The position numbers and the translations under genes were made by a program. This document shows positions 1-64,000 of a stretch of DNA of 64,000 nt, piece after piece. The stretch's first letter is position 1. The number at the start of each line of letters is the position of its first letter. A model generated the notes under the pieces. That model saw only the letters and a program-made list of their open reading frames with translations, was not told the DNA's origin and searched no databases. This DNA is from Tetradesmus obliquus (lineage: Eukaryota > Chlorophyta > Chlorophyceae > Sphaeropleales > Scenedesmaceae), in contig CP126196.1 in assembly GCA_030272155.1 (NCBI GenBank), forward strand, positions 3,596,001-3,660,000. The letters run 5' to 3'.

Positions 1-2495
1 ATGCTGCCGCGCTCTGCAGCGGGCAGCTCATTTCCAGTCTGCAATGCTGCAGCCATTTTTTTCATCATCCTTGCTGTTGGGGTGCACACTGCACGTATTT
101 GAATTACATTGCGTATGTTGCATATGTTTCATGTTGCGTGACCTGAATGCTGCAAGGGCGGAACAAATGAGGATGCACTTGTCTTTTTATCAACTGCCTG
201 CATTGATGCTGATGCATGTGGCAGGCATTATGTATCATCATCATGTTACACATCAAGCCATAGCCCATCAACGCCAAGGCGTTATGTATGTGGTGCATGC
301 TGCAGCTTCATCGTTCGGCGGCGTTTGCAGCGATGCATCGTCATGTTGTACCGTACTTGATGTGTCTGCATGTTGCGGCACTTGGGGTGACCCATCAACA
401 TAGCGTGGCTTCCAGACAAAGTCATTGAGTGTCGTTGGCTGCAGCTGTCTTGGTGCATTATTCTGGATGGACCGCCGGATCTCTGTTGAACGGCAGTGGC
501 TGCCCCACCAGATTGCTCAGCAGTTGTGCAATACCACGGCCTGCTACATTGTCTTTTATTTTGGTGCTAATGCTTGCAGTGGTCCACTGCCAACTACATC
601 AGCGAGTTGTGCGCTGTTGCTGGCAAAATGAACACAGCACACGCTGTCAATGCTGTCTGGTGATCCTTCAATGGACATCTATTGGAGCACAGGGTGGCGT
701 GCTTAGCAGGCTACTGCTGCTGCTGCTGCTGCTGCTGCACGGGCAGCTTGCCTCTTGTGCGTGACTAGCTGATGCGGTCACTGAATGGCTGATGCTCTCG
801 CTGAATGGCTGATACGCTCACTGAATGTGCATGCCGGCAACACACAGATGTCTGTGAGGTCGATGGCGCCGCAGCTGCTATGCAGCACTGTTGAGCATCT
901 ACTCAGTGGCAGGCTGCCACTTACTTACTAAAGGGCAACTGCTGCATGGTTGTGTATATGTGCTGGAGGCTGCAGCTGCGTGTCGTACAACGTTGTACAG
1001 TGTGAACACTGGGCGTGCAGCCGATTTGAGCAAGTGGACAGGTGTGGATGCCAACAAAATGTGCACGAGAGCCTTTCCCGCTGTGGCCACACATGGGCAC
1101 AGCGTACTGTGAAGGTCGTCGTGGTTTTGCAAGGTGTGTATACATGCAGCTTTGCTTGCAAGCGCAGTTTTGCATCCACTGCGGTCCGTGAGGACTTGGA
1201 GGATGTGTGAATTCGTTCTTATACACGCCTCATGTGTGTTTGCCGCAAACACAGCAGCGGCTGCTGCGTGCTCAGCCCAGCTCCAGTGGAGTTGAGCTCA
1301 GCAAACCCTGAGTGCATGCAGCTGCATGTCGGTCAAGATTTTACATGAGGCCGTGTAAAACATATTGTGGAGTTGCATAGCGTTTTGGCTGGTGCTGGGT
1401 GCTGTTTAAGCCATGTCTGCAGATATCTGATACCCGCTGTGCAGTGGTTGGACTCTGTGTGTTGGAAGTGGACAGCTGGCAGCTGTCGGCAGTGCAGACT
1501 CTGCCTGCAGCCAGCCTATGAGATGCTTGCAGATACGAATGATACCTTTGCCTCACTTTCCATCCACCAGGTGCAAGTACAAATTGCCGGCGATGTGTTG
1601 GTCCTGGGGTGTCTTGCGTCTCAGCGAACGTATACGATGTCGTGATTGCTCAGGGGACAGCCGGCCATGCTATCGGCCGGCAAATTAGCCTATAATGGTA
1701 AAATATATGTGCCCAGCTCAACAGAAATAGAAACAGCCGCTGTAAATCCAGTTGGTCCCGGGTGACACATGCCAAACCTCGTGGTCTTTTCTGTGTTCAT
1801 GCACTGTTGAGCCTGCTCCGCATCTGAAACTTAGTTACATGCATATCTTTAACATGATTATGTCTGGCAACTCTGCAACGAACAACGTATAGAAGGACTG
1901 ACGAACACGCGACACAAAACGAAGCGGCACCCTTCACAGCAGCGTGGGCAATGATGTTAGATACCCAGATCTACTTGGTCTGAACGGTTGACTTTGATCA
2001 GGTGCGTGCGCAGTTGTATCGCCGAAGCCTGCTTGCCCGTTCTTGGGCGATGCATGTGTCCACCGCAGCGGGTTTCCTGTCATGAATAAAGAGTGAAGCT
2101 TTTAAGCATCTTTTCTCGGGGATGTCAGCCGTTTCGGCAGCACTCCGGCCTACTGTGCCAGTGCTTGCAATAGGGCGCTCAGGCAGCAGCAGCACCCAGG
2201 GATGGCTTTGCACAGCCGGCACCAGCAGCTGACGTCACTTGCCGTCTATAAGCATTTGCTACATATACAGAAGGCCCATAGCAGCAGTACTTGCCGGCCA
2301 TGCTGTCAGCTGCAGGAATTGCAGCTTGTCACCCAAGCAGGCTGCAGAGGCCAGCACAGCTGCTGTCAAGCAATCTTCTTAGCAGGACAACCGTTCCAGG
2401 CGTTCCACATGTTTCCTGCACAACTAAAGTATGGGCAATAATGGCTTGATGCTGTTTGCTTTCCTCATCGTACTGGCTGCAGGTGCACAGCAGCA
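1..2495. other. Intergenic, no gene recognised
   Basis: I see no open frame here with protein-like composition, no chain of phased exons and no known motif. The short frames present are Cys/His/Leu-rich and look like chance. A 20-bp repeat (three copies, about 768-826) and a short CTG run near 713-737 are the only structures. The last few hundred bases probably hold the promoter and 5' UTR of the first protease, but I could not place a core promoter. Confidence 0.5.
766..826. repeat. 20-bp tandem repeat, three copies
   Basis: A 20-bp unit of the form GCTGATrcksTCrCTGAATG occurs three times in a row with a few substitutions. It lies in otherwise featureless DNA and has no visible relation to a gene. 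Confidence 0.7.
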
Positions 2496-2598
2496 ATGAA
2501 GTGCCTGCAGCTGCTCACAACGCTGCTGTGGGTGATGTCGCTTACTCAAGCAGCAGCGGCAGCAGCAGCAGCAGCCGTCAACACAGGCGGTGCTCTAG

Positions 2599-2629
<31 letters not shown>

Positions 2630-4652
2630 ACGCAAGTTGCGGCAGCTACAATGGTACTGCCAAGGTGGCGGTGCAGGAGAAGTTATAGCTGCTGCAGGTG
2701 CCACCGAGCGCAGCAGAGCGGCTGGCAGCAGCAGCAGCAGCAGCAGCATACGTGCAGCAGCGCTGCCATTAACATATGACATGCGGCAGGTCCGCAGGTT
2801 CAGGCGGAAAGTTCCGCTAGAGCGACAGAAGCCATTGTATGAGGCACGCGTTGCTGCAGGCAAAGGCAGCGTGAGCACCAGCAGCAGCAGCTGGCGCGCA
2901 TCTGCAGCAGCAGCAGCTGCGGCTTTCACGCCAACTGCAGATGCAGGCAGCGGCAGGCTCAGCAGCAGCAGCAGAAGAGAAAGTGTGGTGCTGCCTGCTG
3001 CCCTTGTGCGGCCTGCTTCAGTGTGTCCGCTGGACCCTCCTTTCAACCAGACCACGTTCAGCAGGTGGGCCTGCTGATGTGTCACTTGCCAACGGAACCA
3101 AAATACAGCTATACATGAAGAAGATTGAATATTGTTCAAGCATTTAGGGAACATAATCTAATGGAGAAGGCAGCAGTAGCATTGCAAATGTGCACACATG
3201 TGCACCCCATCCCACACCCACATGCTGCTGCCGCTGCCGCTGCCGCTGCCGCCGCCGCTGCCGCTGCCGCCGCCGCTGCCGCTTGCAGAACAACTTGCCG
3301 CCTCTTCATCCAGAACAAATTTGACGGCTTGGAGTATATGTGCACCGCGTGGTTCATCACCCCTCGCCACGTCGTCACCGCCGGCCACTGCGTGTCGACC
3401 GGGAGCCCGGGATGGTACCACATCGACGAAAGCAATCCCGGCTCGATGTGCTGTCATTTCTCCGAGCAACGTTCCACAGGCAGATCGATGTGCACTCGAT
3501 CCCGCACTTGGCGCCTGCTTCGGTGGGTGACGACAAAAGGATACCTCGAAGGCGAGGTCGAGGGAAATGACGGAGCTGTTATCGAGGTGGAGCCCGCGGA
3601 TGCTAATAACACGCTGGCGCCGCTGGTTCAGCGGCTGCAGCCGTTTTACCCGGGCCGGGTTGGCGGGCACACGGTGTATATGGATGGCTACCCGGGCCCC
3701 ACCAACTTTGATGTGGGCTGCGAGAACCTCAACATCACCAGGAGGTGAGCCCGGCACGCTGCGCAAATGGAGTTCAATACACCTATTGGTGGCGCTGTAG
3801 TAACAGTGTTGCGCATGCCTGGGTGGTAAGGTAGTCATCTCACCTCTGTTACCATTGAAGCTGTAGCGATGCTGACGGATACTGCCCAAGTAAGTTGCAT
3901 GTGCTCAATGCACCTGTGTTTGCCTGAAGTCGTAACCACCTAACATGCTGCTGCTGCTGCTGCTGCGTCTGCTGTGTTTGCAGGTACGCCACGCAGTCAG
4001 TTGTGAGACCCCTGTGGGACGACGGCGGCGAGTTTGGCTTGCCGGTGGAGTATGCTGTGGCGGGCTGCGTGGGGCAGAGCGGCGGGCGCGTGCTGAGGGG
4101 CGGCTCAAACGGTGGCGCCTACGGCATACAGGTGAGGCCTGCGGCTTATTTCACATTGCATCTTTCTGCTTACGACATTGCATTGCTTGTTGCATATGGC
4201 AGTGAGGCGAGGCCTCCTGCTTCCGGCACTGCATTCAGTACACATACGGCATCGGGGTGAGGCTCGCTGCTCACGGCATAGCCGACGGAGCATACAGCAC
4301 CCAAGGCGGTGCACTGCTGCTGCTGCGCTGGCAGCGTTTGCCATGCTCAACTTCAAGTCTGAGTATCTGTCTCTGCCGCTGCGCCCTGCAGACATACGGC
4401 AACACCACCTGTGAGGGAGGCCGCGGCTTGACCGGCGTCACCCAGATCTCTACAGAGGAAGCCGAATGCGGAGTGTGTGTGTCGTGCCTGCTGGCAGCCA
4501 TTCAACAGGCAGCAGGAGTCAACACCTCGAGCCCGTCACCAAGCCCCAGCCCCAGCCCGGTACAAAACCCCAGCCCCAGCCCATTGCCGTCGCCGCACAG
4601 CATCGTGGAGCTGCCAATTGAAAGCCCAGAGCCGCCGCCAAGTCCCTTGTAA
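2496..4652 (+). CDS. Secreted trypsin-like serine protease with Ser-Pro-rich tail
   Basis: Four exons close in one frame: 2496-3064, 3289-3744, 3984-4131, 4392-4652 (477 residues, TAA stop). The N-terminus MKCLQLLTTLLWVMSLTQA is a clear signal peptide, which fixes the start. A low-complexity Ala/Ser propeptide of about 170 residues follows. The peptidase domain (about 190-400) shows the chymotrypsin-fold triad: His in TAGHC, Asp in GNDGAV, Ser in CVGQSGG. A Cys-rich segment (CGVCVSCLL) follows, then a tail of Ser-Pro repeats (SPSPSPSPSP) like those of algal hydroxyproline-rich wall glycoproteins. The triad and secretion signal are seen; peptide cleavage outside the cell, perhaps in the wall, is inferred from the family. 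The gene at 7806-11202 is a paralog with matching exon boundaries. An echo of the exon-3 end, including GGGGTGAGG, lies near 4240-4275. The substrate is unknown. Confidence 0.82.
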
Positions 4653-7600
4653 GCCAGTGAGGGGCTTGCTTGCTTGCAAGCTTGCTGATCTGCAGCTGCG
4701 GCAGCAGCAGCAGCAGCAGCAGCAGCTTGTGGACACCACACTGCGCTCACAGCACATGCAGCAAGCTGACAAACCGCAAGTGTCAACGGCAGACATGACG
4801 ACGAGCTCGGTGCACAGTCATTTGCCTGGTCCGCGATTTCATTTGGCGCTGTGATTCTGCGATGTGTGGCACTGCGATTGAGATCATTGATGGATGCGTT
4901 GGGCCATTGCTGCAAAGCAATGCGTGCAGGCTGCAATGCGATCAGGCGGGGCTGAGCACAGTAGGTAGGAGGCTTGTGTGTATGTGCGTCGTATGTATAT
5001 ATGTGTGGCGTTACGGTGTGGTGAATGCAGTACATCGTGGGAGGCTTGAGGGGTGGGCGGGTAACGGCAGCGCTGCACAATGGCAAGGGCAAAAGTTGAT
5101 GGGCTAGGCAGCCCACAAGAGGCGTGGCTGATTGTGATGGCTACTTTGTGCTGTGTAACTGACACGCAACGACCGGGGCGGGGTGTGCATTCGTTGTATA
5201 CCCATGAATGAGATGTGCAGAGCGGGCGCACTGCCTTGCTGTTGATGTTTTATGTATGTATGTGGGGCCTGCGAGGGCATGGGGCAGTCACCACGATTGT
5301 CGCAGTATCCGCATGCCGGCCACATGGTTTTGGACAGTTTGTGAGCTTCCTGTTGATGTGCTGCGGGCAGTTAGCGCTTGGTGGTTCCTTGGTAGTTCGT
5401 TGCATCAGTCTGCGAGCATAACTACAATGGCTGTCGCCTTAGCAGTTGTGCCTGCAGGTGTTGTGTGCCAGTTGGCCCTCTGTGTTACATATCTTACAAA
5501 AAAGCAAGCGGCCACCATGTTGCATATGCATCCGGCCAAGGGGTGTTTTGCGGATTGGTGGTTCTGCACTGCAGGACTGCCTGGCATCACTGTGGCAGCA
5601 TCTGGATGGTTACGTGTGCTTGTTTTTTACACGCAGTGTTTCCTGCGCTGCTGGCTAGAGCACTTATGCACACTGTTGTTGGGCTCAACACGGCTGCTTT
5701 ATGTGAGGTTGTTTTCACATGAATTGCAGGCTTACTTACAGCCGTGAAGTCTCCTTCACACTTTCCAGGTACAGGTGTGCTGCTGCGCCTGCGTGCATGC
5801 TGTGGCGCACTGCTGTAGATATGCCCACATAGTGCACAAGGCTTGGTGCGGTAACAGCATCTTGCCAGGGTGTGTGGTGTACTGCCGCATGGGTGTACTG
5901 CCCCGCACCATGTCGCTCTCCTGGGATGTGCCCAGTTGTAAAAGGCGCAAGGCAGCACTGTGGAGTGCTTGGGCAAAAGCAGGTCCTGCGGCGCTCCCGT
6001 GTGTCCGCATGCATGTCGGTTTGCACGCCGCATGCAGCAGTGCTGCTTGTGGCTTCCAGGATTTCCTTGTTGTGGCGTAGATTTCCCGTATGGAGGCGAG
6101 TGTGCTGCTGCTCAGTTGCTGGGTGTGGCCCCCTGGCCGCTGTCGTGTTCTGGTTAAGTGCACTGCAGTGCGGCAGTTCTGCCAATGTTGCACTACAGCA
6201 TGCTGCATCATGCCAGCAGCATCAGCGGCCTACATGTGCCACCACCAGAGATGTTGCTGGAAGCAGGTGCTGTATGTTGGTGATGCGGTTACTGCTTGAA
6301 CGAATGCATGCAAGCAGCTGCAGGCTAGCCGTACCGTACGTGACGCAGGGTCATCCATCCTGCATGTGATAAGCTTCAGCATATGGGATGCTACAGTTAG
6401 CTCAAACGGTGCTCGCCACCTGCACCTTACCCTGCGCTGCAGATCTCAGTACCACTTTTTACAACTAGCAGTGGTCAGTGGTTGTTGGGGTGATTGGACC
6501 CACATGTAAGTACCTTCTCTCCATTTGGAGCGCGCTCCGCGCGGTTTAATTGCAGCATGTCTGCAGCTGGCAAACAATGTCAACTGGTGCATCATGCCTC
6601 GTTTGTACAGCTGTACAGCTCCTGCTTGCTGTGCTTTGTCACATAGCACCAGTGGTAGGGAGTGTGAGGCCTGTTGTGTGTAGCCTACGATGTGTTGTTA
6701 TGATTGCAGGTAATACTAGACGACATAGGAGCAGAAGCAGGAGCTGCACATGCTAATCTAAGCTTCAGCAGCCATGGTGGCCTTTCGGGGGACCACTTCT
6801 TGCCATGTGAGTGCGCATTATGTTGCATGATGCTTATGCTTGTAATGAATGCAATTCGGCAACTTTCTTTATATGTGCCACACACCCAGTGGAGGTTTCC
6901 AAACCCGGCCCGCCGCTCAGCGCTTGTTGCATCCAGGACTGTAGACATAAAGATTGCAAACATTGCACTGTGCACAGCTGGCTTTGAATGCTATTGCAGC
7001 TTGCAGCAAACGCAGGCGGGGTCTCTGCAAGCTGAGGCATTGTTGCAGCCCACAAACCTGACAGGGCTGTGTCAGTGTTTGACAGTCAGTGACACAGTGA
7101 CAGCACGGGTGACACAACGTAGCAATCATCTACGCAGGCTGTTCATTTCAAACCGGCACAGCAATGCATTGTATATTTGCACGTCTCCAATGCTATGCAA
7201 TGTGAGCTTGCGTGACCAGCGAAGCATCGCCTTGTTCCGTGCCTGTCTTTCGCTCGCGATCAACAACTGCACAACGTAAACAAACGTTTTAGTTTAAAAG
7301 TTCTTAACATTCTATAACGACCGATGGGAGTTATGTTGTGTTCTGTGTGCTAAGAAGCCAGGCAGAACATAGGTGCGCCAGCGTGCGGGCACGGGCAGCC
7401 AAACTCACGACTCAAGCAGCAAGCGTGAAATAGCTTATCGTACAAGTAAGAGCTTACAGGTGTACTGCCGCTGGTTCCACCACTACCTGCCTGGGCTACT
7501 GCTGTGCCAGCAGCAGTGCAGCGGGTTGCAGTGCTGCCTGATGGTCTGCTCGCGATGCACGCGCTGTTACAGCCACCTTTAAAGTAAAATTCTCGTCGTC

Positions 7601-7805
7601 AACTATAAATAGCATGCCACTGGTCGATGCCTGGTAAATTGCTGCAAGTGCAGAAGCTTGACACCAGCCTGGCACGACACGGCAAACATGACTCAACCAC
7701 ATGCCCAACCAACCACGCTACCAGCGGCCAGAACTGTGATAGCCCTCCTTACCTCAGTTACATGATATGTTTCTTTATTGTCCTGCATGTGCAGGAGGTG
7801 TCAGC
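4653..7805. other. Intergenic between the two proteases
   Basis: About 3.1 kb with no exon chain that I can support. The first 200 bp should hold the 3' UTR of the upstream protease; a CAG run lies near 4699-4724. The last 200 bp hold the likely promoter of the next gene. The rest is moderate-GC sequence with many ATG-containing chance frames and no repeated exon fragments. That absence contrasts sharply with the introns nearby. Confidence 0.5.
7604..7611 (+). promoter_or_regulatory. Possible TATA box of second protease
   Basis: The sequence TATAAATA lies about 195 bp upstream of the proposed ATG at 7806, on the sense strand. It is a consensus-like TATA element at a plausible distance for a gene with a 150-bp leader. 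No transcription start can be seen, so this is a motif match only. Confidence 0.35.
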
Positions 7806-10800
7806 ATGCTCACGTGCACACAGCAGCAGCAGCAGCAGCAGCGCCAGAGGCTGGCAGCCTGGCTACTGTGCCTGCTGCTGGCTGCTGCCAAATGCTGCGG
7901 GCAGTTCCTACCCTTTGAATGCAAAGGAGCCGGCCCAGCAGCAGCAGTAACAGCCACCACAGGCAACACCAGCAGCAGCAGCAGCAGCAGGCTGGATCCA
8001 GTCTTCAGGCCACCATATCTGCTGGTGGCGCCGGCAGCATACTACATCAAACGGAACCGCCCAGTGCTTGCACGCCGCAATTCACCTGCAGCAGCAACAG
8101 CAGCAGCAGCAGCAGTGACGGCCAAGGAGGAGGCAGGCACTGTGCGGCCTGCAGCCGTGTGCCCCATGGACTCTGCTTTTCAGGTCAAGGGCTTCAGCAT
8201 GTGAGCTGCTGCTGCTGCTGCTGGGATGAGAAATGCACTCTGTGTTGCCCACTTACTTGCAGCCTGGCAGCACTGCTGAGGCCAGCAGATGTCTGGCTGC
8301 AGCAGCTTATCATACGCTGATCACAAATAGGCAGAAGGTGCATTTGGGGAGTAGCAACAGCTGCAGCGCTCCTTGTCAGTGTTGGCATTTGGTAGCTGCA
8401 GCGCTCCTTGTCAGTGTTGGCATTTGGTGTGTCAACCTAACCCCCACACCCTCTTGCAGGATGTCCTGCCGCCTGTTTGTGCGCACCACCATTTTCAACG
8501 ATGCTACTTGTGTCCTAATCACAACCTCACCTGGCCTGACCTCAATCTTCTTATGATTACTTGTGCTACAGGACCTCCTGCCGTCTGTTTGTGCGCACCA
8601 CCATCCTCAATGACAACACATTAACCCTCCCTTCACTTGTTCTCCAACCCAAAACCCCAACAACCCTCCTGCAGGACTTCCTGCCGCCTGTTTTTGTGCA
8701 CCACCATCCCCAACGGCATCAAGTTTTGTGAACCACATCCTCACCTCGTCTGAGCTTCAGCTTTTCGACATTACTTGTGTTGCAGGACTTCCTGCCGCCT
8801 GTCTGTGCGCACAACCATCTTCAACGACAACTCACTAAACCCTCGCTTTCACTTGCTTTTCCAACCCAAAACCCTAAACCCTCCTGCAGGACCTCCTGCG
8901 CCGCCTGTTTATGCGCACCACTTTCCTCAACGACGATACGCTTCCTACCAACAAGTACACCTGGTCTGAGCATCACATGTGTGTGAATGCATGCGCTGCA
9001 GGACCTCCTGCCGCCTGTTTGTGCGCACCACCATCCTGAATGACAACAAGCAGCCGCTCATCTACTACTGCAGCGCCTGGTTCATCTCCCCGCAGCATGT
9101 GGCCACTGCCGGGCACTGCATCGCTGAGGGGCCTGAATACATCGTGGACAGGCAGCAGCCAGGCTTCGTGTGCTGCAGGTAAGCCTACATGTACTGCGGC
9201 TGTTTGTTGTGCTAGAGGTGACTGGGGCAGTGCAGTGGCCACTGCCGGGCACTGCATCGCCGCGGGGCCTGATTATATTGTGGACAAGCAGCAGCCAGGC
9301 TTCGTGTGCTGCAGGTAAGCTTACTTGTACCGCGGCTGTTTGTTGTGCTGAAGGCCCTGTACTTAAGGCCTTGTAGTGGCCACGGCGGGGCACTGCATCG
9401 CTGAGGGGCCTGAGTACATCGTGGACAAGCAGCAGCCAGGCTTCGTGTGCTGCAGGTGAGACCGTGGCTGTTTGTTGTAACATAACATCTGGGCATTCCG
9501 TTTCTGAGGAGAATAATGTGTCAGATGCAAGCAGCAGCAAGGCTTTGTGCGCTGCAGGTAAGCTTACATGTACTGCGGCTGTTTGTTGTGCCAAAAGCCC
9601 TGTCGTGGTTGACTCGGGGCAGTGTAGTGGCCACTGCGGGGCACTGCATTGCTGAGGGGCTTGAGTACATCGAGGACAGGCAGCAGCCAGGCTTTGTGTG
9701 CAGGTATGAACAACCCTGATGGTTTTGATTAAGCAAGGTAGGAAGCAGTAGAAATCAACAGGCTGAAAACAAGTAGTTGGGTTGGCTGCTCATGGAGGCA
9801 TAAATGCTGGCAGCGCCACCCACAGATCACCTGGTCAGGGCACGTAAGCCAAGCCGTGCTGCCAACACCCGCCCTCTGCTGCAATGCTTTCCACGTATGC
9901 CCCTGCTGCCACCGACCTCCCTTCCTCGCAGGTTTGCCGCCAGCGGCAACTGCCTGCCGCGCTACCGCTACTGCCGGACAGTCCTGGGTCATCACTCAGA
10001 TCGCCTGTCATGCTCACACAAGCCAAGCCATGCTGTCGTGACTCGCACACATTCTTGCTCCTGTGCTGCTGCTGCCGCCAACTTCTCCGCTTCGCAGGTT
10101 TGCCGCCAACGGCAACTGCCTGCCCCGCTACCGCTACCGCCTGCAGTCCTGGGTCACAACTCAGGGCTTCCTCGCCAAGCTACCGTCCCGCTCAAACGAC
10201 GGCGCAGTACTCAAAATCGTGCCGCAGTCCCCAAAAGACTTTGTACCACCTATTCCCCAAACTGCATTTGGCGCTTTTGCTGGCAACAGTCCACCAGAAA
10301 AGGCCATATATATGGATGGGTATCCCATGCAGACGCTTGAGGATGGCTGTGGCGAGGTGGATGAGTTGAGAAGGTACCAGACGATGGCCAGCCGCCCGGC
10401 GCAACCGATTGACTCAAGGACGCAGAACGCCACTGCTGTGCAGTACCAGATGTCAGGTGAGCTGAGCAGGCGTAGCACTGTTCAGCAGCAGCAGCAGCAG
10501 CGCTGATGTCTCGCTGGCTTGGTCAGTCTGTTCTTGCTAGGTATAATGTGACAGGTGTGGGGAGGTGGATGAGTTGAGAAGGTACCAGACGATGGCGAGC
10601 CGCCCGGCGCAGCCGATTGACTCGAGGACGCAGAACGCCACTGCTGTGCAGTACCAGATGTCAGGTGGGCTGAGCAGGCGTAGCACTGTTCAGCAGCAGC
10701 AGCAGCAGCAGCAGAATTGATGTTGTGCTGGTTCTGTCAGCCTGGTCTTGCTGGGTTGCTTATTGTCCTGACGAGCTGCTGGCTTCCTGTGTTGTCCATG

Positions 10801-10962
10801 CTAGCTTAGCAAGGCTTGCCAACTGCCTGGCTGGCTGAGTCACCTTTTTTATACACCACGAAGGACTTTCAGTCAGCTTGGCTGCCTGTTTGAAACGGTT
10901 TGTGCGTGCTTTCCGCCAGTGCAACATGTGCTCGTGCATGACTTTACACTAAACCACTTCCG

Positions 10963-11000
<38 letters not shown>

Positions 11001-11202
11001 AGGCTGTGCAGGCATGAGTGGTGGCAGGGTGCTATCCAGAGGGCCCACCGGCAGGGCCTTTGGCCTGCAGACGTTTGGGTATGAGTGGTGCCAAGGGCCA
11101 GAGGGCAAGGGCAGAGGCGTGACAGGTGTCACTTTTCTGTCAGATTTCTCAGACGACAAGTGTGGCGTGTGCCTAAAGTGTCTCATGGAGGCAATTCCTT
11201 GA
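7806..11202 (+). CDS. Secreted trypsin-like serine protease, paralog of the gene at 2496
   Basis: Exons 7806-8200, 9002-9178, 10098-10456 and 11003-11202 close in frame (376 residues, TGA stop). The start MLTCTQQQQ is followed by basic residues and a hydrophobic stretch (LAAWLLCLLLAAAKCCG), a signal peptide with an unusual poly-Gln lead. The triad is intact: His in ATAGHC, Asp in SNDGAV, Ser in CAGMSGG. Choosing the acceptor directly after the CTG tract (exon start 11003) restores the Cys-x-Gly-x-Ser spacing seen in the paralog; a later AG would lose it. The C-terminus keeps the CGVCLKCL motif, but the protein ends there and lacks the Ser-Pro tail. Introns 1-3 are full of duplicated exon edges: five acceptor copies of exon 2, three donor copies of exon 2 carrying the catalytic-His motif, and one copy at each edge of exon 3. 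Function is inferred as extracellular proteolysis. Confidence 0.82.
8460..8945 (+). repeat. Acceptor-side echo array of protease exon 2 (5 copies)
   Basis: Five diverged copies of the start of exon 2 begin at about 8460, 8572, 8675, 8786 and 8890; the real exon starts at 9002. The period is 103-112 bp. Each copy keeps an AG acceptor followed by an exon-like stretch resembling GACCTCCTGCCGCCTGTTTG. None carries the rest of the exon with its catalytic His, so they read as relics of tandem duplication across the intron/exon boundary. Confidence 0.85.
9233..9710 (+). repeat. Donor-side echo array of protease exon 2 (3 copies)
   Basis: Copies of the exon-2 end, including the GHC catalytic-His motif and the GTAAGC or similar donor, recur at about 9233-9320, 9376-9460 and 9628-9705, downstream of the true donor at 9179. 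The third has lost one codon next to the donor. A shorter donor fragment lies near 9535-9562. Confidence 0.85.
9925..10000 (+). repeat. Acceptor-side echo of protease exon 3
   Basis: A copy of the exon-3 start (GTTTGCCGCCAGCGGCAACT) with its own CGCAG acceptor precedes the real exon at 10098 by about 166 bp. It degenerates after about 60 bp. Confidence 0.8.
10550..10720 (+). repeat. Donor-side echo of protease exon 3
   Basis: About 150 bp of the exon-3 end, its donor and the following intron bases with a CAG run (10346-10500) are repeated almost exactly at 10555-10712. It is one of the least diverged copies in the window and so perhaps a recent one. Confidence 0.88.
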
Positions 11203-12995
11203 CCCGGCACACATTCGACATTCGACTACCCTCCGGACCTGTGGTAAAAGTGCTAAAAGTCGGCTGAAAGTCCCAGGGCACCGGCCTTCAAATCCTTGGG
11301 TCGCAGGCAATGATATACAAACGCATCAGATGTTCTGGTGATCAGACTCGACCACGACTTTGATCCAGTCTTGCCATTGCTGTATGAATCTGATTGGCAA
11401 TGATCTGCAGCATCCGCAGCAGCAGGTGTGATGGGTGATCGTGCACAGTATGCAATGCATGAATTTTGCACAGATGGGTTTATGGCTGACAGCAGCGGTG
11501 ACTGACTGCTGCCTGCTGCGTATGCTACGTTGCTGGTGGGCACTGCGCTGCTTTACGTTATGTTCACTATGTTTCGTTGTTATGTTATGTCATGCTATGT
11601 TAGTTCATGTTGTGTTGTGTGATTATCTCAACGAACCCTTGCATGTCATGGAACCGTTTCGCGTGGTGACAGCAGCATGTTGGTGATTGCTTGTGTGCTC
11701 TGACTGCCCTGCAGCAAGATCATTTGCTCAGTCTTTGCGCCTAATCGCACACAGCTGCGCCTAATCGCGCACAGCATCTACATGTCAAAAGCTGCTTTGT
11801 GACATTGTGCTGGTCGTGTGCACCGCATTACATCTCAGCTGTACTATGTGGAGGTGGCAACGACCCCTTATCTGAACTGATACAGGACTCATGCTTGGCT
11901 GCACCGTTCAAGGGTGGCATCTCCAATTGTGTCGGGCTGGCTGGCTAAGCACAGCGCTGCTCTGCATGCAGCACAGCAAAGCATACAGCATGCAGCACAG
12001 CAAAGCATGCAGCACAGCAAAATTTTCGCGGCTACCTGCTGCAGCTGCTATCGCTGGTGTCATCATCACCAGCCGAGCCATGATGGCTCGGGAGTGCACC
12101 AAAAGGTGCACACCCAGCGGCTTAATGATGCGGCTATTACTTCTCTGTGTAGCATGTGCTGTATATGGCGGGCTTGTGTTTTCTGCGGGCTATATCTGCC
12201 CTTGGTCATCAACAATGATTGTTGCTTACGTTTGTGCAGGGCAGTTGCTACGGCGAAAACCTTACCAACGGATGGGCTTGCATCTACAGTATTATCCTTT
12301 GCAGTGTGTCACCCATGGATGGGTGCATAGGAGTACTTGACGGGGCTTGAGTGTTTGGCTTGTGTGTGCATACGTGTGATCATGCATGCGTTGCAAAACT
12401 TATCAGGCGACTGGTGCAAGCTATTACTGGTGCAGCATGACTCATGGCATGTTGCCACTGACCAAGCTGACTCGGCAGTTGCAGCAATTGCATCAGGATG
12501 CACTTTATGACGTTGTTTTGGTTCGTAATAATTCCCGGTGATTGTGTAGCCATGTGCACTTGCACTCAGCAATACGCACATTGGTCGATGTCCAATGCAC
12601 CACTCCAACACTTGCCTCAGGCCGAGTCCTACTTGGTCGATCGTGCAATACACAACACTTCTTGCATGAATATAAACCGGAAAAACAGTTCAAGAAACAC
12701 CCCGATGCGGTCCACAGCGGAGTGCATAAGACTGACGTTCGCGTGACAAGCGTCCAGTTACACCTGGTTCTGCTGCACTGCAGGTTACTTCAAAGCTAAT
12801 GGGTCACGTGAATTCTATGTCCGTGTTGTATGCCGCTTACTGGCACGTGCAAGCAGCAGAGCAGCGCTGCTACGGGGGTGTTGCAAAGCTGCTGCGGCCA
12901 CCCGGAGTGTGTACTCAGGACACATGCCGAGTCATTTTCGGCACACAGGGTGACCATTAGCTGCCGTAAAGACATTTATATCTCTGTTTGGGAGC
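11203..12995. other. Intergenic between protease and G8 gene
   Basis: There are no supported exons. A short imperfect repeat (unit about AGCATGCAGCACAGCAA, three copies) lies at about 11965-12020. The last part should contain the promoter of the G8 gene; a TATAAAC element near 12670 is possible but far from the ATG. Confidence 0.5.
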
Positions 12996-13733
12996 ATGAG
13001 CGGCGCAGGGACAGCGCTGCTGCTGCTAGTGTGTGCAGCAGCAGTAGCTACACCTGCAGCTGCAAAGCGCTCTTCACAGTGCCCTGGAGGCTGCATCATA
13101 GCGTCAGCAGTGCATCCGAAACGAATATGCAAATGCGTGGTACCTCAGTGCAGCGTGCCAGGTGCAGATCAGGCCCTTGCATCTGGCACTGCAGTGATGC
13201 CGGCAGCAGCAGGAGCAGCAGCGGGCTTTCAGCAGCGCAAGCAGCAGCAGCAGCAAGGATTCAGGCCTCCCAGGCTTGCTGGCGTTGACTGCGCCTTTTG
13301 TGACCGGGGGTTCAACACGTATGCAAGGTGAATGGCGTGTGAACTGCACTGAGATACAGCTCAGCCTGCATGCGGCATGTGCTAGCTGTCAATGTACTCG
13401 GGTGTTTCTTGCTGCAGCAGCAGCAATGCTCATGCAACGCCACATGAATTGAGTGCCGCGTATAGTGTGTGTGCGTAAACTCATGCTGCTGCTGCTGCTG
13501 CTGCTGCTGCCGCCTGCAGCTTTGATGACTGCTATGTTGCTGATGTGGCTTTCAAGCCAACAGGCAAGAGCATTCAGCCGGCAGCATACCCAGCACTGAC
13601 TGCCTCGCAGCCAGACAGCGGCGAGGTGTCTGCTGCTCAAGCCAGCTGCCCTCCTGCAGCAGCGCCCGGCTGCCCGGTGAGCAAACGCGTATGAGGGCAG
13701 ATGCTAGCCGGCGGCTGTGCCTGCTGGTGCTGG

Positions 13734-13778
<45 letters not shown>

Positions 13779-15837
13779 CACGTGCCTGCGAGCCAGCTGC
13801 CCTCCTGCAGCAGCACCTGGCTGCCCGTTGAGTTGATTTGTCATCTGCATTGTCCTCCGCCTGGTGCTGCTGTTGCTTGCAGCAACTTCCTCAGTTCACT
13901 GCCAGCAACACGGCTCCCTATGCCCTGCAAGAACCGCTGTGGCTTCTCTTGATGGCTTGCAGGAACCGCCTGATTCGCTTGCATGACCTGCTGGGATGGC
14001 TTGCAGGAACTGCTGGGATGGCTTGCAGGAACTGCTGGGATGGCTTGCATGAGCTGCTGGGGTGGCTTGCATGAACTGCTGGGATGGCTTGCAGGAACTG
14101 CCTGGTTGGCTTGCAGGAACCGCCTGGTTGGCTTGCAGGAACCACCTGGTTGGCTTGCACAGACTGCTGGGGTGGCTTGCAGGAACTGCTGGGTCAACTT
14201 GCAGGAACAGCGAGCCGGCTTGTAGGAACCACCGTCATGACTTGCCTGAAGCCCTACGCCTCTTGTCGCCACTTGCCTCACCTGCTGCTTGCAGGACCAC
14301 TAAGGCTTCACCCGCTGGGAGGCGCTGTGTTGTGTTGGCCAAGCACATGGCACATTCTTTCCAACTGCGTGCAGGGTTGCTCAGGGTTCTGTTGCTGCGT
14401 GTTGCTAGTTGGATTACAGGAACTGCTGGAACTGCTTGTCTGATGCTCTGCCCTATCTGTTCTTCTTCTTTCAACCTGCCTGCAGGACTATTCTGGCTTC
14501 GCCCGCTGGGAGGCGCTGTACGGGTCTGCCACTGCCTCCAGTGATGTGGTCATCAGCAGCAGTGTGGTGCTGCACGGCTGCGCACAACCTGGCGGCTGCG
14601 TGGCGGTTGCCAGCATCACAGTGCTGCCTGGGGCCACAGTGAGTCAAGACAGTGCAGGCTGGCCGGTGTGTTGAGGCAGCAGGTTTTAGGATAACTGGAT
14701 AGTTGATCGGCAGCAAGGGCGGGTTAGTTTGTTGGCTGAGGCGGCAGCGTGGCAGTGGCCAGCATCACAGTGCTGCAGGGTGCCACGGTGAGGCATCAAG
14801 CGGTGGGATAGTTGGTTGATCAATGGCAGCGTGGCAGTGGCCACCTTCACAGTGCTGCAGGGTGCCACGGTGAGAACTCTGATTCAATGACAAACAGCCA
14901 AGCCCTAGCTGCTCTTCACGCTGCGGCTGCCTGGCTGCCTGCTTGCCTGCCCTCAGCTGGCCATAGGTGACAGCGCGCTGCGCCTGGCCTTCAACCGCCT
15001 ACGCATCAACGGCAGCTTTGTCATGGGCAGCCCAGCCTGCCCCATTGCCAGCAGCATCACTGTGACTGTGCCGGGCGGCAATGAGACGTACGGCGTGGAC
15101 AATGCAGGCAGCTACGACGTGCACGGGGTCATGCAGGTTGGTTAGCGGGCAGGCGCAGACTTGTCACTTGCATACTAACTGCCTGCATTAATATAATAAG
15201 ACACATGCCATCATGCAATGCTGCGGCAGCGTACGAGGGACTCTCTATAATCGCAGTGACTGTGTTTCCTGATAATGGTGCCATGTCCCAAATCATGTCA
15301 TGCCGCAACCTGCTGTCTTTGTATTTTCCTGCAGGGCCCCACTTGGACGCGCATCTCGGCCACCGTTGCAGCAGGAAGCAAGGTGCTGCCTCTGCAGGAG
15401 GCGGTGCAGTGGCAGCCAGGAGACAGCATCGTGCTGGTGACCACCACATGGAAGGGTGAGGGGGGGGGGGTTTCAGGGGTGATGCAATTTATGTTTTGTA
15501 GGGCAGTGGACGTGCTGAGCTAGTGCTGGTGTTGCGGCTGTTGTAGTTGACTGCAGTGCATGTGCACTCCAGTGCTGCTGCCTGCCCGTCACCACCCATA
15601 TGGTGTGTTGGAAAAGTGAGGGCGCAGCCGCTGACCTGTGGCATTCTTGGACGGTTGCAAATTTTGTGAATTTCTGCAGCTCAACATGTGAGCTCTTTGC
15701 TTTTGTGCAAAGTGCTTGCGCCTATAGGTGGATCAGAACACTGCTGCTCGGAACACTGCTGCATGCAGGCTGCACAATCAAGCACATACCTGCTGTACGC
15801 TTGTGTTGAGTGTCACTGCTGCCTGCTGCTGCTGCTG

Positions 15838-15870
<33 letters not shown>

Positions 15871-16485
15871 TGCTGCTGCTCCTGCCTTTGCCGCTGCGGC
15901 AGATGAGCTGGTGAACCAGAATGAGGTACTGACAGTTGCAGGCGTCAGCGCTGACGGCCGCAGCATCACCACGCAGCAGCGCGTTCAGTTCAACCACTAC
16001 GGGTGCGGCACGCTGTGCGAGAGGGCTGCAATGATGCTGTGCAGCCTACACACAGATCATGCTTAGCACTAGGCTACATGTTGCTTCAATGGCCTGAAAC
16101 AAGGTGGCTGATGCCATCAAGTTGCTCTGCTGCCCTGCAACGATGCAGCGCTGCAGCGCTGCAGCTTGAGTGCCGATCTGGATTTATTTTGACAGCAGCA
16201 CCATGACACGCCAATATAACTACTACAATGCACGTGTCTCTGTCATTTCACCTGCAGCGGCGAGTACCAGGCTGAGGTGGGCCTGCTGACGAGGCGCATC
16301 CTGTTCACCAGTGACGCTGTCTCAAAAGCAAGCGGCATAGGTGGGTTGAGGGAGATCACAGCAGCAGCAGCAGCAGCAGCAGCTGCTGCTGTGTGTGCTC
16401 ATGAATAGCAAACTGTTTGTCATGCATCACCTGCTTGGTATGCAGTTCATCCGCAACAAGTAAGCGTTCAAGGAGTGCATGACAC

Positions 16486-16525
<40 letters not shown>

Positions 16526-19500
16526 GACTGCTGCCCCTCTCCGTCCTCCCAGGCCCTCACACCACCTCCTTCACTCCCAACATGCGCATCTCTGGTGCTG
16601 CGTTTCAAGCCTGGGGCGCACGCAACAGGCCGGGCCGCTACAGCATCCACTACCACCTGGCGGGCAACGCCCCAGGGGCATTCGTGAACAACGTGGCGAT
16701 CTACAAGTGAGAGGGGGATCGCGTGCTGATCCAACATGGTATTAAATCGCTTGCTTTTGCTATGGGCTGGCAAATATGCTGTCTTGGTCTGGCACTGCTG
16801 AGGTGCATGTTGCAGCAACGCCTGTTTCTGAAGAGCAGCCCAACCGCCACCACACATAATCTTCCTCTCTGCTGCCGCCATTTTGTTTCCTGTTGCCCCA
16901 CCTTCAGCTCCAACTGGCGCTGCATCAGCATCCACGGCACCAACGACGTCCTGCTGTATGGCAACGTGGGCTTCACACCTCTAACATTATCTCTGCTGCC
17001 GTGCTGTTTTTGCTCCCACTTGCAGCTCCAACTGGCGCTGCATCAGCATCCACGGCACCAATGATGTCACCCTATATGGCAATGTGGGCTTCAACATTCC
17101 CGGGCACTGCTACTACTTAGAAGATGGCGTGGAGGAGCGCTGCGTGTTGGAGCGCAACCTGGCGGCGTTTGTGCACCCCATTCAGACAGCGGGCTCGGGC
17201 GGAGGCCAGGCGGTAATTACCTTGGCAATTGATTGATCAATATATTAATCAATTACTTACCTGATTAGGGCACGCTGGCCGGCAAGTGCAATTGACAGCG
17301 TTACATTGAATATGCAGTATCATGCCTGTTGAGCTTGCAACGCTAGAAAGCACCTCTAGAACAAGGAGGCTGTCAGCTTGCAGGCAGATGAATGAGTGTT
17401 TGATAGGGTGACAGCATGCAGCGTTGACGAGTGTGATTAGCACACATGTGCAACAGCTTCAGCTGCGGCTTGGTCAAACAATGGTGAAACTGCTGTCTGG
17501 CTCATAGTTTGACTGGAGTTTGACCGCTGTTGACTGTTGTTTGACCGCAGGGCACCGACAGGTGGCAGAGCCCTGACCTGTTTGACCCCAGTGACTCAGG
17601 GGCCAGCGGCTTCTACTCCCTCAACGCCTACAACACTTGGTGAGGGGGAGCCTGCAGGACACACCTGCTTGCAGGACACAGCTGCTTGCAGGAAACACAT
17701 GCTTGCAGGCACAGCTGCTTGCTGGACACACTGTGTAGCAGCTGATGCAGAACAAGCCACCGTGCAAGCAGCAAGGCTCACACTGCTTCAATTTGCTGAC
17801 TCCCATGCTGGCAGAACCACTCTTCGCAAACAACAAACTTTCTTTGACATACAACAAGCCCTCATGGTCTCACAACACCTGGGACGCTGATTTGCATGCA
17901 TTTGGCTTTGCTTGAAAACATGTCGCTGCTGGCCATCCTGCAGGCTGAACAACGCCGCCTCTTGTTGTGAGCTCTTGCTAGCAACATGACATCGTAATCA
18001 AAGCTGTCTGTGTACCTACCGCTGCAGGCTGAACAATGCCGCCTCTGGTGGCTTTTCTGGCTTCACCTTCCCCCACGCGCCCCGAGCCATCAAGGACCAC
18101 CGCAACATCAAAAAAGCTGATGGCTTCCCCTTTGACCCCAGCCAGCGTCCATTTGTGCTGTTCAAAGGAAATACGGCACACTCCACAGGCTACTTCTGGG
18201 AGCACAACGCAGCCGTGTACATCGGGGGGATGCTCTTCTACAAGACAGACCTGGCAGATGGCCAGGTATGGGGCAGCAGGCTGGTGATGTTTGCTCGATT
18301 TGGATAGTATCTGCTGTGGGTGCATGCTCATGATGCCTGCTGTTGTTTGTTGTAGTACTGCTGCAACGCTGCAATGCCTGCTGTTGTACTGCTCATGTGC
18401 TGCTACTGTGCTTGCAGGTGAAGCTGTTCTACAACAATGGCAGGGGCAGCATCCAGGCTGACCCGCTGTGCCCAGACCCTGACTGGCCAAGCAATGAGGG
18501 CAACAATGATGACTGCTGGGTGGGCTCAGCACGCAGCACAAAGTGAGGAGGACATTGTAACATGTTATGTAACATGTTGCATGTGTTACATGAGAACTTG
18601 CACATGTGCAGTGTGCTGGCAGGACTGCTGGATGGGCTCAGCACGCAGCACAAAGTGAGCAAAATATATTGTTACTAAAGTGTTGCGCAACATTCAATAC
18701 AAGCAAAATTTGACAACAGCCACTAGTTGGTGGCATGTGTCGGCAGCCTTCTACAGCACCCCATGGTGTTTGTTTGATCCACATGACACCGGCCACTTGT
18801 TTGTGGGTGGTGTGAAACCTTTGGCGCAGTTGCAGCGTAACAATTGTCGACACAAATCATCAAGCGCATGTGAGTACTGCTGCTGCCGCTGTTGCCTACT
18901 GCTCCCCTGCAGGGCTACTGACGGCTCTGCTGAAGGCTTCCTGGTGCTGCAGGACACATGAGTGACATTGTTTAACATCTGCTGCTGCTGCTGCTGCTGC
19001 TGCCTCACGCCCCCTGCCTCCTGCAGGACTGATGACGGGGCAGAGGACGACTTCCTGGTGCTGCAGGACACCTAATTGATATCGTTCACACCTGTTGCTG
19101 CTGCTCCTGCTGCTGTTGCTGCTGCCGCCTCACCCCCCTGCCTCCTGCAGGACTGCTGACGGGGCAGGGGACGGCTTTTTGGTTCTGCAGGACACCACGG
19201 CAGCACTCGCCAACGTGGGCGTCACCAGCTGGTGCGTGAGTTGCAATACAGTCGTAGCTTGTGCCTTGAAGTTGGCCTGAGGCTTGATACGGTCCCAGCC
19301 CAGGATGTCTGCATGCCTGACTCTGCTGCAAACGCAGCGCAGCGCAGTGCAGCGCAGTGCAGTGCAGCGCAGTAGTGTCTTCAATGTTTTGGTCTCCACC
19401 GTTTTGGTCTTCATAGCGCGCCCTGCTTTTCTACCTGTCCCTGCAGGGGTGACCGGGTGGAGGTGTACAACCTGCGCGGTTTTGACCTGTCACGTGGGTC

Positions 19501-22500
19501 AGAGTACCTTGGACGCAGCTTCATGAAAGACAGCTTCTTCAGGTGAGGCTGCTGCTGCACTTGAGCCAGCTATTCTCCATGCAAGTTACCACTTTTAGTT
19601 TGCACGTACAAGCAAAGCTTCATGACAGACAGCCTGGGGCAAAGCCTTACATAAGACAACCTCTAGGAATCTTCAGGTGAGGCACACCTGAGATACCTTG
19701 GAATCTTCAGGTGAGGCACACCTGAGATACCTTGGAATCTTCAGGTGAGGCACACCTGAGATACCTTGGAATCTTCAGGTCAGGCACACCTGAGATACCA
19801 TAAAATCTTCAGGTGAGGCACACCTGAGATACCTTGGAATCTTCAGGTCAGGCACACCTGAGATACCTTGGAATCTTCAGGTGAGGCACACCTGAGATAC
19901 CTTGAAATCTTCAGGTGAGGCACACCTGAGATACCTTGAAACTTAGTTTAACTACATGAATCACTCGTTGTTGGTGAGGTGCTGCACATGCTCCCAGCCA
20001 TTGAGTCTAATCAACATCTAATACCACAAGCAAGCAGGAAAGCTGCGCTGTTCCAGCCTGCCTGCTCTTCAAGAACTTCAGTGCGCTGCCGTTGCAGCAT
20101 GTTGATGTTTTGCAGGGTTTTGAATATGTGTTTCTGGTCAGGAAGCAGGCACACTTCAGCACACCACTGCAAACCAAGGGATCACTGGCTGCTTCTCTTC
20201 CTGCTGTGCTGTGCTCTCCTGCTGCTGTGCTTTCCAACAGGGTCAACACCAGCAACAGCCGCAATGGCTGGAGCCAGTGGCCCTTCAGCGCAAAAGAATT
20301 CTACTGGGAAAGCCAGCCCATCAAAGGTAGGCGGCAGCAGCAGCAGAGGCAGCAGCAGCAGCAGCAGCAGCAGCAGCTGACACAGTAGTAGCAGCAGCAG
20401 CGGCAACAGATGCAGCAGCAATGGCAACAGGAGCAGCAGCTCTTGCGCATGTGGCCACTCAGCAGCTGAACTGGCAACTGCACGAGCAGCTGCCTGAAAA
20501 GCAATGCTGCTGGTGCTTTAACACCAAGGAAAACTCGTAGCGACACAGCATGCACCGACATGTGTTTGCCTGCTGGCTGCTGCTGCTGCCCTGCAGGCTT
20601 TGAGTGGTACGACACCACCACCACCACCATCCTGTCCAACATCACCTTTGAAAACTACAAGTACATAAAATATGTGGACGATCCAGAAGACTGGTGGTAC
20701 TGGCAGACGCCGCATGCCTTCAGGATGCTGTCACACTCAGACCAGTTCAAGCCAGGTGGGTGGCGTGTTACTACAACAACTCAAAAAGGAAGAAACACCT
20801 GAACATAATCAAGCTGTACAGCTGTAACCATGTTTAGCATCAAACCCTACTACTTGCCTGAAAGGCTTGCTTTTCCAGCTCAAGTGCCTCTGCTGTTGTT
20901 GCTCTGCTGCTGCTTTCGCAGACAAGACGATGATGGTCACCAAGGGCATCAGCTGCATCAACTGCGACATGGGCAGCTGCAGCGGCGGCAGCTGCAGCGG
21001 GGGCGCCTTCTTCCGAGTAGATGAGACCTACAGGGGCAGCTCCTGGCTCTTCAACTGGTGAGTGGATGAGGCCTACAGGGGGAGCAGCTGGCTCTTCAAC
21101 TGGTGAGTGGATGAGACCTACAGGGGCAGCTCCTGGCTCTTCAACTGGTGAGTGGATGAGACCTACAGGGGCAGCAGCTGGCTCTTCAACTGGTGAGTGG
21201 ATGAGACCTACAGGGGCAGCTCCTGGCTCTTCAACTGGTAAGGCCGGGCGGCGGCAGCAGCAGGAGCAGCAGCAGCAGCATTGACAAGGGGATGAAGCAT
21301 AGCAACTGCATTCCGCATCAGCAACCACAGAGACAAATTTACTTATGCACAGGTCCAACAAATGCTGGAAGTGTTTGCATAGGTAAGCTGGAGTCACCAC
21401 TGAGCCTATATTTACACAAGTACCTGCAAAACGTTTGGCTGTATGTATCCTAAACATAACATGTTCATGTAAAGTAACCACTCCTCACCTGTTTTATGTG
21501 CAGGCTGGACGCTGACGGCAGCGTGGTGCACGCTGTGCAGCTCTCCAAAATGCCCCAGCCCTGCCACATGTCCTTTGACATTTTAATGTGAAAAACGGCT
21601 CCTCACCTGTGTTTTGTGAAGGCTGGACGCTGACGGCAGCGTGGTTCGTGCCGTGCAGCCCTCCAAGCCGTCCGGGCCGCACCTCATGTCCTATACATAA
21701 CAAAGTAAAGTAACCAAACCTTACCTGAGTGTCATGCAGGCTGGATGCTGACGGCAGCGTGGTCCGCCATGTGCACTCCTCAAAGCCTCCCCCCAGCCCT
21801 AACACATTTATGATTTATTGAAGTAACAACTCTCCACATGTGACATGCAGGCTGGACGCTGACGGCAGCATGGTGCGTGCAGCCCTCCAAGCCTCTCTTG
21901 CCCTGTCACATGTCACGACATGTTACCCAAACGTAACAACTCTCCACCCATGCCTGCAGGCTGGACGCTGATGGCAGCATGGTGCGTGCCGCCCAGCCCT
22001 CCAAGCCGCCCGGGCCGTACCTCATCGCCTCGCAGCCCGACTGGTGGCGCCTGGACGAGGCCGCCAGCTGGCGCGAGCCGCGCTTTGGCAACCCCTGGGT
22101 GTCACCCATGCCTGTGGATGAGGCTGCTGCGCGGCTTGAGATGCGTGTGAGGGCAGCAGGGGGGCAGCAGTACACGGTGGGCGCGTTTGATGGCCAGGAC
22201 GTGACGCGGATCGGCTACGTGAGCCAGTTTGGGGATGTGGGCAAGCGCGTGGTGATGACGCGCACCGAGGGCACCACCGGCATGACAGGTGGGCGGGGCA
22301 ACAGGTGGCATGAACAGGTAGCAGTTTTAATATCAAGCCAATAACAAATTCAGTTCAAACTCGAGGTGACACATGAGCGCTGCAGCTCAGACAGGGTCAC
22401 TCAGTCTGCATGCTATGAGCTTTGTGCAGCAGAACACCGTAGCAAAATGGCGGCGTATGCACCAATTCCACCAGGACCCATTATGTGTGTGATAGCTGTT

Positions 22501-22963
22501 CATGGCCCTTGCCTGCAATCATTGCACTGTAGCACATAGATCGCATGCCGACACAGACCGCATGTGTTCACTTGGTCTCACCCGCCGCTGCTGTGCTGCT
22601 GTGCTGCCCAATAACCGCCAGGCAAGTACGGCTGGTACACAGTGTGGAACATGACTTCCAGCGGTTACCACGCCCCCAAGCGGCTGGAGCTCATCCTGTT
22701 CAATGTGCCACGCAACAAGGCCGTGATGTGGGCCAGCTGCTGGCCGCAAGGTGAGTATTACAGGCCTCTTATCATGCGTCAGAACTCTTGCATCCTACAA
22801 ATTACACTGCAGCAGTAGGCTCTCGCCCTCAATTGAACAGGAGTAGGCAGCACAGCAGCTGCCAGGGTTATGTCGCAGCAGAACATTCTGTGTTGCAGCA
22901 GGACATCGGCAATGGGCTGTCACCCACGATTGCTGTTTGGCAGCTGATGCATGCCGCAATGAA

Positions 22964-22995
<32 letters not shown>

Positions 22996-24147
22996 ATCCT
23001 GCAGGCACCACATTCACCATCTCCAAGCTCTTTGAGTGGGCAGAGTGAGTGCGCAGGCTGGCTGAGAAACTGTGTGGTAGCATGCGCTTGGCGCTGCTGT
23101 ATTCCATGAGAAAAGCCTGCCATTGCAGATACCTGTCAGTCAAACAGCCAGCCAGCCCGCTAGCCTGTATGGTTCATACATATCAATATTGCTGTTGGCA
23201 GTGATGCTGTGACAGCAGCAGGCTTGCATTGTCCACCTTATGGTCACTCTCATCACATCTTTGGTTGCGCTCTTTGCTCGTGTATCATCATGTTGTGTGC
23301 CCTGCAGCTGCCACGATGTGGACCCGCTGACTCTCGTAAGCAGCCGCCATATTTGAGGGTGTGTCACTGTTCAAAACCTGACCAAACATCTTTCCTTTTG
23401 TGCCCCGCAGCTGCCAGAACATTGACCCGCTCACTCCCGTGGCCAGCCGCGCCGCGCTGCTAGCCAGTGGCGGCAACAACTTCTGGGTGGATGCCAACAG
23501 CTGCCTGCACCTGAAGCTGACAGACCCTGGCGCGCATTGGAAGTACACTGACAGCTTCCAGAGGGATGGACTGTACATTGAGGAGCCGGTGAGAGGAGGG
23601 GCTGCTACTGCTGCTGCTGTGTTGATGCTGTGCACAGCCACATGGCGGTTATGTGCCGCTGCTGTAGTGCGGATGCGTTTGGGGTTGTTGACTGCCAGCC
23701 AGCAGCACACAGCATATGCTGTTCAACTTGGAATGCGGGTGCTTTGGTAGTGCATCATATGCAAGTGGCAACGCCTTTGACACTTGTGTTACGTGAGTTG
23801 TGTTACAATCTGTTTTACTCATGTTGCCATGCTTGCAGATCCGCTGGTATGACCTGCGTTATGTAATAACCACCAGCATGGCCTGTGCAGACGACTTCTT
23901 CTGCCCACTGCCGGTAAGTCATGTGCAGCATGCTTGAGCAGCTGCTGGCTGCTTAAACCACTCAAGTCAAGTCAGTACGATGCTAACAGGCTGCTCGCCA
24001 GCTTTACTCGCAAATGTACCACACGGAGAGATGCACACGTGCAGTTTGAGCTGTTTGCAGGTGCCTTGCACACATGTGTTTTCAAACACAGCCGCTTACA
24101 TCACACAGCAGCACTGCCGGATTCTGTATTGACTGCGGCATCATCAA

Positions 24148-24209
<62 letters not shown>

Positions 24210-24655
24210 AGGGCAACCCAACCAGCCGCGTGCCTCCTGCCATCCCTGCCATGCCGCCATCATGCATCGACCTGCAGCCACCAGACGCCACCTGTAAGTG
24301 GCTGCTTACTAGCGCTTATTGTTGCTTGATACTGCTTAGTCTTGCTTACTATCAACTAGCTGCTATGCATGTGCTCCGACCACCAGCCTGCGTCGGCCTG
24401 CAGCCATCAGCTGCCACCTGTAATGTGATGTTGAACTAATTGATTACTGCTGAGTCTGTAGCGGGCCGAGTGCGTTCTGGCAATGCAGGCGCCAAATTGC
24501 CACCTGTAAGTCGCTGCTGTTGGTATTAGCCGCTCTTCTTGAGCTACACGGGGTCCAGGGATGTGCAAGTCACATGCACGTGCACCTGCGGCCTCAGGAC
24601 GTTTGATGAACCTATCATTCTGTTTGTGCTCGCTCTAGATCGTCATGTGTTTGCC

Positions 24656-24713
<58 letters not shown>

Positions 24714-25281
24714 GCTGTTGTTTGGTTTGTGCAGGTGGCAGCGTGCAGTGTGGCTGGGCTCTGGACCCTGGCTGCAGGAACCCTGACGTCATCAGCAACA
24801 AATTCTGTCAGGTGGGGCAGATGTGTATTGTGAACTCATAATGAATCTGTGCACTATCAGTTTCATATCTTTGCCTGGCCCCTTGCATTGCCACGCGCCG
24901 TTTACGCCTTGCACTGATCATCAGTCGCCTTGCACTGAGTGTGTTTCTTTCTTTTTCTCATCTTGCCAGCTGAGCACTGCAGTGCTCAGCTGCTGCCGCC
25001 GCTGCCGCTGCAACCAACCAGGCGTCATGTGGCAGCTGCCCCGCCGGCCTTTCCGCACCTCAACGCATGGCTGTGATCATCACCCGGCTCACCCTGTTGT
25101 CCACATCAGCCCCCTGACAGTGCAGCTGCTGCTGCTGTTGCTGCTGATGGTGCTACTCTGGTGTACACCTCATGCAGGCGTCATGTGGCAGCTGCCCGGC
25201 CGGCCTGCCTGCATTCCAGCACATGGCTGTGATTATCACCCGGCTCACCCTTCGTCCACCATGCCAGCGCCTCAGCACTAG

Positions 25282-25378
<97 letters not shown>

Positions 25379-25757
25379 ACGCCGTGCATCCATGCAGGCG
25401 TCATGTGGCAGCTGTCCAGCCACCCTCCCTGTATCGCAGCGCATGGCTGTGAGCATCACCCGGCTCACCAGAACAGCCGCCGGCAGCCAATGGCGCTGTA
25501 GCGCTGTTATAAAAGTAACAATCGCCGGCAGCAGCACTCCTCTCAGTGGTGCTGCAGCCGTCATCCGCTGGCGCACGCTGTCAGAACATCCTGGCTTTCC
25601 ATACACAGTGACAGCGGCAACAACAGGCAATGGCCAGGTTACGAGTGTGTCGAGTCGGGTGCCAACTGGTAAAGGCTGCAGGATTGTTGTTGTGAGGGTG
25701 ACCAAGGCAGGGTTTGCGGCGTTTACAACCGCGGTGCCGGCGTCATTGTCATTTTGA
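12996..25757 (+). CDS. Large secreted G8-domain / parallel beta-helix protein (CEMIP/PKHD1L1-like)
   Basis: Twenty-five exons close in one frame (1,248 residues, TGA): 12996-13327, 13520-13676, 14486-14638, 14957-15136, 15335-15455, 15903-16002, 16258-16340, 16553-16706, 17026-17212, 17551-17639, 18028-18265, 18418-18542, 19151-19231, 19447-19542, 20241-20326, 20597-20755, 20922-21057, 21960-22288, 22622-22750, 23005-23044, 23411-23588, 23839-23913, 24212-24293, 24735-24811, 25398-25757. The start MSGAGTALLLLVCAAAVA is a signal peptide. A Cys-rich segment precedes a G8 domain (about residues 165-250), then the family hallmarks WQPGDSIVL, QFNHYGGEYQAEVG, YSIHYHLAGN and SIHGTNDVTLYGNVG of the right-handed helix. 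The last exon encodes an Ig-like domain (WRCSAVIKV...GKGCRIVVVRVTKAGF) shared with the gene at the right edge. In animals this family binds or cleaves hyaluronan or is ciliary; here only extracellular glycan interaction can be suggested. Confidence 0.87.
13930..14235 (+). repeat. 22-bp minisatellite built on a 3' splice-site motif
   Basis: Intron 2 of the G8 gene carries about a dozen copies of a 22-bp unit close to TGGCTTGCAGGAACTGCTGG. Each contains CTTGCAG|GA, the same context as the real acceptor further downstream. An acceptor echo of exon 3 follows at about 14291-14335, and a donor echo of exon 2 precedes it at about 13790-13840. Confidence 0.85.
14746..14874 (+). repeat. Donor-side echoes of G8 exon 3 (2 copies)
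   Basis: Two copies of the exon-3 end (GTGGCAGTGGCCAGCATCAC and onward) plus its GTGAG donor lie at about 14746-14795 and 14823-14876, after the true donor at 14639. Confidence 0.82.
16905..16985 (+). repeat. Acceptor-side echo of G8 exon 9
   Basis: About 73 bp of the exon-9 start (CTCCAACTGGCGCTGCATCA onward) with a CTTCAG acceptor is repeated 120 bp upstream of the real exon at 17026. It diverges after the codons for NVGF. Confidence 0.85.
17930..19075 (+). repeat. Scattered echoes of G8 exons 11, 12 and 13
   Basis: An acceptor echo of exon 11 lies at about 17938-17965, a donor echo of exon 12 at 18612-18660 (AGCACGCAGCACAAA|GTGAGC), and two acceptor echoes of exon 13 at about 18908-18962 and 19022-19076. 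The real exons are 18028-18265, 18418-18542 and 19151-19231. Each echo lies on the intron side of the exon it copies. Confidence 0.8.
19667..19938 (+). repeat. 34-bp minisatellite, 8 copies, each with a donor site inside a hairpin
   Basis: Eight 34-bp units follow the donor of G8 exon 14. Each has CTTCAG|GTGAGG (GTCAGG in units 4 and 6), matching the real exon end CTTCTTCAG|GTGAGG at 19542. In the GTG units, TCAGGTG and CACCTGA are perfect 7-base inverted arms around a 5-base loop. The array differs from its neighbours by only a few bases per unit. Confidence 0.92.
21058..21240 (+). repeat. 45-bp donor-side echo array of G8 exon 17 (4 extra copies)
   Basis: The last 45 bp around the donor of exon 17 (coding DETYRGSSWLFN, then GTGAGTG) recur four more times with near-perfect identity; the final copy has GTAAGG. 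In the exon's frame the first codon after the true exon end is TGA, so use of any later donor would truncate the protein. Confidence 0.92.
21500..21905 (+). repeat. Acceptor-side echo array of G8 exon 18 (4 copies)
   Basis: Copies of GGCTGGACGCTGACGGCAGC preceded by TGCAG or similar lie at about 21503, 21621, 21739 and 21850; the real exon starts at 21960. The spacing is 110-118 bp. Intronic flanks (for example CTCCTCACCTGTTTTATGTG) are duplicated too. Confidence 0.88.
24149..24208 (+). repeat. (CTG)20 abutting an acceptor
   Basis: Twenty uninterrupted CTG units run directly into the CAG acceptor of G8 exon 23 (exon starts at 24212). The tract takes the place of a normal polypyrimidine tract. 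Confidence 0.93.
24657..24710 (+). repeat. (CTG)18 in G8 intron 23
   Basis: Eighteen pure CTG units end 24 bp before the acceptor of exon 24. Confidence 0.92.
25017..25270 (+). repeat. Acceptor-side echoes of the last G8 exon (2 copies)
   Basis: Copies of the exon-25 start (GCGTCATGTGGCAGCTG onward, to the CATCACCCGGCTCACC block) lie at about 25020-25100 and 25178-25262; the real exon starts at 25398. The acceptor-flanking bases (CATGCAG) are copied in the second. Confidence 0.85.
25284..25376 (+). repeat. (CTG)31, longest pure tract in the window
   Basis: Thirty-one uninterrupted CTG units lie 20 bp upstream of the acceptor of the last G8 exon. It is the longest perfect trinucleotide tract here. 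Confidence 0.93.
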
Positions 25758-25884
25758 GCTTGGACATGAGCTGCTGTGTCAGATAACAGAGCTTGAAGAA
25801 ATACTGGTATGGCCTATTGCCCAGCATCTTCTGGTATGAGTTGCAAGGAGGCTGTACAAGGCCACGAGTGTCATCTCCAGTGCG

Positions 25885-26046
25885 CATGAGCAGCAACAGC
25901 AGGCATGGCCAGGTTGCGGGTGTGCCGAGCCGCGTGCCGAGTGGCAAGGGCTGCAGGGTTGTGGTTGTCAAGGTGACAAAAGCAGGGTTTGAGGCGTTTA
26001 GAACGCGGTGCCAGCGTCACTGTCATTTTGATGAAGCAGCCGATTG
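25885..26046 (+). repeat. Post-stop echo of the G8 terminal exon
   Basis: About 150 bp matching the end of exon 25 (25620-25757, coding GKGCRIVVVRVTKAGF to the stop) are repeated about 280 bp downstream, in the presumed 3' UTR. A weaker fragment may lie near 26217-26240. Confidence 0.8.
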
Positions 26047-27911
26047 AGTCACTGCTGCTGCAGCTGTAGTGCGTGATGCTTTGTGCGCGAGGACTTGGAA
26101 ATGTGTTGGTCACCGTTCTGTGCAGTGCCTCCCTTGTGTGGATGTTCAGTCATGAACATCACCCAGAGTGCAGCGGATCAGCTGTGGCTGGCCTGATGAG
26201 TTACAATGCGCTTGACTGCAGCGTCATTGTCAATGACAGCTGTTGCAGGCCGCGCACAGGGCCACATCATCATCATCATGTTACACAGGGCCGCATGCAA
26301 TGTTTAGAAACATCATGATGGTATCTACGGCCTGGCTTGATCAAACTGTCTTGCTGCAGGGTCGGGCACAGTCCTGTGCTGTAATTGCACTTTTGTGCAC
26401 TTTCCACACATGCACCCGGTGACTGTAACATGCTCAGAAGTTTGGCTAGAATGGCTTATCATTGTGTGCCTGGAAACTATGTACAGCAAGTCAGATGCTG
26501 AGCAGCCAAAACTTTGATTAGAAGCTTCATGCGTGACTCCACAAAGGAATGCACGTGTGCAAGTTGCATAATGTTGGCATCATGCTGGAGTGACAATACT
26601 ATCTTTGGTGCTGCTGTACTGTGGTGGTGGCAGAGTAAAGAAAGCTTATGAGTTTGCTGTGTTGTCTGTGTGTGCTGCTGCAGCGGGCTGTAGTGGCCCC
26701 GGGGGTGCAGCACCTGTTTTGCAGCTTTCTAGGTGATGGTGTGGTGGTGACCTGGCAGCAAGTGCATTTAGGGTTGGTGTGCTTGCTGATGATGAACTGC
26801 TGGTGCACGCATCATTGTTTGCCGTTTCCTCAGCACGCGCTGCTGCCAATGCTTCGTTGTTGCACCCTTCACACTTTCCTTCGCCCGGTCGGCCGCATGT
26901 TGGCGCCACAGGGGTTTAGCTGCAAATTGCACTGTGGGAAGTGGGCAGTGATGTTTAGTTGTCAAGTTTGTGCTTCAACAACATCCTTCAAATTCACTGA
27001 GAAGGTTGACAGAAACTGGTATGTTGAGTTCAGGTGTTGAGTTTTGTTCCACGTTGACGCCAGGTGTCAACACCCATTTGCTTGACCATTGTGTGACAAA
27101 GCCTATACAGTTGCCGCTGATTGTGCGGTGTCGTGGCAATGGTTGTTCCTGCAGACCAGGTGTGCATCCCAGTACAGCTATATTGCAATACTGCAGGCCT
27201 CAGGCCTTACAGCAGCAGCAGCAGCAGCAATGCTTATGCTACCCAGACATCGGGCCCCCGAAACTCATGTGGAGAACATTTTTTTTTGTTATGAAGTGAG
27301 GCACGCCGTGCACGGTTGGCGCACTCAAGCAACGTGTTCAGGAGGGTTCGTATGCAGAGTCTGCAAGGTGTTACACTGGACAGTCACCGCGCCCAGGGTA
27401 ACATCACATACAACTGAATCCAACAACAAAAATGACTTTGGTTTATCCCTGTCTGACTTAGTGCTGCTAGTGCTCCTTCGATCTGCACTGCTCTTCCTGG
27501 TGTAGGTGTGCTGTGATCGTTCGCCCTGCACTGGACTGACCAATCGAATTGCGTGGATATTATACGGCACAACATCGAATCGCTTTTCACTCGATTGAGC
27601 GGCTGCAACGTCGAGGCAAGAGTCACACCTGACTGAACAGTACTGCTCACAGCAGCAGGGCGCGCCAACCTCAGCCAACTGAGTGCAGCCAGCACCTCAT
27701 CACCACCTGCGTCCGCTCTTGTTTTGCTTCAACTGTTAGGCTGGCTGTGCCTATACGCAGAAGCTGCAGCAGCATGTAGTACGCGCCACAGCAGCAGAAG
27801 CAGCAGCAGCAGCGGTGCAGCTGCCCAGCCATGCAGCAGGAGCAGCAACCATCTAAGCCACAACACCAACCAAAGAATTCATGCCTAACTTCAGCAGCAG
27901 CTGAATAGTAA

Positions 27912-27948
<37 letters not shown>

Positions 27949-27971
27949 AGCAGCAGCAGCAGCGCAGCGCC
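26047..27971. other. Intergenic / 5' leader of TFB1
   Basis: I find no supported exons here. From about 27795 to 27965 the sequence is rich in CAG runs. It is probably 5' UTR, since an in-frame TAG at 27906-27908 separates it from the TFB1 start. The remainder has no recognisable content. Confidence 0.5.
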
Positions 27972-30139
27972 ATGGCTGCAGACAGGGTGCTGAGCAGCAA
28001 GCCCTGCAGCCTGCAGAATGCAGACAAGAGCTACACGGAAGGCACCTTTTATGTCTTCTCCACACTGGCGAGGTTTATGGCCAAGGACGGCTCAGGGCAG
28101 AAGCTGGAGATTGAAATCCTGGACATCAAAGGTGACGGGCTGGGGCTAGGGGTGCTTCTCAAGTGCAGCACACTGTGTTGTTGCAGGTAGCAGGGCGCAG
28201 ATTGAAGACTGCAACATGTGCAGCGCCGGGGTATACAGTGCAAGCAACGTGTAATACTTGAAGCTGCAGCCGAGGTGTTGTACAAACCAGCATATTGGTG
28301 CAGCAGCTGCTCAAATGTAGAATGGTCAAGCACCTGCAACAGCTGCATGTGTCCTGTTGTTTTGGGCACTGCTGCAAGCTAGAAGCACTCCGAGAGGAAT
28401 GTGCTGCTTCTGCTGCTGCTGCTGCCGCAGGCCAGAAGCGCTCCAAGAGCAATCCACTGCTGATGCTTGAGACGTCCACCAAGGGCAAACCCGTGCTCAA
28501 GTTCATAACACAAGATGACAGGGAGGCAGTAGTGGCAGCAATCACTCAAGCCACAGAAGCCTTGCAGCAAGCTGCACTATCAGCTGTGTCAGGCACAGCA
28601 GTCGAAGCGCCGGCAGCAGCAGCAGCAGCAGGTGGAGTGGCAGGGCAGCAGCAGCAGCAGCAGCAGGGTGCGTTGGGAGGGGTGCGGCTGACGCCGGAGC
28701 AGCGGCAGGGGCTGCTGGCAACAAACAAGTGAGTATAGTTGGCATGCTGGCGGTGTGTACATGTGTGTCTTATGTTGTTGGTCATGCGGCCGTGTCTGTA
28801 GCTGTGTCTCTTATGGTGGCAGCAATTACACAAGCCACTGAAGCACTGCAGCAAGCTGCACTGTCGGCTGTGTCAGGTGCAGCAGGCGAAGCGCCAACAG
28901 CAGCGGCAGCAGCAGCAGGTGGAGCGGCGGGGCAGCAGCAGCAGCAGCAGGCTGCGTTGGGAGGGGTGAGGCTGACACCGGAGCAGCGGCAGGGGCTGCT
29001 GGCAACAAACAAGTGAGTGTGTGGCAGAGATTGAAAGGTCGATGGTGTATGCGTTGGCGGTGTTGTGTGTGGTGTCTGTGTTTGCATCAGCAGTGGCTAA
29101 CGTGATGGTGGTGTTCTGCTGGGTCGCTGCTTTGTAACTACTGTGGCAGCGGCAGAACCTGTGTGCAGGCAGCTCTGCAGCTTTCAAACCTGCTTTATCA
29201 CCTGCTGCAACAGGGCCATTGCAGCGCAGCACAAGGCGCTGGTCGCCGAGGCGCAAGCGCTGACTGATGACGAGTTCTGCATCGTCCTAAAACCTGTTGC
29301 TGCATTTTCTTGTACCCTGCTTGCACCATAACAGGGCCATTGCAGCGCAGCACAGGGCGTTGGTGGTTGAAGCGGAGGCGCTCACTGATGATGAGTTCTG
29401 AGTCGTCTTGCAACCTGCTGTATCACCTGCTGTCAAACCTGCTGCAACAGGGCCATCGCAGCGCAGCACAGGGCGCTGGTGGTTGAAGCGCAGGCGCTGA
29501 CTGATGACGAGTTCTGCACCATTCTAAAACCTACTGCTTACTGCACTTGCAACTCTCTGCATCTTCACTTGTTTCACCTTCACAGGGCCATCGCAGCGCA
29601 GCACAAGGCGCTGGTCGTCGAGGCGCAGGCGCTCACTGATGACGAGTTCTGGGCGAGTGCCGCCGTGCAGCGCGCAGCAGGCGTGTCTGGCGCGCCCACC
29701 ACCACTGCCCGCTCATCAAAGCGGGGGCTATCCAACCGGCTGGTCGACTTGGCTCGGCAGGTGCGCTGTGTGTATGTGTGTGTACATATGTTGCAAACAG
29801 TTAGCTAAGCTAGATGCGGGGTCAGTCTAAGCGGCTGGTGGGCCTGGCACGGCAGGTGCGTGTGTGCTTTTGTGCATGTTGCTCAATGGCTTAGCAAAGC
29901 TTCCAGCCCCAGGCGTGTCTGGCGCACCCACCACCACTGCCCGCTCATCAAAGCGGGGGCTATCCAACCAGCTGGTCGACTTGGCTCGACAGGTGCGCGG
30001 TGTGTCATTGCCACTGCCAGCAAAGTGGGTACTGCTGCCATCAGGAGGTGCTGCCAGGTTGGTGTTCAAACTGCCAGGCATGACACGCAACATCTGCTGC
30101 TGCTGCTGCTGCTGCCGCTGCTGCTGCTGCTGCTGCTGC

Positions 30140-30201
<62 letters not shown>

Positions 30202-33200
30202 GTATATCTGCTGCAGAACAAGACCACAGCCGATGGCCGTGTCGCGCGGCTCACCATGACCAGTGAGGATGAGCGGCAGCTGCTGGCAGAAAACCCTGCG
30301 CTGCGCCAGGTGTATGAGGCGCAGGTGAGCCGTTTGTAACATGTTATTTTGTTATCTCTGGGTGTCAGGTTAGTGTCGTTGTGTTGCTGCGGTCGATGGC
30401 CAGCAGCATTGAGCGGCAGCTGCTGGCAGAGAACCCTGCGCTGCGCCAGGTGTACGAGGCGCAGGAGAGCCGTTTGTAACATGTTACTTGTTACTTCTGT
30501 ATGTCAGTTTAGTGTCGTTGTGTTGCTGCGGTCAATGACCAGCGAGGATGAGCGGCAGCTGCTGGCAGAGGACCCTGCGCTGTGTCAGGTGTACGAGGCG
30601 CAGGTGAGCCGGATGGAACATGTTATGTGTTACTTTTGTGCGATACTTTCAACCAGTTGCGATGCTGCAGACAATGACCAGCAAGCTGAGCGGCGGCTAT
30701 TGGCAGAGAAACCTGCGCTGCTCCAGGTATACGAGGCGCAAGTGATCCGGTGTAACATGCTATATTTGTGTTTCTTTTATGCGGTTGCATGGCTGCATTT
30801 GTTGACCAGCGAGAACGAGCGGCAGCGGGTGTAGTTGCTGTTGCTCATGGTCAACTGTTTTTTCTGCAGGTGGACAACTAGATGTCCCATGAGGAGTTTT
30901 GGGAGCGCTCTTTGAAGTAGTACATGAGCAAGCGGGCCAAGGCTTTGTTACTTGATGTTACATTTCTGGTCATCTCACTGTTATAATTGATGTTTCTGCA
31001 GGTGGGCAACCAAATGTCCCGCGAGGAGTTTGGGGAGCGCTACTTCAAGTACTACATGAGCAAGCACGCCAAGCACTTGTTACTTTATGTTACAGTTCTG
31101 TCATTCTATTCTATAACTGTTAACTTTTCTGCAGGTCGGCAAACAGATGCCCTGTGAGGACTTTTGGGAGCGCTACTTCAAGTACTGCATGAGCAAGCGC
31201 GCCAAGACTTTGTTACTTCATGTTACATTAATGTCATCCTTTTGTCATAACTGTTATTTCTCTGCAGGTCGGCAACCAGATGTCGCGTGAGGAGTTTTGG
31301 GAGCGCTACTTCAAGTACTACATGAGCAAGCGCGCGAAGCACTTGTTACGTTGTGTTGCACTTTGTTAATTAAATGTTATAACTGTTATTTTATGCAGGT
31401 GGGCAACCAGATGATTACATTACTGTCATCCTTTTGTCATATTTGTTTTTTTCTGCCGGTCGGCAACCAGATATCCCGTGAAAAGTTTTGGGAGCGCTAC
31501 TTCAAGTACTACATGAGCAAGCGCGCCAAGGCTTTGTCATGTTATGTTAGTACATTTCTGCCATCGTGTTTCTGTAACTGTTATTTCTGCAGGTTGGCAA
31601 CCAGATGTCCCGCGAGGAGTTTTGGGAGCGCTACTTCAAGTACTACATGAGCAAGCGCGCCAAGCGTGAAAAGGCTGCCAGCAAGTTCAAGCAGCTGCAG
31701 CAGAGCATCAGCGCCAGCAGCGCAGCAGCGGTTGCTGACATGGGCGGGCAGCAGCAGCAACAGGCGGCAGCAGATGCGGAGGATGGCAACAGAGAGCTCG
31801 AAGGTGAGTGCTGCTTGTGTGTACATGCAGCGCTTTTGCCGCTGGCTGGGATAGACTTGCATGGCAAATGGTGCTACCTCCAACGCCTCTGAAACGCATG
31901 TTCTTCTAGGCTTGTGTTCGTGCTAGAGGGAGCCACGCTCGTCCCCATACGGTTTGGGTTGTTGTCACTGGTGATATTGTTAGTTGACGCTCTTGTCAAC
32001 CGGCGTATTGCTTGCAGGCCTCTTCTCCGTGCTGGAGGGTTCTGCGCTGGACCCTGAGACGCGCCGCGCGCTGAAGCGCCGCCTCAACCCGCTTGTTGAC
32101 CTGGCAGCAGCAGCAGAGGACAAGCTCACGCCTGATGGCTACGGCTTGGCGCACAATGCGGCACGCGGCGATGCGGTGAGCACTGGGCTACAGGTTCAAC
32201 GGTGCTGCCTTGATAAAGGTCCATTTTGCACACAATTCAGCATGCACTGATGCAGTCAGCCGCTTGTTATCACGTGTGCATATCAGTTGTTGGATGACAG
32301 GCAGCTGAAACCCCGCCTCAACCTGCTGGTTGACTCTGCGGCAGCAGCAGAGGGCAAGCTGCGGCCTGTGCCCTGTGCACTGTCTGCAGAGGTGACGCCG
32401 TTTGTTGTTTGAGATGGCCAGCCGTTTTCAAACCTTTGTACATCTGCATACTGCAGCCGCTGCAGACACCAGTACATGAACATGGTGGTAGATATTATTC
32501 AAAGTGAACACTATTGTACTCTGCTTACAACCTTTCGGGAGAGCATGCAAGGCTACACCTCCCTCAGCCAGCAGCTGGCGCAGGACAACCCTTGTGCCGC
32601 TGCCTGTGCAATGCTATGCAGGGATTACATCGTCCATTGTTTGGGATGGCCAGGCATTCTCAAACCTCAACAAACATGCATGCTGAAGCTGCTGCAGACA
32701 CAAAAACCTAAACATGTTGAGTTGAACACCATATACCAATGTAATTTGGTTGCGCCGTTCAGGAGAGCGTCCAGGGTTACACCTCTCTCAGCCAGCAGCT
32801 GGCTCAGGACTACAACGTGCACTCAGCAGCAGTCATCGGACGGCCACCACTTTCAGCAGCAGCAGCAGCACAGCCAAGTGCCAAGGCAGGCAGCAGTGCA
32901 GCAGCAGCAGCAGCAGCAGGTGGTGGCAGCAAGCCGCCGGCAGGCAGCAGAGGGGTGTCTCCTGCAGCTGGTAGCTCAGCAGCAGCAGCAGCAGCAGCTG
33001 CTGCAGGTGGCAGTGCTGGGCTGGAAGCTGGCTCGGAAATGACGGAGGAAGACATACAGCACTGCAAGCAACAAGCAGGTGGTTACTCGATTGGAAGCGA
33101 CTGTATCGCTGCTTCAACTGACACATGATGAGTTTGTAGAGTTGTGGTTACAGGCAGTGCTGTGCTTTGCAAGCTGCCAAGATAGCTTACTTGTGTTCTC

Positions 33201-33392
33201 GGTGTCTGTTTCAGCGTGTGCAGCTGCCAACCATGCTGCTGCTGCTGCTGCCTCTGCTGCTGCTGCTGCTACTGCTGCAGGCATAGCGATGGAGGACCTG
33301 CAGGCCCCGCTGCAGCAGCAGTTTGAGGAGCTGCGGGTGAACGACCCGCGCCTGTACTTCAGGGTGCAGCAGCAGCAGCAGCAGCAGCAGCC

Positions 33393-33443
<51 letters not shown>

Positions 33444-33822
33444 TGTGGTGCAGCGGCTGCGCAGTATAGACCCGCTGAGCTTGACGGACCCTCCCATGGC
33501 CTCAGCAGCAGCAAAGCAGGTGAGCTATGTCATGTAAGTTGTTTGTTCTACTAATGTTTCAGCTTGCTGCTGCTTCCCGCGCCTTTAAATTCGTGCTGCT
33601 GCTTCTGTTTGTGCATGAACTTGTTGTTGCTGACCTGGCAGGCACTGCACATGAGTCTGCTACCCGGCCAACAGCAGCTACTGCATATCATGTCGCCAAT
33701 TCAGCCATAGCAATGATGCTATCAGCCGCGCGTATCAGTTCTGTGCAGCAGGTGTAGTAGCTTTACACAGCTGATTTGAACAGTGTTCTGCTTGCATGCC
33801 CTGCTGCCGCCGCCGCCGCCGC

Positions 33823-33858
<36 letters not shown>

Positions 33859-35484
33859 GTCAGGCGCTGCATGAGCTTGCTGGTGGTGACCTGGCGGGTG
33901 CCACTGGCGGCAGGGGCGGCCCAGGCAGCCTTCCGCAGGAGACGCTGGACTTTATGCAGCAGCAGAGCATGGTGGTGAGTCACCCGGCATGTGTTATTTG
34001 TCCACCAGCTCACTGACTACAACAGGTAGTAGCAGCAGCTGAGCATGGTGGTGAGTCACCCGGCACCTGCAGCAGTAGCGCACAGGTGCGGAGACTGTCA
34101 ACATTAGTGTGCCAGCAATATATGCCGTGTGTGCGACAGGGTGCTGATGCGCAGCATATGCTCCGCGTTCAAGTTGTTGATCATGCTGGATCAGGGTCAT
34201 TACTAGGTTTTGCTGAGGCACTTCAACTTGAACTTGAACTCTTCAAGGTTGAGGTTGGTGTGCTTGCGATGCGGTTGCTTACCTGTGCAGATCAATGAGC
34301 TGCTGCGCCACTTCTGGGCGCTCATCCCGGTCAACACAGAGGATGCAGTGTCGTCAACATGTTCTGCTGCAGCACTTTTACAAAACAGGCTGCTGTGTGC
34401 TGCCTGGCCTGTGCAGATTGACGAGCTGCTGCGTCACTTCTGGGCGCTCATCCCGGTCAACACAGAGGAGAAGAAGGCCAAGTTCATCCGCATACAGGTG
34501 CGGCCACAGCTACAGTCTCATTTCTAGGTTATGGACTGTGTGGGTCAATTTCTGGCCATGTGTACATAAAGTCCTCAGGCATGTTGCTGCACACACTATG
34601 CCCAGGGAGAGGCTGCAGGAGTTGCTGCCTGAGCTGTGCATTCCCTTGTGCAGTAAGCTGGCGGGTTTCTGCATCAACATCTTTCAATATGTGGGAAGGT
34701 GTTTCAAACTTCCAGCTGGTAAACCACCCGATGGTGCTCCTTGCACACTTTTCGTTCATGGCTCTCAGGCAGTGCCATCAGTTGCAGTTACCATCAGTAG
34801 GCAAGATGTTTGCAATGACAGTTTAATTGCGTCAGCCATGATTAGGAAGTCAACTCTCGCTTAACATGACTTTGTGTGATGCTTGCTATGTATGCTGTGC
34901 CCTGCTCCATGAATGCGGTCTACAAAGTGCTGAACAAGCACGTCAACAGCTGCTGATCAGGTTTTCTTTCTCTTTGAGATGTGATACTCAGCGTGCTGTG
35001 CTTGCTGTGCTGTGCCTGTTGTTCTGTGCCGGCTGTTGCAGCGCTACATGGATGCAGTCTACGAGGTCCTCAACAAGCACGTCAACAGATGCTGGCCTTC
35101 TTTGTTGCTCAACATATGTTCACCCAACTTGTGCATGCTGCTTTGTGTCCTGTGCCGCCGCAGCGCTCCATGGACGCTGTCTATGAGGTGCTCAACAAGC
35201 ACTTCTTACACTGCCATATGAGCATTTTTCTTTTCCAATATAATGTAATGTGCCTGCTGTGCCTGCTATTGCAGCGCTCCATGGACGCGGTGTATGAAGT
35301 GCTCAACAAGCACGTCAACAGCTGCGGCCACGGCCACAAGGCAGCGCTGACACGCCTGGTGAAACCCCTCTGGGAGCAGCTGGACCTGAACATAGCAGCA
35401 GCCAAGAATGTGGAGCGGGGCTTGCAGGAGAAGCAGCGACAGGCAGCAGCACGGCGCGCGGCGGCGCAGCAACAGCGTGCGTAA
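27972..35484 (+). CDS. TFB1: TFIIH core subunit TFB1 / p62 (GTF2H1)
   Basis: Eleven exons close in frame (688 residues, TAA): 27972-28131, 28431-28728, 29586-29760, 30217-30324, 31593-31803, 32018-32175, 32763-33078, 33281-33519, 33864-33974, 34417-34497, 35275-35484. The ATG is the first after an in-frame TAG at 27906. An N-terminal PH-like domain (about 1-100, ...LEIEILDIKGQKRSKSNP) is followed by two BSD domains with their DxFW/EEFW signatures: LTDDEFWASAAVQ, and NPALRQVYEAQ joined to MSREEFWERYFKYYMSKRAK. The C-terminus has ELLRHFWALIPVNTEEK and a final helix (ALTRLVKPLWEQL) as in plant and human p62. Poly-Ala, Gln and Ser inserts lengthen the middle. As p62 it should scaffold TFIIH in RNA polymerase II initiation and nucleotide excision repair in the nucleus. 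Its introns hold about 20 exon echoes. Joining exon 10 directly to exon 11 gives the length expected from plant relatives. Confidence 0.87.
28815..29020 (+). repeat. Donor-side echo of TFB1 exon 2
   Basis: About 195 bp of the exon-2 end (from the AITQATEALQQAA codons to ACAAACAA|GTGAGT) are repeated once, about 280 bp downstream. The copy keeps an open frame and the donor but differs by substitutions and Ala/Gln-run length. Confidence 0.9.
29210..29525 (+). repeat. Acceptor-side echo array of TFB1 exon 3 (3 copies)
   Basis: Copies of the BSD-1 exon start (CAG|GGCCATTGCAGCGCAGCAC to GATGACGAGTTCTG) begin near 29214, 29333 and 29452 (period 119 bp); the real exon starts at 29586. All stop at the codon for the invariant Trp of the BSD motif, where the real exon reads TTCTGGGCG. 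Confidence 0.9.
29815..29993 (+). repeat. Donor-side echoes of TFB1 exon 3 (2 copies)
   Basis: A short copy (about 29820-29860) and an 80-bp copy (29911-29992) of the exon-3 end each finish in a CAG|GTGCG donor like the true one at 29761. Confidence 0.87.
30096..30200 (+). repeat. Interrupted (CTG)n tract before TFB1 exon 4
   Basis: A run of more than 30 CTG units with a few CCG interruptions lies 16 bp upstream of the acceptor of TFB1 exon 4. Confidence 0.9.
30390..30745 (+). repeat. Donor-side echo array of TFB1 exon 4 (3 copies)
   Basis: Copies coding ERQLLAENPALRQVYEAQ-like sequence recur at about 30398-30468, 30536-30604 and 30680-30742 (period about 137 bp), each with a following intron stretch (TGTAACATGTTA...). 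The first has lost the donor GT (CAGGAGAGC), while the second keeps GTGAGC. Confidence 0.88.
30865..31540 (+). repeat. Acceptor-side echo array of TFB1 exon 5 (6 copies)
   Basis: Units of about 131-135 bp, each made of intron end, TGCAG-type acceptor and about 75 bp coding GNQMSREEFWERYFKYYMSK, begin near 30868, 31001, 31136, 31267, 31398 (truncated) and 31459; the real exon starts at 31593. The most distant copy carries an in-frame TAG (AAGTAGTAC) and the nearest are the most exon-like. Confidence 0.92.
32280..32610 (+). repeat. Echoes of TFB1 exon 6 (donor side) and exon 7 (acceptor side)
   Basis: A degenerate copy of exon 6 (LKPRLNLLVD-like) lies at about 32285-32392. A copy of the exon-7 start (GGAGAGCATGCAAGGCTACA onward) lies at about 32534-32610; the real exon 7 starts at 32763. 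Confidence 0.8.
33636..34355 (+). repeat. Echoes around TFB1 exons 9 and 10
   Basis: A short acceptor echo of exon 9 (CAG|GCACTGCACATGAG) lies near 33640. A donor echo of exon 9 (GAGCATGGTG|GTGAGTCACC) lies near 34038-34060. An acceptor echo of exon 10 (CAG|ATCAATGAGCTGCTGC, about 58 bp) lies at 34290-34350; the real exon 10 starts at 34417. Confidence 0.82.
34895..35215 (+). repeat. Acceptor-side echo array of TFB1 last exon (3 copies)
   Basis: Copies coding SMDAVYEVLNKHV-like sequence lie at about 34905, 35040 and 35161; the real exon starts at 35275. The two nearest keep a GCAG acceptor. Confidence 0.88.
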
Positions 35485-36171
35485 TCCATACAAGAGGCTG
35501 GCGTGTTGATATGTGAGGAGTGATGCTAGTGCAGTAGCTGCAGGGTGCGCAAATGAGCTGGTTTGGAGCCGCGCTGATGTGTTGGTCAGTTGTTAGTTGT
35601 CAGCAGCTCTGACCCGCCCGGTCAAGCCCCTGTGGGAGCAGCTGGACCTGAACATAGCAGCGGCAAAGAATGTGGAGCGGGGACTGCAGGAGAAGCAGCG
35701 GCAGTTCTATGGTTCCTAAAGGTTCCAACTTTGTCAACTATTGTTGGTCCTAACCAAGTATGCAGCCGTTCCTGTCAACAGCAGCACGTCATGTCACACC
35801 AGTGATGCTGCCAGCATCAGCTCAGTGAGCAGTTGTGACATTCGAGTTGCAGGCGCATGTACATGTTCCGAGTTCCGCTCAACCTTTGATATATGACCCA
35901 ATGGATTGTTACTGTTGATTATACCACAGGACATGTGATGGAAGTTGTATACAACGCCGTAGTTCGCATCTTCTGTAGTCGAGTGACAGGCTGTGCACGC
36001 TGCTTCGCCGTCTATAGTGCATTGCCATTCTACACGCCAAAAGTACGACATTAATTTCCCTGTCTTACGCGGAGGTGCTCACTGAGGTTTGCGCGACCCA
36101 GCGTGCTCAGCCCTGCGTACGGTTCGGCCGACTTCATCCAGCGACCTGCAGCCCGTTTTTGAATCCACCTG
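35485..36171. other. Intergenic with post-stop echo of TFB1
   Basis: A 97-bp copy of the terminal TFB1 exon (GTCAAGCCCCTGTGGGAGCA onward) lies at about 35618-35705, after the stop. The remaining sequence is unremarkable and should contain the TFB1 3' end and the promoter of the MYND gene. Confidence 0.65.
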
Positions 36172-37838
36172 ATGAACATTGTTGAACGGCCATCAGTACA
36201 GGCTGCATGGCGTCGAGTGTCGGACACGCTGCAGCCTCTGGCGACAGCAGCAGCAGCAGCAGCAGCAGGTTCCGAGAGCACCGCGAGCAGCAGCAGCTTG
36301 TCCCTGGGACAGTACACCTCGCTTCAGCAGGTTGCAGAGGATGTGGAGCAGGCTCTGGGCCGCACTTCAAGACTGCCAGTGTCAACACTGAGCTGTGGTG
36401 TTCCACAGATGCTGTGTATTGGTAATGAGAATGTAGATGTCGACGGGACTGGGGAGCCGCGATGCTGCCGTGTCTGTTGCACTGGGCACAGAGCAGAATG
36501 CTTGCAAACATGGCAGCATCGCACATAACGTCACAGTCTCACTGTGTGAGCTCGAACGTCCTGATGCTCTCAACAGCATGACCTCACCTTGCTGCTGTGC
36601 CTGCAGGCTGCAGCGCTATTACACCTGTTGGCCAGGCAGCAGCAAACGCAGCAGCAGTCAGAGGCACACGATGCGCTGGTAGCTTGCACTGAGGCCATGC
36701 TGTCCGCAGCAACAGCAGTGCTCCGTGAGCCAGATACAGCAACAAAACTGCAGCTTCTCCGGACCACCATCACATCTGGCCTCCTGGACAGCGCCGCAGC
36801 AGCAATGCACGACACAACTACAGCGCTGCAAGCAGCAGATGCTGCTGCTGCAGCACCATTAGCAGCCGGCAGTGGGCTGTCTTTGCAGTATAGGCAGCAG
36901 CAGCGCACAGTGCCGGCAGCTGTGCGGCTAGCCATAGCACTGATAAGGCTGTTTGATCAGCATGTGTCCTGGCCAGGACCGGTGCTGCTGTTCCCACAGG
37001 CAGCCCCAGCTGTACTGCCTGCTGTGCAGCTGCTGCTGGCAGCGATGCGGCTGGCGCTGCGGCTGCTTGCAGGAATCGACAGCGTGCTTTCCTGCAAGCT
37101 GCTGGCAGCTTGTTTGGCGCCTGCGCTGGCTGCCGCATTGCTGGTGAATATTCGCAGCAACATCACAGACGCAGCAGCAGCTGAGCTGCTGTGCAGTATG
37201 GAGGCAGAGGTGCAGCAGCTGCAGCTGCTGCTGCTGACATTAGCAGTGAAGATGCGCTGCCACGAGCAGCACGAAATCTTCAGCAGCAACAGGCAGCGGC
37301 GGCAGCAGCGGCAGCCGCACCCCAGCCTGGACACAGCACGGCACCGCCACCTGCTGGCTATGCTGCGGACGTGTGGCCTCTCAGAGCAGCAGGCAGCAGC
37401 AGCACCCTTTCCAGTGGGGCTAGCAGCAGAATGCATGCGACTTTTCCGCCCTAAGTTCATCGAGGGTCTTGTGGGAGCGTTCAAACACAGCAGCTTAGAG
37501 GTGCAGACGCATTTGGCTTATTTCTCGACCCAGCGGCGGATGCGTGACTTTCAAGGGGCACTGCATGAAAGCCGCTTGAGGGAGACTGCAGAAGAGCAGG
37601 CTATGCTTCGACACGAGCTGCTGTTCGTTGCACAGCCCGCAGCGCTCATGCTGCTGGAGGCAGCACACAACTTGTTCCAGGTGGATGCGCTGCTTGCATC
37701 TGAGGCAGCGTCTGCTGCGCTGTCATGCACACAGTCGCTGAGCTTATAGATGCCCGCTGCGCGGGGCAGCAGCAAGAGTGAGAGCAGCAGGGGTGAACCG
37801 GGGGTGACAGGTGCAGGCGCGCTGCCAGCCAGTTGTAG

Positions 37839-37888
<50 letters not shown>

Positions 37889-38593
37889 ATCGAGTTGTGG
37901 GTGGCAGCAGCGGCAGCAGCAGCAGCAGCAGCGGCGAGGGGCCAGGAGATGACTTCAGCGTGGCTGAAGTGCTGAAGCTGGTGAGTCTTTTGTCCTCTGA
38001 TGTACGCACAGAAGGGCATAGGCAGGCTTGTCTGCTGATGCATAGGACTTGCAGATTGTAACTGGCTGTGGGTGTTGTTTGGCAAGGCAAATGCAGGAGG
38101 ATGCCAGGGAGCTGCAGGGCTGTGAAAAGGTCATCCCGATCATATATATGGACGGGTGATACAAATGATGTTGATACAGTGGCGGTGCTGTATGCAAGCT
38201 TATGGCCCACCTGAATGAGTCGTGGCGGCTCCCCTCCTCCGCAAACTTCTCTGATTGTGCAGGTGCGTAAAATGATGGTCAAGCTGGATCAGCAGCAGCA
38301 GCAGCAGCAGCAGCAAGCTGCTGATAAGGAGCACTTGGACTGGCTGCTGGAGGCACTCATCCAGATACTACACTTCTCAGCTGTGATCAGCAGCAAAATG
38401 CAGAGTGACGATGCATGGCGCCACCTGGCGCGCCCCACAGCAGCGATGCTGGAGCACCTAATGCACGTGCGGCTGGTGCAGCAGCAGGTGGATTTGGGTG
38501 CCGAAAGCATTGCAAACCTGTGGCACGCAACTGGCAGTCTGCTTTGGAGCGGAGCTGCTGTGTATGGCCCTTTGCTGGTGGTGGCGGCTGAAG

Positions 38594-38638
<45 letters not shown>

Positions 38639-39350
38639 GAGGGACAGAGTCCGCACAACTTGGTGCAGCAGCAGATCAGTCGTCTGGCGCAAGTGCATCA
38701 GCCGCTAGCAGTGCCGCAGGTTGTTGCACACCGCAGCTCTTCAGCCTGTGTGTCACTGCTGTGAAGGTTCTGGCTGAGAACACGGACGACCCCTACACAG
38801 ACCTGAACCCCGCACAACCCCGGAGCGGCTGCTGCGCTGCATTTGCGCTGCAACTTTTGCAGCTCGTAGCAGCAGCAATGCTGACTGGTGCACCCCCTGC
38901 AGCAGAAGTAAGTGAAGCGCAGCAGCGGAGCATCATCAGCTCAGCGGCTGGTGTGCCTTAGGCGATGCTACTGCTGCGATGTGTGCAGCTGGGGCTGCAT
39001 TGGCTGCAGCAGACCTCAAATCGGCTGCTGGCAGCTGCTGCAGGCAGCAGCAGTGCAGTGGCTGGACGCATGCAGCAGCAGCAGCAGCAGCAAGCATGGG
39101 GGTCTACTGTGCACCAGGAGCTGCTCTATGAGGCAGTAGAGTCGCTAGGGCAGCTGCATAACGGCCTGGATGTGTTGGAGCTGGTGTTTGGCAGCTGGTG
39201 CACAACAGCAGCAGCTGCTGACGAGCCGGCAGCAGCAGTGCAGCCGCTGCTGCAGCAGTGCCAGCAGCAGCTGCAGGCAGAGCTGCTGCCTGCAGTGCAG
39301 CAGGTGGTGGGGCTGTGGGAGCTCGGTAACAGCAGCAGGCACGGGGGCCA

Positions 39351-39381
<31 letters not shown>

Positions 39382-40091
39382 AGCATCAGGGATGTGGTGC
39401 GGTCGTGTGGCATGCTGTCACGCACGCACTTCAACTTGATGAAACAAAGCTTTGAAGACTTCTCTACAGGCAAATGGTCATACACTGAGGACGCAGAGGA
39501 TGCGCCAAAAACACCTGTGATAATACGCCTGGTGAAGCGCGCTGCGCAAGGCATCTGGGGCAGCACGCATGAGCAGCAGCATGCTGCAGTGGTGGCTCTG
39601 CAGCAGCTGCTGGCCAGTGGCAAGCTGCAGGCGTGGGTGGCAGCAGCCAGCGCTGCGCTGCCGCTGCGCTGGTGCTGCAACAACCCCGGCTGCAGCAACC
39701 TGGGCACAGCAGGCAGCAAGGCGCGTGGCAGTGAGCTGCGGCGGGTGGGCGGCAGGCAGTGCTCAGGCTGCCAGGCGGCCTGCTACTGCAGCAAGGTGTG
39801 CAGGGAACTCACTGCACGAGTTGCGGCCAGCAGTTGCTAGCGCTGAAGCAGCTGCGCAAACATGTTTAGTCTCTGGCTGCTGTTGTTGCGCGACAGCACG
39901 ACGCTGTGCCGTGGTGTACACCACATCACATGTGTTGTGCCTGAGTCCTTCATATGCCAAGCGTGCAATCCCCATCTGCTGCCTCTCCTGATTGGTGCGG
40001 GCTGTGTGCCTTGCAGGACTGCCTGGCTGCCCACTGGCCTCTGCACAAGAAATCCTGCAAGCTGATCAAGCAGCAGCAGCAGCAGCACTAA
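36172..40091 (+). CDS. MYND zinc-finger protein, large Ala/Gln-rich
   Basis: The main exons are about 36608-37980 (or split at 37681-37749), 38263-38907, 38962-39795 and 40017-40091 (TAA). A first exon beginning MNIVERPSVQAAWRRV at 36172 is likely, but its donor is uncertain (36331 or about 36421). The C-terminus is a clear MYND finger once exon 40017 is added: CCNNPGCSN...CSGCQAACYCSKDCLAAHWPLHKKSC, with all Cys/His ligands spaced as expected. Use of the donor at 39796 is needed for this. Upstream lies about 1,000 residues of Leu/Ala-rich helical sequence with poly-Gln and poly-Ala runs, with no other domain recognised. Two in-frame TAG codons (37747-37749, 38959-38961) interrupt the frame and are best read as ends of tiny 3n introns (69 and 54 bp). 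MYND fingers usually bind short proline-containing motifs; the role here is unknown. Unlike its neighbours the gene has almost no exon echoes. Confidence 0.72.
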
Positions 40092-40809
40092 GAGCAGCAG
40101 TGCTTGGAAGACACATATGTCCTAACAGCTGTTGTATCTACGCACATGTGATCACCGTAGTCAGGGCACCTGCTGCTGTGGGGCAGGCAGAAAGCCAAGG
40201 AGGCCTGGCTAGGATTTCGTCCCCCCTGGTAACATATAAAAGGAGGCCTGGCTTTCACCCTTTGGGCCATGCGTGAACGCCAAAGTTGATGAACAGCACT
40301 ATTATGAGCAGCAAGGTTGCGGCTGGTCTACAAATCAGTGCAGGCACTACCCGAGATCTAGGACACTTCACGGCACGTGCCAACTGCTGGCAGCAAGCGC
40401 TGCGCAAGGCAGCAGGCAGCAGCGTGCGATGGCTGAGTCATCAAGCACGTTGCACGTGGGATCCCTTCAAGGATGTTTTTGGGGCCGATGGCGTAAGCTA
40501 CGGCTTGATAAGTAACATGATGATGTTGAAGGATGCTGTGAGGTTGGCCGGTACTGTCTGTCCATGGTGATGCCAATCAGCCGCTAATGATTGTTCCACC
40601 CAGCTGTACATTATTGAAGCTGGGCTACCCGATCTGCAGATTTACACACCAGCAGGCGAACGCCATGCGAATTGTCCATGGTCACAAGGATAGTTGAGAG
40701 CGTTCACACGTTCACACGGACAGGGGTTCCCAGACTTGAGCAAATCAGTCCACCTTTGAAAAAGCATGACACAGCATAACACCCAGTGATACATCTCAAA
40801 TCAGGAGGG
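40092..40809. other. Intergenic between convergent genes
   Basis: This is the shared 3' region of the MYND gene (+) and the Ser/Gln-rich gene (-). It has no supported exon and no clear repeat apart from short AGGCCTGGCT duplications near 40199-40250. Confidence 0.5.
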
Positions 40810-41956
40810 TTACAGACGCAAGTACTCTCCAGGACGGCAAATGGGCTCATCCTCAGCAACAGCCCCACATCCAAAGTCACCCTCAAACCCTAAACCGTCC
40901 CCAGCTGCTGCTGCAGCTGCTGCAGCGTTGTGCATGTGCATGCCCTTGTGATGGCGCTGCTGCTTGCGCCTGCGCTCCGGGTGGTGCCGCTCCATCGCCA
41001 GGTCTAAGGCTTTAAGCAAGCGCTCAGCCTCTGCACCTAACGCTGCTGCTGCAGCTGCTGTCACAGGATCTAGCGGCTCCCTGCTGCTGCTGCTGCTGCC
41101 TTGAGGGAAGGGTGCTCTGGGTACAGCGGCTGCTTCTGCTGCTTGCTCAGTGGCACAGGGAGGAGGCGGGGCTCCTGCACCTGCTGCTGCACTGCTGCTG
41201 TCGCTTGCGCCGGCACAAGCTGCATGTGCACCTTGGTGCCTGTCAATGGTGCTGCTGCTGTTGTGCATGCTGCTGTACATGTCTGACATGCCCAGGTGCT
41301 TGCCTCTGAGCCGGCCGCCCCATCTGAACACGTACGGAGCTGTCAGGGTCATGCGCTCCGACATGGTGCTGCTGCTGCTGTTGTTGTTGTGGTTGCTCCC
41401 GCCTTGACGACATGTTGCAGTATCACCAGATTGGTGCATGCTGGCGTGCGTGCCAAGAGATGCCAGTCCCTTGCCCTTGTCCTGCTGCCCTTGTCCTGCT
41501 GCTGCATTGAACTGCCCACCATGAGCGCTAATATGCGCTGTTGGCTGCTGGCTGCTGCACAGCCCTGCACTGCAGCCGCTGCTGCTGTGCTGCTGCGCCT
41601 GGTGGGCATGGTGACAGCGCCCCGCAGACACCTTCCAGGCATGCACCCCGCTGTCCTCAGCAGCAGCTGCGCTGCGCCTCGGCTGCATTGCCTTGCAGGA
41701 AACACTATGACCACCAGCTGCTGCTGCTCCTGCTGCTCCTGCTGCTCCTGCTGCTGTGCAATGTGCACCTGCGGGATTAGGATGTACTTGAGATGCTGGC
41801 TGCTGCTGCTGTTGCTGCCAATGAGGTGATGGTAGCAGCTGCTCCAGAGCTTCTGCAGCTGCACTGTCAGCAACCTGATGCCCAGCAGGGGACTGGCAGC
41901 GGCACAGCGGCAAGTGGCTCCTGGCAGGGCTGCTGCGTGGTGAGCGTGCTGGTGCA

Positions 41957-41991
<35 letters not shown>

Positions 41992-42915
41992 ACTCCGGCT
42001 TGGTGAGTGGCTCCTGGCAGGACTGCTGCCTGGTGAGTGTGCTGGTGATGGCGCATGCTGCTGCTGCTGCTGGTGCTGCTCCTGCTGTTGCTGGTTCCGG
42101 CTTGGTGAGTCAGCTCTCCTGCGTGCTTTGGGCGATTTTGCGCGCACAACCTGCACAAGCAAGGTAAAGTGTTTGCATACAGCGTTGCTCGTGTGTGATG
42201 TTCATGGTTGCAGTGGTGAGTGTGGGGTTACAGGCACAGCCTGACAGCGTGTTTGCTGCTTCAGTAAAGCTGTTACACAGAAACTGCACAATGCTGCACA
42301 ACATCACCGTGCTGATCCTGCAGCGCCAGTCTAAAAAGCTGTGCAGCACCGCTCAGAACTATGTACTGCCAGCAGCAATGGTCAAGCGCTCTTGTGGAGT
42401 GCGCTCTGGCAAAGTGACTTTGCTTGCACCAACCAGCAGCAGTTGGCGCTGCCTAGCAGTGGCGGTGCTGACCAAGCTTCCTGCAAGCACTTTGAGTACC
42501 TTAGGGCTGCTGAGGCGCTCCAGCCATTGCATGTGCGCCACGCCTGTCAGGCCAGGCGGTTCGTATGTCACTGCGGCAGCCAACAGCAGCAGCGTGCCGG
42601 GCTGTTACAGCAGTTGCGCTTATAGAACGTTGATGCGATTGATTTCAGATGGATTTATTTTGCAGGGACTCCGAGAAGTGAAGCTGCCATGTCAGCTGGC
42701 TTGCTGATTCAGCACAGCGCTGCTTTCAACTGCTGAGCAGCATGCAGCACATGCTCACCTAGCCCGCTGGCTGGAGAGTACAGCATAGGCTGAGGCTGCT
42801 TCACTGCATGAATGGATGCATCCGCTACCCTTCCAGCTGCCGAGTAGCTGTCAGGGCGTGAGAGAGACAGGCTGCTGAAGCCAGGTATCGACGAGGAGGC
42901 CTCCGGACCCTCCAT
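40810..42915 (-). CDS. Unknown Ser/Gln-rich protein
   Basis: The last exon (42150-40810, 446 codons, TAA) is well supported by length, an acceptor reading TTGTGCAG and a coding-like composition. It holds Ser-Pro/Arg-Ser repeats (SPSRSQQQ, SPGSSPARSH) in about three degenerate tandem blocks, poly-Gln runs, then a more ordered C-terminus (LGAEAERLLKALDLAMERHH) rich in charge. A first exon 42915-42759 (MEGPEASSSIPGFSSLSLSR..., donor GTGAGC, phase 1) is convincing. A middle exon starting about 42592 (VTYEPPGLTGVAHMQWLERL) fits the phase, but its donor cannot be fixed, and one more exon may lie near 42320-42230. I recognise no domain. RS-like and poly-Gln content would fit a nuclear RNA- or transcription-related protein, but that is guesswork. 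It lies head-to-tail behind the polymerase gene. Confidence 0.5.
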
Positions 42916-43278
42916 GTTGCCTGAAGTGATGACTTGGCTTCAACGCGGTATAATAATTACAAAAATGCCACTTTCGACAAAAGCTAAATCAGCTGAGGGC
43001 ACGAGGCATGCTGAGCAATGCCCCTCAGGGTTTCGTTCGCGCCTTTTGCGGTTCTGCTGATGTTACCGACAGCCTACATGCCACGACAAACAATTTGAAC
43101 ACACATTTGAGTTTTAAACTTTTAAGGCCGTAGTTCAGCAGTGCTATACACCCACGAGCCCGCTGCAAACATCAGCAGGTAAGATCATGTTGTGCTGTAT
43201 GCATGCCATTGGCAAGTACATCCCACCAACTCCTTGCGCGGCAATCAACACGTCCCAGCCCCATGTAACAACCACGCC
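42916..43278. other. Short spacer, 3' end of the polymerase gene
   Basis: This 363-bp interval should hold the 3' UTR of the polymerase gene and the promoter of the Ser/Gln-rich gene, both on the minus strand. On that strand a TGTAA motif, the usual green-algal polyadenylation signal, occurs at 42960-42956. Confidence 0.4.
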
Positions 43279-43466
43279 CTATGTACTGCCCTGCTGCATC
43301 AAGTTCCTCAGATGAGGCGGCACATACTCCAGCCCAATCGCCTTGAAGATGTCTGTCTCACAGCTGCACTTGACTGCAGGACCCACAACTGTCTCCTGGA
43401 TAGTGCTGCTGCGCCCACTCAGCCCCATGCGGCTGTTCCCCAGTTTCGGTGTCGTAATCGTGTCCG

Positions 43467-43501
<35 letters not shown>

Positions 43502-43746
43502 AGCTGCCTCTCATCATCACTGGCGCTGCTATCCCCCGCTCCTGCAGCACCAGCAGTCTCTGCCCTCTGCCTGCTGCCAGCAGCAGCACCTCTCTGGACA
43601 GCTGCAGCTTTAGGCTTAATGTTTGCCTTGTGTATCACCACCAGCTCCTGGTCCCCCAAGCGGAAGGCATTGCCTTCAGGGTTGAGGGCTGCAGCCAGGG
43701 CAGCCACTTGCTCATTAGGCCTGTTGCACCAATGCCTGCATGCATG

Positions 43747-43821
<75 letters not shown>

Positions 43822-44436
43822 GTGCAGCTGGGTTGAGGGCTGCAGCCAGGGCAGCCACCTGCTCGTTGGGCCGGTTGCACCAATGCCTGCAGGCATGCCA
43901 GCAGCAGCAGCAGCAGCAGAAGCAGCAGCAGCATCAGCAGCAGCAGCAACAGCAGCAAAAGCAGCAGCAGCAGTGCTCCAAGCTGGGTTGAGGGCTGCAG
44001 CCGGGGCAGCCACCTGTTGAATAGGCCGGTTGCACCAATGCCTGCATGCAGACAAGCCAGCAGCAGCAGCAGCAGCCGCAGGAGTGCTCTTCAGCCAACA
44101 GCTGCAGCGAGGTCACGAGCAGTACCGATGCGCTTGCTGCCGACTTTGCGTACGCATGCCAGAACACGCCCTATTAGCCGCCATACTCTATGGCAGAGGG
44201 TTGTTGCTGCTGGTGCGGCATGGAAGCACAGAGTGCATACGAATGCTGACTTAGAATTCCCGATTCTTGGAAGTGCAAACTAGCTACTACAGTATAGCCA
44301 TGTAGGAAAGCGTGCTACTCTTCTGTGCTGTACCTCAAGCCCACCTGAGCGCCCTGCACATGTCCTGCCCCGAGCAGAAGTAGTTGACCGCCATGGCCAG
44401 CATGCTGCGGGGGTACAGCTTGATGTCTATGCGCCT

Positions 44437-44469
<33 letters not shown>

Positions 44470-47400
44470 AGCAACCAGGAGAATGTGAGCAATGTGCTGC
44501 GGTGGGAGTAGTCAGTCACAGCAGTGCACTGCCAGCCTGAAACTGCTGAAGCCTGAATCCTACCATGTCTTGATTGGGCTGTCGTACACACTGCCGACAG
44601 GCATCACAGCAATCAAGCGACCATGCGAAACGTACACTGTGTTCTTGGTATGAGATAACCATGCATCCGCCCAGGTTTACATTGTGCCAGTCACCTGCAG
44701 CAGGGCTGCTCGGCCCCTCCCGCACGTCCATCAATACTCAGGTGTTGCGTACGCTTGGCTCACTGTGGGACACAATGCAGCTGCCAAACTCAAGAAGTTC
44801 AAAGTGACATCACCTGCAGCAGGGGCTGCTGGGCCCCTCCACCACCCACCATTACACACATGCTGCAGATGCTGGCCTGTGTACTCATCAACATATCAAC
44901 CCTAAAACACCAAACCCCAAACCCTGAAGTGGCGGCACCGGCAGCAGTGGCTGCTGGACCCCTCCACACGCCCATGAATACACACTTGCTGCATCTGCAG
45001 GTGCTGTGCTGTGTATGAGACACACATAAAGTGGCATCACCTGCAGCAGTGGCATCATAAAGTGGCATCACCTGCAGCAGTGGCATCATAAAGTGGCATC
45101 ACCTGCAGCAGTGGCTGCTAGACCCCCTCCATACACCCATCAATCAACAGCCATTACACACGCTTTGCTTCGTGCAAGAAACAATGCAGCTGCCATATAT
45201 ACTATACTCCAAGTGGCACCACCTGCAGCAGGGGCTGCTGGGCCCCCTCCACACGCCCATCCAGGTCACGCGCTCCTCAGGGCCCCGCAGCGCCTTGTGC
45301 CGCTCCAGCGGCAGCATATCCTGCACGCCACACAGCACACAGCACACAGCGTCACACAGATATCAGCTCAACCGCACAATGCAGTGTTCAAGCAATCCAT
45401 GCCGCAAAGCCCCTGGCCCCGCAGCGCTTTGTGCCAGTCCAGCGGCAGCATGTCCTGCACGCCACACAGCACACAGCGTGACAGGACGAGCAGCGTTTCA
45501 ACCTTCCGCGCTGCATGACTCTGGCGTCGGGCTTGTGCCGGGCTTGTGCCGCTCCAGCGGCAGCATGCCCTGCACGCGGCACAGCATGCACCACATGCAT
45601 AAATTGCACGATGCAATGCATGACGCAAGACATCTCAGCCATGGCACTGTCTTGTGCCGCTCCAGCAGCAGCAAGTCCTGCAAGCAGCGCAGCACACAGC
45701 TCACACAGCCACTGCAGCAGCCCAGCCAGTGACAGCCACAGCCTACACCCAGCTCCACACAGCAAACACACACATCTAGACGTCCTCAACACACCTGCGT
45801 AATGCAGCCGCGTGAAGCCAGTCGTTTCAAGAGGCCTGCTAGCAGCAGCCCCAGGCCCACCCAGCTGCAGGCCGGCCCAGGGGCAATGATGAGGTCAGCA
45901 TCACCACACCCAGCCTTGCCTAGATACCCACGCACCTGTGTGATGCAGCCGCGTGCAGCCAGCCGCTCCAAAAGGACAGCCAGCAGAGGCCCCATGCCCA
46001 CCCAGCTACAGGCCGGCCCAGGGGCAGTGATGAGGTCAGCAGCACCATAGCGCTGCCAAACCCCAACATACTTTGAAACCAAGCCTTGCCTAAAACCCCA
46101 CGCACCTGAGTGATGCAGCCGCGTGCAGCCAGCCTCTCAAGCAGCCCTGCCAGCAGCGGCCCCATTCCCACCCAACCGCAGGCCGGCCCAGGCGCAATGA
46201 TGAGGCCGGCGTCACCATAGCGCTGCAAAACCCCGACATTCAACATAACTTCAAACAATGCTTTTTAGTGCAACCACACAACAAAATTCAGACAGCATAC
46301 ATCAGCACACCTGAGTGATGCAGCCACGTGCAGCCAGTCGTTCCAGCAGTCCTGCCAGCAGCGGCCCCATGCCCACCCAGCTGCAGGCTGGCCCAGGCGC
46401 AATGATGAGGTCGGCAGCACTGCTTAGGAACCTTGTCATTTTTCTTACCACAATCACACTGCGCGAAACATACACACCCGCGCAAGTAACAGCCAGCACA
46501 CAACAAGAAAGAATGCATCAGCACACCTGAGTGATGCAGCCACGTGCAGCCAGTCGTTCCAGCAGTCCCGCCATCAGAGGCCCCATGCCCACCCAGCTGC
46601 AGGCCGGCACAGGGGCGATGATCATGTCGGCGTTGCTGCTCACAAACCCTTTCCATTCTACAAACATGCAGCACGCAACAAACACTCACCAACACAATAT
46701 ATAGCCACTACACAGCAGGAAAACATGCATCTGTGTACCTTTGTGATGCAGCCACGTGCAGCCAGTCGTTCCAGCAGTCCTGCCAGCAGCGGCCCCATGC
46801 CCACCCAGCTGCAGGCTGGCCCAGGCGCAATGATGAGGTCAACAGCGCTGCTCACACCCCACAATTAATGTGATCTACAATCATGCATTTTAGTACAAAC
46901 ACACCGTAAAAGCACACAGCATGCATCAGCACACCTGTGTGATGCAGCCCCGTGCAGCAAGTCGTTCCAGCAGTCCCGCCAGCAGCGGCCCCATGCCCAC
47001 CCAGCTGCAGGCCGGCCCTGGTGCAATGATGAGGTCAGCATCGCCGCAGCTCTGCTTGCCGCGCAGGTAGCTGCCCATACAGCGTGCATGCAGCAGGTAT
47101 GTCACCTCATCGCGAGGCTTGCCGGACAGGTGCTGCGATAGCAAGCAGAAGGGAAAGCATAACGTTGTCAGAGCAGTGGCGCAGATGGCTGCCCATGCAG
47201 CGTGCGTGCAGTGCATCACGCGACTTGCGCCTCAGGTGCTGCAGGTACCAGCAACAGGTGGGCGGAGCAGACAAGTCAGGGCAGTGGCGCAGGTAGCTGC
47301 CCATGCAGCGCGCGTGCAGCAGGTGTGTCACCTCAACACGCAGCTTGCCGGACAGGTGCTGCAGGCGGCAAAACAGAAGAAAAGCAAGCAGCGGTCGGAC

Positions 47401-47884
47401 GATGGGTGCAGGTAGCTTCCCATGCTGCGCGCGTGCAGCTGGCATATATGATTTTGAGACACGGCTTGCCACTCAGATGCTGCAGAATCAAAGCCACAAC
47501 TTATTTGAGTCTGTCATTGCATCTTACACCAGCTCAAAGACGACCAAACGCCCATGCGATACACAGTGCCACACCTGCAGTGTGTCAGCCACTGCCTCAT
47601 ACACCAGCGCCTCCACCTCCGCCACCTCAGCCTGTTAAGCTGGACAGCACAACTGCCATAATCCTGTTCGCCCCGTCAGTGCGTGTCGCATTGCAAACTT
47701 TGCACGTACTGAGTACGCGTTGATTCACCCCAGAGCCTAATGTTTCGATCAGGAATAACATATCGTGCCCGCCTCACTTGCAGTGTGTCAGCCACTGCCT
47801 CATACACCAGTGTCTCCACCTCCACCACCTCAGCCCGGGGCATGCGGCGCATGAAGTCCTCATAGTAGCGCAGGCCCACCTGGT

Positions 47885-47915
<31 letters not shown>

Positions 47916-48968
47916 TACATGTGCGGTTAACATGCTACACTCCTGGAATAGTCTTTTGTCAAGTCTGCTGCAATGCGAGCCCGTGTCGCAGTAAGCGTCA
48001 AACGGACAGCAACAGCGCGCCAAGCTGAGACGCACCTGCTGCATGGCGCTAAGGTGGCTGATCCTGGTGCGCATGTCGTCCAATGTTTGACTAAAAAATA
48101 CAGAACACAAGGAGTTGACAGTCACGCACCTGCTGCATGGCGTTGAGGTGGCTGATCCTGGTGCGTACGTCGTCCAAGGTTCGGCAGCCGGCCTGGTACC
48201 AGCGCTCAGCACTGCTCTCAGCCACACCCCACACCCTGCAGCAGCAGCGAAGCACCACACAAAATCACTCTTGAATCACTTGGTCATTGTCTGCAACGAC
48301 GCTTAGGACAGAGTCCTTCACAGGACAACTGTGTCAGCAGCAAACCGCCTGCCATGATAACCCATGTCATCTTGATTGCACTTCAGCCGTAGCAACGGCT
48401 CCTCCACATGAGAGCCCTGGTCACAAAGCAGGTGCAATGGTTGAAGTTGATACTATGACTGGCAAGTGCGCATTGCATTCGGACCAGCAAGCGATCTCAG
48501 CTGTGTTCACAACTTAGCACATTGAAGCAAATGTAACATGTTATGTAACAACATTCAAAAGTCAGACCCGACTGCCTCACCCCATGAACAGCGCCATGGT
48601 CCTGTTGTACTCGCTGGCCTCCAGCACATCATTGCGCTGCAGCCCACCTGCAGGCAGCAGCGACAGCACGCAACACTGAAAACAACTTGTGACATTGCAT
48701 TGACGTACTAGGGTGGGCACACGCAGCAGTGCGTAACCGACAGAACCTCCGAAGCAAAGGTGGCACTGGTGGCAACGTATACACGCAGGCTGGTGAATGA
48801 GCAACCATTGCAGCACAGCAGAAGGCAGGACACAGGGTGATTGCTCTCTGAGCTATCAAGGGCTGTTTTGCTGCTTCAGTGGTTGCGGCTCTGCACCTGT
48901 GTTGAGGATCTCATGCAGGCTGGAAGTGGTTTTGGGGCCCAGTGCCAGCGCCTGGATGTCCTGCGAGG

Positions 48969-49021
<53 letters not shown>

Positions 49022-49181
49022 GCTCACTGCACATGCAGGCTGGCTGTGGTCTTGGGGCCCAGCGCCAGCGCCTGAATGTCCTGCGAGGACAGCAGCAGCA
49101 GCAGCAGCAGCAACGCTCACTGCACATGCAGGCTGGCTGTGGTCTTGGGGCCCAGCGCTAGCGCCTGAATGTCCTGCGAGG

Positions 49182-49231
<50 letters not shown>

Positions 49232-49333
49232 GCTCACTGCACATGCAGGCTGGCAGTGGTCTTGGGGCCCAGTGCAAGCGCCTGGATGTCCTGCAGGGAC
49301 AACAGCAGCAGCAGCCGGCAGCGGCAGCAGCGG

Positions 49334-49372
<39 letters not shown>

Positions 49373-50027
49373 GCACAATATCTCTTCAAACAAACGCGTA
49401 AATTGTCTCATCAGCAGTAACTGCCAGGAAACCGCTGATGTTGAACTTGGGGAGGTGTCAATGCAACCACAAACTCAACTGCAGTAAACTGACCAGCGCT
49501 TTATCACATGTGCATAGCTGCCTCAATGTGCACAGGAGCCACAAGCCGCCCACCGTCTCAGTCAAGTACCCGACCAGTGTAGCTACTGGCTGAGTCAGCT
49601 ATCCATGATTCTCAACACATGGTGCTAATCCCATGAGCAAGCTGCAGCACTGCCAGCTGCTGTTGCGCACCTGCAGGGACTGCAGCGGAGTGGGCAGCAG
49701 CTCCAGTGCCCTGATGGCCCTGTTGGCGGCGCGTATGCGGAACTCATCACGCCTGTGTCGCACCAGCAAGCAAACAAGCAAGCATGCCATGTGTGCCCAT
49801 AAGTCATGTCAGGTTTGCTCATTGATTCAGCCAGCTGCATGAAGCACAGGAAGCTGCACAACCGTGCGCACTGAAAGACATCGTCCAAGCTTTGGCAACC
49901 CCACACAGGCGACAGTACCTCCTTACATACGAGTTGACATAGTGCTGAAGGCAGGAATGAGCAGCATCCCTTCCACCAAAGGGCAGTTGGCATCTTAAAA
50001 CAGCATATATCAAGGCAGCAGTTGCGA

Positions 50028-50083
<56 letters not shown>

Positions 50084-50195
50084 CCACCTGCCCTTGAAGT
50101 AGGTGCCCTTAATGCGCTCCAGCTCCCGCACAAAGCAGAACGGCTGCAGCGAGCATGCAGTATGCTCACACACTGCGTTGACCGGCGACGCCTCC

Positions 50196-50227
<32 letters not shown>

Positions 50228-51261
50228 GGAGTGTCTGCGCCGGCGGGATCTCAAGTGCCTGCTGCTGTCTGGGCCCTCTGTAGCAGTGCAGGGAAAGCAA
50301 CTTGGGGTCAGGGAAGCCCAGCTTTCCTGAAAAGCACCGATGTGCAGCATGGGCACAGTTGCAGCATAAGACACGAAGGCATTTCGCATGTGAATTTTGA
50401 CCCTGCAGTTTCTTATGCTGCGATCTATGCAGCAAGGCGTGCCTGAGTCTGTGTCTTCTGTTGAAGCGCCATCTTCTGCAGACTCATCAGACGCTGTGGC
50501 ACCAGCAGTAGCACCACCGGCAGCAGCAGCAGCATCGCCGCGTGTTGCGCCTCGCCCCAGGCGCTGATACTTGAACCTATTGGCGAAGGCAGCAGTAGCA
50601 GCAGGGGCAGCAGCAGCAGCGGTGGTAGCGAGTGAGCAGTAGTGAATTTCCGTGACTGTGGAGAATCATGCCACCAGGTGACAGCCGCGCGGCCAGCAGG
50701 CCAGCAAGCAGCTGCGACGACACCCTGCATTCCGCCTTTGTTTGCACGCGCCACATTCACCTTCAAATTTGTTTGCTGCAAATTTTAATAACAAACATGC
50801 AGCTGCCCTCAGGCATCATTGCCTGAGCCAGTGCTCCGCCAGCTTTTCAATCGTGTCCCACGCAGCCGCCTCATCCTACGGCTTGATGCACCGTACACAT
50901 AAGTGCACTGAAAAAAGTGCAATGCACTACATGCTCCACCTGCCAAAACATTGTCTGCCATATTCGGCCATCACCTGAGCCAGTGCTCCAGCAGCTTTTA
51001 TGATCGTGTCCCGAGCAGCGGCCTTGTGACATTGCTCATTGCAAAGCAAGCCTTTGAGCACCAACCTCTGCATTACACTATAACGCTCCACAACACAAAC
51101 AACATTTACCTCAGCCAGTGCTCCAGCAGCTTTTCAACTGTGTCCCGAGCAGCCGCCTCATCCCACGGCTCTAACCAGCGGCCCCCAGTGCCCCACGGCT
51201 CCCCAGGACGCCTGATGGCATCAGGGCTGGGCACAACCAAATCCCTCAGCTGCTGCTGCTG

Positions 51262-51314
<53 letters not shown>

Positions 51315-51577
51315 GCTGCCGCTGCTGCTGCCGCTGCTGCTGCTGCTGCTGCTCGGTGCTTTCATCATCACTCAGCCGTAATGTGAGGCCTGTGTGAGGT
51401 GACACACCAGACTGCTGCTGCTGCTGCTGCTGCTGCTGCGGGTGGTCTTGTGTTTGCTGCGCTGCTGCTGCTGCTGCTGCTGCTGCTGCATCTGCAGCTG
51501 GCAGCGCCCATTGGGCTTCTGAGTCAGCTACATGCAGATGCTGCGGTGCTGACTCAAGCACCGCTACACTGCTGTTA

Positions 51578-51629
<52 letters not shown>

Positions 51630-51684
51630 TCAATGGGCTGAAGTAGCTGTGCAGGTGGATCAGGTAGGGCTCCTCAGGCAGCCT

Positions 51685-51751
<67 letters not shown>

Positions 51752-52735
51752 AACAGTTCAAACAAACATGCATGGTAACGAGAGCATCAGACTGTGATGC
51801 TGCTGTACATTGCCATCATGTTGGTGTGCCAACATAACCATTGCTTCTTGCAGGGATCCTGAAGGCGAAATGACAGGCAAGCCAGCAAGTAGTTAGAGTG
51901 CTGGAATATGTGTTGGTGTGCTCACCTGTTGCCAGCAGCCAAGCTGTCACTCAGCCATTTGACAGTCACAAACTTCACATCTGGGCGGAGTGCAAAGTTC
52001 ACATGCTGACGCTGCTGCTCCACTGTCTGCAGGTGATGCTGCTGCTGCTGAGCTGGCACCTGCAGCTGTTGCTGCTGCTGCCCTACTGCAGCTGCTGCTG
52101 GCTGTGGCTCATGCGGCGTGTGCTCTGATGGCGTCCTGCCATCAAACTGCAGCTGCCGCACCACACACAGCTGCAGCGCCCCGGCTGTTGCTCCATCTAC
52201 AACCACCACTGGCTGGGGTGGCCCTGCTGCTGCTGCTGCTGGTGTTGCTGTGGTGTCCTGCTGCTGCTGCTGCTGCAAAGGCAGCTGCTGCTGGCTGGCA
52301 TCAGCCATCAAGTGCTGCTGCAGCACATCTTGCGACATGGCAAACCTGCAGCAGCAGCAGAATTCACAGCAATTTTGCAGGGCACGCAGCCACGTGCTGC
52401 AGCTTCTCAGCCAGGGAGCAACCAGGTGACATGAGCTTATGTCGCACCCAACCACCATGCTATCACTGCGTTCGGTTGCAAACTCTGTCACAAGCCGCGC
52501 TGTTCACCACATCCACAGCAGGTAAACAGGCAACGGCAACCAAGCAAGCATGCACGTAGGCAGGCAGGCACAGCTGCATCAGTTTCACCAAGCGCAAGAT
52601 ACTTACGCCGCAATGACATGTGTAGTACTGGCGTCCAGTTGCGTCTGCAGCTGCGCCCCTGCCCGCACTGCCAGCTTCACAGCCTGCTGCGTGTGGCTGT
52701 GGTCCCACACACACAGCCGCACACCAGCAAAAAAC

Positions 52736-52766
<31 letters not shown>

Positions 52767-53441
52767 CATTGATGGCATCGGTGTGCTCATGCAGATGCTG
52801 CTGCTGTACATGGCCATCCATGTGAACTGCTGCTGCTGTTGTGCTTACAGTCCTGCTGCGCTTGCTGGGCCTGCAATCTGCCGCAGCAGCAGCAGAACCC
52901 TCTAGGGTGCGGCCTGCGCCGTTGCCAGTAGTGTCACTTGCTGCTGCTGCTGCTGCTGCTGCCAGCCTGAAGCCTGCTTTGAGCTGCTGCCCTTCCCTTA
53001 GCAGGTACAGCGTGTCACCTGGCAGCAGCTGCAGGCACAGAAGCGCAAACACATACAGCAGACAGGAACGGCATGCACTGATGGTGTTGAAGATGGCATA
53101 ACTCCCTCTCTCAGGATGGAGCACCAGCACGAGCGTGTCACCCGGCAGCAGCTGCAGGCACACATGGGTTCAGCTACATCAGTTGCAACGCGCAAGCCAG
53201 CCAAGTAGACAACAAAATGCATTGGTACACGGTGAGGCATGCCGTGCCAGTTTTCTGATTGCTTTTTGGACAGCCACAAGTGCAAACGCACGCTATCTTT
53301 GGAGTGAGAGTACTTGTCGCAGCAGCAGTGCATCAACCCACCTGGAACTGCTGGCCAGGCTGCACTGCGTGCACATCAGCTCCGCGCTGGACCTCCACCT
53401 TTTTGTGTGCCAGGCACGTGCACACCAGGGCGCTGCTGTTA

Positions 53442-53480
<39 letters not shown>

Positions 53481-53614
53481 GCCACTGTCAGCTCCACGTG
53501 CTGCCTGCTAATGCGTGCATGTGTCAGTTTGAACTGAGGCAGGCGGCCAAGCATGAGCTGGCAGCCTGGCTGCACAGTGAAGCCGACACCCTGGTCAACT
53601 GGCTCAAACTGCAT
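43279..53614 (-). CDS. POLL: DNA polymerase lambda-type family X polymerase with N-terminal FHA and BRCT domains
   Basis: Fourteen exons close in frame (1,146 residues, TAG): 53614-53342, 53028-52607, 52345-51926, 51682-51110, 50576-50088, 49752-49671, 48960-48897, 48647-48581, 48235-48130, 47879-47778, 47132-46935, 45320-45223, 44434-44345, 43735-43279. Residues 1-115 form an FHA domain of the PNKP/aprataxin kind (LMLGRLPQF, ARISRQHVEL, LLPGDTLYLL). A BRCT domain follows (FFAGVRLCVWD...STTHVIAAF, then VKFVTVKWLSDSLAAGNRLPEEPY), split by a Gln-rich insert. A long poly-Gln linker leads to the polymerase core: lyase region (DEFRIRAANRAIRALELLP, LALGPKTTSSLHEIL), fingers (VWGVAESSAERWYQAG), palm (GSYLRGKQSCGDADLI with two catalytic Asp, RRIDIK with the third, then YFCSG) and thumb ending IFKAIGLEYVPPHLRN. 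It should fill gaps in base excision repair and end joining in the nucleus. The FHA addition is unusual. Confidence 0.87.
43860..44065 (-). repeat. Acceptor-side echoes of polymerase exon 14 (2 copies)
   Basis: On the minus strand, copies of the last-exon start (GCATTGGTGCAACCGGCC) with acceptor lie near 44041 and 43871; the real exon starts at 43735. Sense-strand (CTG)n tracts, seen here as CAG on the plus strand, separate them. Confidence 0.88.
44690..45145 (-). repeat. Donor-side echo array of polymerase exon 12
   Basis: Copies of the exon-12 end (on the plus strand CACCTGCAGCAGNGGCTGCT) lie near 45100, 45072, 45043, 44937, 44812 and 44692, after the true donor at 45222. Most keep AG|GTGATG-type donors. 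Two are minimal, about 29 bp apart. Confidence 0.83.
45410..45690 (-). repeat. Acceptor-side echo array of polymerase exon 12 (3 copies)
   Basis: Copies coding DMLPLERHK after an acceptor AG lie near 45450, 45570 and 45680 on the minus strand; the real exon starts at 45320. On the plus strand each reads as CGCTCCAGCGGCAGCATG-like sequence. Confidence 0.85.
45795..46850 (-). repeat. Donor-side echo array of polymerase exon 11 (6 copies)
   Basis: Six copies of the palm-exon end (coding LIIAPGPACSWVGMGPLLAG to ARGCITQ, then a GTGTGC/GTGCG donor) follow the real exon 47132-46935 on the minus strand, at about 46740-46845, 46522-46630, 46312-46420, 46108-46215, 45936-46045 and 45799-45905. Spacing is 140-220 bp. 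All copies start just after the catalytic GDAD motif or with a degraded version of it. Confidence 0.92.
47165..47480 (-). repeat. Acceptor-side echo array of polymerase exon 11 (3 copies)
   Basis: Copies of the exon-11 start (coding HLSGKxRxEVTxLLHARCMGSYLR) begin near 47476, 47358 and 47237 on the minus strand; the real exon starts at 47132. Together with the downstream array, exon 11 sits in the middle of ten full or partial copies of itself. Confidence 0.88.
47570..48092 (-). repeat. Donor-side echoes of polymerase exons 9 and 10
   Basis: A copy of the exon-10 end (coding EVETLVYEAVADTLQ) lies at about 47570-47635. A copy of the exon-9 end (coding TLDDMRTRISHLSAMQQ) lies at about 48030-48095. 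Each follows its real exon on the minus strand. Confidence 0.87.
48965..49300 (-). repeat. Acceptor-side echo array of polymerase exon 7 (3 copies)
   Basis: Copies coding DIQALALGPKTTASLH lie near 49291-49244, 49180-49133 and 49083-49036, upstream on the sense strand of the real exon 48960-48897. They are joined by sense (CTG)n tracts of 7-17 units. Only the real copy continues into EILNTG and a donor. Confidence 0.92.
50825..51035 (-). repeat. Donor-side echoes of polymerase exon 4 (2 copies)
   Basis: Two copies of the exon-4 end (coding AAARDTIxKLLEHWL) lie near 50985-51025 and 50825-50880, after the true donor at 51109 on the minus strand. The first keeps AG|GTGATG; the second has AGGCAATG and has lost the GT. 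Confidence 0.85.
53100..53160 (-). repeat. Acceptor-side echo of polymerase exon 2
   Basis: A copy of the exon-2 start (CTGCTGCCGGGTGACACGCT, coding LLPGDTL) with a TGCAG acceptor precedes the real exon (53028) by 124 bp on the minus strand. Confidence 0.87.
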
Positions 53615-54232
53615 GTTTAGCTCGTGTCAGCTGCTGTTGACTGGTGCCTCACATTGCATGGTCAGCGGCTGTCAGTTGCTGTGTTATAACACATTTGACT
53701 GCATTTGAAGCGGCTGTTAGCTGCCCAGCAGCGCTAGTGTCTGTGTAGAGGCGCACTAGTAGGCAAGACATGCCAAAGCAGGTTACTCAGGACAGAGGCC
53801 AGCCGCTTGCATCGGAGAATTACGCATGCCTGTATAGCTTCATGTGCTGCAACTATCCCTTTTTAGGTCAACTGTGCTATTACGGCGATCCTGCAAGGCC
53901 TCCACTTCTGTGCATGGCCAGCCTGGCAGCAAGGCTACTGCTGCACATACAAATTCAAAGCCGTGCGGCACATCGAAGTGTCGTTTATGTTTTAAACCTT
54001 TGCAGTCCGTGAAAAAGAAGGATTTGTGGTCATCGCAGAGACTGTCCCTGTCAACGGGCAGATTACTCACTCAGCACAGACAGCTACGCACATGCGATCC
54101 CAGTGTGTTGGGAAGCCAATGCAGCTTTAAACCATAATCAGATGTGCGGGCTCAACGAACATCCAGGCAGGAGCGAGTTGCGGGGATTGACCTGAACCAG
54201 AACAGCCAAGCCCTTAGGGTGCAGCATGTGAC
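53615..54232. other. Divergent intergenic region between polymerase and HAD genes
   Basis: About 620 bp separate two divergently transcribed genes and should hold both promoters. I see no exon, repeat or clear TATA element in it. Confidence 0.5.
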
Positions 54233-56905
54233 ATGCTTTGCACCATACGTGCATGTTCAAGACTGCTGTTGCCGTTCGCGCACGCTAATGGAGTGTTTAT
54301 TCAAACTGCCGTTCCGTCAGCGATGCTCTGCAGCCTCTGCCCCAACAGGGCATTGAACAAGAGCACGTACAGCAGCAGCAAAGGCAGCAGACACATCAGC
54401 AGCAGCTGCAGGCCAACACGTAGCGGTCAACGCCTATCTGCAGCATATTCAACAGCCATGACGGTTAGAGATGTGGAGCAGGAGCCAAAAGCGAAGCCGG
54501 TGACCCTGGTCAGCTTTGGTGAGTTACTTACATAAGTTGTGCTGTCAAGCAGCAGTACCTGCCACAGCAGTTGGGAGTTGATGCCTTCCTAGAAACATCA
54601 TCACGTGGCTGCCATAAATCCACACTCCAGTAGCTTACTGTTGCTTCAACATACAGCCGCTTTGAAGGGTATGACATGTGCCTGGCAGCCATGTCAGGCG
54701 CTGCTTTTCCTCTTCACCAGTACTGCCAGAGTACAGTCTACAGGCAGCTCACAGCTCAGCATGTTTGTCATCTGGAAGATCACTTGCTTACAATAGAATA
54801 TGCTGCATAGGCTTTGCACACCGCCTGTCTTACATCCACCGCCAAGGATGCGAACAGGCTGCTCCCCAATGGCCAGCTCACACCACCTCACACACCAACC
54901 TCCACCTTGGGTTTAGTTTCAGATGTTGACGGCACACTCATCCACTCTATCGGCAAGGATGCCAACAAGCTGCACAAGGAGTGCTTCAGTGCAGGATTAT
55001 AAAAAAATGTTTGGGCTGCACACAAGTTGCACAATTGCCTGCTTTGTTTGACATTGCAGACGTTGACGGCATGCTGATGCATTCAAGTGGCAAGGACGCA
55101 AATACGCTGCACAAGGAGTGCTTTTCAGCAGGATTCAAAGACGTGTTTGGGCTTGACACAAGTTACACATTGCCTGCTTTGTTTGTGCTTGCAGACATCG
55201 ACGGCACGCTGATCCATTCCATTGGCAAGGATGCCAACAAGCTGCACAACGAGTGCTTCAGTGCAGGACAAACGACGTGTGAGAGCTTGCACACCCCTGT
55301 AACAGACCTCTCTCTCTCTCTCAAGTCACAAACTGCCTGCTTTATTTGCAACTGCAGACGTTGATGGCACGCTGATCCATTCCATTGGCAAGGATGCAAA
55401 CAAGCTGCACAAGGAGTGCTTCAGCGCAGGTTTCAAGGAGGTGTTTGGGCTGGACACACACATCGACATCATACCGCACCACGGTGGCACTGACCCGCTG
55501 ATTGCAATCAAGGTGTTGGAGCACTGTGGGGTACCAAAGGCAGAGGTAGGTTTGCTGCTTGCTGTACACATGTGTGCTGTTGATTGTATGCTGCCGTTTG
55601 AGGCTCTCTTGAGAGGTGCCTGGTGTTTAGGGGCTGGACACTCATAACGACATCATCCCTCACCACGGCGGCACTGACCCGCTGATTGCCATCAAAGTGT
55701 TGGAGCACTGCGGGGTACCAAAGGCAGAGGTAGGGTGCGGGGTGCAACGTGCAGCATGCTGTTTTTGTTGTTGTAGCAGAACAGTTGGCAGGGGGATAGA
55801 TGATGATGGTACATTCAAAACAACAGCATCAAATCTTAACATGTAGATAGATAAATAATAAAAACAGCCAAACATTTCACTAAATGATGATAATACTATA
55901 TTCAAGCAAAGGGGGGGGGGGCACTTTCTCCACTGACAGCATCATCATCCCTTTTTGGCTGGCAACTTCAGAACATCTTATATACTATATAAGTTAACTA
56001 CTGCAAATATTCACAGGGGTTCTGAGGTGGTTTTGGGGAGGGGGGATGGGTGGGTGTCTGGGGGCCCACAAACTTTCTTGTCTTGGGGGTCCGAACATTT
56101 CTGCCAGGAGCCCGATGAAGGCAAGAGTGGGCTCATATGAAAGCTTAGGTCATGTCCTGTTGTTTGCACACGTTTTAGTATCCTGGCCATAAATTCCAGA
56201 GGACAACAAGGTGGCAGACAGACGCCGAGACGCGCCGGGGGTGGCGGCAGTAGCAGTACAGCAGAGACATCAGATCGATCATGTGATGTTGCAACCACGC
56301 CAAAGCACGGCTTTCAGGGTCCAGATATGATATAATAGCTATAACATAATATATATGTACTTCTGGGGCCTGACAGCGCACATTTCTGCAATGGGTTGTG
56401 GGGGTGGGTGGGTGTCTAGGGCCCGTCAAGGGTTTTTATGATGATGTCCTACACTTTCTTGCGTGCCCTTCCCCCTGATTCAAGCAAAAAGTATTTTTGG
56501 ATATTAAATCAATAATATCAAGTATACTGAAATTTATTAGAAAATGTATTGATAATCGTATGAATACTTATGTTAAGATTAAAATAATATTAATGACAAT
56601 GTAACACCAAGCCTGCCCAGCATATTTCAACTGCCGCACCTAAACCATCTGACTTAACGCAGGCGCAAGGCAAACTGAAGGAGCTGGAGGCAGCCATGGT
56701 GCGCCATTTTCAGGCGCATGCTGATCGTGCGGGCCTTGGCCTGGAGCTGCTTCCTGGGGTCAAGGCGCTGCTGGAGGCGATGCAGGTGAGCAGGCTTGTG
56801 CAGCTGCTGCTGCTGCTGCTGCTGCTGCTGCAGGCGCGTGGTGACGTGGCGAGCTGCCTGGTGACTGGCAACCTGGAGCCGATACACTGCTGCTGCTGCT
56901 GCTGA

Positions 56906-56944
<39 letters not shown>

Positions 56945-57009
56945 TGCTGCTGCAGGCGCGTGGTGACGTGGCGAGCTGCCTGGTGACTGGCAACCTGGAG
57001 CCGATACAG

Positions 57010-57060
<51 letters not shown>

Positions 57061-57114
57061 AGGCGCGTGGTGACGTGGCGAGCTGCCTTGTGACTGGCAA
57101 CCTGGAGCCGATAC

Positions 57115-57179
<65 letters not shown>

Positions 57180-57324
57180 AGGCGCGTGGTGACGTGGCGA
57201 GCTGCCTGGTGACTGGCAACCTGGAGCCGATCGGCTGGGGCAAGATGGCGGCACTGGGCATCGACGGCCTGTTCAGCAAACCGCTGTAAGTATGCATGCG
57301 CCTGCGGGGAATGCACATGTCCGT

Positions 57325-57375
<51 letters not shown>

Positions 57376-60300
57376 CACCTGCTTGATTCACCTGCCTCTG
57401 ATACAACTCCCCTTGAGTTACATCATATGGTCTGGGTGGACGGAATATGTTGTATGTTTGCATGCTCATATGCTTCCAAGCAATGGTTGCAGAGGTGTGG
57501 GTTGTTTGTGCGGAGGTGGCGCATACAGCCAACTGGCATGCAATTCAGCAGCTGTGAAGGCTACTGCTCTGCAGACGCTGCTGAACAATGATCAGTCTCT
57601 GTACCTGTTCAAGACATCAAGGCTGCTTTGTAAGTCACAAACACGCCAAGGTGGTTGAATCAAAGTCTGAGCTTGTCATCTCTGACTCCGATACAATCAC
57701 TGTGGCGTGTTTGTGACTTACACGGCAGCCTTGATGTCAGGCCTGTCTCCGTTCTTTTCAGATGTGCTTCCACACTGCTGCACATGCTGCTGGGTCAGCG
57801 CTACTGACACACGTTGTACTGATTTAGCAGGCGCAACTATGTTCGTTGGCATTGCTGCACTTTGTTTGCCTACTAGGCAAGATAATATCTATGTGCATGC
57901 TGCTTGTCATGCTGCAGCTTTTGCAGCTAAGGCAGCGACTTCTGCAGCGGCAACACGCAGGCTGACCGGAGCATGCTGTCTTCTATAACCGTCTTCAATC
58001 GTTGCATTCTTGTTGCAGCTTTGGCGGCTGTGATAGCGACTTCTGCAGCAGTGAGAGGCCGTGTCCAGTGTGCTGTGATGTGCTGAATCGTCATTTTTCT
58101 CCATTTTGTCGCAGGTTTGGCGGGTTTGGCAGCGACTTCTGCAGCGGCAACACGCAGGAGATGTGGCGCGACCGTGCCGAGTTTGTGCGGCTGGCAAGGC
58201 AGCGCGCCGCGCAGCAGTATCAAGGTGAGCTCAGTGCCTGGTTCAGGCACTTGCTGATAGCGGTCCAGTCCAGTTTGTGCGGCTGGCGGGGCAGCGCGCG
58301 GTGCAGCATCAAACAAGGTGAGCTCAGTGCCTGATTCAGGTACTTACTGATAGCAGGCCAGTCCAGTTTGTGCGGCTGGCGGGGCAGCACGCTGCGCAGC
58401 AGTATCAAGGTGAGCTGGCCAACGCACAGCGCAGCATCTGCATTGCAGCTTCTCCGCAGCTGAAGGTTGTTTCTCGTGCCTGCTCCCCACCATCACCAGG
58501 GTGGGATGAATGTTTTTTTACTTTTGGTTTTACTTTATTATACCTTCATCTTAAAATTAGCCGGTGGTGCATGCAGACTCGTTGTTGCATTTGTTGGCAA
58601 TGCTCTGGTTGGGCGTGTTTCTCAGGGCTGCCTGTGGTCATGCGCAGCAGCAGCAGCAGACCTGCTCGCATGCAGAACGTTGTCGCGCTGCCAGTACATG
58701 GGCTGCTGTCAGCTGTGATGCCTGTGTATGTTTGGTTTGGTGTGTTGTTTAAGGTGGAATGACACGCAGGGCTGCACTTAGCTTGGTGGGGCGCGTCTTG
58801 CAAGTTCCTCAGGGCGGCCATGTGGTCATGCACAGCAGCAGCAGACTGGCACGCATGCAGAATGTTGTCGCGCTGCCAGTACATGGGCTCCTGTCAGATG
58901 TTATGCCTTTGTATTTTTGGTTTGGTGTGTTTTGTAAGGTGGAATGACAAACAGGGCTGCACTCAGCTTGGTGGGGCACGTCATGATGGCCAGTGATGCA
59001 TAACCACATAGCGTTTCCTTGGTCAATATAGCCGCGCTAGATTTTCTTGTAGCATCATTTCTCAATGTATTAATGTTGTTTGTAATAGCATTTGTCAAGC
59101 AGGCGTGGGCTTGACCTAGCTCCAAGGTGGGCATCATCGCTTGCATGGGCATTACGTCATGATGGCCAGTGATGCATAATCACATAACGTTTCCGTGGTC
59201 AATATAGCCGCGCTAGATGTTCTTGTAGCATCATTTCTCATTGTAAAAATGTTGTTTGTAATAGCATTTGTCAAGCAGGCGTGGGCTTGAACTAGCTCCA
59301 AGGTGGGCATCATCGCTTGCATGGGCATTACTTCATGATCGCCAGTGCTGCATAATCACATAACGTTTCCGTGGTCAATATAGCCGCGCTAGATGTTCTT
59401 GTAGCATCATTTCTCATTGTAAAAATGTTGTTTGTAATAGCATTTGTCAAGCAGGCGTGGGCTTGAACTAGCTCCAAGGTGGGCATCATCGCTTGCATGG
59501 GCATTACTTCATGATGGCCAGTGCTGCATAATCACATAACGTTTCCGTGGTCAATATAGCCGCGCTAGATGTTCTTGTAGCATCATTTCTCATTGTATCA
59601 ATGTTGTTTGTAATAGCACTAGTCAAGCAGGCGTGTGCTTGACCCAGCTCCAAGGTGGGCATCATTCGTTGCATGGGCATTACGTCATGATGGCCAGTGC
59701 TGCATAATCACATAACGTTTTCTTGATCAATATAGCCGCGCCAGATTTTCTTGTAGCATCATTTTTGATCGCATGTTTGGTTTGGTGTGTTTTTTCAGAT
59801 GGAATGACAAGCAGGGCTGCTCACAGCTGTGTTGGGCATGTGCTGCATGTTTTTCAGGGCGACCCTGCGGGTAAACTGACGGGTGTAACATTACGTTACA
59901 CTGGGGGCGTGTGCAGCAGCGCACCGGCACGCATGCAGAACGTTGATGCGGCCAGTACATTTGCTGCCATCAGCTGTGGTGCCTCTGTATGTTTGGTTTG
60001 ATGTTGTTTGTAAGACGGTATGCCGCCGCTGCCACTGCAAGTGGTGTGCCAGCCGATTTTCATGTAGGTGACACCCTCAGGGACATAATGGTGCTGCTCT
60101 GACACCCATGCTGCTGCTGCTGCCGCCGCTGCTGCTGCTGCCGCTGCTGCTGGTGCTGCTGCTGCTGCTGCTGCTGGTGCTGCTGCTGCTGCCGCTGCTG
60201 CTGGTGCTGCTGCTGATGTTGCTGCTGCTGCTGCCGCTGCTGCCGCTGCTTCAGGTGGTGTGAGAGCCGCCTTCCATGCAGGAGATACGCCCATGGACAT

Positions 60301-61045
60301 ACAAGTGCTTTCCTCAAACCCTATGCTGCTGCTGCTGCTGCTGCTGCCCGCTGCTTCTGCTGCTGCCGCTGCCACTGCAGGTGGTGTTCGAGCCGCGTTT
60401 TCATGTAGGTGACACCCTCAGGGACATAATGGTGCTGCTCTGACACCCCTTGCTGTTGCTACTGCAGGTGGTGTGCGAGCCGCTTTTCATGTAGGAGACA
60501 CCCCCATGGACATAATGGTGCTGCTCTGACACCCCTTGCTGTTGCTGCTGCAGGTGGTGTGCGAGCCGCTTTTTCATGTAGGAGACACCCCCATGGACAT
60601 AATGGTGCTGCTCTGACACCCCTTGCTGTTGCTACTGCAGGTGGTGTGCGAGCCGCTTTTCATGTAGGAGACACCCCCATGGACATAATGGTGCTGCTCT
60701 GACACCTCTTGCTGTTGCTGCTGCAGGTGGTGTGCGAGCCGCTTTTCATGTAGGAGATACCCCCATGGACATAATGGTGCTGCTCTGACACCCCTGGCTG
60801 TTGCTGCTGCTGCTGCTTGTCCTGCTGCTGCAGGTGGTGTACCAGCTGCCTTTCATGTAGGAGACACCCCCATGGATATACAAGCAGCGCTGGCAGCGGG
60901 CTGTGTGGCAGTGGGTGTCACAACAGGTGTGTACAGCAGGCAGCAGCTAGAGGCTGCTGGTGAAGGTGCTGCTGCTGGCAGGCTGGTGGTGCTGGACAGC
61001 TTAGAAGATGTTGATGCGGTGCTAAAGGTGCTGCAACTGGAGTAA
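54233..61045 (+). CDS. Plant-type HAD-superfamily hydrolase (phosphoglycolate phosphatase-like), probably plastid
   Basis: Six exons close in frame: 54233-54518, 55358-55545, 56663-56785, 57182-57285, 58115-58224, 60834-61045 (340 residues, TAA). Met at 54323 is an alternative start (310 residues). Either way the first 60-90 residues are rich in Ser, Arg and Thr with few acidic residues, like a plastid transit peptide. HAD motif I is split over the first junction (VSF/DVDGTLIHS, nucleophile Asp). The cap carries THIDIIPHHGGTDPL and motif II is CLVTGNLEPIGWGK. Then come FGGFGSDF and motif IV HVGDTPMDIQAALAAGC. The order and spacing match plant HAD phosphatases. It should hydrolyse a small phosphate ester; the substrate cannot be read from sequence. 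Introns 1-5 carry about 20 exon echoes, a 176-bp satellite and an AT-rich block, so the coding part is only about 15% of the locus. Confidence 0.82.
54915..55265 (+). repeat. Acceptor-side echo array of HAD exon 2 (3 copies)
   Basis: Copies begin at about 54917, 55058 and 55195 (140 bp apart, then 137); the real exon starts at 55358. Each keeps a CAG-type acceptor and the catalytic DxDGTL/DVDGML motif followed by GKDANKLHKECFSAG. None ends in a usable donor, so none is a complete alternative exon. Confidence 0.92.
55625..55737 (+). repeat. Donor-side echo of HAD exon 2
   Basis: About 105 bp of the exon-2 end (coding DIIPHHGGTDPLIAIKVLEH through AEG) plus the GTAGG donor are repeated after the real donor at 55546. 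The copy is close to identical. Confidence 0.9.
55790..56645. other. AT-rich, G-run-containing block in HAD intron 2
   Basis: Base composition shifts abruptly here. There is an AT-rich stretch near 55835-55910, an 11-G run at 55911-55921, two copies of a GGGTGGGTGTCTRGGGCCC motif (about 56046-56070 and 56405-56430), and a strongly AT-rich stretch at 56480-56600. No coding capacity is seen. An inserted non-autonomous element is possible, but I could not find clear terminal repeats. Confidence 0.5.
56805..57180 (+). repeat. Acceptor-side echo array of HAD exon 4 with (CTG)n spacers (3 copies)
   Basis: Three copies of CAG|GCGCGTGGTGACGTGGC... through CAACCTGGAGCCGATAC start at about 56833, 56955 and 57061; the real exon starts at 57182. 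Each copy stops at the same point (GAGCCGATAC) and runs into a new (CTG)n tract of up to 20 units, which ends in the next acceptor CAG. The unit is therefore [exon start + CTG tract]. Confidence 0.93.
57324..57376 (+). repeat. (CTGC)13 tetranucleotide tract
   Basis: About 13 uninterrupted CTGC units lie about 40 bp after the donor of HAD exon 4. Confidence 0.92.
57915..58415 (+). repeat. Echoes flanking HAD exon 5 (2 acceptor, 2 donor)
   Basis: Acceptor-side copies (CAGCGACTTCTGCAGCGGCA-like) lie near 57920-57960 and 58018-58055. Donor-side copies (TTTGTGCGGCTGGC...GTGAGC) lie at about 58268-58325 and 58363-58415. The real exon is 58115-58224. Confidence 0.88.
58600..58960 (+). repeat. Duplicated intron segment in HAD intron 5 (2 copies, distant third)
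   Basis: A segment of about 180 bp holding CATGCAGAACGTTGTCGCGC and TACATGGGCTGCTGTCAG-like sequence occurs at about 58610-58760 and 58790-58950, with a degraded third copy at about 59800-60020. It contains CTCAGGG acceptor-like sites, but no reading joins the flanking exons, so I treat it as intron. Confidence 0.8.
58981..59765. repeat. 176-bp satellite, about 4.4 copies
   Basis: Units beginning TCATGATGGCCAGTG start at 58981, 59157, 59333, 59509 and 59685, exactly 176 bp apart each time, with few substitutions. The sequence is more AT-rich than its surroundings and unrelated to any exon here. It lies inside HAD intron 5. Confidence 0.95.
60045..60800 (+). repeat. Acceptor-side echo array of HAD exon 6 (7 copies)
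   Basis: Copies of [GTGGTGTGCGAGCCGCTTTT...GTAGGAGACACCCCCATGGA], coding a HVGDTPMD-like motif, lie near 60040, 60252, 60379, 60465, 60554, 60640 and 60726; the real exon starts at 60834. The later ones repeat every 86-90 bp and carry their own TGCAG acceptor. A CTG/CCG-rich tract (60110-60250) separates the first two. Confidence 0.92.
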
Positions 61046-61059
61046 ATATAATTGCGTGA

Positions 61060-61355
61060 TAGCAGGCTGGTTGTGCTGAACAGCTTAGAAGGTGTTGATG
61101 CAGTGCTGAATGGGCTGCAGCCAGAATAAGAAATGTTGCACGTGACACCAAGCCATGATTAGCGGCCGGTGGTGCTGGACAGCTTAGAAGAAATAGATCA
61201 GGTGCTGAAGGTGCTGCAGCTGGAGTAGAACATGTATCTTGCAAGGTTACATTTACTGCGTGACATCACGATCAATCACTTGGCGGCTGGTGGTGCTGGA
61301 CAGCTTAGCAGATGTTGATGTGGTGCTAACAGTGCTGCAGCTGGAGTGATGTTGA
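61060..61355 (+). repeat. Post-stop echoes of the HAD terminal exon (3 copies)
   Basis: Three copies of the last 60-70 bp of the coding sequence (coding LVVLDSLEDVDAVLKVLQLE and stop) follow the real end at 61045, at about 61063-61129, 61164-61230 and 61284-61350. They end in TAA, TAG and TGA; the genuine gene uses TAA. Confidence 0.9.
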
Positions 61356-62516
61356 CATAGCCCAGGTGACAAGGTGGTGGTGGTCAACATGGTGACATGT
61401 CAAGTCACACTGTAAGCAATGATTGCTCTATCCCAAGCCCAGACCTTTTTGCCCCTACTTTCGGCTCCGACACCCCCACATACGCCCATAGGATATGCAT
61501 GTTTGCCTCAAGCCCGTTACACGACAGGAACATCGCCCGTTGGCTGGCTAGTGACAGGCCAACACCCAAATCTAACAAGCAGGCATTCAATGATTGTACG
61601 GCTGTCAGAGGCACTCCACCCCTAGCATACTGGCAAGCTTCTATTGCGACTGCCGCAACACTCTGCAGTGCTTGCCGGCGGCCTTGTGCCTGCATATGCA
61701 CCCGGTGCCCGGCATGCATAAAGCACTGCGGCCCAACATACACAACACTGCGGCGTGTCATGCGGAAATGGGGTACACTGCCGAGAAAGGGACAGGGCAG
61801 GTGTTGCACTGGGTGATGCGCACGCCCCTCGAGCTGCACACGACCGCATCGTCATCATGGTGACAGGGTTTGGTGTCTTGTACCCCATACTATGTACATG
61901 CGCAGTGATGAAGCTCGTGAAAGCAATGCATGGTGCCGGCTGGTGGTGATGACTGAGCCATTGCTGACAACGCTCTATACAACAGTACTGTCCAGTGAGA
62001 ACTCAGCAAGTGTGCCTTTTGCATGGAAGCAACAGGAATGGTGTGAATGTTGAACACAGCATGTGCATGCATGCATGCATGTATGCATGCTACAGAGGCA
62101 TCAGAAGGCACGGAAGCCACGATGCAGCAGACACAGCATGCATGCAAAACCCAATAGCAGGTGGCACGGAGGCAGCAGCAATACATGACTCCTGTGCTGG
62201 CAGCACGCAGCTTAGCCAAATCAACGGGCTGCATGTATGCTGTTCTGCATGCAGTTCTGCAGTACTGCAGTACCACAGTTCTACAAAGTGCAGTTCTGCA
62301 TGCTGCTGTGGTGCTGATTTGCATGCAGCCAGTCGCAAACGAAACACATGACTTCACACATGGGCCCACTGGATGGGCTGGCAGCAACTGCTGCCGGTGA
62401 GATGCCAACGGGCGCTGTTGCTGGGTGCCGTCATTGGAGGACATGCCTGAAACAAACACTTTGACACATTGCTACCAGCGCTGCTGGCACCACAGCCAGC
62501 TGCAGCTGCAATGAAC

Positions 62517-62683
62517 AGGGACATGGAACAGGACATGGAACAGCGCATGCACTAACATGGAACAGGACATGGAACAGGACATGGAACAGGACATGGAACA
62601 GCGCATGCACTAACATGGAACAGGACATGGAACAGGACATGGAACAGGACATGGAACAGGACATGGAACAGCGCATGCACTAA
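62517..62683. repeat. 12-bp tandem array
   Basis: Units of ACATGGAACAGG repeat about ten times, broken by two spacers containing GCGCATGCACTAA. Read on the minus strand it gives a repetitive Cys/Met/Ser or Phe/His/Val/Leu frame, which is an effect of the 12-bp period rather than evidence of a gene. Confidence 0.9.
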
Positions 62684-62811
62684 ATAAAAGTAAGATAAGC
62701 CAACAAAGAACGCCATGACAAGGAGTTTCATACTCCTGTGAGAATACTTGGGGAGATGAGCCATTGCTGCTGCAAGCAGTAGGAGCATTGGAGTCTGCAT
62801 GTCGCTCTACA

Positions 62812-62885
62812 TTTGCAGACATGCATTTGGGACCAATTGCAGACATGCATTTGGGACCATTTGCAGACATGCATTTGGGACCATC
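62812..62885. repeat. 24-bp tandem repeat, 3 copies
   Basis: The unit TTGCAGACATGCATTTGGGA plus CCAA/CCAT is present three times, preceded by a partial copy. Confidence 0.9.
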
Positions 62886-63673
62886 GCTGGGACGCCAGTG
62901 CAATCCGCGCCTGAACCAAAAACCAGGATCCAGACCAAACAGAACATAAGCGTTGCTGCATGAACATGCGGCATAAAAAGGCAGCCGAGCTGCTGCCGTG
63001 ATCAACCCGCGCCGGCCGTAGTACAGCACTGTACCCTGCTGCCCAAGCATAAGCAGAATGACAGCAGAAACCCGCATTGACACCTTTCCTGACACACTTT
63101 GGAGTAAACCATGGATCATGCACAACCAGTCCAGCACAATTATGTCCATCATCAGCGAAGCAGCCATGACGAGCACCCTTTCGCAACTTTTCTCACCCCC
63201 ATGAACCAAAACCCAGCATCTGATGTTGCAGCCCAAGGTTCCCTCACCAGTGAACTCGCAGCTTGTTCAGTGCCTGCTGCACCTCAAACACACAAACCTG
63301 AAGAAGTTGAAACTGTACTCACACTTTTTCGACTCGTCCAAGTCTTGCCAGCCCACTGCCGGCCTCTGACTGGCAAGGATGAGCTGGTGGAGGTTGTAGT
63401 GGGGCTGTACCCCACCGATAGGACGGCCCGCACCCTGGAGAATCATTTCCTGCTCATAGCACGCCACACATCAACACTGGATACCTCTATGCTGACGTGG
63501 CAGTCACAGCTCGTGTGGGCAGCCAGGCTGGGACCTGTGCACCACGCCCCATGCCAGGAAACATCGGAGTTTGCGTCATGTCCGCGAGTGCCTGAAGCCT
63601 TCTGGCACTAGTGCAAACAACTTCAGGTGGCAGGGACCTGTTCACCTCTTTGCCAATTTTGCAAGTACTTGCC

Positions 63674-64000
63674 TCAGAATGGCAGGGAGGAGCTGGTGGA
63701 GGTTGTGATGGGGCTGAACCCCGCCTTTGTGACGCCAGTGACAACAAACCTGCAGCCCTTGCCAGTTGAGATCTTGTTTGAAGTCGAAGACACGAGGCCA
63801 TTGCTACCCGTAGTGATCCGGCCAGTGTAAGGGAAGCCGGAGAATGTGGATAGCGTCTCCCAGCGGATTGCTGCGACAGCGGCAGAGATATTTGTGCTGT
63901 TGTTGGCAAATGTGACGCGGATGGTGGCTGTGCAGCGCCACTGGCTGCTGCTGGCGGCTTTTGTGAGGTTGGTGATGGCGACTGACATGCTGGGGGGTGG
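63674..64000 (-). CDS. 3' exon of a protein sharing the G8 gene's C-terminal domain (partial)
   Basis: The minus-strand frame runs off the window edge and ends at a TGA (63676-63674). About 105 residues are visible: MSVAITNLTKAASSSQWRCT...GKGCRFVVTGVTKAGF... They align along their whole length with the last exon of the G8 gene (MAVSITRLTRTAAGSQWRCS...GKGCRIVVVRVTKAGF), including the paired Cys and the Trp. The fold is probably Ig-like. Pro-Pro-Pro-Ser precedes the domain, suggesting a proline-rich linker from further upstream domains outside the window. The gene is therefore likely another secreted or wall protein, but its main part is not visible and the exon's 5' boundary may lie beyond 64000. 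Confidence 0.65.
   Translation of the reverse strand, partial: PPPSMSVAITNLTKAASSSQWRCTATIRVTFANNSTNISAAVAAIRWETLSTFSGFPYTGRITTGSNGLVSSTSNKISTGKGCRFVVTGVTKAGFSPITTSTSSSLPF

Follow-up and report, generated by a model that had tools for sequence, protein, structure and literature searches.

Probable intron enlargement by small tandem duplication in Tetradesmus obliquus, at high density in some genes

When introns of unrelated genes carry partial copies of the exons that flank them, the first question is what was being duplicated: splice junctions as such, or DNA in general, with the introns as the place where the products persist? The question is raised by a 64,000-bp stretch of the genome of the green alga Tetradesmus obliquus (C6:3596001-3660000; hereafter, the window), which belongs to an assembly of 104.66 Mb in 17 contigs. 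Here we argue, with a probability of roughly 0.57, for general small tandem duplication that is tolerated where splicing removes the extra copy or where this copy falls past a stop codon.

Self-comparison of the window by BLAST at E 1e-6 yields 128 direct repeat pairs and 0 inverted ones. The members of 127 of these pairs are less than 3 kb apart, and the sole pair beyond 3 kb joins CTG-rich stretches. With the first 60 kb of the window cut in 10-kb pieces and E set to 1e-5, 134 direct and 2 inverted pairs are obtained; order-1 Markov resamples of all 26 10-kb segments (those of the window and those of the genomic sample considered below) give 0 pairs at this threshold. Such a direct, local, head-to-tail arrangement of copies is what marks intron enlargement or gain by tandem duplication. 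Introners and transposable elements were considered and rejected, as similar elements at many unlinked loci were not encountered, 1 of the 128 window pairs reaching beyond 3 kb; a genome-wide search with one array (60370-60810) returned 3 matches, all local. The period of the window arrays has a median of 135 (49 arrays). The window is also rich in CTG/CAG trinucleotide tracts, which occur in introns, in coding poly-Q stretches and beside acceptors, and it contains a 12-bp tandem repeat, GAACAGGACATG, in 13.5 copies (62513-62671). Two adjacent predicted genes resemble trypsin-type proteases, perhaps owing to a tandem gene duplication: the one at 2449-4410 matches PF00089, and the one at 8038-11159 is assigned by resemblance only.

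The genes and arrays are listed in Table 1. The TFB1-like model is a single open spliced frame through ten exons, with a match to the BSD domain PF03909; it is 56% identical, over 74% of the query, to P0001, a relative's protein from EukProt, which covers the last eight exons and lacks the copies. The 25 exons of the G8 model reproduce P0003 exactly, P0003 being the locus's own annotation and hence not independent; P0004, a Scenedesmus sp. protein (69% identity), aligns to 21 of these exons, and both proteins are free of copies. Judging from P0001, P0003 and P0004, splicing would use the exon-proximal site. The polymerase homologue P0034 carries PF14792 and PF14791. The TFB1 array at 30853..31665 comprises, by eye, one truncated copy in addition to five scored ones. 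As for the copies past stop codons, the duplicated piece of the last TFB1 exon stops 42 bp short of the end of the coding sequence, and in each of the HAD coding-end copies the corresponding position is occupied by a stop codon (TAA, TAG, TGA; by eye). The gene finder took two of the TFB1 intronic copies for exons.

Table 1. Gene models, arrays and copies, in positions of the window
Feature	Position	Strand	Description
G8/CEMIP-like gene OEZ86_004028	13197..25754	+	25 exons, 18 exon-edge copies
Donor-type array, 3' edge of G8 exon 20922-21057	21015..21242	+	45-bp unit, four copies
Acceptor-type array, upstream of G8 exon 21960-22288	21448..22025	+	period ~119, three scored copies
TFB1-like gene (BSD domain)	28431..35484	+	10 exons, 20 exon-edge copies
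Acceptor-type array, upstream of TFB1 exon 29586-29760	29188..29651	+	three copies
Donor-type array, downstream of TFB1 exon 30217-30324	30256..30826	+	period ~140
Acceptor-type array, upstream of TFB1 exon 31593-31803	30853..31665	+	period ~132
Copy of 35341-35442 (piece of last TFB1 exon)	35603..35704	+	past stop codon
DNA polymerase beta-like gene, last four modelled exons	43279..47132	-	14 copies
Polymerase exons	46935-47132, 45223-45320, 44345-44434, 43279-43735	-	single frame; homologue P0034
Donor-type array: polymerase exon 46935-47132, with its 3' edge copied six times downstream	45786..47048	-	
HAD-like hydrolase gene	54458..61045	+	6 exons, HAD-type Pfam matches, 17 copies
Intron-only array	58978..59764	+	176-bp unit, 4.5 copies, ~95% alike
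Acceptor-type array, upstream of HAD exon 60834-61045	60021..60880	+	seven scored copies
HAD coding end and three copies	60976..61347	+	past stop codon, without splice junction

For a census, each exon edge was compared with the adjoining intron, and a match of at least 24 bp reaching to within 8 bp of the exon end was counted as a copy. The genes covered were G8, TFB1, HAD and the end of the polymerase gene, together with kinesins elsewhere in the genome; protease 2 was left out. This exon-edge search found 80 copies at 33 of the 192 junctions of 96 introns, 69 of them in the four window genes and 11 in the kinesins. The sequence-only reading had placed such copies at most introns of five unrelated genes. 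That is so for TFB1 (7 of 9 introns), HAD (5/5) and the polymerase (3/3) but not for G8 (8/24); over the four genes, 23 of 41 introns contain such copies, and among the kinesins 3 of 55. By a strict self-BLAST criterion the counts become 4/55 for kinesin, 6/24 for G8 and 6/9 for TFB1 introns, as compared to 3, 8 and 7 in the edge search. What the same reading said of the copies themselves agrees with the census. Successive copies are mostly spaced by 90-220 bp (67 of 80; median 128 bp, quartiles 112 and 151), and most keep the GT or AG (72 of 80, namely 27/30 donor and 45/50 acceptor copies). The copies were also said to lie always on one side, acceptor-type upstream and donor-type downstream of their exon, and at the 66 internal exons checked there were 0 edge copies on the wrong side; because tandem geometry dictates the side, this regularity is no separate evidence.

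Are the junctions then preferred? The proposal of tandem duplications that span splice junctions and enlarge introns is supported. A unit that crosses the exon-intron boundary, another mark of intron enlargement or gain, is found in 39 of 44 arrays, one TFB1 duplication being entered as two overlapping rows among the 44; 19.7 (sd 3.2) such arrays would be expected upon uniform placement of units with the observed periods within introns or over their edges, and 5 of the 44 are confined to introns. This excess, along with several copies whose likeness to the exon runs as far as the donor and continues for only ~5-13 bp of intron (by eye), speaks for a duplication aimed at exon edges, for instance via a splicing- or transcription-linked break or an RNA-templated step, by which copies would start and stop at splice sites. 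Nevertheless, we regard aiming of this kind as rather improbable, one reason being how copies are detected. With the intron flank instead of the exon edge as the query, 10 copies are found, 9 of which are shared with the 80 found by the edge; this query masked CTG tracts, and nine copies in two arrays were missed although their intron sides match well. The intron half of a duplicate evidently fades sooner, so that the excess at junctions is inflated by detection: by our arithmetic, ~38.6 of the 44 arrays would be expected to span a junction if intron-only arrays are detectable at 9/80, and ~34.5 if the nine CTG-flanked copies are added (18/80). Thus, the junction excess is mostly, perhaps wholly, a detection bias, with a small remainder possible at 18/80. 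Aimed duplication is further at odds with the copies past stop codons, with the intron-only arrays, and with an equal period in stretches that were picked without regard to genes (see below). For most of the excess, then, no aimed duplication has to be invoked. Microhomology of the CAG/CTG type at the inner breakpoints was considered as well and rejected, as its frequency, 18% compared with a background of 25%, shows no enrichment.

The general process should be visible outside the window. We sampled 20 stretches of 10 kb at fixed, not random, positions, namely, 1.0 Mb on C1-C16 and 2.5 Mb on C1-C4, so that 16 of the 17 contigs were covered. Direct repeats less than 1 kb apart are present in 17 of the 20 stretches, with 139 direct pairs at this distance versus 2 inverted pairs in the 200 kb; they cover 12.7% of the sample bases, from 0 to 59% per stretch, versus 24% of the first 60 kb of the window. 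The median period, 134 (75 arrays), matches that of the window. In the stretch with the 59% coverage (L019), 14 more pairs lie 1-5 kb apart.

Exon-edge copies as such are sparser outside the window. Gene finding on the 20 stretches gave 24 usable predicted introns, a small sample, of which 3 have copies; exon edges and intron flanks here retrieve equal numbers, 3 and 3, which tells against our reading. Of 31 kinesin loci fetched, 25 supplied the 55 introns; their models were built on Pfam matches and splice signals, and loci without a confident model were dropped. Of the 34 clusters of kinesin matches, three that span 3-8 kb were left out, and one on C2 (4.4 kb) was kept, its array having been seen already. 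This locus (L029), fetched with the array known beforehand, supplies two of the three copy-bearing kinesin introns and four of the seven kinesin arrays. In its gene, HMM positions ~263-289 are repeated six times upstream of the exon, as acceptor-type copies. At the level of DNA (C2:7430565-7435153), these six near-identical copies are separated by CTG tracts, and one reading frame stays open throughout the array. For the DEAD-box family, with 32 of 136 candidates scored, there were 36 matches, and no partial copies were seen by eye within 2 kb. Of the genome-wide process surmised from the window, the part that concerns small direct duplications in general is supported, and the part that would make it specific to junctions finds no such support, given the copies past stops, the intron-only arrays and the detection bias. 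The high density of copies is local or gene-dependent, as the counts for the kinesins and the predicted sample introns indicate.

In a few copies, 28-50 bp agree with the exon edge letter for letter. For these, and because we judge from the assembly alone, an assembly artefact comes to mind; it is hardly credible, as most copies differ from the exon, at up to about a quarter of the sites and with copy-specific changes, and as like arrays occur on other contigs. Mismatches between copy and exon affect codon positions 1, 2 and 3 at 5.9, 5.6 and 20.4%. In the codon counts, from which 12 of the 80 copies were excluded as gapped, the pooled copy-versus-exon omega is 0.23, or 0.28 without CpG sites, and for the most diverged copy of each junction it is 0.28; a bootstrap over junctions puts P(omega >=0.5) at 0.0008; in-frame stops are present in 2 of the 68 ungapped copies, compared with 8.4 expected if neutral. 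The pooled value was abandoned as proof of selection on the copies, one exon change being counted in it once per copy. Counting per branch, with each clean singleton taken once, at the 20 junctions that have two or more ungapped copies, gives 87 N and 61 S for the copies (omega 0.52, below neutral at p = 2e-4) versus 10 N and 27 S for the real exon (omega 0.14; Fisher p = 8e-4 against the copies). Thus, coding constraint is relaxed in the copies and kept in the exon. By our reasoning, serial copying from a constrained exon can yield an omega of 0.5-1 without selection on the copies, and therefore neutrality of the copies stands. A test of the mismatches for 3-periodicity that requires no gene model gives z 3.5 for 61 blocks of the sample (4/2000 shuffles) and z 3.1 for 56 blocks of the window (3/2000), values to which a coding repeat in the sample (L022) adds, as may other repeats with coding sequence in both copies. 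The repeat in question, at L022:7844-8314, is a 357-bp local block in which a single codon phase takes 18 of the 21 mismatches; it is probably a tandem repeat of coding sequence.

The retained splice dinucleotides, splice-site scores that equal or exceed that of the real site in 44 of the 80 copies, and an omega below 1 could all be taken as signs that the copies are in use as alternative splice sites or as exons under selection of their own. We consider this very unlikely: the copies possess neither a partner site at the inner edge nor a clear frame signal, and their omega is far above that of the real exon. The 72 retained dinucleotides compare with the 71.1 that would remain had they changed as codon positions 1 and 2 do. 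Cassette exons, specifically, were rejected, as donor-like sites are found at the inner edge of 9 of 50 acceptor copies (background 24%) and acceptor-like ones at that of 22 of 30 donor copies (background 67%), and as the lengths modulo 3 (5/1/3 and 9/6/7) show no clear preference.

A more serious alternative follows from comparing the copies with each other. Pooled over arrays, the exon-derived parts differ by 0.108 substitutions per site and the spacers by 0.287, the former being lower in 11 of 11 arrays; indels amount to 0.54 and 3.30 per 100 bp, respectively, and are fewer in the exon parts of 10 of the 11. That the exon parts diverge more slowly even between copies counts against simple neutral duplicates, and suggests ongoing exchange between the copies and the true exon edge. 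The corresponding explanation, unequal exchange or gene conversion between exon edge and intronic copies while the spacers drift, would also accommodate the 80 copies found by exon edge against 10 by intron flank, 9 of them common, the pooled and most-diverged omega values, the paucity of in-frame stops, the retained GT and AG, and the stop codon kept in each of the three HAD coding-end copies. We nevertheless rate it as a tentative and, on balance, unlikely account, since the omega of the copies rises to 0.52 once counted per branch, within the range that serial copying alone can reach, and since the PHI test for recombination, with enough sites in 3 of 12 arrays, is not significant in any of them (p 0.60, 0.33, 0.59). 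The divergence gap itself has to be read with care: the copies were picked by exon similarity, which would account for part of the gap; local GC accounts for about a factor of 1.5; and in 4 of the 11 arrays the spacers have diverged to about the level seen between unrelated introns (0.413-0.485 versus 0.449), the ratio of spacer to exon-part divergence in the other seven being 1.8 to 4.2. As regards the origin of the copies, exchange is compatible with general small duplication.

We place these arrays, accordingly, within a known kind of event, the enlargement of introns by small tandem duplication, which reaches a high density in some genes. The AGGT model (Rogers 1989) and the case of ATP2A1, as cited elsewhere, likewise involve a head-to-tail copy in which the 3' end of an intron is joined to the 5' end of the exon that follows, and leave the protein unchanged if the extra copy is spliced out. 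That event creates one new intron, whereas the introns of T. obliquus appear to have been enlarged, often in several rounds, and involve donors as well as acceptors, plus a copied coding end. Small tandem duplications by end joining at staggered breaks, which may stem from nearby nicks in opposite strands, are, according to PMC8355091, the commonest short (<100 bp) insertions in the human genome. Those described there and the copies in T. obliquus are alike in being short, direct and head-to-tail; the latter differ in their unit of 100-150 bp and in serial expansion. Minisatellites and other tandem repeat arrays are head-to-tail as well, and the copies in T. obliquus are spaced by 45-284 bp; unlike minisatellites, the junction arrays are anchored at one end in a coding exon, and their exon-derived parts do not diverge at the pace of their spacers. 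The titles and abstract openings retrieved from the literature provided no account of such arrays in Tetradesmus, and the word intron is absent from the main text of PMC7590803 and PMC7955037.

Taken together, these data favor the following scenario. Small direct duplications, typically with a unit of 100-150 bp, would arise frequently in T. obliquus and mostly regardless of gene structure; as to the chemistry, end joining at staggered breaks is our guess. Those within coding exons would be removed by selection, and those in introns, over a splice junction or over a coding end would survive, since use of the exon-proximal splice site (or of the first stop) leaves the product as it should be. 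The copies would be spliced out, and the introns would enlarge stepwise. Junction-spanning arrays would dominate the view because exon-derived similarity outlasts intron-derived similarity.

Stepwise intron growth is usually argued from single cases. Here many cases are found in one genome, which makes it feasible to count how often it happens, with what unit size, and what becomes of decoy splice sites. For annotation, there is a warning that gene finders may read intronic copies as exons. If the exchange reading is true, intronic copies would feed synonymous evolution at exon edges. A bolder version of it, to which we assign a lower probability still, is that exon edges are dynamic pools in which the working edge and its copies in the intron go on taking each other's place through unequal exchange; if so, the intron would store spare, near-coding exon ends, as well as stop-codon ends, that would be purged once working.
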